A stretch of 64,000 nt of DNA, from assembly GCA_020796225.1 (NCBI GenBank), contig CM036775.1:11459171-11523170 (forward strand), given 5' to 3'. A program made the position numbers and the translations under genes. Source of the DNA: Arion vulgaris. Its lineage: Eukaryota; Mollusca; Gastropoda; Stylommatophora; Arionidae. The notes below the pieces were generated by a model. That model was not told the DNA's origin and searched no databases. It was given only the letters and a program-made list of their open reading frames with translations. The number at the start of each line of letters is the position of its first letter. Within the stretch, counting starts at the first letter, position 1. This document shows, piece after piece, positions 1 to 64,000 of this stretch.

Positions 1-113
1 TGTTTTACAATATCTTCATTTGCTATTGTATTTGGCCAGAAAATGTGCAGGATTCGTCTTAAACATTTATATTGGAGTGTCTCCAGCTTTTCTGGAAAGT
101 CAGCTTACAGCTC
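1..113 (-). mobile_element. LINE reverse-transcriptase C-terminal fragment (unit A)
   Basis: On the minus strand this reads as the post-RT part of a non-LTR retrotransposon ORF (CLRRILHIFWPNTIANEDIV). The same stretch occurs at 12017-12117 and 17690-17800, each time directly before the 55-bp minisatellite. It marks the edge of the segmentally duplicated unit, which starts left of this window. Confidence 0.6.
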
Positions 114-358
114 ATACTACTGTATAATAACACTTCTAGGACACTGCTTCTATTGAACCATGTATTGCTCACTACTATATAATAACACTTCAAGGACACT
201 ACTTCTATAGAACCATGTATTGCTCGCTACTGTTTAATAACACTTCTAGGACACTACTTCTATACAACCATGTATTGCTCTCTATTGCATAATAACACTT
301 CTAGGACACTACTTCTATAGAACCATGTATTGCTCACTACTGTATAATAACACTTCTA
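114..358. repeat. 55-bp minisatellite, block 1
   Basis: About 4.5 copies of a 55-bp unit that can be cut as GGACACTACTTCTATA, then CAACCATGTATTGCTC, then ACTACTGTATAATAACACTTCTA. Copies differ by a few substitutions such as TATAG for TATAC. The block stops at the TA that serves as the target of the element starting at 359 and resumes at 9166. No coding potential. Confidence 0.95.
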
Positions 359-741
359 TAGTCCGTTCAACAACTCATGCCCACAGTCCAATGCGAATTG
401 TATCAAAACCATCTATTTCACAGTAGCGAAACTTTGCACCCAACCTTAGAATTATACAGACGCAAATGTCTGATGGAAGAAATTGCTATAGGAAACCTGG
501 ATTTGATAATATAACAGTTTCCTTTGATGTTGGCGGCATATTTGGTTAGTCTGATACAGAATTTTAGTTTTTACAGTAATCGCACACATATGACATTTGA
601 TGACAAGTCTCATGCAAAGGCGTCTCAGTTTATACATGGGGGCCAATGTTGATACTTGCAATACAGTCATGAAATAAACAAGAAATGTAGACATAGTTGT
701 ATTATTGTTTTTAAATAACTTAAATTACAGTTAAAGATAGC

Positions 742-1150
742 TGCCATGTCATAATGCCATCCCCCTTTCACGTCCAGGCTTGGGACTGACAATGGCGGAG
801 TTCAAGTAGTAGTATGTCCCTTGCGGAACGTCGCATTCATCACAGCCAGCCTGAAAAGCTCTATGTCTCTTGCAAGTTCTTCTGCTTCTTCCAGCGTCAT
901 GTTCAAGGTTTCTTTAATGCTCTGCTGCCATCTTCGTCTTGGTCGTCTCCTACCTCGTTTTCCAGAAATCATGCCTTCCATTACCTTTCTCTTCAGACCA
1001 CTGTGGCCAAAATATTTCATTTTCCGGGACATAATGTTATTTATGAGCCAATGCTCCGTGATATTCAGGTCTTGTAGGATGTCTTTGTTTCTTCTCTTCT
1101 CTGTCCAACATGTTTTAAGAACTTTTCTGTAGCACCTTGTTATGGTGGAG
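742..1150 (-). mobile_element. RTE-like LINE 3' tail fragment
   Basis: The minus-strand frame at 802-1032 shows the C-terminal signature of RTE-type LINE ORFs: KYFGH, then GKRGRRRPRRRW, then a stretch ending FRLAVMNATFRKGH. It is truncated on the 5' side and nested in element A. Plus-strand frames here are shadows. Confidence 0.75.
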
Positions 1151-1193
1151 ACAGTTTCAAATTGCTACTTCTTCGTTACAATGTGTGTGTGTT

Positions 1194-1206
1194 AACATAT
1201 GTGGTA
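1194..1206. repeat. 13-bp target site duplication, left copy (AACATATGTGGTA)
   Basis: Identical to 8575-8587. The two copies bracket the whole tandem Penelope-like insertion exactly, showing that the 1207-8574 block entered as one unit. Confidence 0.9.
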
Positions 1207-2133
1207 AACTTTCCACCCTCATAGTTCCCTGGTGAAAAGGTCTTATTCCATCATCTCCCTATTCTTCAGTCTGATCCTGAGACACGTCCAGTCTTCCAAC
1301 ACTATCCTTTGGTGGCTTACAGACGGGACAGAAGCCTCAAGGATTTGTTGGTACCTGATCGCCTCAAGCCTAATATCCAGAGTCACTTTGGCACCATCCA
1401 GTGCGGACGTCGACGATGTTACACATGTGCATATGTAATACAGACCCGCACTGTCTCTTTTCCATAAGCTACGTATGCCATTCAAGACAGTTTCACGTGT
1501 GAGTCCAGTAATATCATCTATGCCATCACCTGCAAGCGATCAACAAGTCCTATATTGGCGAAACCGGTAAGAGACTCAGTGACCGATTCGCCCAACACTT
1601 CCGCGATATTCGCCAATGCTCTGCGACTCCTGTGGCTACCCATTTCAACGATACTGGCCATTCAGGAGTTGACGATGTCAAGGTCACAGCCATCCGATCA
1701 TGTTCCTCCGATGATCGCAGTCGGTTCGCCCTGGAGAACCGTTTTATTTCATTCTATGGCACTTTGAGACCTCTTGGACTCAACGCATTACATTCCTATG
1801 CTTCTTAGTACTGTCTTATCTCGTCCCTTGTTATCTATATGTGTGTTTGCTCCATATATGTGTCATTTATCCACTATATTGTTTATTGTTTCTCTTCTTT
1901 TCCACTTTCGGTTTTTGTGTCCACTCATTTCGTTGTTCGTTTTTATTCCCAGATTTTCATTATATAGGTTTATGTTTCCACATGTAATCGTCCATTTGTA
2001 GTGTTCCTCGAAATTCGTCATTCTTGTTGTATTATTTGCTTGATAAAGGCCTTTTGGTGAAGCGTTGCTGTTTATCGTCACTGTTTATGTATTTTGTAAA
2101 ACTGTAATACTTTGTGTTAACGTGTTTAGCTAT
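1207..2133 (+). mobile_element. Penelope-like element, 5'-truncated leading copy
   Basis: Homologous to the last 0.9 kb of the two longer copies downstream. It starts mid-ORF at the stretch matching 4440 and ends at GTGTTTAGCTAT, the same end as the last copy. It encodes the Cys motif CGRRRCYTC (about 1398-1430) and a frameshifted GIY-YIG endonuclease region (about 1490-1680). A truncated copy leading a tandem array is the pseudo-LTR arrangement known for Penelope-like elements. Confidence 0.88.
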
Positions 2134-5100
2134 TTTCCAAGTTTTACTGCAGTCTCCACCTTTTCTCGATAATCGTCGCCATATTGCTGCAACTATTGAG
2201 TCGTCACTCAGTAGGTAGGTTTTATAGTTATTTTTGTTGTGTAATGCATTTCCCGTTCCTACACCCCAACCTTATTTAGCATATTATATCGGTTCTTTTG
2301 TTTGTATTTCTATTACTATGCCTTCCCTTCAATACTTGTTGAATTTTCTTCGATCTTATATCTCGGTTTCCTTCAGCCTCCTACCAGACTGATGTGCGTC
2401 TTACTGCCATCAGTTATGCTATAGTTACTTTCAAAAACTCGTTTCTGCTCTCATCGTAATTTTCTCTTCACATGTCAGCGTCTTAAGGTTATTCCAAAAG
2501 GCTTTGCTTCCAACTTCCACCCCTCTGCAGGCTCATTATACCCCAGGGAGCAGCGTAGGTTACTTAAGTTAGAAACCAAATGTGCACTACAACGCATGCG
2601 TTGTATCGCGGCCAACCACTCACACCTTCTATCTGACTTGGATTCCTCCCAGTCCCTACTTCTACAACGTCTCATTAGTCTCACTTCTATAATATGTCCT
2701 TTACTCCCTTATTCGTTTCACCATCCACGTTCTTAACAGACAACTGCATGAATTTATTTGCAGGCATCATCAACAAAAACTTGACCTTCTTCGCCCTGTA
2801 CCTTCTACCACTCCTCTCAATTGTCCAACACTATCTTCTCCTCCTACCCAGGTTGTCTGCATCCCTCCAGACCTTCTCTTATCTGACAGCGAGAGATGTG
2901 TTTTAAGTAAGGGTCTTCAGTTTGTTCCTCTCCGTCCCTCCATTGACCACTACTCTACTCTTCAGGATGTCAACCGCTTCCACCGTGGCCTGCGACTCAA
3001 ATTCCATTTCCATCACCAGGAGGACCCTCTAGAACATCACGACTCGAGTATGTTCTCTAAGTATTCCACTCGCAAGCATGATTGGACTCCTAAACCTGGT
3101 GCCTCTACCGCTCTTGATCTCTACATCAAGAATACTACATACGACATTGGACTTCTCCACCTAAACGCCTAGGCGTTCTAACATGTCCCGTCCGAGTTTG
3201 TGCTCTATCACACCTCCGTCGACGTGATGACATTGTTATCAAACCTGCTGACAAAGGTGGTGCCATAGTCGTATGGAGTAAAGAACTATACCTACAGGAA
3301 GGCCACAACCAACTCCGTAACACCCTATTCTACAATAATATTCCTTCTGATGCCACACTATCCAACAATAGTAAGGTCCGTACAGTCATCAAGAACCTCA
3401 TTGCCTCAAAGACCTTCCTGCGCGCATCATCACTATGTATCATCGACAGTTGTTTGGGCAAACCCGCATTCTATATGCTCCCAAAAATTCATAAACTTCA
3501 CAATCCTGGTAGGCCTATTGTTTCTGCTTGCTCTTGTCCTCACAGACATATCTCCGAATTCCTTGATAGTATCTTCAATCCTATAGTCACCACACTACCT
3601 TCATTCTTGAAAGATACTAACCACACTTTGTCTGTTTTTCTTCTATTAAGTTGTTGCCTGGCAGGACTTATCGTCTCTTCCTCCTTGATGTCTGTTCACT
3701 GTATACCTCTATACCTCATTCTGACGGACTCCAAGCTCTCCAGTTTTTTCTCGACAGGAGAACTAACCCTCTTGTCTCCACCTCGACTCTCCTTCGTCTT
3801 GCAGAACTAGTTCTCACTCTCAACTCCTTTCAGTTCAATGACCAGTTCTTGGAACAGATTAGTGGGGTCGCCATGGGTACTAAAATGGGACCCAGCTATG
3901 CTTGTCTATTCATGGGTCATCTCGAACACTTAGTATGGAACACCTATGATGGCCTTCTTCCGTCCGTGTATCATAGATACATCGATGATTGTATTGGAGT
4001 TACCGATATGTCTGAAGCCGATTTGTCAGCTTCATCACCTTCATCAATGCCTTCAATCCTGCTATTCGGTTCACCTCTCACATCTCTACCTCCTGTGTCA
4101 ATTTTCTTGACATCACTATCACCATCAGCCTATCCACTATCACTACATCAGTATACTACAAGCCTACTGATACACATAGCTTTCTTCTGTATACCTCTTC
4201 CCATCCCCAGGCCTGTCGTGACTCTTTACCTTTCTCCCAACTCTTACGCCTTAATCGCCTCTGTAGTGAGGACGACGATTTTCTTGATAAAGCTCACGAG
4301 ATGCTGGATTTCTTCCGCCAGCGCTTATACCCGGAGAATGTGCTTACATCTGCCATGCATCGGGTACAGCTAATTGCTCGCCAGGAGGCCCTCTCTCACA
4401 TGCATAGAACCCCCAATTCTGACAGGGTTAAACTCATCTTAACTTTCCACCCTCATAGTTCCCTGGTGAAAAGGTCTTATTCCATCATCTCCCTATTCTT
4501 CAGTCTGATCCTGAGACACGTCCAGTCTTCCAACACTATCCTTTGGTGGCTTACAGACGGGACAGAAGCCTCAAGATTTGTTGGTACACAGTACGCCTCA
4601 AGCCTAATATCCAGAGTCACTTTGGCACCATCCAGTGCGGACGTCGTGATGTTACACATGTGCATATGTAATACAGACCCGCACTGTCTCTTTTCCAAAG
4701 CTACGTATGCCATTCAAGACAGTTTCACGTGTGAGTCCCGTAATATCATCTATGCCATCACCTGCAAGCGGTGCAACAAGTCCTATATTGGCGAAACCGG
4801 TAAGAGACTCAGTGACCGATTCGCCCAACACTTGGATTTGCCAATGCTCTGCGACTCCTGTGGCTACCCATTTCAACGATACTGGCCATTCAGGAGTTGC
4901 GATGTCCAGGTACAGCCATCCGATCATGTTCCTCCGATGATGCAGTCGATTCGCCCTGGAGAACCGTTTTATTTCATTCTATGGCACTTTGCGACCTCTT
5001 GGACTCAACGCATTACATTCCTATGCTTCTTAGTACTGTCTTATCTCGTGCCTTGTTATCTATATGTGTGTTTGCTCCATATAGTGTCATTTATCCACTA

Positions 5101-5358
5101 TATTGTTTATTGTTTCTCTTCTTTTCCACTTTCGGTTTTTGTGTCCACTCATTTGTTTGTTCGTTTTTATTCCCAGATTTTCATTATATAGGTTTATGTT
5201 TCCACATGTAATCGTCCATTTGTAGTGTTCCTCGAAATTCGTCATTCTTGTTGTATTATTTGCTTGATAAAGGCCTTTTGGTCGAAGCGTTGCTGTTTAT
5301 CGTCACTGTTTATGTATTTTGTAAAACTGTAATACTTTGTGTTAACGTGTTTAGCTAT
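2134..5358 (+). mobile_element. Penelope-like retroelement, tandem copy 1
   Basis: A 3.2-kb unit between two copies of the terminal GTGTTTAGCTAT. Its ORF region (about 2680-4990) is broken by many one-base indels, but carries the Penelope order: an N-terminal domain (LSKGLQFVP), PKIHK, RT with YIDD, and a GIY-YIG endonuclease. A short palindromic hammerhead-like segment lies near the 3' end (5263-5290). The next copy follows head to tail. Confidence 0.93.
2680..4990 (+). pseudogene. Penelope-like RT/GIY-YIG endonuclease ORF, frameshifted (copy 1)
   Basis: Such proteins nick the target with a GIY-YIG domain and prime reverse transcription there. Visible parts, in order: LSKGLQFVPLRPSIDHYS (about 2905-2950); DIVIKPADKGGAIVVW (about 3226-3275); FYMLPKIHK with NPGRPIVSA (about 3470-3530); RT core LDVCSLYTSI (about 3684); GVAMGTKMGPSYACLFMGH (about 3866-3920); catalytic YIDD (about 3978); and NIIYAIT plus SYIGETGKRLSDRF (about 4740-4830). 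At least five frame changes occur, so the frame is not functional as written. The frame changes differ from those in copy 2, so part may be consensus error. Confidence 0.88.
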
Positions 5359-8300
5359 TTTCCAAGTTTTACTGCAGTCTCCACCTTTTCTCGATAATCG
5401 TCGCCATATTGCTGCAACTATTCGTCGTCACTCAGTAGGTAAGGTTTTATAGTTATTTTTGTTGTGTAGGTGCATTTCCCGTTCTACACCCCAACTGTTT
5501 AGCATATTATATCGGTTCTTTTGTTTGTATTTCTATTACTATGCCTTCCCTTCAATACTTGTTGAATTTTCTTCGATCTTATATCTCGGTTTCCTTCAGC
5601 CTCCTACCGACTGATGTGCGTCTTACTGCCATCAGTTATGCTATGGTTACTTTCAAAAAAAACTCGTTTCTGCTCTCATCGTAATTTTCTCTTCACATGT
5701 CAGCGTCTTAGGTTATTCCCAAGGCTTTGCTTCAACTTCCACCCTCTGCAGGCTCATTATACCCCAGGGAGCAGCGTAGGTTACTTAAGTTAGAAACCAA
5801 ATGTCACTTTTCAAGCGCATGCGTTGTATCGCGACCAACCACTCACACCTTCTATCTGACTTGGATTCCTCCCAGTCCCTACTTCTACAACGTCTCGTAG
5901 TCTCACTTCTACTAATATGCTCCTTTACTCCCTTATTCGTTTCACCATCCACGTTCTTAACAGACAACTGCATGAATTTATTTGCAGGCATCATCAACAA
6001 AACTGACCTTCTTCGCCCTGTACCTTCTACCACTCCTCTCAATTGTCAACAACTATCTTCTCCTCCCACCCAGGTTGTCTGCATCCCTCCAGACCTTCTC
6101 TTATCTGACAGCTGAGATGTGTTTAAGTAAGGGTCTTCAGTTTGTTCCTCTCCGTCCCTCCATTGACCACTACTCTACTCTTCAGGATGTCAACCGCTTC
6201 CACCGTGGCCTGCGACTCAAATTCCATTTCCATCACCAGGAGGACCCTCTAGAACATCACGACTCGAGTATGTTCTCCAAGTATTCCACTCTAAGCATGA
6301 TTGGACTCCTAAACCTGGTGCCTCTAACGCTCTTGATCTCTACATCAAGAATACTACATACGACATTGGACTTCTCCACCTAAACGCCTAGGCGTTCTAA
6401 CATGTCACCGTCCAGGTTTCGTGCTCTATCACACCTCCGTCGCGTGATGACATTGTTATCAAACCTGCTGACAAAGGTGGTGCCATAGTCGTATGGAGTA
6501 AAGAACTATACCTACAGGAAGGCCACAACCAACTCCGTAAACACCTATTCTACAATAATATTCCTTCTGATGCCACACTATCCAACAATAGTAAGGTCCG
6601 TACAGTCATCAAGAACCTCATTGCCTCAAAAGACCTTCCTACCGGCGCATCATCACTATGTATCATCGACAGTTGTTTGGGCAAACCCGCATTCTATATG
6701 CTCCCAAAATTCATAAACTTCACAATCCTGGTAGGCCTATTGTTTCTGCTTGCTCTTGTCCTCCGGAACATATCTCCAATTCCTTGATGTATCTTCAATC
6801 CTATAGTCACCACACTACCTTCATTCTTGAAAGATACTAACCACACTTTGTCTGTTTTTCTTCTATTAAGTTGTTGCCTGGCAGGACTTATCGTCTCTTC
6901 CTCCTTGATGTCTGTTCACTGTATACCTCTATACCTCATTCTGACGGACTCCAAGCTCTCCAGTTTTTTCTCGACAGGAGAACTAACCCTCTTGTCTCCA
7001 CCTCGACTCTCCTTCGTCTTGCAGAACTAGTTCTCACTCTCAACTCCTTTCAGTTCAATGACCAGTTCTTCGAACAGATTAGTGGGGTCGCCATGGGTAC
7101 TAAAATGGGACCCAGCTATGCTTGTCTATTCATGGGTCATCTCGAACACTTAGTATGGAACACCTATGATGGCCCTCTTCCGTCCGTGTATCATAGATAC
7201 ATCGATGATTGTATTGGAGTTACGATATGTCTAACGATTGTCACGCTTCATCACCTTCATCAATGCCTTCAATCCTGCTATTCGGTTCACCTCTCACATC
7301 TCTACCTCCTGTGTCAATTTTCTTGACATCACTATCACCATCAGCCTATCCACTATCACTACATCAGTATACTACAAGCCTACTGATACACATAGCTTCT
7401 TCTGTATACCTCTTCCCATCCCCAGGCCTGTCGTGACTCTTTACCTTTCTCCCAACTCTTACGCCTTCAGTCGCCTCTGTAGTGAGGACACGATTTTCTT
7501 GATAAAGCTCACGAGATGCTGGATTTCTTCCGCCAGCGCTTATACCCGGAGAATGTGCTTACATCTGCCATGCATCGGGTACAGCTAATTGCTCGCCAGG
7601 AGGCCCTCTCTCACATGCATAGAACCCCCAATTCTGACAGGGTTAAACTCATCTTAACTTTCCACCCTCATAGTTCCCTGGTGAAAAAGGTCTTATTCCA
7701 TCATCTCCTATTCTTCAGTCTGATCCTGAGACACGTCCAGTCTTCCAACACTATCCTTTGGTGGCTTACAGGCGGGACAGAAGCCTCAAGGATTTGTTGG
7801 TACACAGTCGCCTCAAGCCTAATATCCAGAGTCACTTTGGCACCATCCAGTGCGGACGTCGACGATGTTACACATGTGCATATGTAATACAGACCCGCAC
7901 TGTCTCTTTTCCAAAAGCTACGTATGCCATTCAAGACAGTTTCACGTGTGAGTCCCGTAATATCATCTATGCCATCACCTGCAACGATGCAACAAGTCCT
8001 ATATTGGCGAACCGGTAAGAGACTCAGTGACCGATTCGCCCAACACTTACGCGAATTCGCCAATGCTCTGCGACTCCTGTGCTACCCATTTCAACGATAC
8101 TGGCCATTCAGGAGTTGCGATGTCCAGGTCACAGCCATCCGATCATGTTCCTCCGATGATCGAATCGATTCGCCCTGGAGAACCGTTTTATTTCATTCTA
8201 TGGCACTTGCGACCTCTTGGACTCAACGCATTACATTCCTATGCTTCTTAGTACTGTCTTATCTAGTGCCTTGTTATCTATATGTGTGTTTGCTCCATAT

Positions 8301-8574
8301 ATGTGTCATTTATCCACTATATTGTTTATTGTTTCTCTTCTTTTCCACTTTCGGTTTTTGTGTCCACTCATTTCGTTGTTCGTTTTTATTCCCAGATTTT
8401 CATTATATAGGTTTATGTTTCCACATGTAATCGTCCATTTGTAGTGTTCCTCGAAATTCGTCATTCTTGTTGTATTATTTGCTTGATAAAGGCCTTTTGG
8501 TGAACGTTGCTGTTTATCGTACTGTTTATGTATTTTGTAAAACTGTAATACTTTGTGTTAACGTGTTTAGCTAT
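5359..8574 (+). mobile_element. Penelope-like retroelement, tandem copy 2
   Basis: A head-to-tail second unit of about 3.2 kb, nearly identical to copy 1 apart from scattered short indels and substitutions, many near CG dinucleotides. It ends exactly at GTGTTTAGCTAT, followed by the right target duplication. Confidence 0.93.
5900..8215 (+). pseudogene. Penelope-like RT/GIY-YIG endonuclease ORF, frameshifted (copy 2)
   Basis: Same domain order as copy 1: N-terminal domain near 6130-6300, DIVIKPADKGGAIVVW near 6447, LPKIHK near 6703, GVAMGTKMGPSYACLFMGH near 7088-7140, YIDDCIGVT near 7198-7225, Cys motif CGRRRCYTC near 7852-7880, and the GIY-YIG region near 7955-8060. In the endonuclease the Cys pair and the YIG segment are split by a one-base loss (compare 4760 with 7981). 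This copy carries the Cys motif in full, whereas copy 1 has lost bases there. Confidence 0.88.
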
Positions 8575-8587
8575 AACATATGTGGTA
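8575..8587. repeat. 13-bp target site duplication, right copy
   Basis: AACATATGTGGTA, identical to 1194-1206, directly after the last base of the Penelope-like array. Confidence 0.9.
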
Positions 8588-9165
8588 GGGAGGTATCACT
8601 ATAATAAAATAGCTCTTTTCTCTGGTTCTTGTATACTGTAGTACAGATGACCTATATGTGCCTCTTTGCAGAAATACGTGTATAGCATTAATGATACTTT
8701 TTGTATTGTAACTTCAAATTCATTAGAAATGTTTTATCAATGTCTGTTTTGAGAAGTCAACAATATGACCCAATAGCCTCACACTAATTTCAATATACGC
8801 CTTTAACTAGAAGTCCATCTCCCTCTAATGACGTTAATTGTTTACCATGTTCAAGTGCGATTCTATTCGGTGCATGGAAAATGCAAGAATTGTTAAAAAA
8901 ACCACAGAATTCGTCCTGAATGTTGCTATTTTTGGCATCAATGTATTAAATGGCTGTAAACATTAGTGTTCTTCAACCAAGCCAATGGACGCGTTAAATA
9001 TATAGCACAAAGAAGGCAACTTCTAGATGGTATGATTGTTTGAATGGCAAAAATATTTTATAGCGTCAGAAACGTGTAGTTCACATGCAAGTTTTCAAGT
9101 TATTTCATCAAATGGTTACAAAGATACAAATTTTTATCTGGGGGCATGACAAGTTGAACGGACTA
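8588..9165. mobile_element. Right arm of element A
   Basis: AT-rich, with no open frame of note. The last 215 bp match the relic at 12191-12388. It ends with the terminal inverted repeat (ACAAGTTGAACGGACTA). Confidence 0.75.
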
Positions 9166-9960
9166 CAGGACACTACTTCTATAGAACCATGTATTGCCCA
9201 CTACTGTATAATAACACTTCTAGGACACTACTTCTGACACAATGTATTGCTCACAAATGTATAATAACACTTCTAGGACACTACTTCTATACAATCATGT
9301 ATTGCCACTACTGTTTAATAACACTTCTAGGACACTGCTTCTATACAACCATGTATTGCCCACTACTGTATAATAACACTTCTAGGACACTGCTTCTATA
9401 CAATCATGTATTCCCCACTGCTGTATAATAACACTTCTAGGACACTACTTCTATACAACCATGTATTGCTCACAAATGTATAATAACACTTCTAGGACAC
9501 TGCTTCTATACAATCATGTATTGCCCACTACTGTTTAATAACACTTCTAGGACACTACTTCTATACAACCATGTTTGCCCACTCTGTATAATAACACTTC
9601 TAGGACACTGCTTCTATACAATCATGTATTGCCCACTACTGTTTAATAACACTTCTAGGACACTACTTCTATACAATCATGTATTGCCCACTACTGTATA
9701 ATAACACTTCTAGGACACTGCTTCTATACAATCATGTATTGCCCACTACTGTATAATAACACTTCTGGACACTACTTCGTACAACAATGTATTGCTCACA
9801 AATGTATAATAACACTTCTAGGACACTATTTCTGTACAACAATGTATTGCTCACAAATGTATAATAACACTTCTAGGACACTACTTCTGTACAATCATGT
9901 ATTGCCCACTACTGTATAATAACACTTCTAGGACACTACTTCTATACAATCATGTATTGC
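9166..9960. repeat. 55-bp minisatellite, block 2 (longest)
   Basis: About 14 copies of the 55-bp unit. Several share a variant with CACAAATG in place of CACTACTG. Plus-strand frames of 61-79 codons here are products of the repeat and not genes. Confidence 0.95.
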
Positions 9961-10470
9961 TTTCAGAGAAAAAACCCACATAACTTGGTGTTATTTTTCA
10001 GCTTTGATCAGGTTGCCATTTTTCAACTATGAACCGGGCACAATAGGCTGAGGTACCATCTATTCAACAATTACAAGATAAGCCCTACTGACATATGCAC
10101 ATGTGGCATCAGCAAGTGACAGGGACAAAATCATGCAAGAGAGTCCATCATATAATTAACACAAGAAATACACATGACCAACCCCCCATGTCAGTCCAAG
10201 ACATACTACAAGGAGATGTACATTGATCCGATTGATCACTAACTACTTTAGAAGTAAACAAGTCAATGTCTGAAATAGTTGGAAGAAGAAGAATACTGCT
10301 TCTATATAATTTCAGTTTAGTTTTAAGATTTAATACTTTGGTTTTCCAGATTTTGTTGAGCATTGCAAAAGTTTGACTTGCTATCTAGATTTTTCAAATG
10401 ATGTCCATTTTCTGATCAATCAACATCCTGCGATAATGTACTTACCATGTATACAAAATCTTTCTCTATG
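9961..10470 (+). mobile_element. RNase H-type LINE 3' tail (unit A)
   Basis: With frame changes, the plus strand reads GHNRLRYHLFNNYKISPTD followed by CTCGI, the C-terminal zinc-finger region found in LINEs with an RNase H domain. Homologous blocks follow the minisatellite at 15211-15720 and 22727-23370. Confidence 0.6.
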
Positions 10471-10477
10471 ATGTAAT

Positions 10478-10800
10478 TTTTTTTTTTTTTAATACTTTTG
10501 TCCGCTTTCAGCGAGCAAGTTTCATCTCTGAAACTGATTTTTGCGTGAAAATCCGTTTTCAATTTCTTACAATGGAGCGTGCACATTGTAAATTACTTTA
10601 CACTGGCAGCTGTGTGCTCAATGTACTAGTAATTAGTATTCCCTCGCCATACAGGCAGATTTTCTCCGACTTCAGAGGTACTCACGTTATCGTCCTGAGT
10701 AAGACCAGGTGACTCGAACAAATGCCGGACAGTAGGTTCGAACCCGAGCTATGGGCGTCTCACAGCTAGCAGGCCGAGCTACTATCAACTACTCTAGGCA
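10478..10800 (-). mobile_element. tRNA-headed SINE, minus strand
   Basis: Reverse complement of the SINE at 25386-25727. The poly-A tail appears as a T-run at 10478-10490, and a pol III B-box-like GGTTCGAACCT lies near 10733-10743. It interrupts the LINE tail that is continuous in unit B. Confidence 0.8.
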
Positions 10801-10804
10801 GTCC

Positions 10805-10965
10805 CCCAATAGTATTAGTAATAGTAGTATAGTAGTAGTATTAATATTAAAAGTAATTGTAGTGGTAGTGGTGGTAGTAGTAGTAGTAGTAGTAATAGTA
10901 GTAGTAGTAGTAGTAATTGTAGTAGTAGTAGTAATAGTAGTTGCAGTAGAAGTACAACAGTAAGA
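10805..10965. repeat. (TAG)n/(TAA)n microsatellite, unit A
   Basis: About 160 bp of TAG/TAA trinucleotides. It is the paralogue of the 1.2-kb array at 15889-17110 and of short versions at 23930 and 25925. Confidence 0.9.
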
Positions 10966-11030
10966 TCAAATGTGATAATGCAACTAAAATACATTTTTTT
11001 AAAATTATTAAAGTGCAACATTCTTCTTCA

Positions 11031-11550
11031 CCTTTCAACTCCCAATGGAGCACATGTCTTCAACAAACTTCTTCCAGCTTTTCTTCTCTCTTGTCACCCT
11101 TTCCAATTAACCAATTTTGGCAGTTTTCTGACAGGAATGAAGGTTAGTCGGCATCACCGGATCCTTTTTGCTTTCCAGGCGATACATCAGTTGTTACCCC
11201 CAGCCCCCACCCTCTCCGTAGGAAACTTTCCAGTAGTTTAGATGGTTGAGTTAGATTATTTCTTGTTGTACTGTCCATGTTTGTTGACGATTTGTTGGCT
11301 AATTTTGTCTAGGGGTGGGAAGGTAGCCAGCCCCATGCATGACTCTCCAGGTTGCCTCTTACGATATGCCTGGCAGGTAAAATTGCTGCATATTCTTTCC
11401 TCCCCTTTAAAGCCGCAGTCGCACATTGGCCTACCTCTGCTTTAGTCGCCTCTTATGACATGCCTTATGGGGCACAGTGTAACAATTCTTTTCTCCCCTT
11501 GCGAGCCCCAGCAACACATGGGAGTACAGTAAACTTGCAATGATGGCAAA
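11031..11550 (-). mobile_element. SINE-type insertion with two tandem head segments, minus strand
   Basis: The block separates two pieces of the conserved intron flank that are contiguous in units B and C. The similar stretches at about 11350-11405 and 11450-11500 (CCTCTTACGATATGCC and CCTCTTATGACATGCC, each followed by TTCTTTCCTCCCC-like sequence) match the reverse complement of the SINE heads at 23975, 29567 and 34237. Confidence 0.65.
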
Positions 11551-11552
11551 AT

Positions 11553-11571
11553 GGTAAGTAGAACTACTTAC
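11553..11571. promoter_or_regulatory. Palindromic splice-donor sequence
   Basis: GTAAGTAG-AA-CTACTTAC reads as a consensus 5' splice site on both strands. The minus-strand copy is the donor of the 11572-11613 exon. The plus-strand copy lies at the insertion edge. Confidence 0.6.
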
Positions 11572-11613
11572 CCGTCTTAGCACCCGGCTTGGGAGTGGTT
11601 GGTTTGCCTGTGC
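11572..11613 (-). CDS. Microexon (42 nt), phase 1-1, of an unrecognised host gene
   Basis: On the minus strand a pyrimidine-rich acceptor (GTTTTTTCACCTTCCAG) precedes 42 nt that end in G, followed by the consensus donor GTAAGTAGTT. Taking the leading two bases as the end of a split codon (G from the previous exon), it reads G-TGKPTTPKPGAKT and leaves one G for the next exon. The frame shifted by one base has a stop. It is the last of four clear cassette exons in transcript order. The peptide is rich in Pro, Thr and Lys, like a linker. Flanking intron sequence matches that around 17257 and 24430. I do not recognise the product. Confidence 0.72.
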
Positions 11614-11689
11614 CTGGAAGGTGAAAAAACATGTTTTAATTGTATGTAATATATTGGAGAAAACAGAAAAAAATTATGTCCTTGTACTT

Positions 11690-12116
11690 TTCTTTGACCA
11701 ACCTCACATGATTGATCTATTTATTTATATTCTCTTCATGTCCAATTTGTCATATCCAGCTTCCAAAAACATGTCCATTTTTGCCGTTATGTCACCTTTC
11801 TATTAATTATTTCCACACAACTAGGACACAATATTTCAACTGTCTTTCAACCATTCTTCTCCATGTTTCTTTTGGACGTCAATTCCTCCTCTTCCTATCC
11901 GTTGTCCATTGGAGACCTGTGCTAGTTAATGTCTTTACTGACATTCGATACACATGACCAATACACCTCCATCTTTGTCTTTTAATGATGGTCTCCAATG
12001 ATGTACAGTTTGTTTGTTTTACAATATCTTCATTTGCTATTGTATTTGGCCAGAAAATGTGCAGGATTCGTCTTAAACATTTATACTTTTCTGGAAAGTC
12101 AGCTTACAGCTCATAC
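11690..12116 (-). mobile_element. LINE ORF C-terminal fragment (unit B)
   Basis: The minus strand shows CLRRILHIFWPNTIA, NEDIVKQ, RQRWR and RPKETWRRMVER, the conserved tail of an APE-type LINE ORF. Paralogues lie at 17365-17800, 25775-25910 (short) and 1-113. Confidence 0.8.
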
Positions 12117-12190
12117 TACTGTATAATAACACTTCTAGGACACTGCTTCTATAGAACCATGTATAGCTCACTACTGTTTAATAACACTTC
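12117..12190. repeat. 55-bp minisatellite, block 3
   Basis: One and a half units, cut off at CACTTC-T where the truncated element relic begins. Confidence 0.9.
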
Positions 12191-12388
12191 TGTAAACATG
12201 AGTTTTCTTCAACCAAGCCAATGGGCACGTTAAACATATAGCACAAAGGCAACTTCTAGATGGTATGATTGCTTGAATGGCAAAAAATATTTTGTAGCGT
12301 CAGAAACATGTAAGTTTTCAAGTTATTTCATCAAATGGTTACAAAGATACAAATTTTTATCTGTGGGCATGACAAGTTGAACGGACTA
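12191..12388. mobile_element. End-truncated relic of element A
   Basis: Matches 8953-9165 and keeps the right terminal repeat GTTGAACGGACTA followed by TA-GGACAC. The left end is missing, and the truncation point lies within one or two bases of the target TA. Confidence 0.8.
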
Positions 12389-12775
12389 TAGGACACTACT
12401 TCTATAGAACCATGTATTGCCCACTACTGTTTAATAACACTTCTAGGACACTACTTCTATACAACCATGTATTGCTCACTACTGTATAATAACACTTCTA
12501 GGACACTACTTCTATAGAACCATGTATTGCTCTCTACTGTTTAATAACACTTCTAGGACACTACTTCTATAGAACCATGTATTGCCCACTACTGTTTAAT
12601 AACACTTCTAGGACACTACTTCTATACAACCATGTATTGCTCACTACTGTATAATAACACTTCTAGGACACTACTTCTATACAACCATGTATTGCTCACT
12701 ACTGTATAATAACACTTCTAGGACACTACTTCTATAGAACCATGTATTGCTCTCTATTGCATAATAACACTTCTA
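12389..12775. repeat. 55-bp minisatellite, block 4
   Basis: Seven units between the relic and element B. The final TA at 12774-12775 is the target of element B. Confidence 0.95.
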
Positions 12776-14961
12776 TAGTCTGTCCATTAATTAGTGAGCA
12801 CGTTTGAAATTGATTTTCTCGAAAACTACCTGTTGGATCTCAGTGATTTTTGCAAGCAGCCTTAGAATATCCATGACGCTAGAGAAATATTTTTTCTCCA
12901 AGAAAATTTGATGTAGTTTGAAATATTTCTTCTTCAGGTTATATTAAAATCAACCTCACCGGATTGTACACAATAGTAACAGATCTACGGTACACAGACG
13001 CGTTGTTCTAAAAATACATTATGGTAACATTGAAATATAGTGAGTAAACAACAATTTCACGGGAATTCCCGTGCACCTAACAAAGTCGACTTTGAAAGCG
13101 GAAAGCATATGACGTTATAATTGGGATACCGTTGTATAGTTATAGGTGTATCTCGTTATTTGTATGAAGCTATTGTATCATATTTGTTGGCTTATCAAAA
13201 CTGACATTGATATCACATTCATAATGAGTCTGAAGTGCACATTTATAACAATGCAGAAGGTTACAGTTTTACTATACCAACACTTCGTAGGGAATCTAAG
13301 AGAGGTCATCTATATTGCGATATTCATAACCCTGAAAGCAGACGCAACTGGCGCTTGGTCTGAATAGAGAATACTTTTCCGATGGATTAAACAGGACACA
13401 AAGTGCACTAATGTCAAGCAAGGAAGGAAAAGAACAATTGACGACTTTGACATAGGTGTCATAAGACGGGAGCTCTTGAAAATGTTTGCGACAAATCAAC
13501 TTGTTACTCTCAGAAAACTGAAATTAAAACTGCAATCAGATTGCAGACATTTCTAAAAGTACTCTATAGAAAATTGTAAGAGCCGCCGGCTTCACCTTCA
13601 GAAAAACTATAGGCGGCAGGAATATTATTTGTGAAAGCCACATTTAATTGCTGCCGAAGTAAATACCTGAGGCAGATCCGTGAGCGGCAGAGGCAAGGCT
13701 ATGATATTGTATATTTGGACGGATCCTGGGTCAATGCTCACCACACCAAACGCTAAAGAATGGCAATCAGTAGACGGTGAACAGAAAGAAAAATACCAAG
13801 CAGCAAAGGTCAGCGTATTATACTAACACATGCAGGAAGCAGTGAAGAAGGTCTTGTCCATGACGCTGGACTTATTTTCCAATCAAAAGTACCGACGGTA
13901 GGGACTACCACACAGAAATGAATGGACATATTTTCAGGCACTGGATGGAGAAAGATCTACTTCCAATTCTAAACAGACCATCATGCTTGGTAATGGATAA
14001 TGCATCCTATCACAACGCAGTATCAGCGGAAGACAAAGTACCAACTGCATCAAATACAAAAGATCAAATTAGGACTTGGCTTGCTAAGGAAAATGTCAGC
14101 TTCGATGATACATATTTGAAACCCGAGTTGTTGCACCTGGTGAGGATGACAAATAAGACAAAGGTGTTTCATATTGACAAAATCATTGCGGAATACGGCC
14201 ACACGTCTTTGCGACTACCTCTATATCATGCTCAACTCAATCCGATAGAGCTTGTCTGGGCTAAAGTAAAAGGGCAAGTTGCCGAACAGAACAGGACGTT
14301 TAAAATGTGTGATGTTGAAGTTCTGACACTTGAGTCCCTCTCAATGATAGACATGCAGTTCTGGAAGAAGTGTGTTGAACATGTGCTCCGAGAGGAAGGC
14401 GAGTACTGGCACCGAGATGGATTACAATTTGTCCAGCCAGTAACAATTATCAACCTCATGGAATCGTCAGATTCGGGATGATACAAATCATATTTTGATT
14501 ACAGACTGAGAAATAGCAACGTATACATTTCCATATCCAAATGCGTCTACCATCATACAATTTGTGGTGAAGTTAAGACACCCTGGGGTCTAATGGTGGC
14601 GAAGGGGAGGGGGACTAACTGTTGCATATTGTATCCAAGTTCACGATTGCACATAAAGGGCAACACACTTAATTACTTGACCTATCAAGTTAATATGGAG
14701 ATACACCTATGAATAGAATTGACATGGACAAATTCTACGGATTACTGTAAAATCTAAAATTTGAACCCACGCATTTGCAATTGTCATAAAAGATCAAAGG
14801 AATTCGCCGATGTGCAAAATCTGTAGCATCTATGGACTACTGTTTAGCTTTATTTTAGCGTCATGGATATTCTAAGGCTGCATGCAAAAATCACTGAGAT
14901 CCAACAGGTAGTTTTTGAGAAAATCAATTTCAAACGTGCTCACGAATTAATGGACAGACTA
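12776..14961 (+). mobile_element. TA-inserted TIR element B (Tc1/mariner superfamily, transposase-bearing)
   Basis: 2186 bp. Inverted ends of about 110 bp start TAGTCTGTCCATTAATT at 12776 and end AATTAATGGACAGACTA at 14961, with the target TA at both sides. The match is imperfect but long, including TTGAAATTGATTTTCTC near the left end and its inverse near the right. It carries one plus-strand transposase remnant. Confidence 0.9.
13360..14481 (+). pseudogene. DDE transposase, Tc1/mariner superfamily, N-terminal half frameshifted
   Basis: This enzyme family cuts and pastes DNA at TA sites. The N-terminal helix-turn-helix part (about 13410-13620) parallels the protein of element C (DDFDIGVIRREL, then VTLRKLKLKLQ) but is broken by several frame changes. 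The first catalytic Asp is in YLDGSWVNAHH (about 13714), where its neighbour Glu has become Gly. The last 187 codons (13918-14481) are intact and hold the second Asp in VMDNASYHN and the Glu in QLNPIELVW, with 83 residues between them. That spacing is far longer than the DD34E/D types. It reads as an inactivated copy. Confidence 0.88.
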
Positions 14962-15210
14962 TAGGACACTACTTCTATACAACCATGTATTGCTCACTAC
15001 TGTTTAATAACACTTCTAGGACACTGCTTCTATACAATCATGTAATGCTCACTACTGTATAATAACACTTCTAGGACACGACTTCTATACAAACATGTAT
15101 TGCTCACTACTGTATAATAACACTTCTAGGACACTGCTTCTATACAAACATGTATTGCTCACTACTGTATAATAACACTTCTAGGACACTTCTGTACAAA
15201 CATGTATTGC
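14962..15210. repeat. 55-bp minisatellite, block 5
   Basis: About 4.5 units following element B and ending at the LINE tail. Confidence 0.95.
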
Positions 15211-15840
15211 TTCCAGAGAAAAACCCACACATCTTGGTGTTATTTTCGGTTTGGACAACTATGAACCGGGCACAATAGGCTTAGGTACCATCTATTCAAC
15301 AATTACAAGATAAGCCCTACTGACATATGCACATGTGGCATCAGCAAGTGACAGGGACACACATCATGCAAGAGAGTCCATCATATAATTAACACAAGAA
15401 ATACACATGACCAACCCCATCATGTCAGTCCAAGACATACTACATGGAGATGTACATTGATCCGGTTGATCACTAACTACTTTAGAAGTAAACAAGTCAA
15501 TGTCTGAAATAGTTGGAAGAAGAAGAATACTGCTTCTATATAATTTCAGTTTAGTTTTAAGATTTAATACTTTGGTTTTCTAGATTTTGTTGAGCATTGC
15601 AAAAGTTTGTCTTGCTATCTAGATTTTTCAAATGATGTCCATTTTCGATCAATCAACATCCTGCGATACTGTACTTACCATGTATACAAAATCTTTCTCT
15701 ATGATGTAATTTTGTAACATAATTGAGTGTTATGATTTTTGGTTATTTCTGATTTATTTCGTTTTTGCAATAGGAATTTTAAATAGTATTGTTTGAGCTG
15801 TTCTTGAAAGTGTATCTATTTTCGTTTGAGCATCTTCGTA
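15211..15840 (+). mobile_element. RNase H-type LINE 3' tail (unit B)
   Basis: Near-identical to 22727-23370 and to 9961-10470. It contains the same GISK and CTCG zinc-finger traces. The 3' part (15560-15840) has no clear frame. Confidence 0.6.
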
Positions 15841-15888
15841 TCAGCTAAGTAAATGACTAAAATTATCTCTATAATCCAAATCCTCCAG

Positions 15889-17110
15889 GAGTAGTAAGAG
15901 TAGTAGTATTATAGTAGTAGTAGTAGTAGTAGTAGTAATAGTAGTAGTAGTAATAGTAGTAATAATAGTAGTAGTAGTAGTAGTAATAGTAGTAATAATA
16001 GTAGTAGTAGTAATAATATTAGTAGTAATAATAGTAGTAATAATATTAGTAGTAGTAATAATAGTAGTAGTAGTAGTAATAGTAGTAATAATAGTATTAG
16101 TAGTAATAGTAATAATAATAGTAATAATAGTAGTAGTAATAACAGTAGTAGTAGTAATAGTAGTAAAAATAGTAGTAGTAATAATAATAGTAGTAGTAAT
16201 AGTAGTAACAATAGTAGTAGTAATAGTAGTAACAATAGTAGTAGTAGTAATAGTAATAATAATAATAGTAGTAGTAATAGTAATAATAATGGTAATAGTA
16301 GTAATAGTAATAATAGTAATAGTAGTAGTAATAGTAGTAATAATAGTAGTAGTAGTAGTAATAGTAGTAATAATAGTAGTAGTAGTAATAGTAGTAATAA
16401 TAGTAATAGTAGTAATAATAGTAGTAGTAATAATAGTAGTAGTAGTAATAGTAGTAATAATAGTAGTAATAATAGTAGTAATAATAGTAGTAGTAGTGAT
16501 AGTAGTAAAAATAGTAGTAGTAGTAATAATAATAGTAGTAGTAGTAATAGTAGTAAAAATAGTAGTAGTAGTAATAATAATAGTAGTAGTAGTAGTAATA
16601 GTAGTAACAATAGTAGTAGTAGTAGTAGTAGTAATAATAATAGTAGTAGTAATAGTAGTAACAGTAGTAGTAGTAGTAATAGTAATAATAATAGTAGTAG
16701 TAATAACAATAGTAGTAGTAGTAGTAATAGTAGTAACAATAGTAGTAGTAATAATAGTAACAATAGTAGTAGTAATAGTAGTAAAAATAGCAGTAGTAGT
16801 AATAGTAGTAACAATAGTAGTAGTAGTAATAGTAATAGTAGTAGTAATAGTAGTAACAATAGTAGTAGTAATAGTAGTAACAATAGTAGTAGTAATAGTA
16901 GTAAAAATAGCAGTAGTAGTAATAGTAGTAACAATAGTAGTAGTAGTAATAGTAATAGTAGTAGTAATAGTAGTAACAATAGTAGTAGTAATAGTAGTAA
17001 CAATAGTAGTAGTAGTAGTAATAGTAGTAGTAATAGTAGTAACAATAGTAGTAGTAGTAGTAATAGTAGTAACAATAGTAGTAGTAGTAGTAATAGTAGT
17101 TGCAGTAGAA
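15889..17110. repeat. Giant TAG/TAA microsatellite (about 1.2 kb)
   Basis: Almost pure mixture of TAG, TAA, CAA and AAA triplets. The 281-437 codon frames (poly-Leu, poly-Thr/Ile, poly-Tyr, poly-Val) arise because one triplet repeat is open in several frames. None has promoter, start context or domain support. Short internal duplications of about 130 bp are visible (16790-16910 repeats at 16910-17030). Confidence 0.97.
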
Positions 17111-17256
17111 GAACCAGTAGAAGAACAAGAATAAGAACAAATGTAATGATACAACTAGAATACATTTTTGCTAAATAATTATAGTACAACATTTAAAAAG
17201 AGTCAATTTAAAAAGATGTAGTCAAGGGAAGATAATTGGTTATTAGGACTACTTAC

Positions 17257-17274
17257 CCTCCTCACCACTTGGAT
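17257..17274 (-). CDS. Microexon (18 nt), phase 1-1
   Basis: The minus-strand acceptor region has a strong pyrimidine tract (TTTTTTCCCCTTTCC) with the first downstream AG in ATGCAAG. The exon ends in GG before GTAAGTAGTCC. In the shared frame it reads D-PSGEE plus one G. The one-base-shifted frame has TGA. Intron sequence on both sides is clearly paralogous to that around 24430-24450, while the exon itself is unrelated. Confidence 0.65.
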
Positions 17275-17364
17275 CTTGCATTATTATGTATGGAAAGGGG
17301 AAAAAATATGTTTTAATAGTATGTAATATATTGGTAAAAATGGAAAAGAAAAAAAAGCCCTGTA

Positions 17365-17803
17365 CTTTTCTTTGACCAACCTCACATGATTGATCTATTT
17401 ATTTATATCCTCTTCATGTCCAATTTGTCATATACAGCTTCCACAATCATGTCCATTTTTGCCGTTCTGTCACCTTTCTATTAATTATTTCCTACGCCAA
17501 AAGCTAATATTTCAATTCTTTCAACCATTCTTCTCCATGTTTCTTTTGGACATCAATTTCTCCTCTTCCCATCTGTTGTCCATTGGAGATCTGTGCTAGC
17601 CAATGTCTTTACTGGCATACAACAAACACATGACCAATCCACCTCCATCTTTGTCAGTTAATGATGATCTCCCAAAGATGCACAGTTTGTTCATTTTACA
17701 ATATCTTCATTTGCTATTGTATTTGAACAGAAAATGTGCAGGATTCGTCTTAAACATTTATATTGGAGTGTTTCCAGCTTTTACAGAACGTCAGTTTACA
17801 GCT
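17365..17803 (-). mobile_element. LINE ORF C-terminal fragment (unit C)
   Basis: Paralogue of 11690-12116, ending in the same CLRRILHIF-coding stretch. Broken at about 17803 by the insertion of a nearly complete LINE. Confidence 0.8.
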
Positions 17804-20484
17804 GATGACGGTTGCTGATGAAAGTGCTTGCGGAAGTCAGCAACCCGACTCTACATTACTTGGCTCAAAACACACACTAAAATTGGATTTTGGAATGTGA
17901 GAACGATGGCCACGGCTACAAAATCAGCCCAAATTGCAGAAGAAATGAAGAGATACGAGCTGGACATACTGAGGTTAAGTGAGGTGTGATGGCCTGGAAC
18001 AGATAGAACAGTAGTTAGTGGATTAACTTTCATATATTCAGGGAGAGAAGATGGTAAACATTTTGAAGGAGTGGGTATAATGATGATACCTAGAGTAGCA
18101 AAGAGCATGTTAGAATGGGAACCCATCTCGAGTCGGATAATTAGAGCCCGCTTCAGTACTAGGCATGTCAATATGACAATACTGCAGTGTTATGCACCAA
18201 CAAATGAGGCTGACGATGATAAGAAAGACACATTTTATGAGCAACTACAAGATCAAATTAACAAGACCCAAAAACATGACCTGTTAGTAGTAATGGGGAC
18301 TTTAATGCCAAGGTTGGAAGTGATAATGTAGGGGTAGAGAGAGCTATAGGAAAACAAGGAATAAACACAATGAATGAGAATGGAGAAAGACTGGCGGAGT
18401 TATGTATGCTGTCAAACTTAGTAATTGGAGTTACCATCTTTGCACATAAGGAAATTCATAAACTTACTTGGCACTCACCAGATGGAGTGACCAGGAATCA
18501 GATTGACCATATGTGCATAAATACACAATTTAGAACATCATTGCTGGATGTCCGTGCATACAGAGGGGCAGATGTAGGAAGTGATCATAATTTATGCATA
18601 GGTAAATTGAAACTGAAATTGAAAATTCACCATACTAAAAAGAACAACTGCGAATAGACAGTCAAAGGCTACAAAATAATGAGGTAAAAGAGGAATATCA
18701 GCTCGAACTTAAGAATAGGTTCGAGTTACTCAATAGTGAAAATGAACAGAACATTGAAGACAAATGGACTAAGATAAAGGACATACTATTGGTGGTAGCA
18801 AATAGTAGCGCAGGATTAAAGACGAAAGACAGAAAACCCTGGATAAGCTATGATACCTGGAAATGTATTCAAGAAAGAAGAAAGATGAAACTAGCCATAT
18901 TTAATACTAAGGATGCAACAGATGAAATCCAAGCTAAAGAGGAATATAGACTAAAAGACAAGGAAGTGAAAAGAGCGGCTAGAAGAGATAAAAGAGCATA
19001 TGTCAATCGACTGGCCGAAGAAGGGAAAAGGCAGCTAAGACTGGAACAGTAAAATGCTATACAACACACTAAAACAACTTACTGGAACTTTTGTTTCAAA
19101 GGGTGGCCCAATCAAGAGTAAAGATGGTAAAGTTCTAACATCAGACACCGAGCAGAAGAAAAGATGGGCAGAACATTTTGAAGAAATATTAAATAGACCT
19201 GATCCACCAGTACTACTCAAGTTTGCTGAAGAGTAATAAAGTATGGGAAGAAGAAACTGTCCCAGATAAATGGAAAAAGGGAATAATTGTTAAGATCCCC
19301 AAAAAGGTGATCTCAAAGATTGCAACAACTGGAGAGGATCACCCTATTATCAGTAATGACCAAGACTTTCTGCAAGATCATTCTTAATAGAATCAAAGGA
19401 GCAGTGGACACAACCTTGAGAGAGGAACAAGCTGGTTTTAGACCTGGGAGAAGCTGCTTAGACCAAATAATTACCCTACGACTAATTTTGGAGGAACATA
19501 TTGAGAAGCAACAACCACTTATACTAAATTTCATTGATTTAAAAAAACCTTTGATAGTCTACACAGAATCTCCCTGTGGAATATTCTGAGATGCTATGGA
19601 ATACCAGACAAAATAATAAACATTATCAAGAGCCTCTATGATGGTTCACAGTGTGCACTGATGGTGGACACAGTGACTGGTTTATGGTTGAAACTGGAGT
19701 AAAGCAAGGCTGTATTCTATCTCCGCTATTGTTTGGAGTGGCCATTAACTGGGTGATGCGAAAATGTTGCAGGGCGAAACTGGCATCGATTGGGTAGAAA
19801 ATAGTCAACTAGAAGATTTGGATTTTGCAGATGATATTGCCTTAAGTAGAAACAACCAAGATATGCACAGAAAAACAGACAACTTGTCATCTTTAGCATC
19901 AAAAGTTGGACTGCAGATAAGCTATGGAAAAACAAATATAATGAAGACACCTATGGCAAGTAATGCAGATATCACACTGGAATCTAAAATGATAAAAATA
20001 ACAGAGCAGTTCACCTATTTAGGTAGCAATTTTGATTGCACAGGTAATGTTAAAAAATAAATTATGATACGAATTGGCAAAGCAACATCAGCTTTTAAAA
20101 GTCTAAATAAAATATGAAACTGCAAGTTATATAGTATTAAAACTAAATTACGAATTTTCAATTCAAATGTATCAATCCTAACATATGCTAGTGAGAGTTG
20201 GAAAATAACTAAAGATATAGAAAGCAAGTTGAATGTATTTGAAAATAGATGTCTGCGAAAAATAATGAATATAAAATGGAACGAATTCAGGAGAAGTGAT
20301 GAAATCAGAGAAATGTCTGGTCAACCACTAGTGACAACTGTTATGAGAAGAGAAGGTCTCAGTTCCATGGATGAGATTAAGCGAGTTGCCCAGGATAGAG
20401 CAATATGGAGAAATTACTTGCAGGCCCTATGTAACATATATATGGTCATATAATGGTACAAGAGGAATTATTATTATTATTATT
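17804..20484 (+). mobile_element. RTE/CR1-like non-LTR retrotransposon, nearly full-length
   Basis: A 2.7-kb element with a short 5' leader, one broken ORF and a (TTA)n 3' tail at about 20468-20484. It interrupts the 55-bp minisatellite unit: LINE-tail sequence lies on the left, and minisatellite resumes with GCTCACTACTG right after the tail. Clade assignment (RTE-like) rests on remembered sequence patterns only. Confidence 0.88.
17880..20455 (+). pseudogene. LINE endonuclease-reverse transcriptase ORF, degraded
   Basis: The protein nicks DNA with an APE-type endonuclease and reverse-transcribes its RNA. The endonuclease starts KIGFWNVRTMA (about 17880), then LQCYAPTNEADDD (about 18183), a damaged DFNAK motif (about 18297), NENGERLAELC (about 18373), NQIDHMCIN (about 18497) and GADVGSDHNL (about 18572). 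RT parts: NWRGITLLSV (about 19328), GFRPGRSCLDQI (about 19436), GCILSPLLFGVAINW (about 19710) and the catalytic FADD box in LDFADDIAL (about 19820). The C-terminal ENRCLRKIMNIKW lies near 20240. Stops and frame changes occur throughout; the transcript order matches intact relatives. Confidence 0.9.
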
Positions 20485-20566
20485 GCTCACTACTGTATAA
20501 TAACACTTCTAGGATACCGCTTCTATACAACCATGTATTGCTCACTACTGTATAATAACACTTCTA
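20485..20566. repeat. 55-bp minisatellite, block 6
   Basis: One and a half units between the LINE tail and element C; the last TA is the target of element C. Confidence 0.92.
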
Positions 20567-22578
20567 TAGTGCGTTTCAAAACGTTTGGTCAACGATTGAC
20601 CTCAAATATCTCCATATTCATTGCATGGATGAGCGTGATTTTTTGCATGTGGTGTTGTATTTCCGGTGTCCCAACGATTTTCTAAAATTCAATGTTGTAG
20701 GTAGTGTACTTTTCTTGCAATGGCGAATTCCTTTGATCTTTTCAAACCTAGTAATTATTTGGTGCTGGAAGAAAATAATTTACCGTAAAATTAATAAATC
20801 ACATATTTTCGGCATAGACGTATATACAATTCGAATTTTGGAGGGTGAGATAACTCATATTATATAAATCATATAAAGTGTTTACTCACTTATTCTGAGT
20901 CCGATGAGTCTAACATATTGATGACTATTCTTGGCTGCAGACGACAGTCCATCTTTGTCCCAGTAGTCATTTTCCTCCTTAAAGACATGGTCTTCGCATT
21001 TACACCAATAATCTCTGTCTATCTTCGACAGGGCGGCATATGTTAGTTCTTTCATATTGCTTAGCTTGAAAGTTTTATTTTCAGTTGCTACCAGTCCTTT
21101 AACTCTGGCCCAAATGAGTTCAATTGGGTTTAAGTGTGAATGATAAGGTGGTAGTCTCAAACACACATGACCATGCTGTTGAATCAACTTGTCTGTTTGG
21201 AATACCCTGGTCTTCTGTGATGTTTTAACAATAGATAGTAATTCAGGCTTCAAAACCCCCTCGTTAAATGGAATGTTCTCCTTTCTGAGCCAAAGTTTTA
21301 TAGCATCTTTTGTACTCAAAGATGTCGGGATTTTGTCTTCTTCTGACACAGTGTTGTGGTATGATGCGTTGTCCATTATCACACAGGATGGTCTGTCTAG
21401 GGACGGAAGAAGAGTATGTTCAATCCAATCTCTAAATATGTTACCGTTCATCTCGGTATGATAGTCCCTGTTGTCTGTATAATTGGAAGTGAAAATAAGT
21501 TCAGCATCTTTAACCAGCCCATTTTGTCTGCTGCCTGCATGTGCATGTGAATCAGACGTTGTCCTTTTCCACTAGGTACATATCGTTTAATTGTTCCATC
21601 GGATAACTGCCACTCCTTTTCATTAGTGTGGTGAGCATTGATCCAGGTTTCATCCACATACACAATATGGTAACCTTGATTACGCATTTCCCGTACTTCA
21701 CGTAAATATTTACTTCTCAGACGTACTAAATGCAGGCTGCTCGAGATGACATTTCTCCCATTAGCGTACTTCCTAAAAGTAAAGCCGATGCTTCTAACAG
21801 TTCTCCATAACGTTGATTTCGATACATCAATGTCATTGTGTATTCTTAACATAATCTTCAGCTTTCTTAGTGTCACAGTTTCTTTGGAATCGAACATTCT
21901 GCAAATTTCTCTTCTAATCACATCCCTGTCAAAATTGTCTACTACTTTCTTTCTGCCTTGAGTCAATGTATTTACTGTACTGACAGCTCCATTAACATTG
22001 AGTAATTTATGTAGATATCTTTACTTAAGCCCAAAGCATGCATAGTTCTCTGTTCAGGATTTGATATACTCCGATACAGTTTTCCACGATTAGATTCTCT
22101 GATAAAATATTTATACATTTTCACAGCCACTGTATGCAGTGTAAGAAACTTGATTTTCATACCCATTGTATAACAAATCTAGAATACTAAACGTTTTGTA
22201 ATACACCTATGCTCTGAAAACACAAACAGTAAATTGTAACTAAACACACCGGAAGGATCATTATACATTTTTTAAAAGTGCGATAAAGCGATTAAAATCT
22301 GGAAAACCAAGGGAAAACCATGCAAGTCGTGGAACTTGCAACATCTCACAAATATGAAGGGGTAATACTTCTCATTATATGGTTGGCTAAGGAGATGGTC
22401 ACTTTATATACTTTACATAAAGAAAATTTTAAACCATACGTTTGTTATTGAGTAAAAAATATATATATACCTCGGGACATTACGATCATTAGATCATATG
22501 CAAAGTTACAACAATTACAGACAAGCGGTTGCAGAGATATTACATTTTCCACGCGGAAAATCATTTTGAAACGCACTA
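20567..22578 (-). mobile_element. TA-inserted TIR element C (Tc1/mariner superfamily)
   Basis: 2012 bp, with left end TAGTGCGTTTCAAAACG and right end CATTTTGAAACGCACTA. The target TA is duplicated (20565-20566 and 22579-22580). Transposase lies on the minus strand. The terminal similarity is short compared with element B. Confidence 0.9.
20882..21966 (-). pseudogene. DDE transposase, Tc1/mariner superfamily (DD83E spacing), one frameshift
   Basis: Two overlapping minus-strand frames (21448-21966, 172 codons; 20882-21451, 189 codons) form one protein of about 360 residues. The N-terminal part has a helix-turn-helix region (TVTLRKLKIMLRIHNDIDVS, KSTLWRTVR). The first catalytic Asp is in IVYVDETWINAHH, the second Asp in VIMDNASYHN and the Glu in HLNPIELIW; 83 residues separate the last two. 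Comparison with element B places a single one-base loss near 21540, in the CACATGCACATG stretch. All three catalytic residues are present, so this copy could have been active until recently, or could be intact with a consensus error. Confidence 0.9.
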
Positions 22579-22726
22579 TAGGACACTACTTCTATACAAC
22601 CATGTATTGCTCACTACTGTATAATAACACTTCTAGGACACTGCTTCTATACAACCTTGTATTGCTCACTAATGTATAATAACACTTCCAGTACAGTACA
22701 CTACTTCTATACAACTATATATTGCT
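22579..22726. repeat. 55-bp minisatellite, block 7
   Basis: Two and a half units closing unit C; the last one contains a small ACAGTACAGT irregularity. Confidence 0.9.
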
Positions 22727-23370
22727 CCCAGAGAAAAACACCACATATCTTGGTGTTATTTTCGGCTTGGACAACTATGAACCGGGCACAATAGGCTTAG
22801 GTACCATCTATTCAACAATTACAAGATAAGCCCTACTGACATATGCACATGTGGCATCAGCAAGTGACAGGGACACACATCATGCAAGAGAGTCCATCAT
22901 ATAATTAACACAAGAAATACACATGACCAACCCCATCATGTCAGCCCAAGACATACTACATGGAGATGTACATTGATCCGGTTGATCACTAACTACTTTA
23001 GAAGTAAACAAGTCAATGTCTGAAATAGTTGGAAGAAGAAGAATACTGCTTCTATATAATTTCAGTTTAGTTTTAAGATTTAATACTTTGGCTTTCCAGA
23101 TTTTGTTGAGCATTGCAAAAGTTTGTCTTGCTATCTAGATTTTTCAAATGATGTCCATTTTCGATCAATCAACATCCTGCGATACTGTACTTACCATGTA
23201 TACAAAATCTTTCTCTATGATGTAATTTTGTAACATAATTGAGTTTTATGATTTTTGGTTATTTCTGATTTCTGTAGTTTTTGCAATATTAATTTTAAAT
23301 AGTATTGTTTGAGCTGTTCTTGAAAGTGCATCTATTTTTGTTTCAACATCTTCGTATCGGCTAACTTCTT
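22727..23370 (+). mobile_element. RNase H-type LINE 3' tail (unit C)
   Basis: Near-identical to 15211-15840. Here the TAG microsatellite that follows in unit B is absent and another LINE tail has been joined at about 23370. Confidence 0.6.
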
Positions 23371-23374
23371 CTTT

Positions 23375-23800
23375 TGTCGTCACACTGCTACCGGGTTGTT
23401 GCCCAGTGTTGTGATTTTCTGTTTTTGCCTTGCGCTGCTCTGGTGGCTTGTGTGATTGTTATCTTTGTTCTTTCCCAGGATTCCGCTACCCCATCTAACC
23501 ATCTTTTCCGTGGTCTTCCTCTTGCCTTCTTTCCCGATGTTCTGTTGTAGAAGACTCTGTATACTGTGGAGTTTGGATGCATTCTTATTAAGTGGCCAAA
23601 CCACTTCATTTTTGTTTATCTATGTAATTCAAGTACGGTTTTGTGCCAACTTTCTTCTTATGCTGATGTTAGTGATTCTGTCTTTTCTTGTGTTGTTGGT
23701 AACTTTTCGCAGGCAACGCATTTCACATGTAGTTATTTTTGTGACTGCGCTTTGCTCAATGTCCAAGTTTGGCTCTGGTAACACAAAGTAGGTATAAAAA
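23375..23800 (-). mobile_element. LINE 3' tail (KWFGHLIRMHPN family), minus strand
   Basis: The minus-strand frame at 23388-23609 gives KWFGHLIRMHPNSTVYRVFY and GKKARGRPRKRWLDGVAES, the C-terminal block of an APE-type LINE. Relatives: 26745-27145 (plus), 39840-40080 and 62400-62660 (minus). Confidence 0.85.
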
Positions 23801-23974
23801 TGCTGTTGATCATCTGTTGCTTAGCTGCCTGTGAAATTTTGGGTGCCTTAACATGGGGCTAGCTGGTAGGTTACAGCATTTGCTTTTGCACTCTAGCCTC
23901 TATCTCTCTATCCAGTTTTCCGTCTTCTGTGAATAATAGTAGTTGCAGCAGAAGAACAAAAATAAGAACAAATG

Positions 23975-24300
23975 TCACCGAGTGGTTACCGGGGCCCAAA
24001 TTGGGGTGTAAAGAATGGAACCCTGTTACCTACCACGCATGTCGTAAGAGGTGACTAAGGAGGTTGGCCATGAGGCTAACTACCCCACACCGTAAAATAC
24101 AGATGGCTACAGAACGGAGAGCGAACAGAGTAAACGCTGGCTGAAACCGGGCACATCGCTGAAGGATAAGCACCAGAGCTCCAAATGGTGCTGAAGATGT
24201 GATGTAAAACACACCAATGCTAAGGCTGCCTGAGTCAGATTTCCACATGAATAGAATTTATGAGGATGTCTGGTACATCGGTCTGGGCGGTGATCACAAG
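23975..24300 (+). mobile_element. SINE (CCGAGTGGTTACCGG head)
   Basis: The head resembles the A-box region of a Leu/Ser-type tRNA (CCGAGTGGTTA). Relatives with the same head occur at 29567, 34237, 41866, 43560, 45505 and 50625. The copies at 43560, 45505 and 50625 share this full-length body (GATGGCTACAGAA, then CCAGAGCTCCAAATGGTGC). Confidence 0.75.
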
Positions 24301-24429
24301 AGAGAGAGAACAAATGTAATGATACAACAGTAATACATTTTTGCTAAATAATTATAGTGGAACATTTAAGTAGAGTAAATTTACAAAGACGTAGGCAAGG
24401 ATAGATAATTGGTTATTAGGACTACTTAC

Positions 24430-24450
24430 CCGTGATATCATCTTCACTGA
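24430..24450 (-). CDS. Microexon (21 nt), phase 1-1
   Basis: Minus-strand acceptor TTTTTTGTCCCCTTCTAG, 21 nt ending in GG, then donor GTAAGTAGTCC. In the shared frame it reads V-SEDDIT plus one G. The frame shifted by one has a stop. The immediate intron on the donor side (24340-24429) and acceptor side (24451-24490) is strongly similar to that of the 17257 exon. Its acidic peptide differs from the other cassettes. Confidence 0.72.
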
Positions 24451-24516
24451 CTAGAAGGGGACAAAAAACATGTTTTAATATTATATAATGTATTGGCGAA
24501 ATACATAAAAACAGTG

Positions 24517-24640
24517 TACTGTAGTTTTACAAAAATACAAAAACAATAATAATACACATCAACGTTTCGACCAAAAGGCCTTTATCAAGTAAAGGATACA
24601 AGAGAAGTGAAGATTTGTAAAACTGCAGTACTTTGTCTTT
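24517..24640 (-). mobile_element. Penelope-like 3' end relic with inverted second piece
   Basis: 24517-24600 is the reverse complement of the Penelope-like 3' end (compare 5255-5335), including AACGTTTCGACCAAAAGGCC. 24612-24640 (TTTGTAAAACTGCAGTACTTTG) is the adjacent piece in the opposite orientation. This copy keeps GGTCGAAACG intact. Confidence 0.75.
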
Positions 24641-25360
24641 ATGTATTTCGCCATTGCTACAGTTAGCATGTAACGAATACAACATGAGAATAAACATCGA
24701 CAAAACAGAAGTAATGACATTCACCAGAGAGGAAAGCACTACCAATATCTCCATCGACAATCGCCCACTAAAAAAAGTGAAAGACTTCACATACCTGGGG
24801 AGCATTTTTTCAGCAAAACAGAAGAATAACTAATGAAATTCAACACAGATGCAACAAAGAAAATCAAATGATAGGACAAATGGCGCTAATTTTAAGATGC
24901 AAACACGTCACCATGAACACGAAAAGAGCAATGTTGAACACAATCTTTCTCCCACATTATGTTACCAGTGCCAAACCTGGACACTGACAACAAATGATAG
25001 AAGAAAACTAGTCACGACAGAGATGGTCTACGCAGAATGCTGGGTGTAACAAGAAGAGACCGGTTGAGAAATGAAGACATCAGGAAAAAATTGGGTACAA
25101 CATCAGTACTAGACTTCATCAAGAAACAACAAATTAAATGGTTGGCCACATAAGCAGATTACCAACAGACTGCACCTCAAAGAGCAATGCTGCTCCGATA
25201 CAATGGGTACAAAGCAAAAGATGGAACTCAGAGATAAGAGAGGCGACGAAAGAGACTATCTACGAAGCGCATACAAGGGCCCGTTTTAGAAATCTCTTCT
25301 TGACCTGACGCTGCGAGGCAAACAGGATTCAAGAAAGAAAGAAAGAAAGAAAGCCATTGC
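24640..25360 (+). mobile_element. LINE RT C-terminal half with (GAAA)n tail
   Basis: With frame changes it reads NMRINIDKTEVMTFTRE (about 24680), VKDFTYLGSIFS (about 24776), CYQCQTWTLTT (about 24960), then SRLPTDCT (about 25155) and a GAAA repeat at 25332-25352. Relatives of its tail occur at 44040-44250, 46010-46220 and 56045-56250. Confidence 0.75.
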
Positions 25361-25385
25361 TACATAGTTTTACTGCAGTCTTCCC

Positions 25386-25727
25386 AGGGGGACTGCCTAG
25401 AGTAGTTGATAGTATCTCGGCCTGCTAGCTGTGAGACGCTTCATAGCTCGGGTTCGAATCTACTGTCCGGCATTTGTTCGAGTCCCTGGTCTTACTCAGG
25501 ACGATAACGTGAGTACCTCTGAAGTCAGAGAAAATCTGCCTGTATGGCGAGGGAATACTAATTACGAGTACATTGAGCACACGGCTGCCAGTGTAAAAGT
25601 AATTTACTATGTGCATGCTGCTGCCATTGTAAGAAATTGGAAAAACAGATTTTCACGCAAAAATCAGTTTCAGAGATGGAACCTCGTCTGAATTGAAAGC
25701 GGACAGAAAAGGAAAAAAAAAAAAATA
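25386..25727 (+). mobile_element. tRNA-headed SINE with 12-bp target duplication
   Basis: Flanked by TGCAGTCTTCCC at 25374-25385 and 25728-25739, and ends in a poly-A run. The B-box-like GGTTCGAATCT lies at about 25450. The inverted paralogue is at 10478-10800. Target duplication plus A-tail shows LINE-machinery retroposition. Confidence 0.9.
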
Positions 25728-25774
25728 TGCAGTCTTCCCTTATATGTAACATATTGGCCTGAACGGATAAAACA

Positions 25775-25955
25775 AAATATCCTTACTTTTCTTTGACCAA
25801 CCTCACATGATTGATCTATTTATATCCTCTTCATGTCCAATTTGTCAAATACAGCTTCCACAAGCATGTCCATTTTTGCCATTCTGTCATCTTTCGATTA
25901 ATTATTTCCTTCTCCAGGACAAGAGTAGTAGTAGTAGTAGTAGTAGTTGCAGTAG
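25775..25955 (-). mobile_element. Short copy of the unit LINE tail plus (TAG)8
   Basis: 25775-25915 repeats the start of the 11690-12116 block, then jumps directly to a short TAG run at 25925. This is the condensed fourth duplicated unit, without minisatellite or RNase H tail. Confidence 0.75.
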
Positions 25956-26300
25956 TGATACAAGTCTATCATGACTGTTGATTTCCATGTTGTGTCTGAG
26001 CTGAAAGCAAGGATGCAGTGTTTCTTTCCATTTGTGCCTTAGCCTGGGCAGCTGATAAAGGGAATGTGCCTTATCCATTTTGCATAAACCCCCTCTCTAT
26101 CTTGCTGTTTCATACAAAGAAGGAAAGACAAGGTTAATATGTTTGGAATCAAGCAGGGTATATCATTCACTGTACCAGATCCTCGTTAAAGGGTTTAAAG
26201 TGTACTCATTTCAATAACAGTCTAAAAGAGTCCAGTTTTGTTATTTTTCGTCCCTACCTTCCCGTCCAGGCAGAGGGTAAGTTGCGCACCTGCTGCTGTC
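25956..26300. other. Intron-like stretch, nothing recognised
   Basis: No frame, repeat match or RNA structure seen. A plus-strand acceptor-like CCTTCCCGTCCAG followed by GTAAGT at 26269-26286 encloses only a few bases and is not called. Confidence 0.4.
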
Positions 26301-26390
26301 TTTGACAAATAATTCTAGTGCAGCATTTAAGTATATTAAATTAACAAAGATGACGGTGAGAGGAGAGAATTAATAAGAAGGACTACCTAC

Positions 26391-26429
26391 CTAATACACT
26401 AGCTTGAACGCCAATGGGCTTGTCCGTTA
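26391..26429 (-). CDS. Microexon (39 nt), phase 1-1
   Basis: Minus-strand acceptor GGTTTATTTGTCTTCCAG, 39 nt ending in TAG, then donor GTAGGTAGTCC. Read as an intact exon from its first base it would start with TAA, and the frame shifted by one has a TAG; only the phase-1 frame is open, giving V-TDKPIGVQASVL plus one G. That is the same frame as the other three cassettes, which is the strongest evidence that they splice together. Flanking introns (26309-26390, 26430-26480) are diverged relatives of those of the other units. Confidence 0.75.
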
Positions 26430-26544
26430 CTGGAAGACAAATAAACCAGTTACCATATAATGTGTTAAATTAACAGAAGATTAAATGGTTTGGCCACCAG
26501 AAAATAATATCGTCTACCACAAAGAGTCACATTTAAATTGCGCA

Positions 26545-26665
26545 GCGAAACTATTCTGGTTAGGATTTTTCTTAATACCCACGACAGAAAAAATTCACTG
26601 GCCTTATGGTGGATTGAAACCGGGTCTCTTGCATGGAAGCCACCGTCTAATTTCAGTTAATTGAC
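26545..26665 (-). mobile_element. tRNA-headed SINE fragment, minus strand
   Basis: The reverse complement carries GGCTTCCATGCAAGAGACCC and the B-box-like GGTTTCAATCC, followed by TTTTTTCTGTCGTGGG, a core shared with 33555-33670. Confidence 0.6.
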
Positions 26666-26744
26666 AATACATTGTACTAGACATCTAGAGAATACTTGAA
26701 CATATTTTTTTCATGAGTTAAGTTTGACATTGTGTTTTAACTTT

Positions 26745-27145
26745 GTGTTACCAGAGCCAAACATGGACAAATAGCAAAGCGCAAGTCACAAAAAATAACT
26801 ACATGTGAAATGCGCTGCCTGCGAAAAGTTACCAACACCAGAAAAGACAGTCACCAACATCAGCATAAGAAAGAACGTTGGCACAGAACCTTGCTTGAAT
26901 TACATTGAGAAACAAAGAATGAAGTGGTTTGGCCACTTAATAAGAATGCATCCAAACTCCACAGTATACACAGTCTTCTACAACAGAACATCAGGAAAGA
27001 AGGCGAGAGGAAGACCATGAAAAGATGGTTAGATGGCATAGCAGAATCCTGTCAAAGAGCAAAAATAACAATCATCCAAGCCACTAGAACAGCGCAAGAC
27101 AAAAACAGAAAACGACAACACTGGGCAAAAACCTGGTAGCAGTGT
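26745..27145 (+). mobile_element. LINE 3' tail (KWFGHLIRMHPN family), plus strand
   Basis: Encodes MRCLRKVTNT, MKWFGHLIRMHPNSTVYTVF and GKKARGRP with frame changes. It is the opposite-strand relative of 23375-23800. Confidence 0.85.
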
Positions 27146-27290
27146 GATGACACTGGACAACCCGGTAGCAGTGTGATGACACTAGACAACAACCCGGTAG
27201 CAGTGTGACGACACTAGACAACAACCCGGTAGCAGTGTGACGACACTAGACAACAACCCTGTAGCAGTGTGACGACAAAAGGAGAAGAAG
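27128..27290. repeat. 33-bp tandem repeat grown from a LINE 3' end
   Basis: Five copies of GGTAGCAGTGTGACGACACT plus AGACAACAACCC. The single-copy form closes the relative at 23375-23400, so the array expanded from the LINE terminus. Confidence 0.85.
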
Positions 27291-27434
27291 TTTGACATTG
27301 CAAGATTGATAGTATTTCCAGATTGTGCACCATATTGGAAGTTAGAGATTTTCACACTCGTTGAATGTTGAATTTTGTGTGACCATCAGGTTTTGATGTG
27401 TTAAAGGCGTTAAAATGAATTTGGTCTGTTATAC

Positions 27435-27510
27435 GAACACACACCTGTGGATACAGAGCACACACCTGTGGATACAGGCACACACTGGATAGCACACACC
27501 TGTGGATACC
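27435..27510. repeat. Short tandem repeat (CACACCTGTGGATA)
   Basis: Three to four imperfect copies of about 24 bp. Confidence 0.75.
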
Positions 27511-27559
27511 GTTAGGTGAAGTGTTGATTGAAATATCCTGGTGACGGGATGAGAGTTGA

Positions 27560-28125
27560 TTGAAGTATCACACTGATGTTGTTGGCTGTTGAAATGTGTT
27601 GTAGATGTCTACAGTGTATACGTGAGATATCTGCAACATCTGTATCGTTTATGGTTACCATACATCCTCATTGTTGTGGACACATCATCATTTCCCGAAT
27701 AAATCGAAGCGATTTGTCCACAATTTTACAAGCCAAGAAAAAATTAAAAGATTTTTGACTGACAAAGATGTGCACATAGATTATTCAAAGTACTGTGATT
27801 AGTACTGCAATCTGAAGAAATTTGCATATATCGAAAAAAAAATCAAGTGCCATCGCAAAAGAGTGGTGTGATTATATTGAAAACTGTAGGAGTAGTAAAA
27901 TGTACTCTGAAATTGTGAAGATAGCACAGCTCTTCTTTGCTATTCCAGCACACAATGGTTTGGTAGCAAGACTTTTCTTTAATCCATGTCCGATGGAGCA
28001 ATGAGAGAAATCGTCTTAGTGTGGATTCAGTCAAGTCAATTTCGCTTGTAAAATTTCATTTCAAACATTTCACATGCAGGAAATTTTGTGGACATTTGAT
28101 ACAAAAGACATTCTTAAAAAAGATC
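27560..28125 (+). pseudogene. hAT-family transposase C-terminal remnant
   Basis: hAT transposases carry a C-terminal dimerisation region. Here, with frame changes, the plus strand reads AKEWCDYIENC (about 27857), MYSEIVKIAQLFFAIPAHN (about 27900-27957), ARLF, a WSNERNRLS-like stretch (about 27990-28015) and VDSVKS, matching that region's usual order (FAIPAHNA, VERLFS, NRL, L). The N-terminal part near 27560-27760 is uncertain. No terminal repeats were found. Confidence 0.65.
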
Positions 28126-28199
28126 AGGTCATCAGAAAAAATATAGATGGAACACAATTTAAATGGAATTTAATATTAGAGATGTCCTCATTTCACTAG

Positions 28200-28700
28200 A
28201 TCAAAATATCATCATCATCATCAGGTGCTGGCTGGCGTAGGCAATCATGGATCTCCACAAATCTGTCATTGGTGTTTGCTGTCAACTCAGATGTTGACGC
28301 TCTACCGTGCCAGGAAGTCAGGCTATCCAAAATTTTCTCTCTGTCTTCCTCTGTCTCATCTACCCTCGATTCTAACGATCAAAATATGGCTACCCTATTA
28401 TTGTTGGTTTTATCATCATTGGCCTTGTCTCAGAAGACAACTTGTCATTAAATATGTTATGTCATGTCGAAGACAACTCATGACGTCCAATACTCAACAC
28501 CAAATGAGCTAGACTGTTTTTTCGTTTGCCCTTTATGAATTCAGACGTAGACTACCTAATATGTGGACTTTGAATGATTTTTACATGAAGACTAGCTTTC
28601 CTTATCAGTGTCCATTGTCATTCAGGCGAACTTACTTAGACTTCCAAACTACTTGTAATGTTGATGCCCAAGTAAAGGATCAGGAAACATGTAGTTCAAC
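28200..28700. other. Unassigned stretch
   Basis: Begins with a CAT microsatellite. Frames of 60-95 codons are present but show no recognisable domain; likely decayed repeat. Confidence 0.3.
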
Positions 28701-28726
28701 TTGTCATACTTGATACTGTGGCATAC

Positions 28727-29172
28727 CAAAAATTGCATACTGTGTGCACACCCGACAATTGCATTCTGTGTGCATAAACGACAATTGCATTCTGTGTGCA
28801 TCCGACAACTGCATACTGTGTGCATACCGACAATTGCATACTGTGTAGCATCACTGACAATTGCATACTGTGTGCATACCGCAATGTGCATACTGTGTGT
28901 ATGAACAGAAGCGACATACTAAATATGCAAAGAGATTGATTAATCAACATCAAATTGGCGTGTTGGGCCGCTGGACGCTGCTGGATTTGCTGAGATGGAG
29001 CTCAGAGCACCTATGGACATGTCTGGAGTGCTATGATGATAGTCCTCATATAACTGATAACTGAAAATTGCATACTGTGTGCATACCGACAAGTGCATAC
29101 TGTGTGCACACCGACAAGTGCATACTGTGTGCACACCGACAAGTGCATACTGTGTGCACACTGACAATTTGT
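28727..29172. repeat. 26-bp minisatellite interrupted by a LINE tail
   Basis: Copies of TTGCATACTGTGTGCATACC plus GACAA at 28727-28908 and 29063-29172. The right block is more uniform, with CACACCGACAAG. The intervening 28911-29062 encodes KRLINQHQIGVLGRWTLLDL, a LINE tail related to 54440-54960. Confidence 0.85.
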
Positions 29173-29224
29173 TGGGTCCAAGCTGGCCTTGAACCCCAGA
29201 ATTAGAACAGTATGGGGTTTCTAG

Positions 29225-29545
29225 CGAAACATGTTGCCCGCTTCACTATCGATGCCCCAGCTGGATAGAGAAGAAGAAAAATATATCTATCAAGTAAGAA
29301 CTCAGAATCTAAGAAAACTGGCTGATGCTACAAATAAGAAAATTGAAGTATTTTGGACATATAAAGAGAAACGAATGATTGGAGTGAAAAGACCACAAAG
29401 ATGGATTCAGAATGTAACTGATGAGCTCAGCATGACAGCTGCAAAGGAGGAGGAGGGGGATCATCTGGCATATGAGAGAGAAATTCCAAAGGACGGTTGG
29501 GGTAGCAAAGTTCTGCTCAAGATAAGCTATTTGATGATGATAATG
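29225..29545 (+). mobile_element. RTE-like LINE 3' tail
   Basis: The frame at 29231-29653 contains KRPQRWIQNVTDELSMTAA and HLAYEREI, ending at an ATGATGATAATG tail. The same family is at 31490-31620 (plus), with a minus-strand relative at 35870-35990. Confidence 0.8.
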
Positions 29546-29566
29546 ATAACATTAATATTCATCATC

Positions 29567-30075
29567 CCGCCCGAGTGGTTGCCGGGTCCCAAATTTGGGG
29601 TGCAAAGAATAGAACCACTGTTATCTACCATGCATGTCGTAAGAGGCGAGTAAAGAGGGTAGGCTGAAATCGGATGCACGTGTCCGCTAGGGAATGCTAA
29701 TCCTAAACAAATGCTTGTAGAAAATGGATGCACCAGACTGTAAGGCGCATAACATGGTGCAACGACCCCTCACAATGAGGAATGGGATAATAGATTCTAC
29801 GGCCGCCAATCTGCCTAGGAGATTTAGCCATGAAGTAAGAATGTCAGAACTACCATCACAAGGGTGGCCAAAACTTACTGCGGGAAGAGGTCGGCACAAA
29901 CAGGGAAGCAGAAATCATAGGAATTATATCCTACAGAACTGCCCCCAGACTTGAGAAGAAAGAGGTGGCCCACTTACACTAGCATCCAAGACAAACTGTA
30001 TGGTGTGGCTGATAATCTGAGGCAGATGGCTGCCTTTATTAGAGAATCTGAAATTCCAATCTAGTGAGAATGCAG
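29567..30075 (+). mobile_element. SINE-headed element with LINE-like 3' part, copy 1
   Basis: Starts CGCCCGAGTGGTTGCCGGG, continues for about 500 bp and ends with AAATTCCAATCTAGTGAGAA. It is a full relative of 34237-34745. The 3' half encodes RQMAAFIRESEIPI, a LINE C-terminus, so the element probably uses a LINE-derived tail. Confidence 0.75.
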
Positions 30076-30194
30076 AAGAAGATATTCATCATCCAATCTA
30101 CTATATAAATAGTATATTGATTTAACAAAACTTGGAAGGCTTAGTACAAAACTGAAGAAAGTGAAGATAGTGTAGCACATTATTACGATACTAT

Positions 30195-30345
30195 AGTGGT
30201 CATATAGAAGATCTAGAAGACGATGAGTGCATGATGTCATTGACGACCTGAGAATGACTGCTGCTGACACTGGCCAACTGGCACAGAACAGAGTTTTTCA
30301 GGACTGCTGTCATGGGAGCCAAGTTCTGGAAGGAACAGTCTGAAG
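30195..30345 (+). mobile_element. LINE 3' tail fragment (DDLRMTAAD family)
   Basis: Reads DDLRMTAADTGQLAQNRVFQ with frame changes. Relatives at 36130-36340 (minus) and 37600-37810 (plus). Confidence 0.7.
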
Positions 30346-30349
30346 TAGG

Positions 30350-30855
30350 TTAGACACAGTCCAAAGTAGGTTAGACACCTTACAAAACTGGTTGTAAGAT
30401 CATCTTATCATGTTCAATGCAACTTTATTTTAGTCGCTATGACTACACAATTAGGGAGTTAATGGAAGTCACTATTTGCTCATTCCTCTGTCTTTTTCCC
30501 TCCAATATTATTCTGTAGTAGAGAATTTATATCTCATACTGTAACCAAGCCATGAGTCTACATTTATATTTTTAACAGTTCCCTATACGCACATTTGTTC
30601 ACGTACAACTGCTGAAAACTGAAAGGGTCTAAAGCCGGAGAGTTGATTGACTTCAGTGTACCAAGATTTACCTCATGTAGATCGGTCCCTCTCTACAGAA
30701 ATGGAATAGCACCTGCATTAAACTCCCACCTCTATGCTTAACGACAATAGTGGACAACCAACTCCATCATCCACATGAAAAAAGATAAAAGTCAAAGAAT
30801 CGGTGAAGACCATTATAGAAGGAGGCATCTCGGCTAAGTAGAGAAGTTAGTTTGT
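30350..30855. other. Intron-like stretch, nothing recognised
   Basis: A short direct repeat (CAGTCCAAAGTAGGTTAGACAC region, 30340-30380) is the only structure seen. Confidence 0.4.
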
Positions 30856-30859
30856 TCCT

Positions 30860-31490
30860 TTCATGCCAAAGGCGGAAAATAGGGCAGAAGTTTTTGAGCT
30901 TCATGTGATGCAGTTCGTTGCTAGCAGTTGGAGATTTTGTATGGTTTTACATCCCGATAGTTTACTTTCTTGTAGTATTGTTCTTCTAAGAGTGGTCTTA
31001 GGTCTTCCACGTTCTCTTTTCCCAACTGGTGACCACATAAGGACTTGTCGTTTTAGTCTCTTTTCGTCTGATCTAAGAACATGACCTAAATATTTCCACC
31101 TTTGTTTCCTTATAATATTTGATACAGATTGTTGCTGTGTTCGATCTCTCACTGTGTTGTTAGAAACTAAATCACTCTAATTTACTTTTAGTAATTTGCG
31201 GAGACATTTATTCTCAAAGCTGTCCATTTTCTTATCAATTCTATTTGTTGATTTCCAACTTTCACAACCTTAGGTCAGTACAGGAATCCCACAGGACCTA
31301 AACAATTTAACTTTTGTACATATAATAACGTCTTTAGATTGCCAGATATTTGTTAACTTAGTGAAGGCACTAGCTGCTATAGCAATACAAGAGTTTATTT
31401 CTTTCATCGTGTCTCTGTTATTTGAAATTTTACTACCTAAATATGTCAAATGTTTAACTTTCTCCAGTGTTTGGCCATTTAGAGAAGAAG
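30860..31490 (-). mobile_element. LINE RT C-terminal part, minus strand
   Basis: The minus strand encodes LEKVKHLTYLGSKISNN (about 31440-31490), CESWKSTNRIDKKMDSFENK (about 31200-31265), QRWKYLGHVLRSDEKRLKR (about 31050-31105) and GKRERGRPKTT. It is truncated on its 5' side at about 31490, where a plus-strand tail is joined. Confidence 0.8.
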
Positions 31491-31625
31491 ACCAAAGAGA
31501 AGATGGGTTCAGGATGTGAAATGATTTATGCATGACGGCTGCAGAGGCGGGCATCTGGCCTATGAGAGGGAGAAATTTCGAAGGACTGTTAGGGTGGCAG
31601 TGTTCTGCTCAGGACAAGCTATTTG
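31490..31625 (+). mobile_element. RTE-like LINE 3' tail fragment
   Basis: The plus strand reads KRRWVQD, CMTAAEAG and HLAYERE with frame breaks; same family as 29225-29545. Confidence 0.65.
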
Positions 31626-31735
31626 ACAAATGTTCAGTCAGGTAAAGAAGTTATTTTTAAAGAAGATTGCAGTAGATGTGCTAAAAATTAACAACACCTG
31701 AAACTAAACAAATGAATGACAACAAATATTCTTAC

Positions 31736-31757
31736 CTATCACCAAAAGTGTAGTAAT
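31736..31757 (-). CDS. Candidate microexon (22 nt, or 15 nt with an earlier donor)
   Basis: Minus-strand acceptor TTTTCTTTATGTTTCAG, then ATTACTACACTTTTGGTGATAG, then consensus donor GTAAGAATATT. As written it is 22 nt and would break the phase-1 pattern. If the TTTT run has one extra base, or if the weaker internal donor at TTTTG-GTGATAG is used (15 nt, D-YYTF plus G), the pattern holds. The splice borders are convincing, but the exact coding content is not settled. Confidence 0.5.
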
Positions 31758-31886
31758 CTGAAACATAAAGAAAATGGCAAGTTTATAACATCCATTGATA
31801 TCAATATGTCAACAATCTGATGTTTTATTTACATCTCTATTGTATAGTTCAATCAGGCCAGGGAGTATGTACTTGCATAAACTTAC

Positions 31887-31895
31887 CAGGTAATA
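31887..31895 (-). CDS. Weak candidate microexon (9 nt)
   Basis: TATTACCTG lies between AAGACAG and the consensus donor GTAAGTTTATG on the minus strand. It is 9 nt, ends in G and is open in phase 1 (V-LP). The acceptor lacks a pyrimidine tract (purine-rich, reverse complement of a TCTC repeat). Confidence 0.22.
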
Positions 31896-31904
31896 CTGTC
31901 TTCA

Positions 31905-32150
31905 CACTCTATATATCTATCTATTCGCTCTCTCTCTCTCTCGTGATCGTTCTTTTACTGCCATTTTTATCATTCCTAAACGGCCTTTGCCAAAACGTTT
32001 GTTTTACGTCATCGTTCAGCGCCTTTTGGAGTTTTGGTGCTTATCCTTCTGTGACGTGTCCGATTTCAGCCAGCATTTACTGGATTCGCTCTCCATTAGC
32101 CTTTGACTGTCCCCAGCCGACCTGTAAGGCAGCAAATTCTATCTATTCTA
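31905..32150 (+). repeat. Dispersed repeat shared with 57100-57310
   Basis: Contains (TC)n, then CGATCGTTCTT-like, CCATTTTTATCATTC, GATTTCAGCCAGC and TAGCCTTTGACTGTCCCC, in the same order as 57100-57310. Possibly the 5' part of an unclassified retroelement. Confidence 0.6.
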
Positions 32151-33420
32151 TAATCCTGTTTTGCTTCTCGGCATCAGGGTGAAAACTGAGGCACCTGGAG
32201 CGAGCCTCTATTTGGAAAAAATCGGCTGCCCTCCTACACTGCTTAAAATCATAACATCATTTCATAACCATATGAAGGGTACAGTGATGTTTGATGGGAC
32301 CTCCTCCAGTGCTTTTCCTATCAACAGCGGCGTCAAGCAGGGGTGTGTACCTGCACCCACACTCTTTGGGATATTTTTCCCAAGAAGGTATATTTCTCCA
32401 CCCAAGATCAGATGGAAAATTATTCAACATGGCACAACTTAAAGCAAAGACCAAAGAGTCACCATCAGGGAACTTCTGTTTTCCGATGATGCAGCATTAA
32501 CATCAAACACAGAGGAAGAGCTACAACACCTCATGGCCAGATTTGCTGCAGCATCAAATGAATTTGGCCTGACCATCAGCCTGAAGAAAACAAATATCAT
32601 GTTCCAGGATATTAGCAGAGCCCCATCTATTAACATTGGTAGTCATATGCTCGAAACAGTCAACACCTTTGCATACCTTGGCTCTATCATCAGCAGCAAC
32701 CTCTCCCTCAATGATGAAATTAGCAGCTGCATTGGGAAGGCCTCCACTGCTATGTTCAAATCAGCAAAGTGTGTACGGGAAAATGGGGCACTCACATGAG
32801 AAACAAGTATATAAGGCATGTTTTCTCAACACTACTGTATGGTAGTGAGACGTGGACCACATATGCCGGACAAGAACATTGCCTCAACACCTTCCACATG
32901 TGCTGTCTAAGATTCTTCTTCTTTGCGTTCCCGCGTGCTGTCTAAGATTAATATATAACATCCGATGGCAAGACCACATCTCCAATATAGAAGTTCTGGA
33001 CAGTGCTGGTATTCCAAGCATGTACACCTTGCTGAGTCAGCGACGTGTGGCGTATGAACGATGACAGAATCCCAAAGAACATTCTATATAATTAACTCGC
33101 AACTGGTACTAGACAGCATGGGTGCCCATTATTATGCTTCATTGACACCTGCAAGTGTGATATAACTTCACGTGGCATGACAAAAAACATTTGGAGCGGT
33201 TGGTCAAAGACAGGCAAGCATGGCGAGCGGCTGTGAGGGCGGCTCAAAAGAAACAAAGAAAAACACCATCACATATGGAGGCAAAAGAAAGCGCAGAGAG
33301 AACATCCTATGTATCAGTTCCAGTCTTACCTGCAGCAACTGTGGCAAGGATTGCTACTTCAGAATAGGACATTAGAGCCACAAGAAATAATGTGATTCAG
33401 TGCAGAACATACTACGAGAC
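32150..33420 (+). mobile_element. LINE RT C-terminal half, plus strand
   Basis: RT pieces: EKIGCPPTLLKIITSFH (about 32210-32265), INSGVKQGCVPAPTLFGIFF (about 32323-32380), LFSDDAAL in place of the usual FADD box (about 32472-32497), GLTISLKKTNIM (about 32565) and FAYLGSIIS (about 32670). Later: MCCLRF (about 32900), DHISNIEVLDSAGIPSMYT (about 32970-33028) and a C-terminal Cys finger TCSNCGKDCYFRIGH (about 33325-33375). The reading frame is broken. Confidence 0.85.
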
Positions 33421-33554
33421 GCAAAACCTATTGTCTTCTGAGACAAAGAGGCCAATGAATGAACGAATACTACTTTTTAGAGCGGTGTAGGAAAGTGGGA
33501 ACATGAGCCTGAGGAACTGAATGGCTAGTGCAATCATCGCGAAAATGTTCAGGT

Positions 33555-33670
33555 TATGGATTTTTTGTATGCCCAAGACAGAAAAAAAACCACCTTGACT
33601 TCACCACGGATCAAACACGGGTATCCAGAATGGGAACATGCATTCTAATCCATTAGCCAGAAGTTCAATA
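33555..33670 (-). mobile_element. tRNA-headed SINE fragment, minus strand
   Basis: The reverse complement has a B-box-like GTGTTTGATCC and the same TTCTGTCTTGGGCAT core as 26545-26665. Confidence 0.5.
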
Positions 33671-33755
33671 GGTAATAATGAGAACATAATAAACGTTAGT
33701 CTGTCAGTCAAAATGCACTCTATGGATATAACTATTTATACTTCTGTTCCCTTCA

Positions 33756-34024
33756 GCTGTTCTTAGTGAGTTTCTGAATGAGCTTTGATTATCGTTGAGA
33801 CTAGCGATTATTTTATGAGTTAGCTGTTCTTAGTGAGTTTCTGAATGAGCTTTGATTATCGTTGAGACTAGCGATTATTTTATGAGTTAGCTGTTCTTAG
33901 TGAGTTTCTGAATGAGCTTTGATTATCGTTGAGACTAGCGATTATTTTATGAGTTAGCTGTTCTTAGTGAGTTTCTGAATGAGCTTTGATTATCTTTGAG
34001 ACTAGCGATTATTTTATGAGTTAG
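33756..34024. repeat. 67-bp tandem repeat, four near-identical copies
   Basis: Copies start at 33756, 33823, 33890 and 33957. Only one base change (ATCGTT to ATCTTT in copy 4) is seen, so the array is young. Confidence 0.95.
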
Positions 34025-34079
34025 ATGTAGCATTGTCAGAAACAAACACTACTCTTCGTTGCGATGTTCAAACAAACAA

Positions 34080-34232
34080 ACTTCTTCTTCTTTGAAAGCT
34101 CCATATCAACCACTTGTTAACCCCTCTGTGTCATTTGTATGTGATCCGAGCCGAAGAGCCATTGTACGCTGTGCTAGTTATGCGCCTACAAGTAGGTCAG
34201 CACATTCAATTTCTACATTGCTTTTTATTTAC
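34080..34232 (-). repeat. Dispersed repeat with (GAA)n end, copy 1
   Basis: CTCCATATCAACCACTTGTT and GTGATCCGAGCC match 52595-52740 and, partially, 60362-60430. Orientation is inferred from the CTTCTTCTT run, which would be a GAA tail on the minus strand. Confidence 0.6.
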
Positions 34233-34236
34233 TAGG

Positions 34237-34745
34237 GTTCGCCCGAGTGGTTACCGGCCCAAATTTGGGGTGTAAAGAATAGAACCACTGTTACCTGCCA
34301 CGCATGTTGTAAGAGGCGACTAAGAAGGTTTGGCTGGAATCGGATACATGTGTCCGCGAGGGAATGCTAACCCGAAACAAATGCTTGCAGAAAACGGATG
34401 CACCATGGTAAGGTGCAACGACCCCTCACAATGAGGAATGGGATAACGGATTCTACAGTCGCCAATCTACCTCAGAGATTTAGCCACGCAGTAAGAATGT
34501 CAGACCTACCATCACAAGGGTGGCCAAAACTTACTGCGGAAGAGGTCGGCACAAACGGAGAAGCAGAAATCATAGGAATTATATCCTACAGATCTGTCCT
34601 CAGTATGCAGACTTGAGAAGAAAAAGGTGGTCCACTTACACTAGCGTCCAAGACAAACTGTATATATCAGACAGGCTGATAATCTGGGACAGACGGACGC
34701 CTTTATTAGAGAATCCGAAATCCCAATCTAGTGAGAAGGCAGAAG
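34237..34745 (+). mobile_element. SINE-headed element with LINE-like 3' part, copy 2
   Basis: Full-length relative of 29567-30075 with the same start (CGCCCGAGTGGTTACCGG) and end (AATCCCAATCTAGTGAGAAG). It has lost a short AGACTGTAAGGCGCATAA segment present in copy 1. Confidence 0.75.
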
Positions 34746-34759
34746 AAGAATTTACTATG

Positions 34760-34865
34760 GTTGCTTTCCTAGACCCCAGTCACCTCTTACGACATGTCTA
34801 GTAGGTTGCAGTGGTACAATTTTTTGTTCCCCTTGCGGGCCCCTACACCACACGAGCGAAAAAAA
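34760..34865 (-). mobile_element. SINE head fragment, minus strand
   Basis: The reverse complement reads GGGGCCCGCAAGGGGAAC, then CATGTCGTAAGAGGTGACTG, the head of the 23975-type SINE. Confidence 0.6.
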
Positions 34866-35014
34866 CATGCAACAACATTTACTGGCCAAGAAAGTACCAT
34901 TCTTACTGCGAATGAAGTAAACACTTCTCAGATTGACAAACATTTTATGAGCATGATGATGCGTATTAGTTAGTTTGTCTGACTGCTTATATCCATGTTT
35001 ACTGGCTCCGGTGC

Positions 35015-35345
35015 TTACCCTTGGGTTCTTCATCGGCGACCTCTTGTCATGCGCTTAGTTTACTGTGGACCATAAACTGGGCAACCAGCTTCAGATCTGT
35101 CAGGTTTCTCCAAATCTTAATTTTTAGGTCAACTGGGTGTGGCCACATGTTGCTTGTCAGCACACACAGGAGAGGACAGTCTTGCAGGAAATGCTCCGGT
35201 GTCTGTTCCTCCTGTTGACGCTGGCAGAGAGCTGTTTGACTTATTCCTAGTCTATGTAAGTGTTTGTTGAGTCTGCATTGTCCGGTTCCTAGGCGAAATA
35301 TAATGACCTGGTCTGTTCTGCTTAGGTCTTTGAGACCCTTGTGCT
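35015..35345 (-). mobile_element. RNase H-type LINE C-terminus, minus strand
   Basis: The minus strand encodes QDCPLL, MWPHPVDLK, NLTDLKLVAQF and MVHSKLSA. The plus-strand relative is at 51330-51600. Confidence 0.7.
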
Positions 35346-35439
35346 CAAAGAGAACTCTTTATTTACCAGTACCACATCTACAAAGTTATACTATAGGAAT
35401 ATTTTGAGAAAAAAGCAAGAAAACTTTATTGCTGTAAGA

Positions 35440-35825
35440 TATGGAAGTCAAAGGAGATCAAAACAAACACAAAGCTGAGGATGTTTCAATCAAATGTAAA
35501 GTTAGTGATGTTCTATGGCTCGGAAACATGGGGGACAACAAAAGAAACCACCATAAAACTACAGACCTCGTATATGGATGTTTATGTTGAATAGAGGGAC
35601 TGAGATGGTATGATAAGATTACGAACGAGGAACTCAGAGAAAGAACTAAACTGATATCAGTGGAAAAAGAGCTAAGGAAGAGATGCTGGATAGGACACAC
35701 ACTGAGAAGACAGACAGAAAGTATTGCAAGACAAGCACTGTTTTGGAACCTGCAGGGAAAGAGAAGTAGGAGAAGTCCTAGAAATACATGGAGACTGATA
35801 TGAGAATACTAGAGTGAAGAAGTTG
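35440..35825 (+). mobile_element. LINE C-terminal fragment, plus strand
   Basis: Reads LRMFQSNVKLVMFYGSETWG (about 35477-35535), WYDKITNEELRERTKLISVE (about 35606), LRKRCWIGHTLRRQTESIA and QGKRSRRSPRNTW (about 35755), with two frame changes. Confidence 0.8.
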
Positions 35826-35869
35826 AATGTGTTGACTCTGGTTATTATTCATCTTCATCAAATAGCTCG

Positions 35870-36000
35870 TCTTGATCAGAACTTTGTCATCTTAACATTC
35901 CTTCGGAATTTCTCTCATAGGCCAGATGACCGGCCTCTGCAGTGGTCATGCTCAAACCATAAGTTACAACTTGAATACATCTTCTTCGTGGTCTTCCTCC
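35870..36000 (-). mobile_element. RTE-like LINE 3' tail fragment, minus strand
   Basis: The reverse complement encodes TAEAGHLAYERN and RNVKMTKF-like sequence, as at 29225-29545. Confidence 0.55.
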
Positions 36001-36129
36001 TCTTCTCTTTGCTGGGGTGCCTCCTGGTTGTTATTATTAGATTAGCATAATATTAATAACATGGACAGAGAAAAGAACAAATGCTTCTGTTCTGCAACAG
36101 ATTGATAATAAAGAGAGTTGGCTATTCAT

Positions 36130-36345
36130 CATCATCATCATCAAGTAGCTTGTCCCTTCCGGAACTTGGCTCCCATGACAGCAGTCCTGAAAACTCTGTG
36201 TTCTGTGTAAGTGGGCCGGTGCCAGCAAGTCATTCTGAGATCGTCATTGACATCTTTCACCCATTGTGTTCTATAGAGGTCTTCCTCTTGTTCTTTTTCC
36301 CAGGCACCATTCCTTCCAAAATTATCTACTCTAGGCACTCATGTC
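36130..36345 (-). mobile_element. LINE 3' tail (DDLRMTAAD family), minus strand
   Basis: Minus-strand WVKDVNDDLRMTC, HRVFRTAVMGAKFRKGQA and an ATGATGATGATG tail at 36130. Inverted relative of 37600-37810. Confidence 0.75.
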
Positions 36346-36639
36346 ATTTGACGTGAGTGAAATATTTAATTTTTCTTGTTTTTATGCTTTTTGATAGCCA
36401 ACTCTCTTTAATATCAAGCTGTTGCAGTACAGAAGCGTTGGTTCTTTAAACATTTCTCTCATGATGATTATCGTCCATCACGGGTGATGATGACCGCACA
36501 AATTTTCATCCAAGGGAATGTGGTTGCGTAATGTTTGTCTGTGTGTGCATAGATGATTAGTGAGCCCGATGCGGGCTTGAAAGTTCTTGTACAGTGTGGG
36601 CAAGGTATACTTGCACTTATGGAGAATTTTACTGCCTTT

Positions 36640-37545
36640 CTATTTTGACGTTTTTATTCCATCCATGCTGTTCTACCTGCCTCGCAAGCCGAAGAACCGT
36701 GTCGAAGAAGTGTGCGCCAGGCTGATCTGTCTTTAGCAACATTCTCCCAGCTGTTGACATCTATGCCAAAGGATTTCATCGAGTTCTTGAGTGTATCTTT
36801 GATTGCTTTTTCTAACCACCATGTCATGTGAGCATTTACCGCTATGCAGCTCACCATAAAAGAGTTGTTTGGGCATTCTGCAATCCGACATTCGAGCCAC
36901 ATGTCCTGCCCAGTGTGTCTGGGACTGTATCAAGATTGTATAGATGCTGCAGAGAGCAGCTCTTTTTATGACCTCTGTGTCTGGGATCATATCCTGCCAT
37001 TTGATGTTCATTATTTTTCTAAGGCAGACTGTGTGAAAGTGGTTTAGCTTCCTTGCGTGTTTCTGATATACAGTCCAAGTTTCGCATGCGTGAAGAAGGA
37101 CTGGGAGTACGACAGCTCGATATACCTTCAGTTTTGTGGCCTGGCCAATACCGCATCTGTGCCAGACGTTTCTATGTAGTCTGCAAAAGGTGCTGTTAGC
37201 TTTAGAGATTCTGGTATTTATTTCATCATCTATGGTGACATTTTGGGACAGTGTGCTTCCAAGATAAGTAAATCTGTCCATTACTTTCAGTTTCTTGCAA
37301 CTTGTAATATTTGGTTCGGCATATACTTTTCCAGGAGCTGGTTGGTACATGACTTCAGATTTCTCTGTATTGATGGTACGCCCATGTTGGAGCAGGCTTG
37401 TGAGAATCTGTCCATGCTAGTCTGGAGATCTGCCTCAGTGTTGGCAGTGAGGACGCAGTCGTCAGCAAATAAGAGATCTCTGATGGTATCAGACTTTACA
37501 TTTGTTTTTGCATGAAGTCTCCTTGGGTTGAAATTTCATAGTTCG
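36640..37545 (-). mobile_element. LINE RT C-terminal half, minus strand
   Basis: The 205-codon frame (36733-37350) reads YAEPNITSCKKLKVMDRFTY (with LGSTLSQNVTIDDEINTRIS), LKVYRAVVLPVLLHACETWT, KLNHFHTVCLRKIMNIKWQD and GHVARMSDCRMPKQLFYGEL. Upstream (37350-37545) is the DDCVLTANTEADLQT region. Its 3' tail continues to 36650. Confidence 0.88.
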
Positions 37546-37599
37546 CTATTAAAGAGCATAAAATCAAGGAAAATTAAACATTTCACACACATCAAACGA

Positions 37600-37812
37600 C
37601 ATGAGTACCTAGAGTAGATGATTTTGGAGGGAATTGTGCCTGCAAGAAGAACGAGAGGAAGACCTAGGAGACGATGGGTGAAAGATGTCACTGACGATCT
37701 CAGAATGACTGCTGCTGACGCTGATCAACTTGCACAGAACAGAGTTTTTCAGAACTGCTATCATGGGAGCCAAGTTCCAGAATGGATAAGCTACTTGATG
37801 ATAATATTAACT
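37600..37812 (+). mobile_element. LINE 3' tail (DDLRMTAAD family), plus strand
   Basis: Frame 37618-37815: GIVPARRTRGRPRRRWVKDV, TDDLRMTAADADQLAQNRVF, ending in TTGATGATAAT. Confidence 0.8.
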
Positions 37813-38014
37813 TGAATACTTACGGACAGAATTGCGATCAGTGAAACTTGAAGCATCGTTATTTAGGTTGAATGGTCAAAGTCTTCTAGGAAAAATTTAG
37901 TACAGCAGCAGAACTCTCAATTGTTTACTAAGATTTTCAGCGTTATACAATTAGTTTGGTAGAATACATATATATATATATCAGATGCGTTTTGTAAATT
38001 AGTTTCAACGCGGG

Positions 38015-38195
38015 ACGATATTACACGTGGCCGCTTTGCATTCAAAGTGGTGGCTAAATTACATGTGGACGTTTTGCATTCGCCACAGGTGCTATACTAA
38101 ACGTGGACGTTTTGCATTCGACTCAGGTGCTAAACTACACGTGGAAGTTTTACATTCAACGCGGTGGCTACATTACACGTGGACAGTGTACAGCA
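38015..38195. repeat. Short tandem repeat (TTACACGTGGACGTTTTGCA)
   Basis: Five imperfect copies of about 38 bp rich in CG. The counterpart at 60610-60780 differs mostly at CG sites. Confidence 0.8.
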
Positions 38196-38867
38196 ATTCT
38201 GATGATTGCCACGTATATTTAAATCAGTGTTTCTCAAACTTTTTCAGGACATCGCATTTTTGGATTCTTAAACTAATTTCAATTGCCCTCCCTGGGGCGA
38301 AATAAAATGAAAAAGATGAAATAATGAAATGAAAATCGTGGTATATCCTTTACAGGACGTCGTCATCAACCACAATAAAAGAGTTGTTGATTTTCTAGGC
38401 ACTACTTATATGTTCAGTTGTTTGCTGTCTGAACGATGAAGTCTAATTTTACAGTTACAAAAATCCAAGGGGACAAATTTGCTTACAAACTGCCAACTGT
38501 GGAGTTTGAAGCAAGGTACTCCTGTGTTGTGCTCACTACCGCTAAGCCACAGATGAATAACCCCGGATAAAATATCCATAATATAATATTTATCCCTGAG
38601 TTCAATTTTACTGAGCATGATTCATCATCATCATTGCACTTCAGTTGGTAACCATGTGTGCTCCAATCTCTTTCTTACACAGGAAGGTCACAGCAGCCAT
38701 ACACAACCTACATAACACCAGTGAGGCACCCCAATGTAATTTGGGAGATAGTAAAAAATATTTGGAAGGAATTTTGATTTTGTAATCTTGCGAATTAATT
38801 TTGCCTGCACAGTAGCTTTCCAGTCTGCTCTTCTCGATTCTGAACTGTCAAGGGTTCTTTTATGTGC

Positions 38868-38965
38868 TCAACTCGCCCGTCTGCCCAGCCTGTTCGTAGT
38901 GCGTTGGACTACGGGTGACTATCCTCTGTGTGTGCGGGTTCAATTCCGCAGGATGGCAGAAAAAA
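38868..38965 (+). mobile_element. tRNA-like SINE head
   Basis: TAGTGCGTTGGACTACGG resembles an A-box arm, and GGTTCAATTCCGCAGG is a B-box arm with pairing CTGCGG-like bases. The duplicate is at 61443-61538. Confidence 0.6.
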
Positions 38966-39249
38966 CCACAGATTCCCCAGATTTACGGTGTTCGTAGCAC
39001 CGAACCGAAGGGTTACGATGTCCATGGCACCGAGCAAGAGTTGAAAAGCTCAAGTGCTTCTGGATCGGGAAAAAAACAACAATGTGCTCAACTTGAACAT
39101 GGTACCTGTTTTATCGTCCGTCTCCGATAGGACCTCGATCTCACCTACACTTAGATCAAGGATCTCTGCAAAAATATCCTGATGGCTCCACAAGGGAGCA
39201 AACTGAGTAACTTTGGAACGAGAGGCGAGCACCTAACCTCTACACCACA

Positions 39250-39785
39250 GAGAACACCAAGTAATAAATTATATCTTCGAAAATTGCCAGGTCTACAGAC
39301 CCTACTGTCTAAATTGTCCAAGCATCGCAGGGTCGTCTTGCAGTGGATACCCTCTCACTGTGGAATACCAGGAAATGAAATAGCAGACCGATTGGCCAAG
39401 GAAGGTGCTGCAGGAGAGCAGCCGGATGTGCCAGTTACCTACCACCAAAAGAAAAGGATGATTCAATCAATGAGAAAGCCACAAATACCAACACAAGACG
39501 ATTACTATAATATGAGCAGATTGGAACAAGTTGTTATTCTGCGCCTTAGAACAGGACACAATCGGCTCCGCAGCCACATGTATACAAAATTCAAGATTGG
39601 CAATTCAGCCATGTGGACAGGCAAACCAGACTGCAGAGCACATACTTCAAGACTGCCCCGAATATGATACACTGAGGCAAACTCACTGGCCTAACGAAAC
39701 AACACTGGACATAAAATTACACGGACCTCTGTGTGAGCTACAAAAGACAGTGAAGTTCATACAAGAGACAACATTGAATATATAG
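39250..39785 (+). mobile_element. RNase H domain and C-terminus of a LINE ORF
   Basis: Encodes LRKLPGLQTLLSKLSK, then VVLQWIPSHCGIPGNEIADR (RNase H signature with the H-x-G-x-x-G-N-E-x-A-D order), LRTGHNRLRSHMYTKFKIGN and a C-terminal HILQDCPEYDTLRQTHWP finger region. One frame change near 39600 breaks the C-G-Q finger; otherwise it is open. The duplicate at 61850-62345 is more damaged. Confidence 0.88.
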
Positions 39786-39839
39786 ACATATTTCAAGCGA
39801 ACGAAAGGAAGGATTATATCTTCTCAGTAATTAACTTCT

Positions 39840-40085
39840 TCTTCTTCTTTTGTCACTACATTGTTACTGGGTTGGTGCCCAGTGTCATGGTTTTCTGTTT
39901 TTGTTTTGCGCTGTTCTGGTGGCTGGGGTGATTGTTATTTTTGCTCTTTGACAAGATTCTGCTACGCCATCTAACCATTTTTTTGGGTTCTTCCCCCGCC
40001 TTCCCCCCATGGTTATAGAAGACTGTATAAGTTGATTTTGGGGTGCATTCTTATTAACACTTTTGACCAGCAATCCTAATTTACT
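39840..40085 (-). mobile_element. LINE 3' tail (KWFGHLIRMHPN family), minus strand
   Basis: Minus-strand WLDGVAESCQRAKITITPAT and inverted relative of 26745-27145. Quality begins to fall here: GGTTCTTCCCCCGCC replaces the cleaner GGTCTTCCTCTCGCC at 62550. Confidence 0.75.
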
Positions 40086-40549
40086 GTCCCCCCAATAAGG
40101 GTGTTTAGTTTTTTAAAAATAACTTTTTTTAAAATTAAATTCAAAAAAAATTGTTAAAGCAAATATCCCCTTAAAATTTTCTGAGCACCATTAGAATGGT
40201 TGAAACCCGGGAAAAAATATTTTTTTAAATTAGTCGCATGATTATGGGGCACCCATCTTGTTTTTGTGTGGCTTTTATAGAAATTATAGAATATGTTTTA
40301 AAACCACCCATTTTTCCTATTTTTTGGGGTTTTTGTTAAATTTAGGAAAAAAATTAGGGACATGGTTGTCAATAAAAAACAGCTAATTATGAGTACTGGT
40401 TAAACGATTGACAAATATTTCAACAAACAAAAAAATAAGTGTGAATAAAAGGGGAAAATTTTTTTTTTTTTGAGTGTCTTGTGTTTATGGGCATTCACAA
40501 TGAGTTTTGTGAATTTACATGAATAAACTACACCTATTATATCTTATCT

Positions 40550-41735
40550 GCTTCCTTCATAACTGGGGTTTATTTTTAGCTGTATGCCTCGTAGGAGCTT
40601 TGCGGGGAACGATAATCCTAACTTTTTGGGTATAACTTGATGCAGATTTAAACATAGGGGTAAAATTGAAATTTGGGAAAGCTTTGCAAGTGGCTTTTTC
40701 CTGCAGCCATACACAATTTACAGTCTAGTCTGTATCTTGGGATTATTTGAATGAAATGACACTACAAATCTTTTTTTGTGGACATGAAGGAGTCACTTTT
40801 TGTTAAAGAAAGCAGGTTCAAGAAAAAAATGAATCCTGCCTAAACTTCTTTCTGTGATAGTTGTTGTGGAGTTTGCAGTGTTGTTGTTTTTCAATTGAAC
40901 TGAGCAGTTTGAACTATAAAGATATAGCAGGTACCACTTATAGGATTTTGGGGGGGTTGGTAAGTGGCCCACCCCCCCCATACTTTTTTGTAATTTCTGC
41001 AAGTATTTTTTTTAAAATTTTTTCAGACTGCCTTGTCCATAACACCATTGGGAACAGTAGATATGATGTGTCATGCCAGATAACTCCCTGCATAAATTTA
41101 TCTTCTTTTCAAAAACACAGGTTGATCCCATGTTAATTTGAGTAGCCTTTTCGGAAAAATTATTCCTGTTTTCAGGATTTCCCATGCACCTATCTGCATT
41201 TTTTCAGTTTTTGAAATAAGACTGTTTGAAAAAAAGCTGGGCTTGAATGAAATTTAAGGGGAGTATTTTCCTTTATTTTTGTATCCATAAAGAAGACTTC
41301 ACAAACTTGATGAAATAAAACCCTTTAGATGATCCTAACACAATCTTAATTATTACACCAGTAGTCTGAGACTGCTGGTTTACAAAAAATTTCCAAAACC
41401 AATCTGAAGGCCCCTATAATCCTAAATTTCAAATACACCAGTCTGATCACAAGTAAGATTTTTGTACATGCCCTTTATTTTACTGATATATGGTTTTTCA
41501 CAGTACCCATTCACTTCATCGTGATCAGATCTAGACAGTATCAGAAAATAAACTTGATAGAAATAAATGGGCATATGATATCCCAGTTACAGTTGGCCTG
41601 ACATGACACGCGGCTATTCGATGAAGAATAATGTCAAGCTCCAATAGTTTTTTGAGAACTATTACTCCATCCCCAAAATTATTTTGGGGTTCTGTTCTGG
41701 TCTCTTGTACCACCCCCCATTTTTACTTCAGATGT
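40550..41735 (-). pseudogene. piggyBac-like transposase, heavily damaged consensus
   Basis: Counterpart of 63164-63969. From high to low coordinates the minus strand shows GDGVIVLKKLLE (about 41670), then the region equal to GACRTVPENR (about 41170), KWYLLYLYSSNCSVQLKN (about 40900) and the Cys-rich end near 40600. piggyBac enzymes are cut-and-paste transposases using TTAA targets; no TTAA-flanked ends are visible. Many one-base losses make the frame unreadable in places. Confidence 0.65.
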
Positions 41736-41865
41736 ACCAACATCAACACTATCGATAATCCAACATGTTTGTCATACTGTCACGGTATTATTCACCATTA
41801 CATTCTGCTTAATTTTCCATTTCCACAATATTCCGGCAGTCAGAATCATCATGTTATCCCCAGGG

Positions 41866-41975
41866 GTTTACGGGGCCCAAATTTGGGGAAAAGAAGAACC
41901 CTTGTTACCTGCCACGATGTCAAGAGGTAACAAAGGAGTTTTGCTGAAATCAGATGATGTGTCCAAAAACTTTGG
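41866..41975 (+). mobile_element. SINE head fragment (23975 type)
   Basis: ACGGGGCCCAAATTTGGGG, then GTTACCTGCCACGATGTC. Bases are missing relative to 34245-34330. Confidence 0.6.
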
Positions 41976-42420
41976 GAAATTGCGAAAATTCCAAACCAAT
42001 CAATGTGAAACGATATGCTTGAAAAAGATCAAACATATAAAAAGGGTGATTAAAATTGTTTTAAAGAATAAACGCAAAGAAGATCTTTTTAAACGCCTAT
42101 TTACGTTATCAGACATGATAAAACACTGAAGAAAAACAAAAAACAATTTTTTCCCCAAAACATTGTTCAAACGAGCAACTTTATATCGGGCGAATTTTTT
42201 GGAATCATAAAAAGACCGGATGACACGGGTCGCACAGCTTTAACGTCGCCCGTTTGCATTAACATGTTCAAAAATCGGGATTTCCCCGTTGGTCTCAAGA
42301 CTTTATGGAAATTGCGACCGCAATTTGGTCAGCAAATTTTTATAACAAAAAACCTCCCCGCAAATTGTAACTTTTTCATTTTTCACATTTACAAAAAAAA
42401 TAACTCATCAACATTGCTAC
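41976..42420. other. Unassigned stretch in the low-quality region
   Basis: A plus-strand frame with CLKKIKHIKRV (about 42020) hints at a LINE tail, but nothing can be assigned with confidence. Confidence 0.3.
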
Positions 42421-44390
42421 CCCAAGTAAGAAGGCCCGCCTGTAGAAACCAATAAAAAGTAAGAGCCTCAAAAAAGTCAGAAGGGACACCAGGGGCCATG
42501 ACACTTGAATTCATAGTGGCAATGCAGAAGAAAAATCAACATTTTAAATTTTTTTAACAAGACAACAAGTTATTGTCACAGAATCCACCATAGTCCCCAT
42601 AACAAAAAAAAGTTAGTTTCAGTTTCCCTTGGTAAGTCTAATGGGCGTAAACTCCTACCCGTTCAATGCAAATGTTTGGGGATGGTTTTATTTTCCATCT
42701 CCGCCCGAAAGTCAACTTGATGTTAAATATTTGAAGAATCAATGGTGTTTCACGGACAGTAATCTGAGATTTGAATCCATTTAATTAGAAATTTTTATAT
42801 TTTGGGTGGGCAAGTTGAAAAATGTGAGACTTTTTACAAAAAGGGTAGGGTTTAAATATGTCAAGGGGAAATTTAAATCTCTTAATCAAAGATTAGACAT
42901 TAAAAAAAAAAAAAACAATTTTTTTACAATTATTTATGAAATTATCAAAGTTTATTATTAAATAAATTTTACAAATTAAAAAAATTAATAAAAATTACTA
43001 CTGAAAAGCTATCGTGGGCATTAGAAAAGAACCTAAACTATCCCAAAATGATACCCACACTTGAAGACAAAAAGGGCAGACCATCATCTTCGCCGGAGGG
43101 GATAACAGACTGAACAAACACCACACAGGTACTTCCCATCCCCCCTTTCCACTTGGGGGAACAAACCCAGAACGGTCCCAAGACTGTCCCCCTATATCCT
43201 CCCAGAAAGGAAAGCTGGCCCCACAACACAACACTACATTCAAAACTGGGAAAAATGAGCTCCAGACAATAGTCCCCTATCATACGAATCGCTAACGGGA
43301 TAATCACAAAATATGATTAAAAAAAGAAGAAGAAGGGGGGGAGATACTGCCGTATCGTTTTGTTATGACATCTGGGAGATGGAACAAGGAGCCTTGCTGG
43401 TCAAAAAAAGGGGGCAATGTATCTTCTGGACCACTGTCAAGATTGTTGGGAAAACTGTCAAGATTGTCTAACGACTGGGCACTTTTCCACAGGATTGACA
43501 AACAATAGAAACAAATATAATTTACATAAAAAGGGAAAAAATAAATAAAATTTTAAATTGACATGCATACCCGAGTGGTTAACGGGGTCCAATTGGGGGT
43601 GGGAAAAGAACACAGTTACCTGCCACGCAGGGAAATGGGGCAATAGGGGGAGGGACACCCACAACGAAACACTAGATGGCTACAGAAAGGAGAGCGAACC
43701 GAAAACGCTCTGAAAACCGGGCACACGCCAAAGAATAAGCACCCGAGCTCCAAAAGGTGCAAGATTTACTTAAAACACCAATGCTGGCTGAGAACGATTT
43801 ACATGAATAGAATTTATGGGGAGGTTGGACATCGGTTCGGTGATCGAGAGAGACATAAAAATAGTTAGGGAAAATTGATCTCATTAGAAAATCAAAAACG
43901 GAGAAATAAACAAGATCTTTTAATAAATGCATAAAAAGAAGACTTTTTCTTGAACCAAAATTTTTTTTCTCCTAGCAACCAGTTGTAACTATTTAAAAAT
44001 CTTATTTCAAATTTAATTTGTTGTTTTTAGAAAACAGTACTGACTCATCAAGAAAAACAAATTAAAAGGTCCGGCCCGTAAGCAGATTCCAACAGACTTC
44101 CCAAAAAAGAATGCTGATACAATGGTACAAAGGGCCCGCAAAAGATTAACCCGGGGATAACAGACTCAAAGACACTTTCGCTCACAAAGGGCCCTTTAGA
44201 AATCTTTCTGATCACCCAGGAAAACAGGGTTCGAGAAAAGAAAAAAAGATTATTATCTTATCTTAACCACATTTGCCGGAAGCATAGGGGGGGATTAAAT
44301 TTTCTATTAAAAAAATCAATAACTTTTTTTCAGCATTTACAAAAATATAACCACAAAATTGCTACCTCGAACGGGAAGGCCCCCTTAGAA
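42420..44390. repeat. Tandem triplication (about 1.95 kb), copy 1
   Basis: Landmarks in order: TAACTCATCAACATTGCTAC (42401), AGACAACAAGTTATTGTCAC (42561), GGGCAGACCATCATCTTC (43075), SINE head (43568), GGAGAAATAAACAAGATC (43900), and a LINE tail with AAGCAGATTCC (44085). The same order recurs from 44360 and from 46310. Confidence 0.85.
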
Positions 44391-46330
44391 ACCAATAAAA
44401 CATAAGGGGGCACGCAAAAAAAGTCAGAAACGGCACACCAGGGCCCTGTCCTCCTGAATTATAAAACGGACAATGCAGAAGAAGAATCAACATTGCTAAT
44501 TTATTTAACAAGACAACAAGTTATTGTCACAGAATCCACCATAGTCCCCATAACAAAAATAATGTTAGTTTAGCATTGGTAAGTCTAATGGCAAAAAATA
44601 AAATCCTACCCTTTTAATGCAAATGTTTGGGGTGGTTTTTATCTTCCCTCTCCGTTTAGATATGTCAACTTCATGTTAACATATTTGAAAATCAATGGTG
44701 TCTTTACGAAGAATCTGAGTTATTAGAACCTTTTTAAATTTGAAATTTTTATATTTTGGCTAAAAATTGAAACATGTGGGGACTGTTTTACAAAAGGTGT
44801 AGGTTCAAAATGCCGATCGGGAATTGTTGTTAATCAACGATTAGACATCGAAAATATAACAATTTTTACAATTATTTTTAAATTATCATATGTTTTTATT
44901 AGAAAAAATTTTACAAATTCAAATGTAAAATTAATACAAAATTATCCCCTGAAAAGCTTTGGGGAATGAAAAGAACCAAACTATCCAACGATGACTACCA
45001 AACCTTTACAGAAAGGACAGACCATCATCTTCAATCAGGGGAGGGTATAACAGACTGAACAAACACCCACAGGTCATTGTTCCCATCCCCCGTGCCCCTG
45101 TGGCACCGCTCAAAACCCCAGAACGTGTCCTGCAAGATGTCCCCTGTATATCCTCCCCAGAAAGGAATGCTGGCCCCCAACACAACACTACATTCAAAAC
45201 TACATGGAAGAGATGAGCTCCAGACAATAGTCGACTTATCTTTAAAGCGCCCAACGGAAATCATCAAAAAATGATCGCAAAAAAGAAAAAGAAGGTAGAT
45301 ATGGGATGTTTTTGTTTGACATCTAGCAGATAACCGGGGGCCTTGCTTCAAAAAAGGGGGCAATGTATCTTCTGGACCACGTCAAGATTTCGAACACGTC
45401 AAGATTGTCTAACATGGTCACTTCCTACAGGACTTTACAAAAAAATAGAAACAAATATAATTGTTAGCATAAAGGAATAAAAAAATAAATTTTAAAATTT
45501 GACATGCATCCGCCAGAGTGGTTAACGGGGCCAAGGGGGGTAAAAAAAGAACCACAGTTCCTGCCACGATGTTGAAATGGGACTAGGGGGTAGGGTGCAG
45601 GGCGCTCCCCCGTAAAAAACTAGATGGCTACAAAAAGGAGGCGCGGGCGCTGGGTGAAACCCCAAAATCGCCAAAAAATAGCAAGGTCCAAATGGTGCTG
45701 AAGATGTACTTAAACACACCAATGCTAAGGCTGCATGAATCAGATTTCTACAGAATAGAATTTATGGGGGGGTCTGGTACATCGGTTGGGCGGGTCGAAG
45801 AGACATACATACATAGTGTAGAACATTGCATCTCATTAGAAAATCACAAAACGGAGAAATAAACAAGACAAATAACTACAGTAGCATAAACAAGAAGCCT
45901 TTATCTTGAAAACAAATTATAGTTTTCCCCGTTGCTACATATTAAAATCTTATTTCTTTCCATTTTTGTTTCTTAGAAATCAGTACTGACTTCATCAAAA
46001 AACAAAAATTAAACGTCCGGCCAGTAAGCAGATTACCAACAGACTGTGCACCCAAAAGGGAAGCGTCGATACAATGGGTACAAAACGAAAAGGGGGGCCC
46101 CGCAAAAAATTAACCTCGGGGAAAAGAGACAGAAAAACACTTTTCCGGCTCACACAAGGGCCTGAAATCTCTTCTTGATCTGGTGGAGGCAAAAAAGGAT
46201 TCAGAAAGAAAGAAAGATCATATTTCTTATCTTAACCACATTTCCGTAACAAATGGGGGGAAATTTAAATTTTATATATTAAATATCAATAAACTTATTT
46301 TTTTTGCATTTACAAAAAAAAATAACTCAT
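44390..46330. repeat. Tandem triplication, copy 2
   Basis: Landmarks at 44513 (AGACAACAAGTTATTGTC), 45018 (GGACAGACCATCATCTTC), 45512 (SINE head), 45850 (GGAGAAATAAACAAGAC) and 46030 (LINE tail). Confidence 0.85.
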
Positions 46331-49300
46331 CAACATTTTTGAATCGGAGAAGGCCCGGAAAAACCCAAAAAAACAGTGCAGGTTTTTTAAAAAATCAGCG
46401 AAACGCCCCCAGGCGCCATCTGGCTACTCCTGAACGCGGACAATGCAGAAGAAGAATCAACATTGCTAATTTATTTAACAAGACAACAAGTTATTGTCAC
46501 AGAATCCACCATAGTCCCCCCAACAAAAATAATGTTATTTCAGTTTCACATTGGAAGTCTAATGGCGAAACGAACTCCACCTGTTCAACGAAATGTTTGG
46601 GGATGGTTTTTCTATATCTTCCATCTCCGCTTAATATGTCAACTTATGTTAACATATTTGAAAATAAATTTTGGGCTTCATCGGGACAGAATCTGAGTTA
46701 TTAGAATCCATTTAATTAGAAATTTTATTTTTTGGCGGGAGCAAGTTGAAAACATGTGGAGACTGTTTTGAAAAAAGGGTTTAGGTTCAAATATGGATGG
46801 GGAATTAAGTCTCTTAACCGAATTAGACATCTAAAAAATATAACAATTTTTTACAATTTTTATGAAATTATCATATTTTTGATTTCTTCTTTTTTTTAAT
46901 CCGGCATGCCTAGTGACACATGGGGCTTCAGAAAGGACTTTCCATGCCCCTGCCCCTGCAACCTTCAGCGCAGACCCCCCGCGAATGGGTGCCCAGTTCC
47001 TCTTCCATCATGCGCTCCATGTTGTCCGTGGTCTGCCTTTTTTTTTCCCTCTGGTGTCCAAGTGAGGGCTACCCTTTGCAGGCATTTCTTGTTCATTCTA
47101 TAAATGCCCGAGCCATTTCCATCTTTTTTTTTGAGTATGTCATTCTTTGGGTTTGTCTTGTGTTTTGGGAGTAGTTGGTTTTTGGGATATTTTTATGGCA
47201 AAAGTTTCCCCAAGATTCTGCGAAGACAAGAGGGGGGAAAAAACTGACAGCCTGCAGTATCCCCTTTTGGTCACCCTCCAACACCCCGATCCGTAGAAAA
47301 AACTGGCAAAACAATGCTTTTATAGAGTTTAAGCTTTGTGGTCCTATTGTAGATTTTTCCATATGGCATTCTGAAAGGGTTTCTGGCCTTACTCAGACGT
47401 GTTTTTATATCTTCCTCTGTCCCACCATTTAGTGTCAGACGCTCCAAGATATGTAAACTGCTAAACCCCTTTTCCCAGTGTTTCATCTTCTAACATTACT
47501 GGTTGTTGGATTTCACTGTTTGTCATAATTTTTTTTTTTCCTTTTTTATTTTGAGGCCTACTGTTTTTTCCCGTGTGAAGTATTGTATTTTCTTTGTATA
47601 TTTCATATTTGTGTGACACCAGGGCTATATCGTCTGCAAAGCCCAGGTCCTCGCATCTCAAAGGGGGCCCATCTTTTTCCTCTTGGTGTTTGTTTTTTAT
47701 GGCATTTTTAGCACCATCAATTGTAATACTAAAAAAAGAGAGACAAGACCCCTGTCTTACCCCAGTTTTTACGGGGAATGTTTTTTTGGGAAATTTTTTT
47801 AGGTTGCAGGAGAAACTTTATAGAAGGGGGCTATGATGTTGACAAGCTTAAGGGATGCCGATTGTTCAGTATCTTCCATAGGTGCCTTTTGGGCCCCTGT
47901 CGAATGCCTTTTAAAAATCTATGAAGTTATATAGCCCTTTTACCTCATTGTTCTAAAATTTACAGGGTAAATATATGTTATTTGTTCCTCCCTTTCCTAA
48001 ATCCTGCTTGCTCCTCAGACACTTGTCTATTTTTTTATTCGATTATGACAATTTTAAATATTTTTTGGGATTGAAACCGTGTTTCCCTCTCCAGTTATTG
48101 AATCTGTTAGGTCTCCTTTCTTGGGGTTTTTCCCCAAAGCCCCCTAGCCCAACTTGGGCAATTCTTTTTTCCCCAGATATTCAAACAATGGCTTAAATGT
48201 TTAGCTAAGATGGATGATTTTGAAGCTCGTGTCATTTCTCTTTTCCCCGGTGTTTTTGTTTCTCAGGGATCCAATAGCTTTTACTATTTTTTTGTTTTTC
48301 TGGCAATTTGAGGTTGATATCATATCCTTGGGGCCCGGGGGGATATCCGGGGGGATGTTCAGGATGGTCTTTTTAGACATCTTCAAAGTGGGATGTCCAC
48401 CCCATATCCTGCTCCTGCTCTTTGTCAACAGTTGTCCTAGGCTTTTCTGACTGGCATGTTATGGTTGTGTCTTTACCCCCGCATAATTGTTTGGTAATCT
48501 TGTACAGTGTGTGCAGATCTTTACTTTAATTTTTCTGCTATTTCTGCTGTTTTTCCATAAATTGTCTTTTTGTCTGTTCTAGATTTTTTTTCCATTTTGT
48601 TTAGTTTTTTATATTTTTTTCGCCTTATCTTTTTGACTTTTGATCTAATGCTATTGAGATTTTTTTTTCTCCTTTCGTTTTTGGATGTATTCTGTCTGCC
48701 ACTTATCCACTTTTTATGTTGCCCTTTTACTGGGTTCCCATACACTACTCTAACTATTTATATGTCCTTTGATCGCATTCCTTTTTTCTTGATACTTTCA
48801 GTTGGTGTTGTTCGGGATCTTGAAGGATTTAAAATCTGTTTTTATTTCCCACTATATATTTTGTAAATCTTCTGTTTTTTAATAGGTTAACATTAAAAAT
48901 TCTGTTTTTGTCTTGGCTTGTATATATGTTTTTGAGTTTGGCCTGTCATGGCACAAAAAGGGGGTCGCTGCCCGTCAGCTCCTCTTTTTACCTTTTATCA
49001 AGTAATGCTTTTGCCATTTACTGTTGATCATAAAGTGGTCTATCTGGTTTTTATCTCTTTCCATTTGGGGATATCCATGTTTCTTTGTAGGTCCCTTTTG
49101 GGGAAAAAATGTGCCTCCATGATCAGTCTGTTTTCTAACAAAAATTGCTCAACATTTCTCCATTTTCATTTGATGCCAATCCCCCTTTCCCCCTTATTGC
49201 TTCTCTGTGTCTTTATTGTTTCCAACTTTGCGTTTAGGTCTCCCATTATACAAACGTCCTGAGCTGGAACCTTGTCCACTATTTCCTGTAACCTTTTATA

Positions 49301-51050
49301 AAATGTGTTTTTGTCCCTCTTCGGGTTTTTGTGGGTGATACATTGAATGATAGAGCTTTCCTTTTTTCCCAAAATCGGGCTTTCAACAATCTTTCTTTCG
49401 GGGGACCAAGAGATGTTTATTCAAACCTTTCCTTATTATTAGTGCAATCCCCTTTAATGATTCCCGGTTTTTTCCTGAGTATAAGATGGTTTCCCCGTTC
49501 TAGTTTTCGCCCGTCCAAAGCCTGTCCATCTACTTTTCTGACCCCTAGAATTTTAATTTTTAGTGTTGCATCTCTTTTCCACCTGTGATGTCTTTGTTCT
49601 CAACATTGTTCTGCGTTCCCGAATCCTATTCTAGTTTAGTTTGACATCCCGCAGACTTGAATTCCCCCGGGGCCCTTGAGGCTTTCACCCATACTGTTCA
49701 TGCTGACAGTGGTACTCTGTCTCAAGACCGCTGGGCATCGGGGCATTTTTTTCCTTTTGAAGTTTCTGAACATTTTTTTTTTTATGGGGCAGAGTTTTGC
49801 CTGCGCCAACCCCCAACCTGGGGGACCAGGAGGCCCAAATTTTGTCGACCTCTCACCTTGGACCCGTCCGGCATGGGTAACCCCTTTCCCGGAACAGAAC
49901 GTTTTTGCCGGCGCTTTTTGGGTCATTAGGCACGAAGCCCCCACCACTACAAGGTAATCCTCATGGGGGGGTGTTTAATTTTTAAATAAATTTTACAAAT
50001 TCAAATGTAAAATTAATACAAAATTTCTGCCACTGAAAAGCATTTTACATTAGAAAAAACCTAAACTATCCAACGATGATACCACACACTTGACAGACAA
50101 GGACAGACCATCATCTTCTGACTCAGGGTAGGGATAACAGACGAAAAACACCACACAGGCTCGATTGTTCCCATCCCCTGTGCCACTGTGGCACCGCTGA
50201 ACAAACCACAGAACGGTCCTGCAAGACTGTCCCCTGTATATCCTCCCCAGAAAGGGAAAGCTTCCCCACAACACAACACTACATTCAAAACTACATTCAA
50301 AACAATGGACCAGAGATGAGCTCCAAAAATATCACTTCATCTCGAATGCAACGGATAATCATAAAATAGTGATGAAAGAAGAAGAAGAAGGGGTGAGATA
50401 CTGCCGATGATCGTTTCTTGTTATGACATCTAGCAGATGCGAACCAAGGAGTCTTGTGGTCAAAAAAGGGGGAATGTATCTTCTGGACCACTGTAAATTG
50501 TCGAAAACTGTCAAGATTGTTCAACGACGGGGCACTTCCTACAGGACTTGACAAACAATAGAAAAAATATAATTGTTAGCATAAAGGAATAAATAAAAAA
50601 TTTAACATTCAGACATGCATACCGAGGGTTTAAGGGGTCCCAATTGGGGAAAGAATAGAGCCACAGTTACCCGCCACGATGTTGGAAATGGGACTAGAGG
50701 TAGGGCAGGGCTAGCTACCCCACACCGTAAAAACACTAGATGGCTACAGAACGGAGGCGAACCAAAACGCTGGGAAAAGGACACATCCAAAGAAGCACCA
50801 GAGCTCCAAATGGTGCGAAAATGTGACAAAAAACACCAATGCTAAGGCTGATGAACGACCCATGAATAGTTTTGGGGGGGTCTGGGGAAACGTCGGGCGG
50901 ATAGAGAGACATACATAAAAGTGTAGGAACATTATTTTAGAAAAACACAAAACGGAGAAATAAACAAAATCTAAATAACAAGAGATAAACAAGTTTATCT
51001 TGAAAAAAAATTATAGTTTTTTAGCAACCAGTTGCTAACATATTAAACAT
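46330..51050. repeat. Tandem triplication, copy 3, split by a LINE
   Basis: Landmarks at 46483 (AGACAACAAGTTATTGTC), then interruption at about 46875 and resumption at about 49985 (AATAAATTTTACAAATTC). Then 50102 (GGACAGACCATCATCTTC), 50628 (SINE head) and 50955 (GGAGAAATAAACAAAATC). Confidence 0.82.
46880..49980 (-). mobile_element. RTE-like LINE inserted into triplication copy 3, minus strand
   Basis: Minus-strand landmarks, high to low: IIQCITHKNPKRDKNTFYKR and VCIMGDLNAKLE of the APE endonuclease (about 49250-49370), a Lys-rich linker (about 48550-48720), CEDLGFADDIALVSH with the catalytic FADD box (about 47610-47660), LERLTLNGGTEEDIKTRLSK (about 47390-47450), and tail sequence to about 46900. 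The 5' part at 49650-49980 is unassigned. Frames are broken at most homopolymers. Confidence 0.82.
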
Positions 51051-51059
51051 CTTATCTTT

Positions 51060-51330
51060 TACCATTTAAAGAGCACTATTTTCCAGTTAAGAACAGGACA
51101 TGTTGGACTGAATTACCATCTACACAGAATAAACCCCACACACCTACCACACTGTAGAAAGTGCAGTCATTCATGTGAGACAGTACAGCATATCTTGCTT
51201 GAATGTCCTGAACTACATAAAGCTAGACAAGAACTCCTCCCACCACACCCATCTGTTCATAATACCCTTTACACTAGTCTTCCACAATTACAGAACACAT
51301 GCAGATTCTACAAATGGGCATTGGCTGCCC
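51060..51330 (+). mobile_element. RNase H-type LINE C-terminus, plus strand
   Basis: With frame changes it reads LRTGHVGLNYHLHRINPTHL (about 51085-51145), CRKCSHSCETVQHILLECPE (about 51150-51215) and FYKWALAAQE (about 51308). The Cys/His finger is clearly visible. Confidence 0.8.
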
Positions 51331-51605
51331 AAGAGTGAAAACTTGCAGCCCTGGTTAGAAGAAGAAGTCAAACAGCTCTCTGCCAGCGTCAGGGGGTGGG
51401 GCAGACACCGGAGCATGTCCTGCAAGACTGTCCTCTCCTGGGTGAGCTGAGAAACAAGATGTAGCCACATCCAGTTGACATAAAAACTAAGCTTTGGGAA
51501 AACCTGACAGACCTGAAGCTAACTGCCCAGTTTGAGGTCCACAGTAAATTAAGTGCATGACCAGAGATCGCTGATGATTTGGTTATTGGTTACTAAACTG
51601 ACGTC
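51330..51605 (+). mobile_element. Second RNase H-type LINE tail, plus strand
   Basis: Encodes GVGQTPEHVLQDCPLLGELR (about 51390-51450), MWPHPVDIKTKLWENLTDLK and VHSKLSA. Relative of 35015-35345 on the minus strand. Confidence 0.78.
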
Positions 51606-51832
51606 ATTGCACCCGGGCAGACCCATAGGTGCTCAATCTCCCCAACAGATATCGAAGAGTATGCATACTGATGGTTCCGGTGGCTCACTGATTAAACACA
51701 CCTCTCACTCTGCCTCTCAGGCATCCAGTTCGACTTGTACAACGGGTAACTCAAACTGCCTAAATCGCTTAATCGATTCAACATCGAGTTTAGTGTCCTC
51801 ATCCAACAGACAGTTGCGAAGAGACCGAAGAA

Positions 51833-51995
51833 CAGTGGCGGCTTGTCATTAGGGCCAATGGGGCCAGGCCCCACCAAAAATAATGTATAACGTGTTTTTA
51901 TTATTTTATAAATTAAAATATAGCAACCAAAAACCATGATTTATCTGGAAAAAATGGCTGGCCCCACCAACAAAAATGATCACAAGCCGCCACTG
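51833..51995. mobile_element. hAT-type MITE (163 bp) with 8-bp target duplication
   Basis: Starts CAGTGGCGGCTTGT and ends ACAAGCCGCCACTG, with internal inverted CCAGGCCCCACC and GGCTGGCCCCACC. Flanked on both sides by CCGAAGAA (51825-51832 and 51996-52003). Eight-base duplications and CAGTGGCGG-like ends are typical of hAT elements. It contains no gene. Confidence 0.93.
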
Positions 51996-52003
51996 CCGAA
52001 GAA

Positions 52004-52490
52004 CATCCCCTTATCCATCTTCAACTACCCAACAATCGATGCTGTTAAAGCAAGCCTGTCTGCTCTCTCATTACCATAAACACCCGCATTCCCAGGAAAG
52101 AATATCCACGTAAGCCTCTGGAGGTTAGAAACTTCTATAGACGACATAGCTGAAGAAGAAATAATGAAAGAGATTTCAGTCATTACTCTGTAGAGTTAGA
52201 AAATGCTGCAGCCATTACTGTCATAAGATGTCATTACTGCAGTTGCCAACAGCAACATATATATGTATTATTTGTTTTCTATGCATTAAAACTGATACAT
52301 GAACATTTTATGTGTTTGTTATTTGCATGTTACATTTAACATGACCAGATTAACATATACTCTTTGATCCCTACTATCTTAGCCTTTACCATGGCCAGCA
52401 CTTGGAGGGGAAATAAAGTCAGTTCTGGTTTGCTAATCCTGACAGAAGTCATCGCATATTCATGGCTGTTTTCGTCTTTACAGACGGTCA
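52004..52490. other. Unassigned stretch
   Basis: AT-rich, with no frame or repeat match seen. The left 150 bp continue the sequence interrupted by the MITE and may be LINE-derived (CLSALSLP-like translation). Confidence 0.3.
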
Positions 52491-52740
52491 ATTGGCAAGG
52501 ATTTTACTGTGACATCTTCTGAGTTTGCGCTTGTTTCTCTTGCCTTTCAGCTCATCCCTAAGGGCCTTCCCCTAGGGCTCTTTAAACTCTCCTTCTTCAA
52601 ACGCTACATATTGACCACTTGTTAACCCACTCTTTGTGATTTGTATGTAATCTGAGCCTAAGAGCGATTGTAAGTTGTGCCGGTTATGCGCTTACAAGCA
52701 CATCCGATGTTGGTGACGCTTTTTATTTACTGGGGTAGTT
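52490..52740 (-). repeat. Dispersed repeat, copy 2
   Basis: 52595-52740 matches 34090-34232 (GACCACTTGTTAACCC, GTGATTTGTATGTAATC). Confidence 0.6.
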
Positions 52741-52744
52741 TCCT

Positions 52745-53505
52745 AGGGTATGTTGTTTGAAATAGCTGAATGGTTCGAGATTCAAAAGGGAGTAAGACAC
52801 AGATGTATTCTGTCCCCATACTTATTCAACATATATGCGGAGAACATTATGAAGAATGTAAAAGACGATGCCAACTATGTGAATTACGACCCTTTCACTA
52901 TAGCGGCAAATGCATACCAGAGCTTAGATACGCAGACGATACAGTATTATTATCCATCAACAAAGAAGGTTTGGAAAACCTGATCATGACGTCCAAGAAA
53001 TATAGCGAATACCAACATCTATATTTGAATACACAAAAAACAAAAATAATGTCAACTGACAAAGCAAAAGGCTCACTTAACATCCAAATAAACAATGAAG
53101 AACTCCAACGTGTAGAGCTACGAATACCTGAGATCATTAGTCAACAAAAACGCGACTGCTCCAAAGAGATCTCAAGAAGAATAGCAATCAGGATGCTAAA
53201 CACTATGAAGAACTCGTGGCAATGCACCAGCAAAATATTAAAAATACTGAGAACATGCATTTCTCCAGTGGCTACTTATGGTTGTGAATCATGGACCATT
53301 ACACAAAAACAAGAACGAAAATCCAGTCCTTCGAAACAAAATGCTACAGAAAGATCCTACGAATACCATGGACAGAAAAAAGAACGAACACTGATTTCCT
53401 GAAAGAACTGAATGTTAAAGAGAATTGGCTGATAAACAATATAATATACAGAAAAGTTAGATACTTTGATTACGTCAAGCGTCACAATGGCCATTTTGTC
53501 AGGTG
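52745..53505 (+). mobile_element. LINE RT C-terminal half, plus strand
   Basis: EIQKGVRHRCILSPYLFNIY (about 52780-52840), LRYADDTVLL with the catalytic YADD box (about 52925), LNTQKTKIMSTDK (about 53025), SKEISRRIAIRMLNTMK (about 53160), PVATYGCESWTI (about 53268) and KCYRKILRIPWTEK (about 53340). Three frame changes. Confidence 0.88.
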
Positions 53506-53519
53506 TTTTTGGAACTAGT

Positions 53520-53865
53520 GTTCATTGAGTTTTGTATAAACATGTTTGTTTTACAATAAAGCTACATCTTCATCAGATGGAATTTTTCAACACTGGAGAA
53601 CACCACACCCAAAACAACTTTTACCAACACAAGAGTTATGCAATTCATAAAAGAGCAACGGCATCAAGAACAGCCTTAATAAAATTAATAACAGCTTACA
53701 AAGTTTCTTAGAACAAGCACACTTAATATCTCTACCACCACACTCTCTCCCCCTCCCCTACCCCTCAACACTTCTAAAAAGAAGTAAATGGTGGAAAAGA
53801 CAAAACGCAAGTCATTATTAAGACTACATCCAAACTAAGTTCAACTCAAGAAACTAACCCACCCA
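53520..53865. other. Unassigned stretch
   Basis: LINE 3' flank or host intron. Nothing recognised beyond a C-rich run at 53735-53770. Confidence 0.3.
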
Positions 53866-54235
53866 CTCTAGAATCAGATTTACCACCAACAACTGGGAAG
53901 CACAATCATCCCACTCTAGAGCCAGGATTACCACCAACAACTGGGAAGCACAATCATCTCATTTAGAGCAAATATTACCACCAACAACTGGGAAGCACAA
54001 TCATCCCACTCTAGAGCTAGTATTACCACCAACAACTGGGAAGCACAATCATCTCACTCTTGAGCCAGGATTACCACCAACAACTGGGAAGCACAATCAT
54101 CCCACTCTAGAGCTAGTATTACCACCAACAACTGGGAAGCACAATCATCTTACTCTTGAGCCAGGATTACCACCAACAACTGGGAAGCACTATCATCCCA
54201 CCCTAGAGCCAGGATTACCGCCAACAACATGCCCA
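53866..54235. repeat. 48-bp minisatellite
   Basis: Nearly eight copies of a unit containing ACCACCAACAACTGGGAAGC and ACAATCATCCCACTCTAGAG. The period is a multiple of three and one plus frame repeats PTLEPGLPPTTGKHNH; unit three is one base short and has a TAG. No start codon, splice site or domain links it to a gene. Confidence 0.93.
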
Positions 54236-54439
54236 TAGGTGCTCAGTCTTCCCCAGCAGTCAAAGGGTATGCATACCAATAGTTCTTCTCTCCTCTACCT
54301 CGTCTTCTATATGCATATTTCCTTGCTTGGTCTGCTCTAGGGTCAGACAACAGAGCACAAACTTTGTAACACATGCTACATTATCATCAGCATGCACCAA
54401 CATCAAAGATTGGCTGCAATGAACTTCCAGTAAATTCTG

Positions 54440-54960
54440 TTCATCTTCTGATGGTTTCAGTTTGAGTTTGGAATATCTTCATTGCACTCCGGACATGTTC
54501 ATATGTGCTCCGATCTCCTTCGTAATATCTCCAACAGCGTCCAGTGGCTGACCGTACCAGTTCTATTTTGATTGATGAGCCGACTCGTATACCTGTTGTA
54601 CCGTTCTTTTCTTGCCACACCAATCTTCAAACCCAGTTCTCGCAATCTAGTAGTTGACATGGATTGGTTTAGATGGTCTTCTCTGCGGCCACGCTCTATG
54701 AGGGCGTTCACGATGTCAGCTCTGTCCATTGGCTGGCCCTCTGATATAGCGGCAGAGCCAGCCAGTCTGTCTGCTCTCTCATTGCCAACGACACCCATGT
54801 GCCCCCGAACAAAGACAAGTGTAATTCTGCAAATTGTTGACGCCTGCAGTGATTCAGTCCATTGCCTGCGCACCGAACTGATAGTACACTCTGACATTCT
54901 GCTGCTCAATCGCATCTTCAAGTTTATATATATTACTCTCATACCGTTATACGTTACATA
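54440..54960 (-). mobile_element. RNase H domain and C-terminus of a LINE ORF, minus strand
   Basis: LVFVRGHMGVVGNERADRLA (about 54765-54825) is an RNase H active-site block (H, then G-N-E-R-A-D). It continues DIVNALIERG, LGLKIGVARKERYN, YTSRLINQNRTGTVSHWTLL and CPECN. Fused at about 54960 to another LINE tail. Confidence 0.85.
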
Positions 54961-56030
54961 GAGCTTGTAAGTGATTTCTCCATACCTCTCTGTCCTGTGT
55001 ACTCGCTCAATATTTTCCGTGGAATTGAGTCCTCGTGTTGCATAGGGCCTGAACAGTTGTTGGCCACTTTTCCCGGTCTCTGACTGTTTTCTTTGAGGTC
55101 TCCCAGGATATTCGAGCATCCTTCAGTTCCTCAAGAATACTTTGTCTCCAGGTCTGTTTAGGATGTCCACTTTTTCATTTTCCTTGTGGGTTCAACTCAA
55201 GTGCTTGTCTAGTGATACTCGACTGTGTCTTCCGTAGGGTATCCCCAACCCATCACCATTTTCTCCTCTTAACCTAGGTCACCATGGGTTCCTCTCCTGT
55301 TCTTATCCCCAGGTCTGTGTTTGTAACTCTATCATACCATCTAAGTGTGAGAATCCACCGAAGAAATCCGGTGACAAAAGTCTGAATCTTATTTGTATTT
55401 AACTTGGTGATTCACCACGTTTCAAAGCCAAACAGCAACACAGTTTTCACATTTGAGCTGAATATCCTGAGCTTTGTTTTCGTGGAGATGGCAGTGGACT
55501 TCCACACTGTGCGCAGGATAGTAAAGACTTGTTGAGCTTTCCTAATCCTGACATTAATGTCCTCATCTATACCTCCTCATTTGCTGATCTTGCTTTCAAG
55601 GTAGACAAATTTACCATCTTCCATACCCCTTCCCTCAATCAATATCGGGTTTTGCTGTATGTTGTTGCTTCATGGTATTTTTGTCTTCTCTTCGCTGATT
55701 TTAAGACCGACCCGTTGTGCTGTTTCTGCCAGAGCATCCAGTTTTTCCTGCAAATCTTGTAGCCTGTGTGAGAACAAGACAAGATCATCCGTGAAGTTCA
55801 GGTTCTCTTATTTTGACACAAGTGTCCACTGAATGCCTTTTCCGGACCTTGCATATGCTGTGCGTGTAACCCAATCAATTATCACCAGGAAGATGAGGGA
55901 GGAACAGCAGACATCCTTGCCTAACACCCGTAGTGACCTGAAACTCCTCAGATAGTCTTCCATCATGGGTAACCTGGCATTCAAACCCCTCATACAGTTG
56001 CTCTTTTATCTTGGTACTATCTAACTTCAT
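54960..56030 (-). mobile_element. LINE RT C-terminal half, minus strand
   Basis: Minus-strand order: YEGFECQVTH (about 56000), a GVRQGCLLSSLIF-type RT motif (about 55895-55935), then a RSGKGIQWTL segment (about 55815). Further on, TSKKTVRDREKWPTTVQALC lies near 55030-55090. The FADD box falls near 55790 but is damaged. Confidence 0.82.
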
Positions 56031-56044
56031 TTTATAAGAGAGCA

Positions 56045-56260
56045 ATGTTCAACACAGTTGTTTTTTTTACCAAATCTATGCTATCAGTGTCAAACATGGA
56101 CACTGACAACAACTGAGAAGCGAGAAATCCAAATGACAGAGATGAAGTGTTTACCATGAATTCTAAATGTAACAAGAAGAGATCAAATCAGAAACAACGA
56201 AATCAGAAGAAAAGAGTGATCCTTGCCAGTACTACAATATACAGAGAAACAACAGGTAAA
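56045..56260 (+). mobile_element. LINE fragment related to 24960-25090
   Basis: Reads CYQCQTWTLTTTEKREI (about 56080-56130), then RDQIRNNEIRRK. Short and frame-broken. Confidence 0.65.
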
Positions 56261-57100
56261 AAAAACCTGACCAGCAATGGCGGAATGCGGGAGGGCCATT
56301 CAGAGGCAGAACTGTTTGTTTCTGAACACGACTTTGCTAGCGCATTTCCGACATGTTTGGTAGAGTATTTCCCGGTTTCGTTTGCCGAGCTACTGAGTTA
56401 GTGCTTGAGCAACGCTGTGAGCTATGAATGTTACATGGAATGCTTTTGCTGTGTCAACCGTGCGTTTGTTGTGTGTTAGTGTGTATTCAGAAAATGGCGG
56501 ACAGCGGTTATGACGAACAAGCTCAATCTGCCGTATGCAGTTATATTACGAGTGCAGAAAGCTGGATTTTGTCATGATTGATGTTCCCTTCGACAAGAAT
56601 ACAATTCAAGTGATGAACAGTTTTGTGTTGCTACATTAGCGACGGCCATATGCATTTTATGCGGAGCAGGTTGCTTTTTGTGGTGGTATGCGGCTGTTTC
56701 ATTCTGAAATTAGTTCACACAGGAAACATTTCACAGTTGTTAGCATTTCGTGTGATTTTCATTGGCACAGGAACGGAGCAATTATGGGGTGACCCGTTGC
56801 AGTGAACTATGAACAGGTCAAATGATTTGGACAAGCATCAAGGTTATCACAAGACAGTTTCCCACAAAATGCACTAGCACTCAGATACAACACAATAGAC
56901 CCAGAGGATGACCACGTAAATTATGGACGACGAAATATCCTAGCTGCACGTCATTAGAGGAGACTAATGGGGTTCAATATCCCACATTGTTAACAAACAC
57001 TACACAGTTACAGAAACCACCACCAGGGAAATCCATAGCTCACGCCTCACTCTCAAGGCGAGAGTTAAAGACGCAATGCAAAAACATGTGGTGAGATATC
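56260..57100. other. Unassigned stretch, possibly host sequence
   Basis: Moderate GC with an 84-codon frame ending at 56401 and no domain seen. Part of 56820-57090 may be LINE tail. No splice-bounded exon can be supported. Confidence 0.3.
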
Positions 57101-58505
57101 TCTCGCGATCGTTCTTAAGCCATTTTTATCATTCTATTGTGTCATATAAACAGCCAAACATCAGAATGTGATGTACGTGCACAAGCCTTCAGCACCTATT
57201 GGAGCACAGTTGCTTATCCTTCGGTGGTGTGTTCGATTTCAGCCAGCGTTTGTGTGCAATTCACTCTCCGCTAGCCTTTGGCTGTCCCCAGCCGAAACCC
57301 ACAAGGCAGCGGGTTGCATTTTCTTTTAGGGCAGTGACCCTTAGACGGCCTGCCCTCCCGGACTGATGAGCCATCTGCCCAGTAAAACCGGTCGTTTTAA
57401 GAAACACCTTGGTTTGTCGTCCGTTCAGGTTTGCTCTGCTAGCCTTTGATTGTCCCCAATCAAACTACAAGGCAGCAGTAGTTCCCTCGGAGCGAAACGC
57501 GCACTGGCTTTACCTCTGCTGGGCTTTCCAGTTGTTCTGCACATTTGGGTGGGACGCACACCCTCTTGCCTGCCATGCTTGCCACTGCTGCGCTTGCACT
57601 GGTTTTGCTTCTGCTGGACTTTCCAGTTGTTCTGCTCATGTGGGTGGGACGCACACCCTCTTGCCTACCATGCTCGCCGCTGCAGTGCCTGCCGTGCCGG
57701 CCTGCTCCTTGGTGGGGTCCACTATGGCTTTGCCAGCGGGCGTACTAGCTCTGCCCTGGTCACCATCGGCTTTTTCCGTGCTCATATTTTTCGTGCCTCT
57801 CGTATCATGCTCACATTTGCCTGGGCTGTCACCGTCTGTGACTCAACCCGGTCCCCCACCCCATAGGGTGCCACCCTTGCAACGTCCGTATGCGTGCTCG
57901 CTCTACCCTGGTGCCTACCTCACCATTTCCGTTAATTCCCACTGGGCTGTCCGACTCCGAGAGGGCAAAAACAGGGTTTTGCTCCATGTTGGCCCACATG
58001 CAACTCAACTCGACTCCCAGCATACTCATCGGCTCTAGAGAGGTGGCTCAAGAGAGAGCATGCGCGGGCTTGAATTTCGCCACATGCGAGTCAACGTCTC
58101 TTCGATGGCTTTGATTCATGCCCCAATCTCTGTGATGGAGGCTAGACTTTTGACCAACGTGCGGTCCAACTTGTCACCCAGCATACTCATCGGCTCAAGA
58201 GAGAGAATGCGCGAGCTTCGAGTTTTGCCCCGCGAGGTTCCATATGTATCCTTCTAGCTTTTCCCATCGGCCGAGAGAGCGAGCATTATTAGTCACTCTG
58301 GGAGTTCGCTCGTCTATGTTGCGAGCGGATCCCATCAAGCATGACTACCTTTGCATCTCTACTTGCCCCAGAGTAGCTCTCCCATGACACCTGCCCTCTT
58401 AGCCAGACTGGAACTACCGTCTGTTACCAGGGTCACCACGTGGAGGTGAGAGCAGGGAATTAAAGCCATCTCCCTAATCCTGGCGCGCCGCTTCCTTATG
58501 CCTTT
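57100..58505 (+). repeat. GC-rich dispersed repeat block
   Basis: The first 210 bp match 31905-32150. A 60-70-bp direct repeat with TCCAGTTGTTCTGC and TGGGACGCACACCCTCTTGC occurs at 57527-57580 and 57624-57675. AGCATACTCATCGGCTC recurs at 58018 and 58180. The 209-codon frame (57409-58038) has no recognisable domain; overlapping frames on both strands are equally open because of the GC content. Confidence 0.55.
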
Positions 58506-58511
58506 GACCAT

Positions 58512-58645
58512 GGATCATGTCATTTAAGGAACCTCAACTGATTTTATGAGCCATTTGCGGTTTCATTGTGAGACAGTGTGAACTTAGACATGCATGGCTT
58601 AATCTTTGAGACAAGCATAGGACTACTGGCAGGATCAACCAGATA
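58512..58645 (-). rRNA. 18S rRNA 5'-end fragment (about 134 nt), degenerate
   Basis: The minus strand starts CTGGTTGATCCTGCCAGTAG, continues TCTCAAAGATTAAGCC and ATGCATGTCTAAGTTC, and ends near GGTTCCTTAAATGACATGAT. This is the universal 5' end of 18S rRNA. Expected CG positions read CA (ACAATGAAACCGCAAATGG), as in a methylated, decayed copy. The rest of 18S is absent beyond 58512. Confidence 0.95.
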
Positions 58646-59265
58646 GCTGTCATGGACGTGACTGTACCGACAATGCTCGGGGTAGGGAGACAGCGCTCTG
58701 TGCAGAGCGGATCCCGCGTCCCGGCAAAAATACGAAATTGAAGCGAAACGACCGTGCGCTCGCTTCCCACCGTTTTGCCGGCAAGACTGCGCCTCGCCAA
58801 GCAAAGAACGACACCATATTTCTACCTGCAGACCCGCAAGAGCCGGGCCTTTTAACAAGACGACTGTCGAGCTTTTAAAATTTTAGACTGACTGCATCAC
58901 ATCACGACCGGGCGACATCGATATACGGACACACACACACACCACCGGTAAGACCGCACGACGGCGAGTCTTAATAGCAAACGCTACCTTGTCCCTTATT
59001 CGCTGGGAGCCTTGTTCGCTCGTGTGTGAAGAAGCGGAGAGGCACGCTCAGCCGTTAGAGACTATGCACGCAATTGGTTATCGACACTGGGGAACCGCGC
59101 TCGCTTACTGGTTCGCTCGTCTGGTAATTTTCAAAACGAGGAGGCACAACTTGCAGACGCACAACTCAGATGTGGTGAGATCTGGAAAATATTGCTTTGG
59201 ATTGGAGGGCTTAGAAGACTTTGGTTTCGGATCTATGCCTCCCTTGTTTAGTTTAATTTAGTCGT
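58646..59265 (-). other. Presumed 5' external transcribed spacer of rDNA
   Basis: Lies directly upstream of the 18S start on the minus strand, GC-rich and without coding signal, with (AC)n at 58929. Assignment is by position only. Confidence 0.6.
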
Positions 59266-59284
59266 CGGATCACCATCACTTCAC

Positions 59285-59440
59285 GTCTAACAAATAAGTC
59301 CATAAGTGCTCCGATCTCTCCCTCAGTATGTCCCTCAGCGTGTGACGACTAATGACACCGGTTCTTTGTTGGTTTACAATTCTTCTTTGTCTGCCGCATA
59401 GCGTTCATGTCGAGCTACACGACACTTGTGGTGAAGGGTA
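59285..59440 (-). mobile_element. RNase H-type LINE tail fragment, minus strand
   Basis: The reverse complement matches the tail at 54490-54610 (GAGATCGGAGCACTTATGG region) with stops. Confidence 0.6.
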
Positions 59441-59567
59441 AAAAAAATGGCTGCATAGTCGATTGTGTCCTGTTCTGAGGCAGTGTGACAACTTGTTATA
59501 ATCTGCTCATATTTTGGTAGTTTTCCTTTGCTAGTAAGATATTAATACATTTTTTTTCTTAATCCAG

Positions 59568-60322
59568 AACTGGAAAACAACCATGAACCAGTCAAAGCTC
59601 CCACACAATGGAAAGTAAGCGTGAAGCAGACAAGCAAAGTGAAAGCAGTAGTGAAAGCACACCCAAGTTTAAAGACAGCCAAAGTGATTCACATCCTTTA
59701 CAGTTTACTTGTGAGAAAATTCCATCGGAGAATAGCGATATTATTGCATCGTATCCGGAAGAATCTAGAAATCAGCCTTCAGCATCTGAGTTGCTCTTCA
59801 GGCAGAAAGATAGTAATTTATCACCACATCCTTTTTCATCATCCCTTGATCCAATGATCACTTGTTCTGTATCATCACCATCCGTCTCCAAGGAACACTC
59901 AATGGCAGAAGCAACTCAGTGCTAACCCCTAGTGCTATCACAAAAAACCTTTCCACATTTGACATAGATGTCAGCTCTCCAGAACTCACTGAAGATAACA
60001 AAACCTGCATCCAAAAGATATTTGCTATGCAGCTTCCTCAAGCTTCGTAGAACCTGATCCTTTAACCCAGAAGCATTCAGACAAATCTGATGAATCCAAA
60101 TCAACATCCCAAGCTTCAAAGAATGATTTCACATTATCAGACAATGTCCAAAGAAAAATTGATGATGTCAACCTCAATGATATAACACATTTAGATGATG
60201 TGTTCATGAGAAAGGTATCCAACGAAGGACGAAAAATTCGAAGACTTCATGGAAAGTCCCATCCGGTGACAAAACTCTCCAACCAGCAGTTTGGTAGAGG
60301 ACCTTACTATAGTTCAATGTAA
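59568..60322 (+). CDS. Terminal exon of an unrecognised host gene, Ser/Lys/Glu-rich, basic C-terminus
   Basis: A strong acceptor (CATTTTTTTTCTTAATCCAG) is followed by about 250 codons ending in TAA at 60320-60322. The coding run passes through four frames: LENNHEPVKAPTQ; ESKREADKQSESSSE up to MAEA (59608-59910); SNSVLTPSAITKNL up to CIQKIF (to about 60030); and SSFVEPDPLTQKHSDKS through DDVFMRKVSNEGRKIRRLHG to GPYYSSM. Each step is a one-base loss, and composition is the same on both sides of each break, which fits consensus errors better than a pseudogene. The protein is polar and low-complexity with a conserved-looking basic tail (GRKIRRLHGKSHPVTKL). I do not recognise the family. A processed pseudogene is a less likely alternative, since no A-tail or target duplication is seen. 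Confidence 0.68.
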
Positions 60323-60361
60323 TTTTAAATATAAGAATAGAAACCATATCTTCAACATAAT

Positions 60362-60432
60362 CTTCTTCTTTAAACGCTCCATATCTACCACCTGTTAACC
60401 ACTTTGTGTGATTTGTATGTGAACAGAGCCGA
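60362..60432 (-). repeat. Dispersed repeat, truncated copy 3
   Basis: Matches the start of 34090-34232 and is cut off exactly where the 3.5-kb duplication begins. Confidence 0.6.
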
Positions 60433-61849
60433 TCAGTGAAACTTGAAGCATCGTTATTTAGGTTGAATGGTCAAAGTCTTCTAGGAAAAATTTAGTACAG
60501 CAGCAGAACTCTCAATTGTTTACTAAGATTTTCAGCGTTATACAATTAGTTTGGTAGAATACATATATATATATATCAGATGCGTTTTGTAAATTAGTTT
60601 CAACGCGGGACGATATTACACGTGGCCGCTTTGCATTCAAAGTGGTGGCTAAATTACATGTGGACGTTTTGCATTGCTACAGGTGCTATACTAAGCGTGG
60701 GCGTTTGCATTCGACTCAGGTGCTAAACTACGATGGAAGTTTTACATTCAAGCGGTGGCTACATTACGCGTGGACGTGTGCAGCAATTCTGATGATTGCC
60801 ACGTATATTTAAATCAGTGTTTCTCAAACTTTTTCAGGACATCGCATTTTTGGATTCTTAAACTAATTTCAATTGCCCCTGGAGCGAAATAAAATGAAAA
60901 AGATGAAATAATGAAATGAAAATCGTGGTATATCCTTTACAGGACGTCTATCAACCACAATAAACGAGTTGTTGATTTTCTAGGCACTACTTATATGTTC
61001 AGTTGTTTGCTGTCTGAACGATGAAGTCTAATTTTACAGTTACAAAAATCCAAGGGACAAATTTGCTACAAACTGCCAACTGTGAGTTTGAAGCAAGGTA
61101 CTCCTGTGTTGTGCTCACTACTGCTAAGCCAAGATGAATAACCCGGATAAAATATCCATAATATAATATTTATCCCTGAGTTCAATTTTACTGAGCATGA
61201 TTCATCATCATCATTGCACTTCAGTTGGTAACCATGTGTGCTCCAATCTCTTTCTTACACAGGAAGGTCACAGCAGCCATACACAACCTACATAACACCA
61301 GTGAGGCACCCCAATGTAATTTGGGAGATAGTAAAAAATATTTGGAAGGAATTTTGATTTTGTAATCTTGCGAATTAATTTTGCCTGCACAGTAGCTTTC
61401 CAGTCTGCTCTTCTCGATTCTGAACTGTCAAGGGTTCTTTTATGTGCTCAACTGCCGTCTGCCCAGCCTGTTCGTAGTGCGTTGGACTACGGGTGACTAT
61501 CCCTCTGTGTGTGCGGGTTCAATTCCGCAGGATGGCAGAAAAACCACAGATTCCCCAGATTTACGGTGTTCGTGGCACCGAACCGAAGAGGTACGATGTC
61601 CATGGCACCGAGCCGAAGAGTTGAAAAGCTCAAGTGCTTCTGGATCGGGAAAAAAAAACAATGTGCTCAACTTGAACATGGTACCTGTTTTATCGTCCGT
61701 CTCGATGGACTCAGATCTCACCCTACACTTAGATCAAGGATCTCTGCAAAAATATCCTGATGGCTCCACAAGGGAGCAAACTGAGTAACTTTGGAACGAG
61801 AGGCGAGCACCTAACCTCTACACCACAGAGAACACCAAGTAATAAATTA

Positions 61850-62345
61850 TATCTTCGAAAATTGCCAGGTCTACAGACCCTACTGTCTAAATTGTCCAAC
61901 ATCGAGGTCGTCTTGCAGTGGATACCTCTCACTGTGGAATACCAGGAAATGAAATAGCAGACCGATTGGCCAAGGAAGGTGCTGCAGGACAGCAGCCGGA
62001 TGTGCCAGTTACCTACCACCAAAAGAAAAGGATGATTCAATCAATGAGAAAGCCACAAATACCAACACAAGACGATTACTATAATATGAGCAGATTGGAA
62101 CAAGTTGTTATTCTGCGCTTTAGAACAGGACACATCGCTCCAAGCCACATGTATACAAAATTCAATTGGCAATTCAGCCATGTGGACAGGCAAACCAGAC
62201 TGCAGAGCACATACTTCAAGACTGCCCCGAATATGATACACTGAGGCAAACTCACTGGCCTAACGAAACAACACTGGACATAAAATTACACGGACCTCTG
62301 TGTGAGCTACAAAGACAGTGAAGTTCATACAAGAGACAACATTGA
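61850..62345 (+). mobile_element. RNase H domain LINE tail (duplicate)
   Basis: Counterpart of 39250-39785. One-base losses near 61900, 61925, 62135 and 62165 split the frame (for example ATCGAGGTCG here versus ATCGCAGGGTCG there). Confidence 0.85.
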
Positions 62346-62399
62346 ATATATAGACATATTTCAAGCGAACGAAAGGAAGGATTATATCTTCTCAGTAAT

Positions 62400-62660
62400 T
62401 AACTTCTTCTTCTTCTTTTGTCACTACATTGTTACTGGGTTGGTGCCCAGTGTCATGGTTTTCTGTTTTTGTTTTGCGCTGTTCTGGTGGCTGGGGTGAT
62501 TGTTATTTTTGCTCTTTGACAAGATTCTGCTACGCCATCTAACCATCTTTTCGTGGTCTTCCTCTCGCCTTCTTTCCCGATGTTCTGTTATAGAAGACTG
62601 TATACAGTTGAGTTTGGGTGCATTCTTATTAACACTTTGCTGACCAGCAATCCTGAGCAT
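62400..62660 (-). mobile_element. LINE 3' tail (KWFGHLIRMHPN family), minus strand
   Basis: The clean counterpart of 39840-40085. Confidence 0.8.
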
Positions 62661-63163
62661 TACTGTCTCCCATTATCAAGGGTGTTTGCAGTTTTCTTAC
62701 AAAATAACTGTTTTTAAGATTAAATTCATAAAAATTGTTAAAAGCAACATATCGCTTAAAATTTTCTGAGCACCATTATGAATAGTTGTAACATCCGGAA
62801 AAAATATTTTATGTAAATTAGTCGCATGATTATGGGGCAGCCATCTTGTTTTTGTGTGGCTATTTATAGAAATTATAGAATATGTTTTAAAACCAGCCAC
62901 TTTTCCTAGTTTTTAGTGAGTTTGTTCAATTTCAGGGCAAAAATGTAGGACATGGTTGTCAATGAATAAACACGCTAATTATGAGTACTGGTTCAACGAT
63001 TGACAACATATTTCAACATAACAAACAAACATAAGTGTGAATAAAATGGAAAACATTTTTCTTTTATTTTGAGTGTCTTGTGTTTATGCGGCATCTCACA
63101 ATGAGTGTTTGTGAATGTTACATGAATAAACTACACCTCTAGTTATAGTCTTATCTGCTTCCT

Positions 63164-64000
63164 TCATGAACTGGGGTTTATGATTGCTAGCTGTATGCCT
63201 CTGTAGGAGTCTTTGCAGGAACGATAATCCTCAACTGTGTGGTATAACTTGATGCAGAGTGTCAAGCATAGAGGTAAACATTGAAATTTGGGAAAGCATA
63301 TGCAAGTCAGGCTTCTTTTTCCTGCAGCCATACACAATTTACAGTCTAGTCTGTATCTTGGGTTTACATATTTGCAATGAAATGACACTCACTAAATCAT
63401 GATTTTGTGGACATGAAGGAGTCACATTTTGTTGAAGAATAGCAGGTTCAAGAAAAGCAATACTGACATCCTGCCTAAACTTTGCTGTGATAGTTGTTGT
63501 GGAGTTTGCAGTGTTGTTGCTTATGTGCCAATTGAACTGAGCAGTTTGAACTATGAAATGATATAGCAGGTACCACTTATAGGATCTGTGCGGGTTGGTC
63601 GAAGTGGTCGACACGCCCCATACTTTTGTTGTAATTTTCTGCAAGTATTGGTTATTATGAATTTTCAGACTGCCTTGTCCATAACACCATTGGAGTGAAC
63701 AGTAGATATGATGTGTCATGCCAGATAACTGCCTGCATAAATTTATCTTCTGTTGCACAAAACACAGGTTGATCTGCCATGTTAATTTGAGTAGCCTTTT
63801 CTTCAGGAAAATTATTCCTGTTTTCAGGTACTGTTCTACATGCACCTATCTGCATTTCTTTCAGCTTTTGAAATAAGACTGCTCTTGAAATAAAGCTGGG
63901 CTTGAATGCAAGACTGTTACAGTGGAGTATATATCCTTTATTTTTGTATCCATAAAGAAGATCTTTCACAAACTTGGATGAAATACAACCTTAGATGATC
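63164..64000 (-). pseudogene. piggyBac-like transposase C-terminal part (truncated by window end)
   Basis: piggyBac transposases excise precisely from TTAA sites. On the minus strand, high to low: FQKLKEMQIGACRTVPENRN (about 63820-63880), WHDTSYLLF (about 63700), SYKWYLLYHFIVQTAQFN (about 63530-63585), then a Cys-rich end with CKLCMAAGKRSLTCICFP and PLCLTLCIKLYHTVEDY (about 63225-63345), the usual piggyBac C-terminal zinc-binding domain. At least two frame changes separate these parts. The catalytic N-terminal half lies outside the window here but is partly seen in the duplicate at 40550-41735. Confidence 0.78.

Follow-up and report, generated by a model that had tools for sequence, protein, structure and literature searches.

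Four tiny segments on the minus strand of a 64,000-nucleotide stretch of the Arion vulgaris genome (the whole stretch analysed, here called the window) are probably real coding micro-exons of a micro-exon-type gene pair, a reading of the DNA sequence to which we give a probability of roughly 0.72. Such a pair would be independent of the micro-exon genes (MEGs) of flatworms and would have grown by frame-neutral duplication of its cassettes. The cassettes have a common structure, are homologous to one another, maintain their frame and have been duplicated.

A repeated unit with a probable micro-exon at two loci

The original prediction placed segments of 42, 18, 21 and 39 nt, named A, B, C and D below, on the minus strand of the window, and we reproduced all four at the same places with their AG acceptors and GTAGGTAG/GTAAGTAG donors. 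Their lengths are indeed all multiples of three, and phase 1-1 is the sole frame open across the four, giving the same peptides. Furthermore, of the seven copies of the donor word GTA[AG]GTAG in the window, four are on the minus strand, and these coincide with the four segments. The statement that the exons end in G holds for A-D and fails for three of the 12 other cassettes described below, which end in A, T and A. The interval given for the gene ended at 31757, and we read a 22-nt candidate at 31736-31757 as the intended basis of this right end; the candidate is present in the redundant contig C2584, yet it has no counterpart in the 43 kb of paralogue searched and is thus unsupported. The flanks of the four segments are homologous to one another:

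26391..26429, minus strand: cassette D, 39 nt, phase 1-1, TDKPIGVQASVL, donor GTAGGTAG
24430..24450, minus strand: cassette C, 21 nt, phase 1-1, SEDDIT, donor GTAAGTAG
17257..17274, minus strand: cassette B, 18 nt, phase 1-1, PSGEE, donor GTAAGTAG
11572..11613, minus strand: cassette A, 42 nt, phase 1-1, TGKPTTPKPGAKT, donor GTAAGTAG
26282..26390, minus strand: conserved downstream intron flank of D (flank model)
24321..24429, minus strand: conserved downstream intron flank of C (flank model)
17148..17256, minus strand: conserved downstream intron flank of B (flank model)
11476..11571, minus strand: conserved downstream intron flank of A (flank model)

Flank models for nhmmer, covering 110 bp downstream and 70 bp upstream, were built from A-D alone. 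Above the inclusion threshold they match only A, B, C and D in the window, and with no further training they add four same-strand cassettes in the 264 kb around it (5 kb of which is N). The array continues to the left of the window as had been predicted, with A-1 as the next cassette, and it also continues to the right (window coordinates):

-442..-401, minus strand: cassette A-1, 42 nt, A-type, found by the flank models
74303..74338, minus strand: cassette A74, 36 nt, A-type, found by the flank models
81430..81471, minus strand: cassette A81, 42 nt, A-type, found by the flank models
84017..84052, minus strand: cassette A84, 36 nt, A-type, found by the flank models

A DNA search of the 1.52-Gb genome with unit A gave at least nine strong places among the 40 scored of 1407 candidates, the nine being the five A-type units of this region and four near 14.2 Mb on the opposite strand of the same contig, and the strong matches to unit D include itself, the redundant contig and two further places. 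This paralogous locus lies 2.7 Mb away on the other strand of the same chromosome-scale contig (the Arion vulgaris genome is given as 1.54 Gb in 26 chromosome-scale scaffolds; PMC9392753), and the same flank models find seven cassettes in it, of 39, 48, 39, 36, 36, 34 and 36 nt. One more, pD0, was recognised through its likeness to the start of exon D and not by the models:

genome position 14168267: pD0, paralogue of D, 39 nt, TDRTAGHSYDVK, donor GTCAGT
paralogous locus: pD, counterpart of D, 39 nt (length set by homology to D), TDKDIDVPLFVK
paralogous locus: pC, paralogue of C, 48 nt, RAIDNDYDNEHDEDD
paralogous locus: pB, paralogue of B, 39 nt, IHEPFDDSQSLY
paralogous locus: pA1-pA4, A-type copies of 36, 36, 34 and 36 nt

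The two loci therefore hold 16 cassettes, four original, 11 found by the flank models and pD0 by exon similarity, with sizes of 18-48 nt, peptides of 6-16 residues and the donor GTAAGTAG in 13 of the 16. The C and B types are acidic in several cases and the A types are rich in Thr, Pro and Lys. Homology between the loci is collinear from about window position 30550 to about -5740. The array of tiny symmetric minus-strand cassettes thus stands as originally described, and what that description missed is the duplicated unit, the second locus and the acceptor tails. The models also matched two small contigs, C2584 (with a copy of D) and C1639 (with a copy of pD), which were left out of the 16. 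At 97% identity, C2584 is a redundant version of window 26091-37835, and in the two stretches compared it differs from the window mainly by short clustered indels, so that small contigs here look error-prone.

Frame maintenance and divergence of the cassettes

Of the 16 cassettes, 15 have a length divisible by three and an open phase 1-1 frame (pD having been placed by homology). When only the 11 model-found cassettes are considered, as a held-out set, 10 are in frame in phase 1-1, a test that a random segment of such lengths passes with a probability of about 0.2. As the A-type copies are recent and non-independent duplicates, the independent weight of this result lies on pC, pB, pD0/pD, A84 and pA1. 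The cassette out of frame is pA3 (34 nt), which differs from pA2 and pA4 solely by two homopolymer deletions; it sits on a large contig, unlike the copies on C2584 and C1639, and the C1639 copy of pD is likewise out of frame, at 38 nt. A fixed rule that reads from the first AG after the T-run to the model donor returns valid cassettes in 14 of the 16 cases and fails on pD, where an internal T-run gives a zero-length exon.

Exon length differs in four of 11 pairs, by 27, 21, 6 and 6 nt, all of them multiples of three, although the two 6-nt changes may be a single event; the set omits pA3, which is 2 nt off pA2 and whose inclusion makes it four of five changes. Among the flank indels of these pairs, 12 of 71 are multiples of three. 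The two largest changes occur between well-matched flanks, as 98 of 117 aligned flank bases agree for C and pC, whose exons differ by 27 nt, and 89 of 106 for B and pB, whose exons differ by 21 nt. A search for exon-like intervals that both loci conserve gave five, of which only D and C are open in both, each in phase 1-1 and C also in one other frame; A and B were missed, probably through failed alignment or the pyrimidine criteria.

These data bear on the possibility that the segments are true former exons and that one or both loci are no longer expressed, leaving decaying tandem relics in a repeat-rich region. The out-of-frame cassette among the 16 and a dead-looking unit at 25740-25909 would agree with such decay, as would the fact that neither termini nor a protein match were found in the searches run. 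Moreover, A84, A81 and A74, which could be part of the same gene or of an incomplete third copy, have no D, C or B unit upstream according to the flank models (264 kb, including 5 kb of N) and are maybe the tail of a broken third copy. However, 15 of the 16 cassettes are in frame while 59 of the 71 flank indels are not multiples of three, and the deletions in pA3, itself on a large contig, are homopolymeric, an error type that C2584 shows as well. We consider decay of this kind unlikely.

Exon divergence exceeds flank divergence at p<0.05 in seven of 12 pairs, the tests being one-sided and uncorrected and the pairs overlapping and chosen by us. Between D and pD, 11 of 39 exon bases differ compared with eight of 113 flank bases (p 0.0014), and the other pairs below 0.05 are A84/A81, A84/pA1, pA1/pA2, A74/pA2, A/pA2 and A81/pA2. 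The contrast is not significant in the remaining five (D/pD0 0.73, pD/pD0 0.94, A/A-1 0.52, A/A81 0.28 and A81/A74 0.43). By raw counts, nonsynonymous differences per site exceed synonymous ones in seven of 12 pairs and do not in five. The upstream flanks of A and A-1 are 99% identical over 468 bp, a sign that upstream flanks were locally homogenised, and conversion could thus account, in place of selection, for part of the contrast between exons and flanks.

Acceptor tails and neighbouring repeats

The 468-bp stretch before exons A and B is a retroelement-like tail. When its translation was compared one to one with another retroelement-like frame of the region, it resembled the C-terminal part of that frame (31% over 81 residues, E 9e-16), and Pfam returned no match for it; presumably the element belongs to the RTE clade. 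The tails and the associated repeats in the window are:

11614..12085, minus strand: acceptor region and retroelement-like 3' tail of A, the tail end ...CAATATATTACATACAATTAAAAC lying 19 nt before the exon
17275..17762, minus strand: acceptor region of B, tail as in A (17295-17762 is 88% identical to the A tail over 473 aligned columns)
24451..24520, minus strand: acceptor flank of C with a short tail remnant, 3 mismatches to the 24-mer
26430..26498, minus strand: acceptor flank of D, homologous, with a faint relation to the tail
25740..25909, minus strand: extra tail copy between D and C, no donor recognised, with a counterpart in the paralogue
1..71, minus strand: start of the tail belonging to A-1, a cassette with its exon to the left of the window
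12115..12775 (12115-12191 and 12389-12775), unstranded: 55-bp minisatellite arrays upstream of cassette A

The extra copy is probably a dead cassette. By eye, the tail ends 19-35 nt before the exon in 13 of the 16 cassettes, and the flanks of D, pD and pD0 are too diverged to place it. This distance corresponds to the branch-point zone, and the tail may supply the branch point. A tail-end pattern taken from the cassettes themselves, CAATATATTACATACNATTAAAAC, was found in the genome at 11 places with 0-1 mismatches, only at the two loci, and at 84 places with up to three mismatches, of which 13 are cassettes; the reversed control gave 49, and this pattern alone therefore shows no more than a modest excess elsewhere. 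We read 10 of the 71 non-cassette places, selected because their variants recur. In several of them the likeness to the cassettes extends further upstream and one is a local tandem repeat, and all of them diverge behind the motif, with no homologous acceptor, exon and donor seen by eye. A variant terminus from dispersed copies, CACATGGTATTAAAACTGGTT, has 78 matches at up to one mismatch and none in the reversed control; none of the 78 is a cassette, so that the link between the cassette tail and the dispersed repeat rests on similarity.

As both flanks carry dispersed repeats and the unit is itself repeated, the segments could be no exons at all and simply the middle of a tandemly copied repeat which varies in threes by accident. 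This we regard as very improbable, because 10 of the 11 held-out cassettes kept the frame and none of the 10 places read elsewhere showed an acceptor-exon-donor arrangement behind the tail motif.

Minisatellites similar to the 55-bp arrays are found near other A-type units, which also carry a dispersed repeat downstream, and both are candidate sites of unequal exchange. A single ancestral unit made up of tail, acceptor, exon, donor and intron was duplicated, probably via unequal exchange between the repeats and minisatellites that it carried.

The region also contains other elements. Tandem 3.2-kb copies at 1207-8574, about 97% identical, represent an element which we take to be Penelope-like; their GIY-YIG-type frame scores 21.4 bits with Pfam, slightly below the cut-off. 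A 3.6-kb direct duplication, 92% identical, occupies 37835-41334 and 60430-64000 and contains an RNase H frame at 39155-39667. DDE_3 transposase frames are located at 13864-14481 (plus strand) and 20882-21571 (minus strand), the latter with relatives in Arion vulgaris, Haliotis rubra, Argiope bruennichi and Macrobrachium rosenbergii. A UniRef transposase from Arion vulgaris has many matching copies in the genome, at up to 97%. A 1.2-kb array of AGT/AAT-type triplets at 15890-17108, about 150 bp downstream of cassette B, is open in several frames by composition, and a 126-codon open frame at 53858-54238 (plus strand) consists of 48-bp repeats near LEPGLPPTTGKHNHPT as judged by eye. To the right of the window, a minus-strand C2H2 zinc-finger match at 137342-137587 in window coordinates (20.7 bits, under the Pfam cut-off) is likely an exon of a neighbouring gene.

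Gene ends, related systems and a possible role

A first exon with an ATG, a hydrophobic start and a phase-1 donor was sought in 26301-64000, which gave 12 weak candidates and none convincing, and in positions 1-21600 of the paralogue stretch, which gave four weak ones, none evidently common to both loci by eye. For the last exon, none of the 15 conserved acceptors in the 3' block has a convincing terminal frame. One of these acceptors, at about -1762 on the minus strand, has a conserved donor 63 nt away (to about -1825) and an open phase 1-1 frame at both loci; acceptor and donor formally make a further candidate cassette, but were set aside because they lie inside a multi-copy repeat at both loci and a scan with a stricter donor did not return them. 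A 106-codon frame at about -4632..-4949, identical over much of its length and with an in-frame 18-nt indel between the loci, was also discarded, as its peptide resembles by eye a repeated element elsewhere in the region; Pfam gave no match for it. A block of 246 bp at 27728-27973 is 94% conserved with the paralogue, compared with about 76-83% in the neighbouring matched pieces, and holds no long frame common to both loci; it is possibly regulatory or an untranslated exon.

Pfam was run on three frames of the minus strand, with stops read as Gly, in six stretches of 10 kb each (window coordinates of about -20 kb to 0, 26.5-46.5 kb and 84-104 kb). RNase H was found twice and DUF6451 once, and no Ig, FN3, lectin or other extracellular domain was detected in these 60 kb of one locus at E 0.01. 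Protein searches with the concatenated cassette peptides, which are short queries, covered proteins of about 30-297 residues and gave a single match at E 5.8 and, in a second search, none.

Extracellular modular proteins usually have exons of phase 1-1. Together with the Thr/Pro/Lys composition of the cassettes, their phase could therefore point to a linker, such as a mucin-like stalk, of a conventional secreted or membrane protein with most of its gene outside the stretch read. The lack of termini nearby, which means that other exons are elsewhere or were missed, also speaks for such a linker, whereas the Pfam search saw no extracellular domain in the 60 kb of minus strand at the one locus, and on balance we find this explanation distinctly improbable.

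Two analogues had been offered for the cassettes, schistosome MEGs and the PEVK-type linkers of giant muscle proteins, and the first fits much better. The PEVK region of titin is built of small symmetric exons that encode Pro/Lys-rich linkers, in modules of about 28 residues in which P, E, V and K abound. The slug cassettes are also small, symmetric and Pro/Lys-containing. However, their modules have only 6-16 residues and include the SEDDIT and PSGEE types, the stretches scanned contain no Ig or FN3 domain, the exons changed faster than their flanks in seven of 12 pairs, and there are two local loci, all of which makes a muscle spring hardly credible. Dscam has tandem arrays of cassette exons in which duplicated exons have similar flanking introns. 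The slug exons resemble these in their duplication and similar flanking introns, but they are micro-sized, symmetric and too short for a folded domain.

The MEG architecture has been tied to flatworms and to interaction with the host immune system. A typical MEG has an N-terminal signal peptide, a coding region that consists largely of micro-exons, a fast-evolving mature part and isoforms produced by micro-exon skipping. MEGs are described as having tiny symmetric exons whose length is mostly a multiple of three, together with long introns and a high dN/dS, and exon duplication in MEG-3 has been linked to a transposable element (PMC4350168, PMC10526429). In 2015 they were said to appear restricted to platyhelminths (PMC4350168), and the term micro-exon gene has been applied to rice too (PMC6600660); among the literature matches listed, none concerned molluscan micro-exon genes or related designs. 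The description of MEG exons as symmetric, 6-81 bp long and mostly multiples of three applies to 15 of the 16 slug cassettes as predicted exons. The slug exons changed faster than their flanks at p<0.05 in seven of the 12 pairs. In contrast to MEGs, whose introns range from 100 bp to almost 5 kb, the slug gene would have introns of about 1.6-48 kb if each cassette is spliced to its neighbour, the host is a mollusc, a retroelement-like tail is present at most acceptors and the peptides are acidic or rich in Thr, Pro and Lys. No MEG matched the concatenated cassettes in the protein searches, which is a weak test with such short peptides. As splicing is predicted from the sequence and the searches found neither homology nor a convincing signal peptide, we regard the slug system as one that works like the flatworm MEG family and not as a member of it.

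If the cassettes are micro-exons, their product would be a variable and probably disordered peptide that begins with the D type, continues with the C and B types and ends in a run of A types. Because each cassette is frame-neutral, copies could be added, lost, lengthened or skipped with the frame intact. Splicing, secretion, alternative use of the cassettes and selection for diversity, for example in mucus, gland or defence proteins, may be expected of such a gene. More tentatively, and with the odds somewhat against it, we propose that a mollusc independently evolved a micro-exon system in which a retroelement tail acts as a portable acceptor, the unit of tail plus micro-exon was multiplied at two loci and the cassettes outpace their introns, yielding a combinatorial, hypervariable secreted peptide.

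This work offers a search rule for exons missed by ordinary gene finders, namely the use of flank models and not coding models. If the proposal is true, the units that can still be seen here, each with its repeat tail, micro-exon and minisatellite, would show how such genes get built, and the presence of MEG architecture in a free-living slug would mean that it can arise without parasitism.
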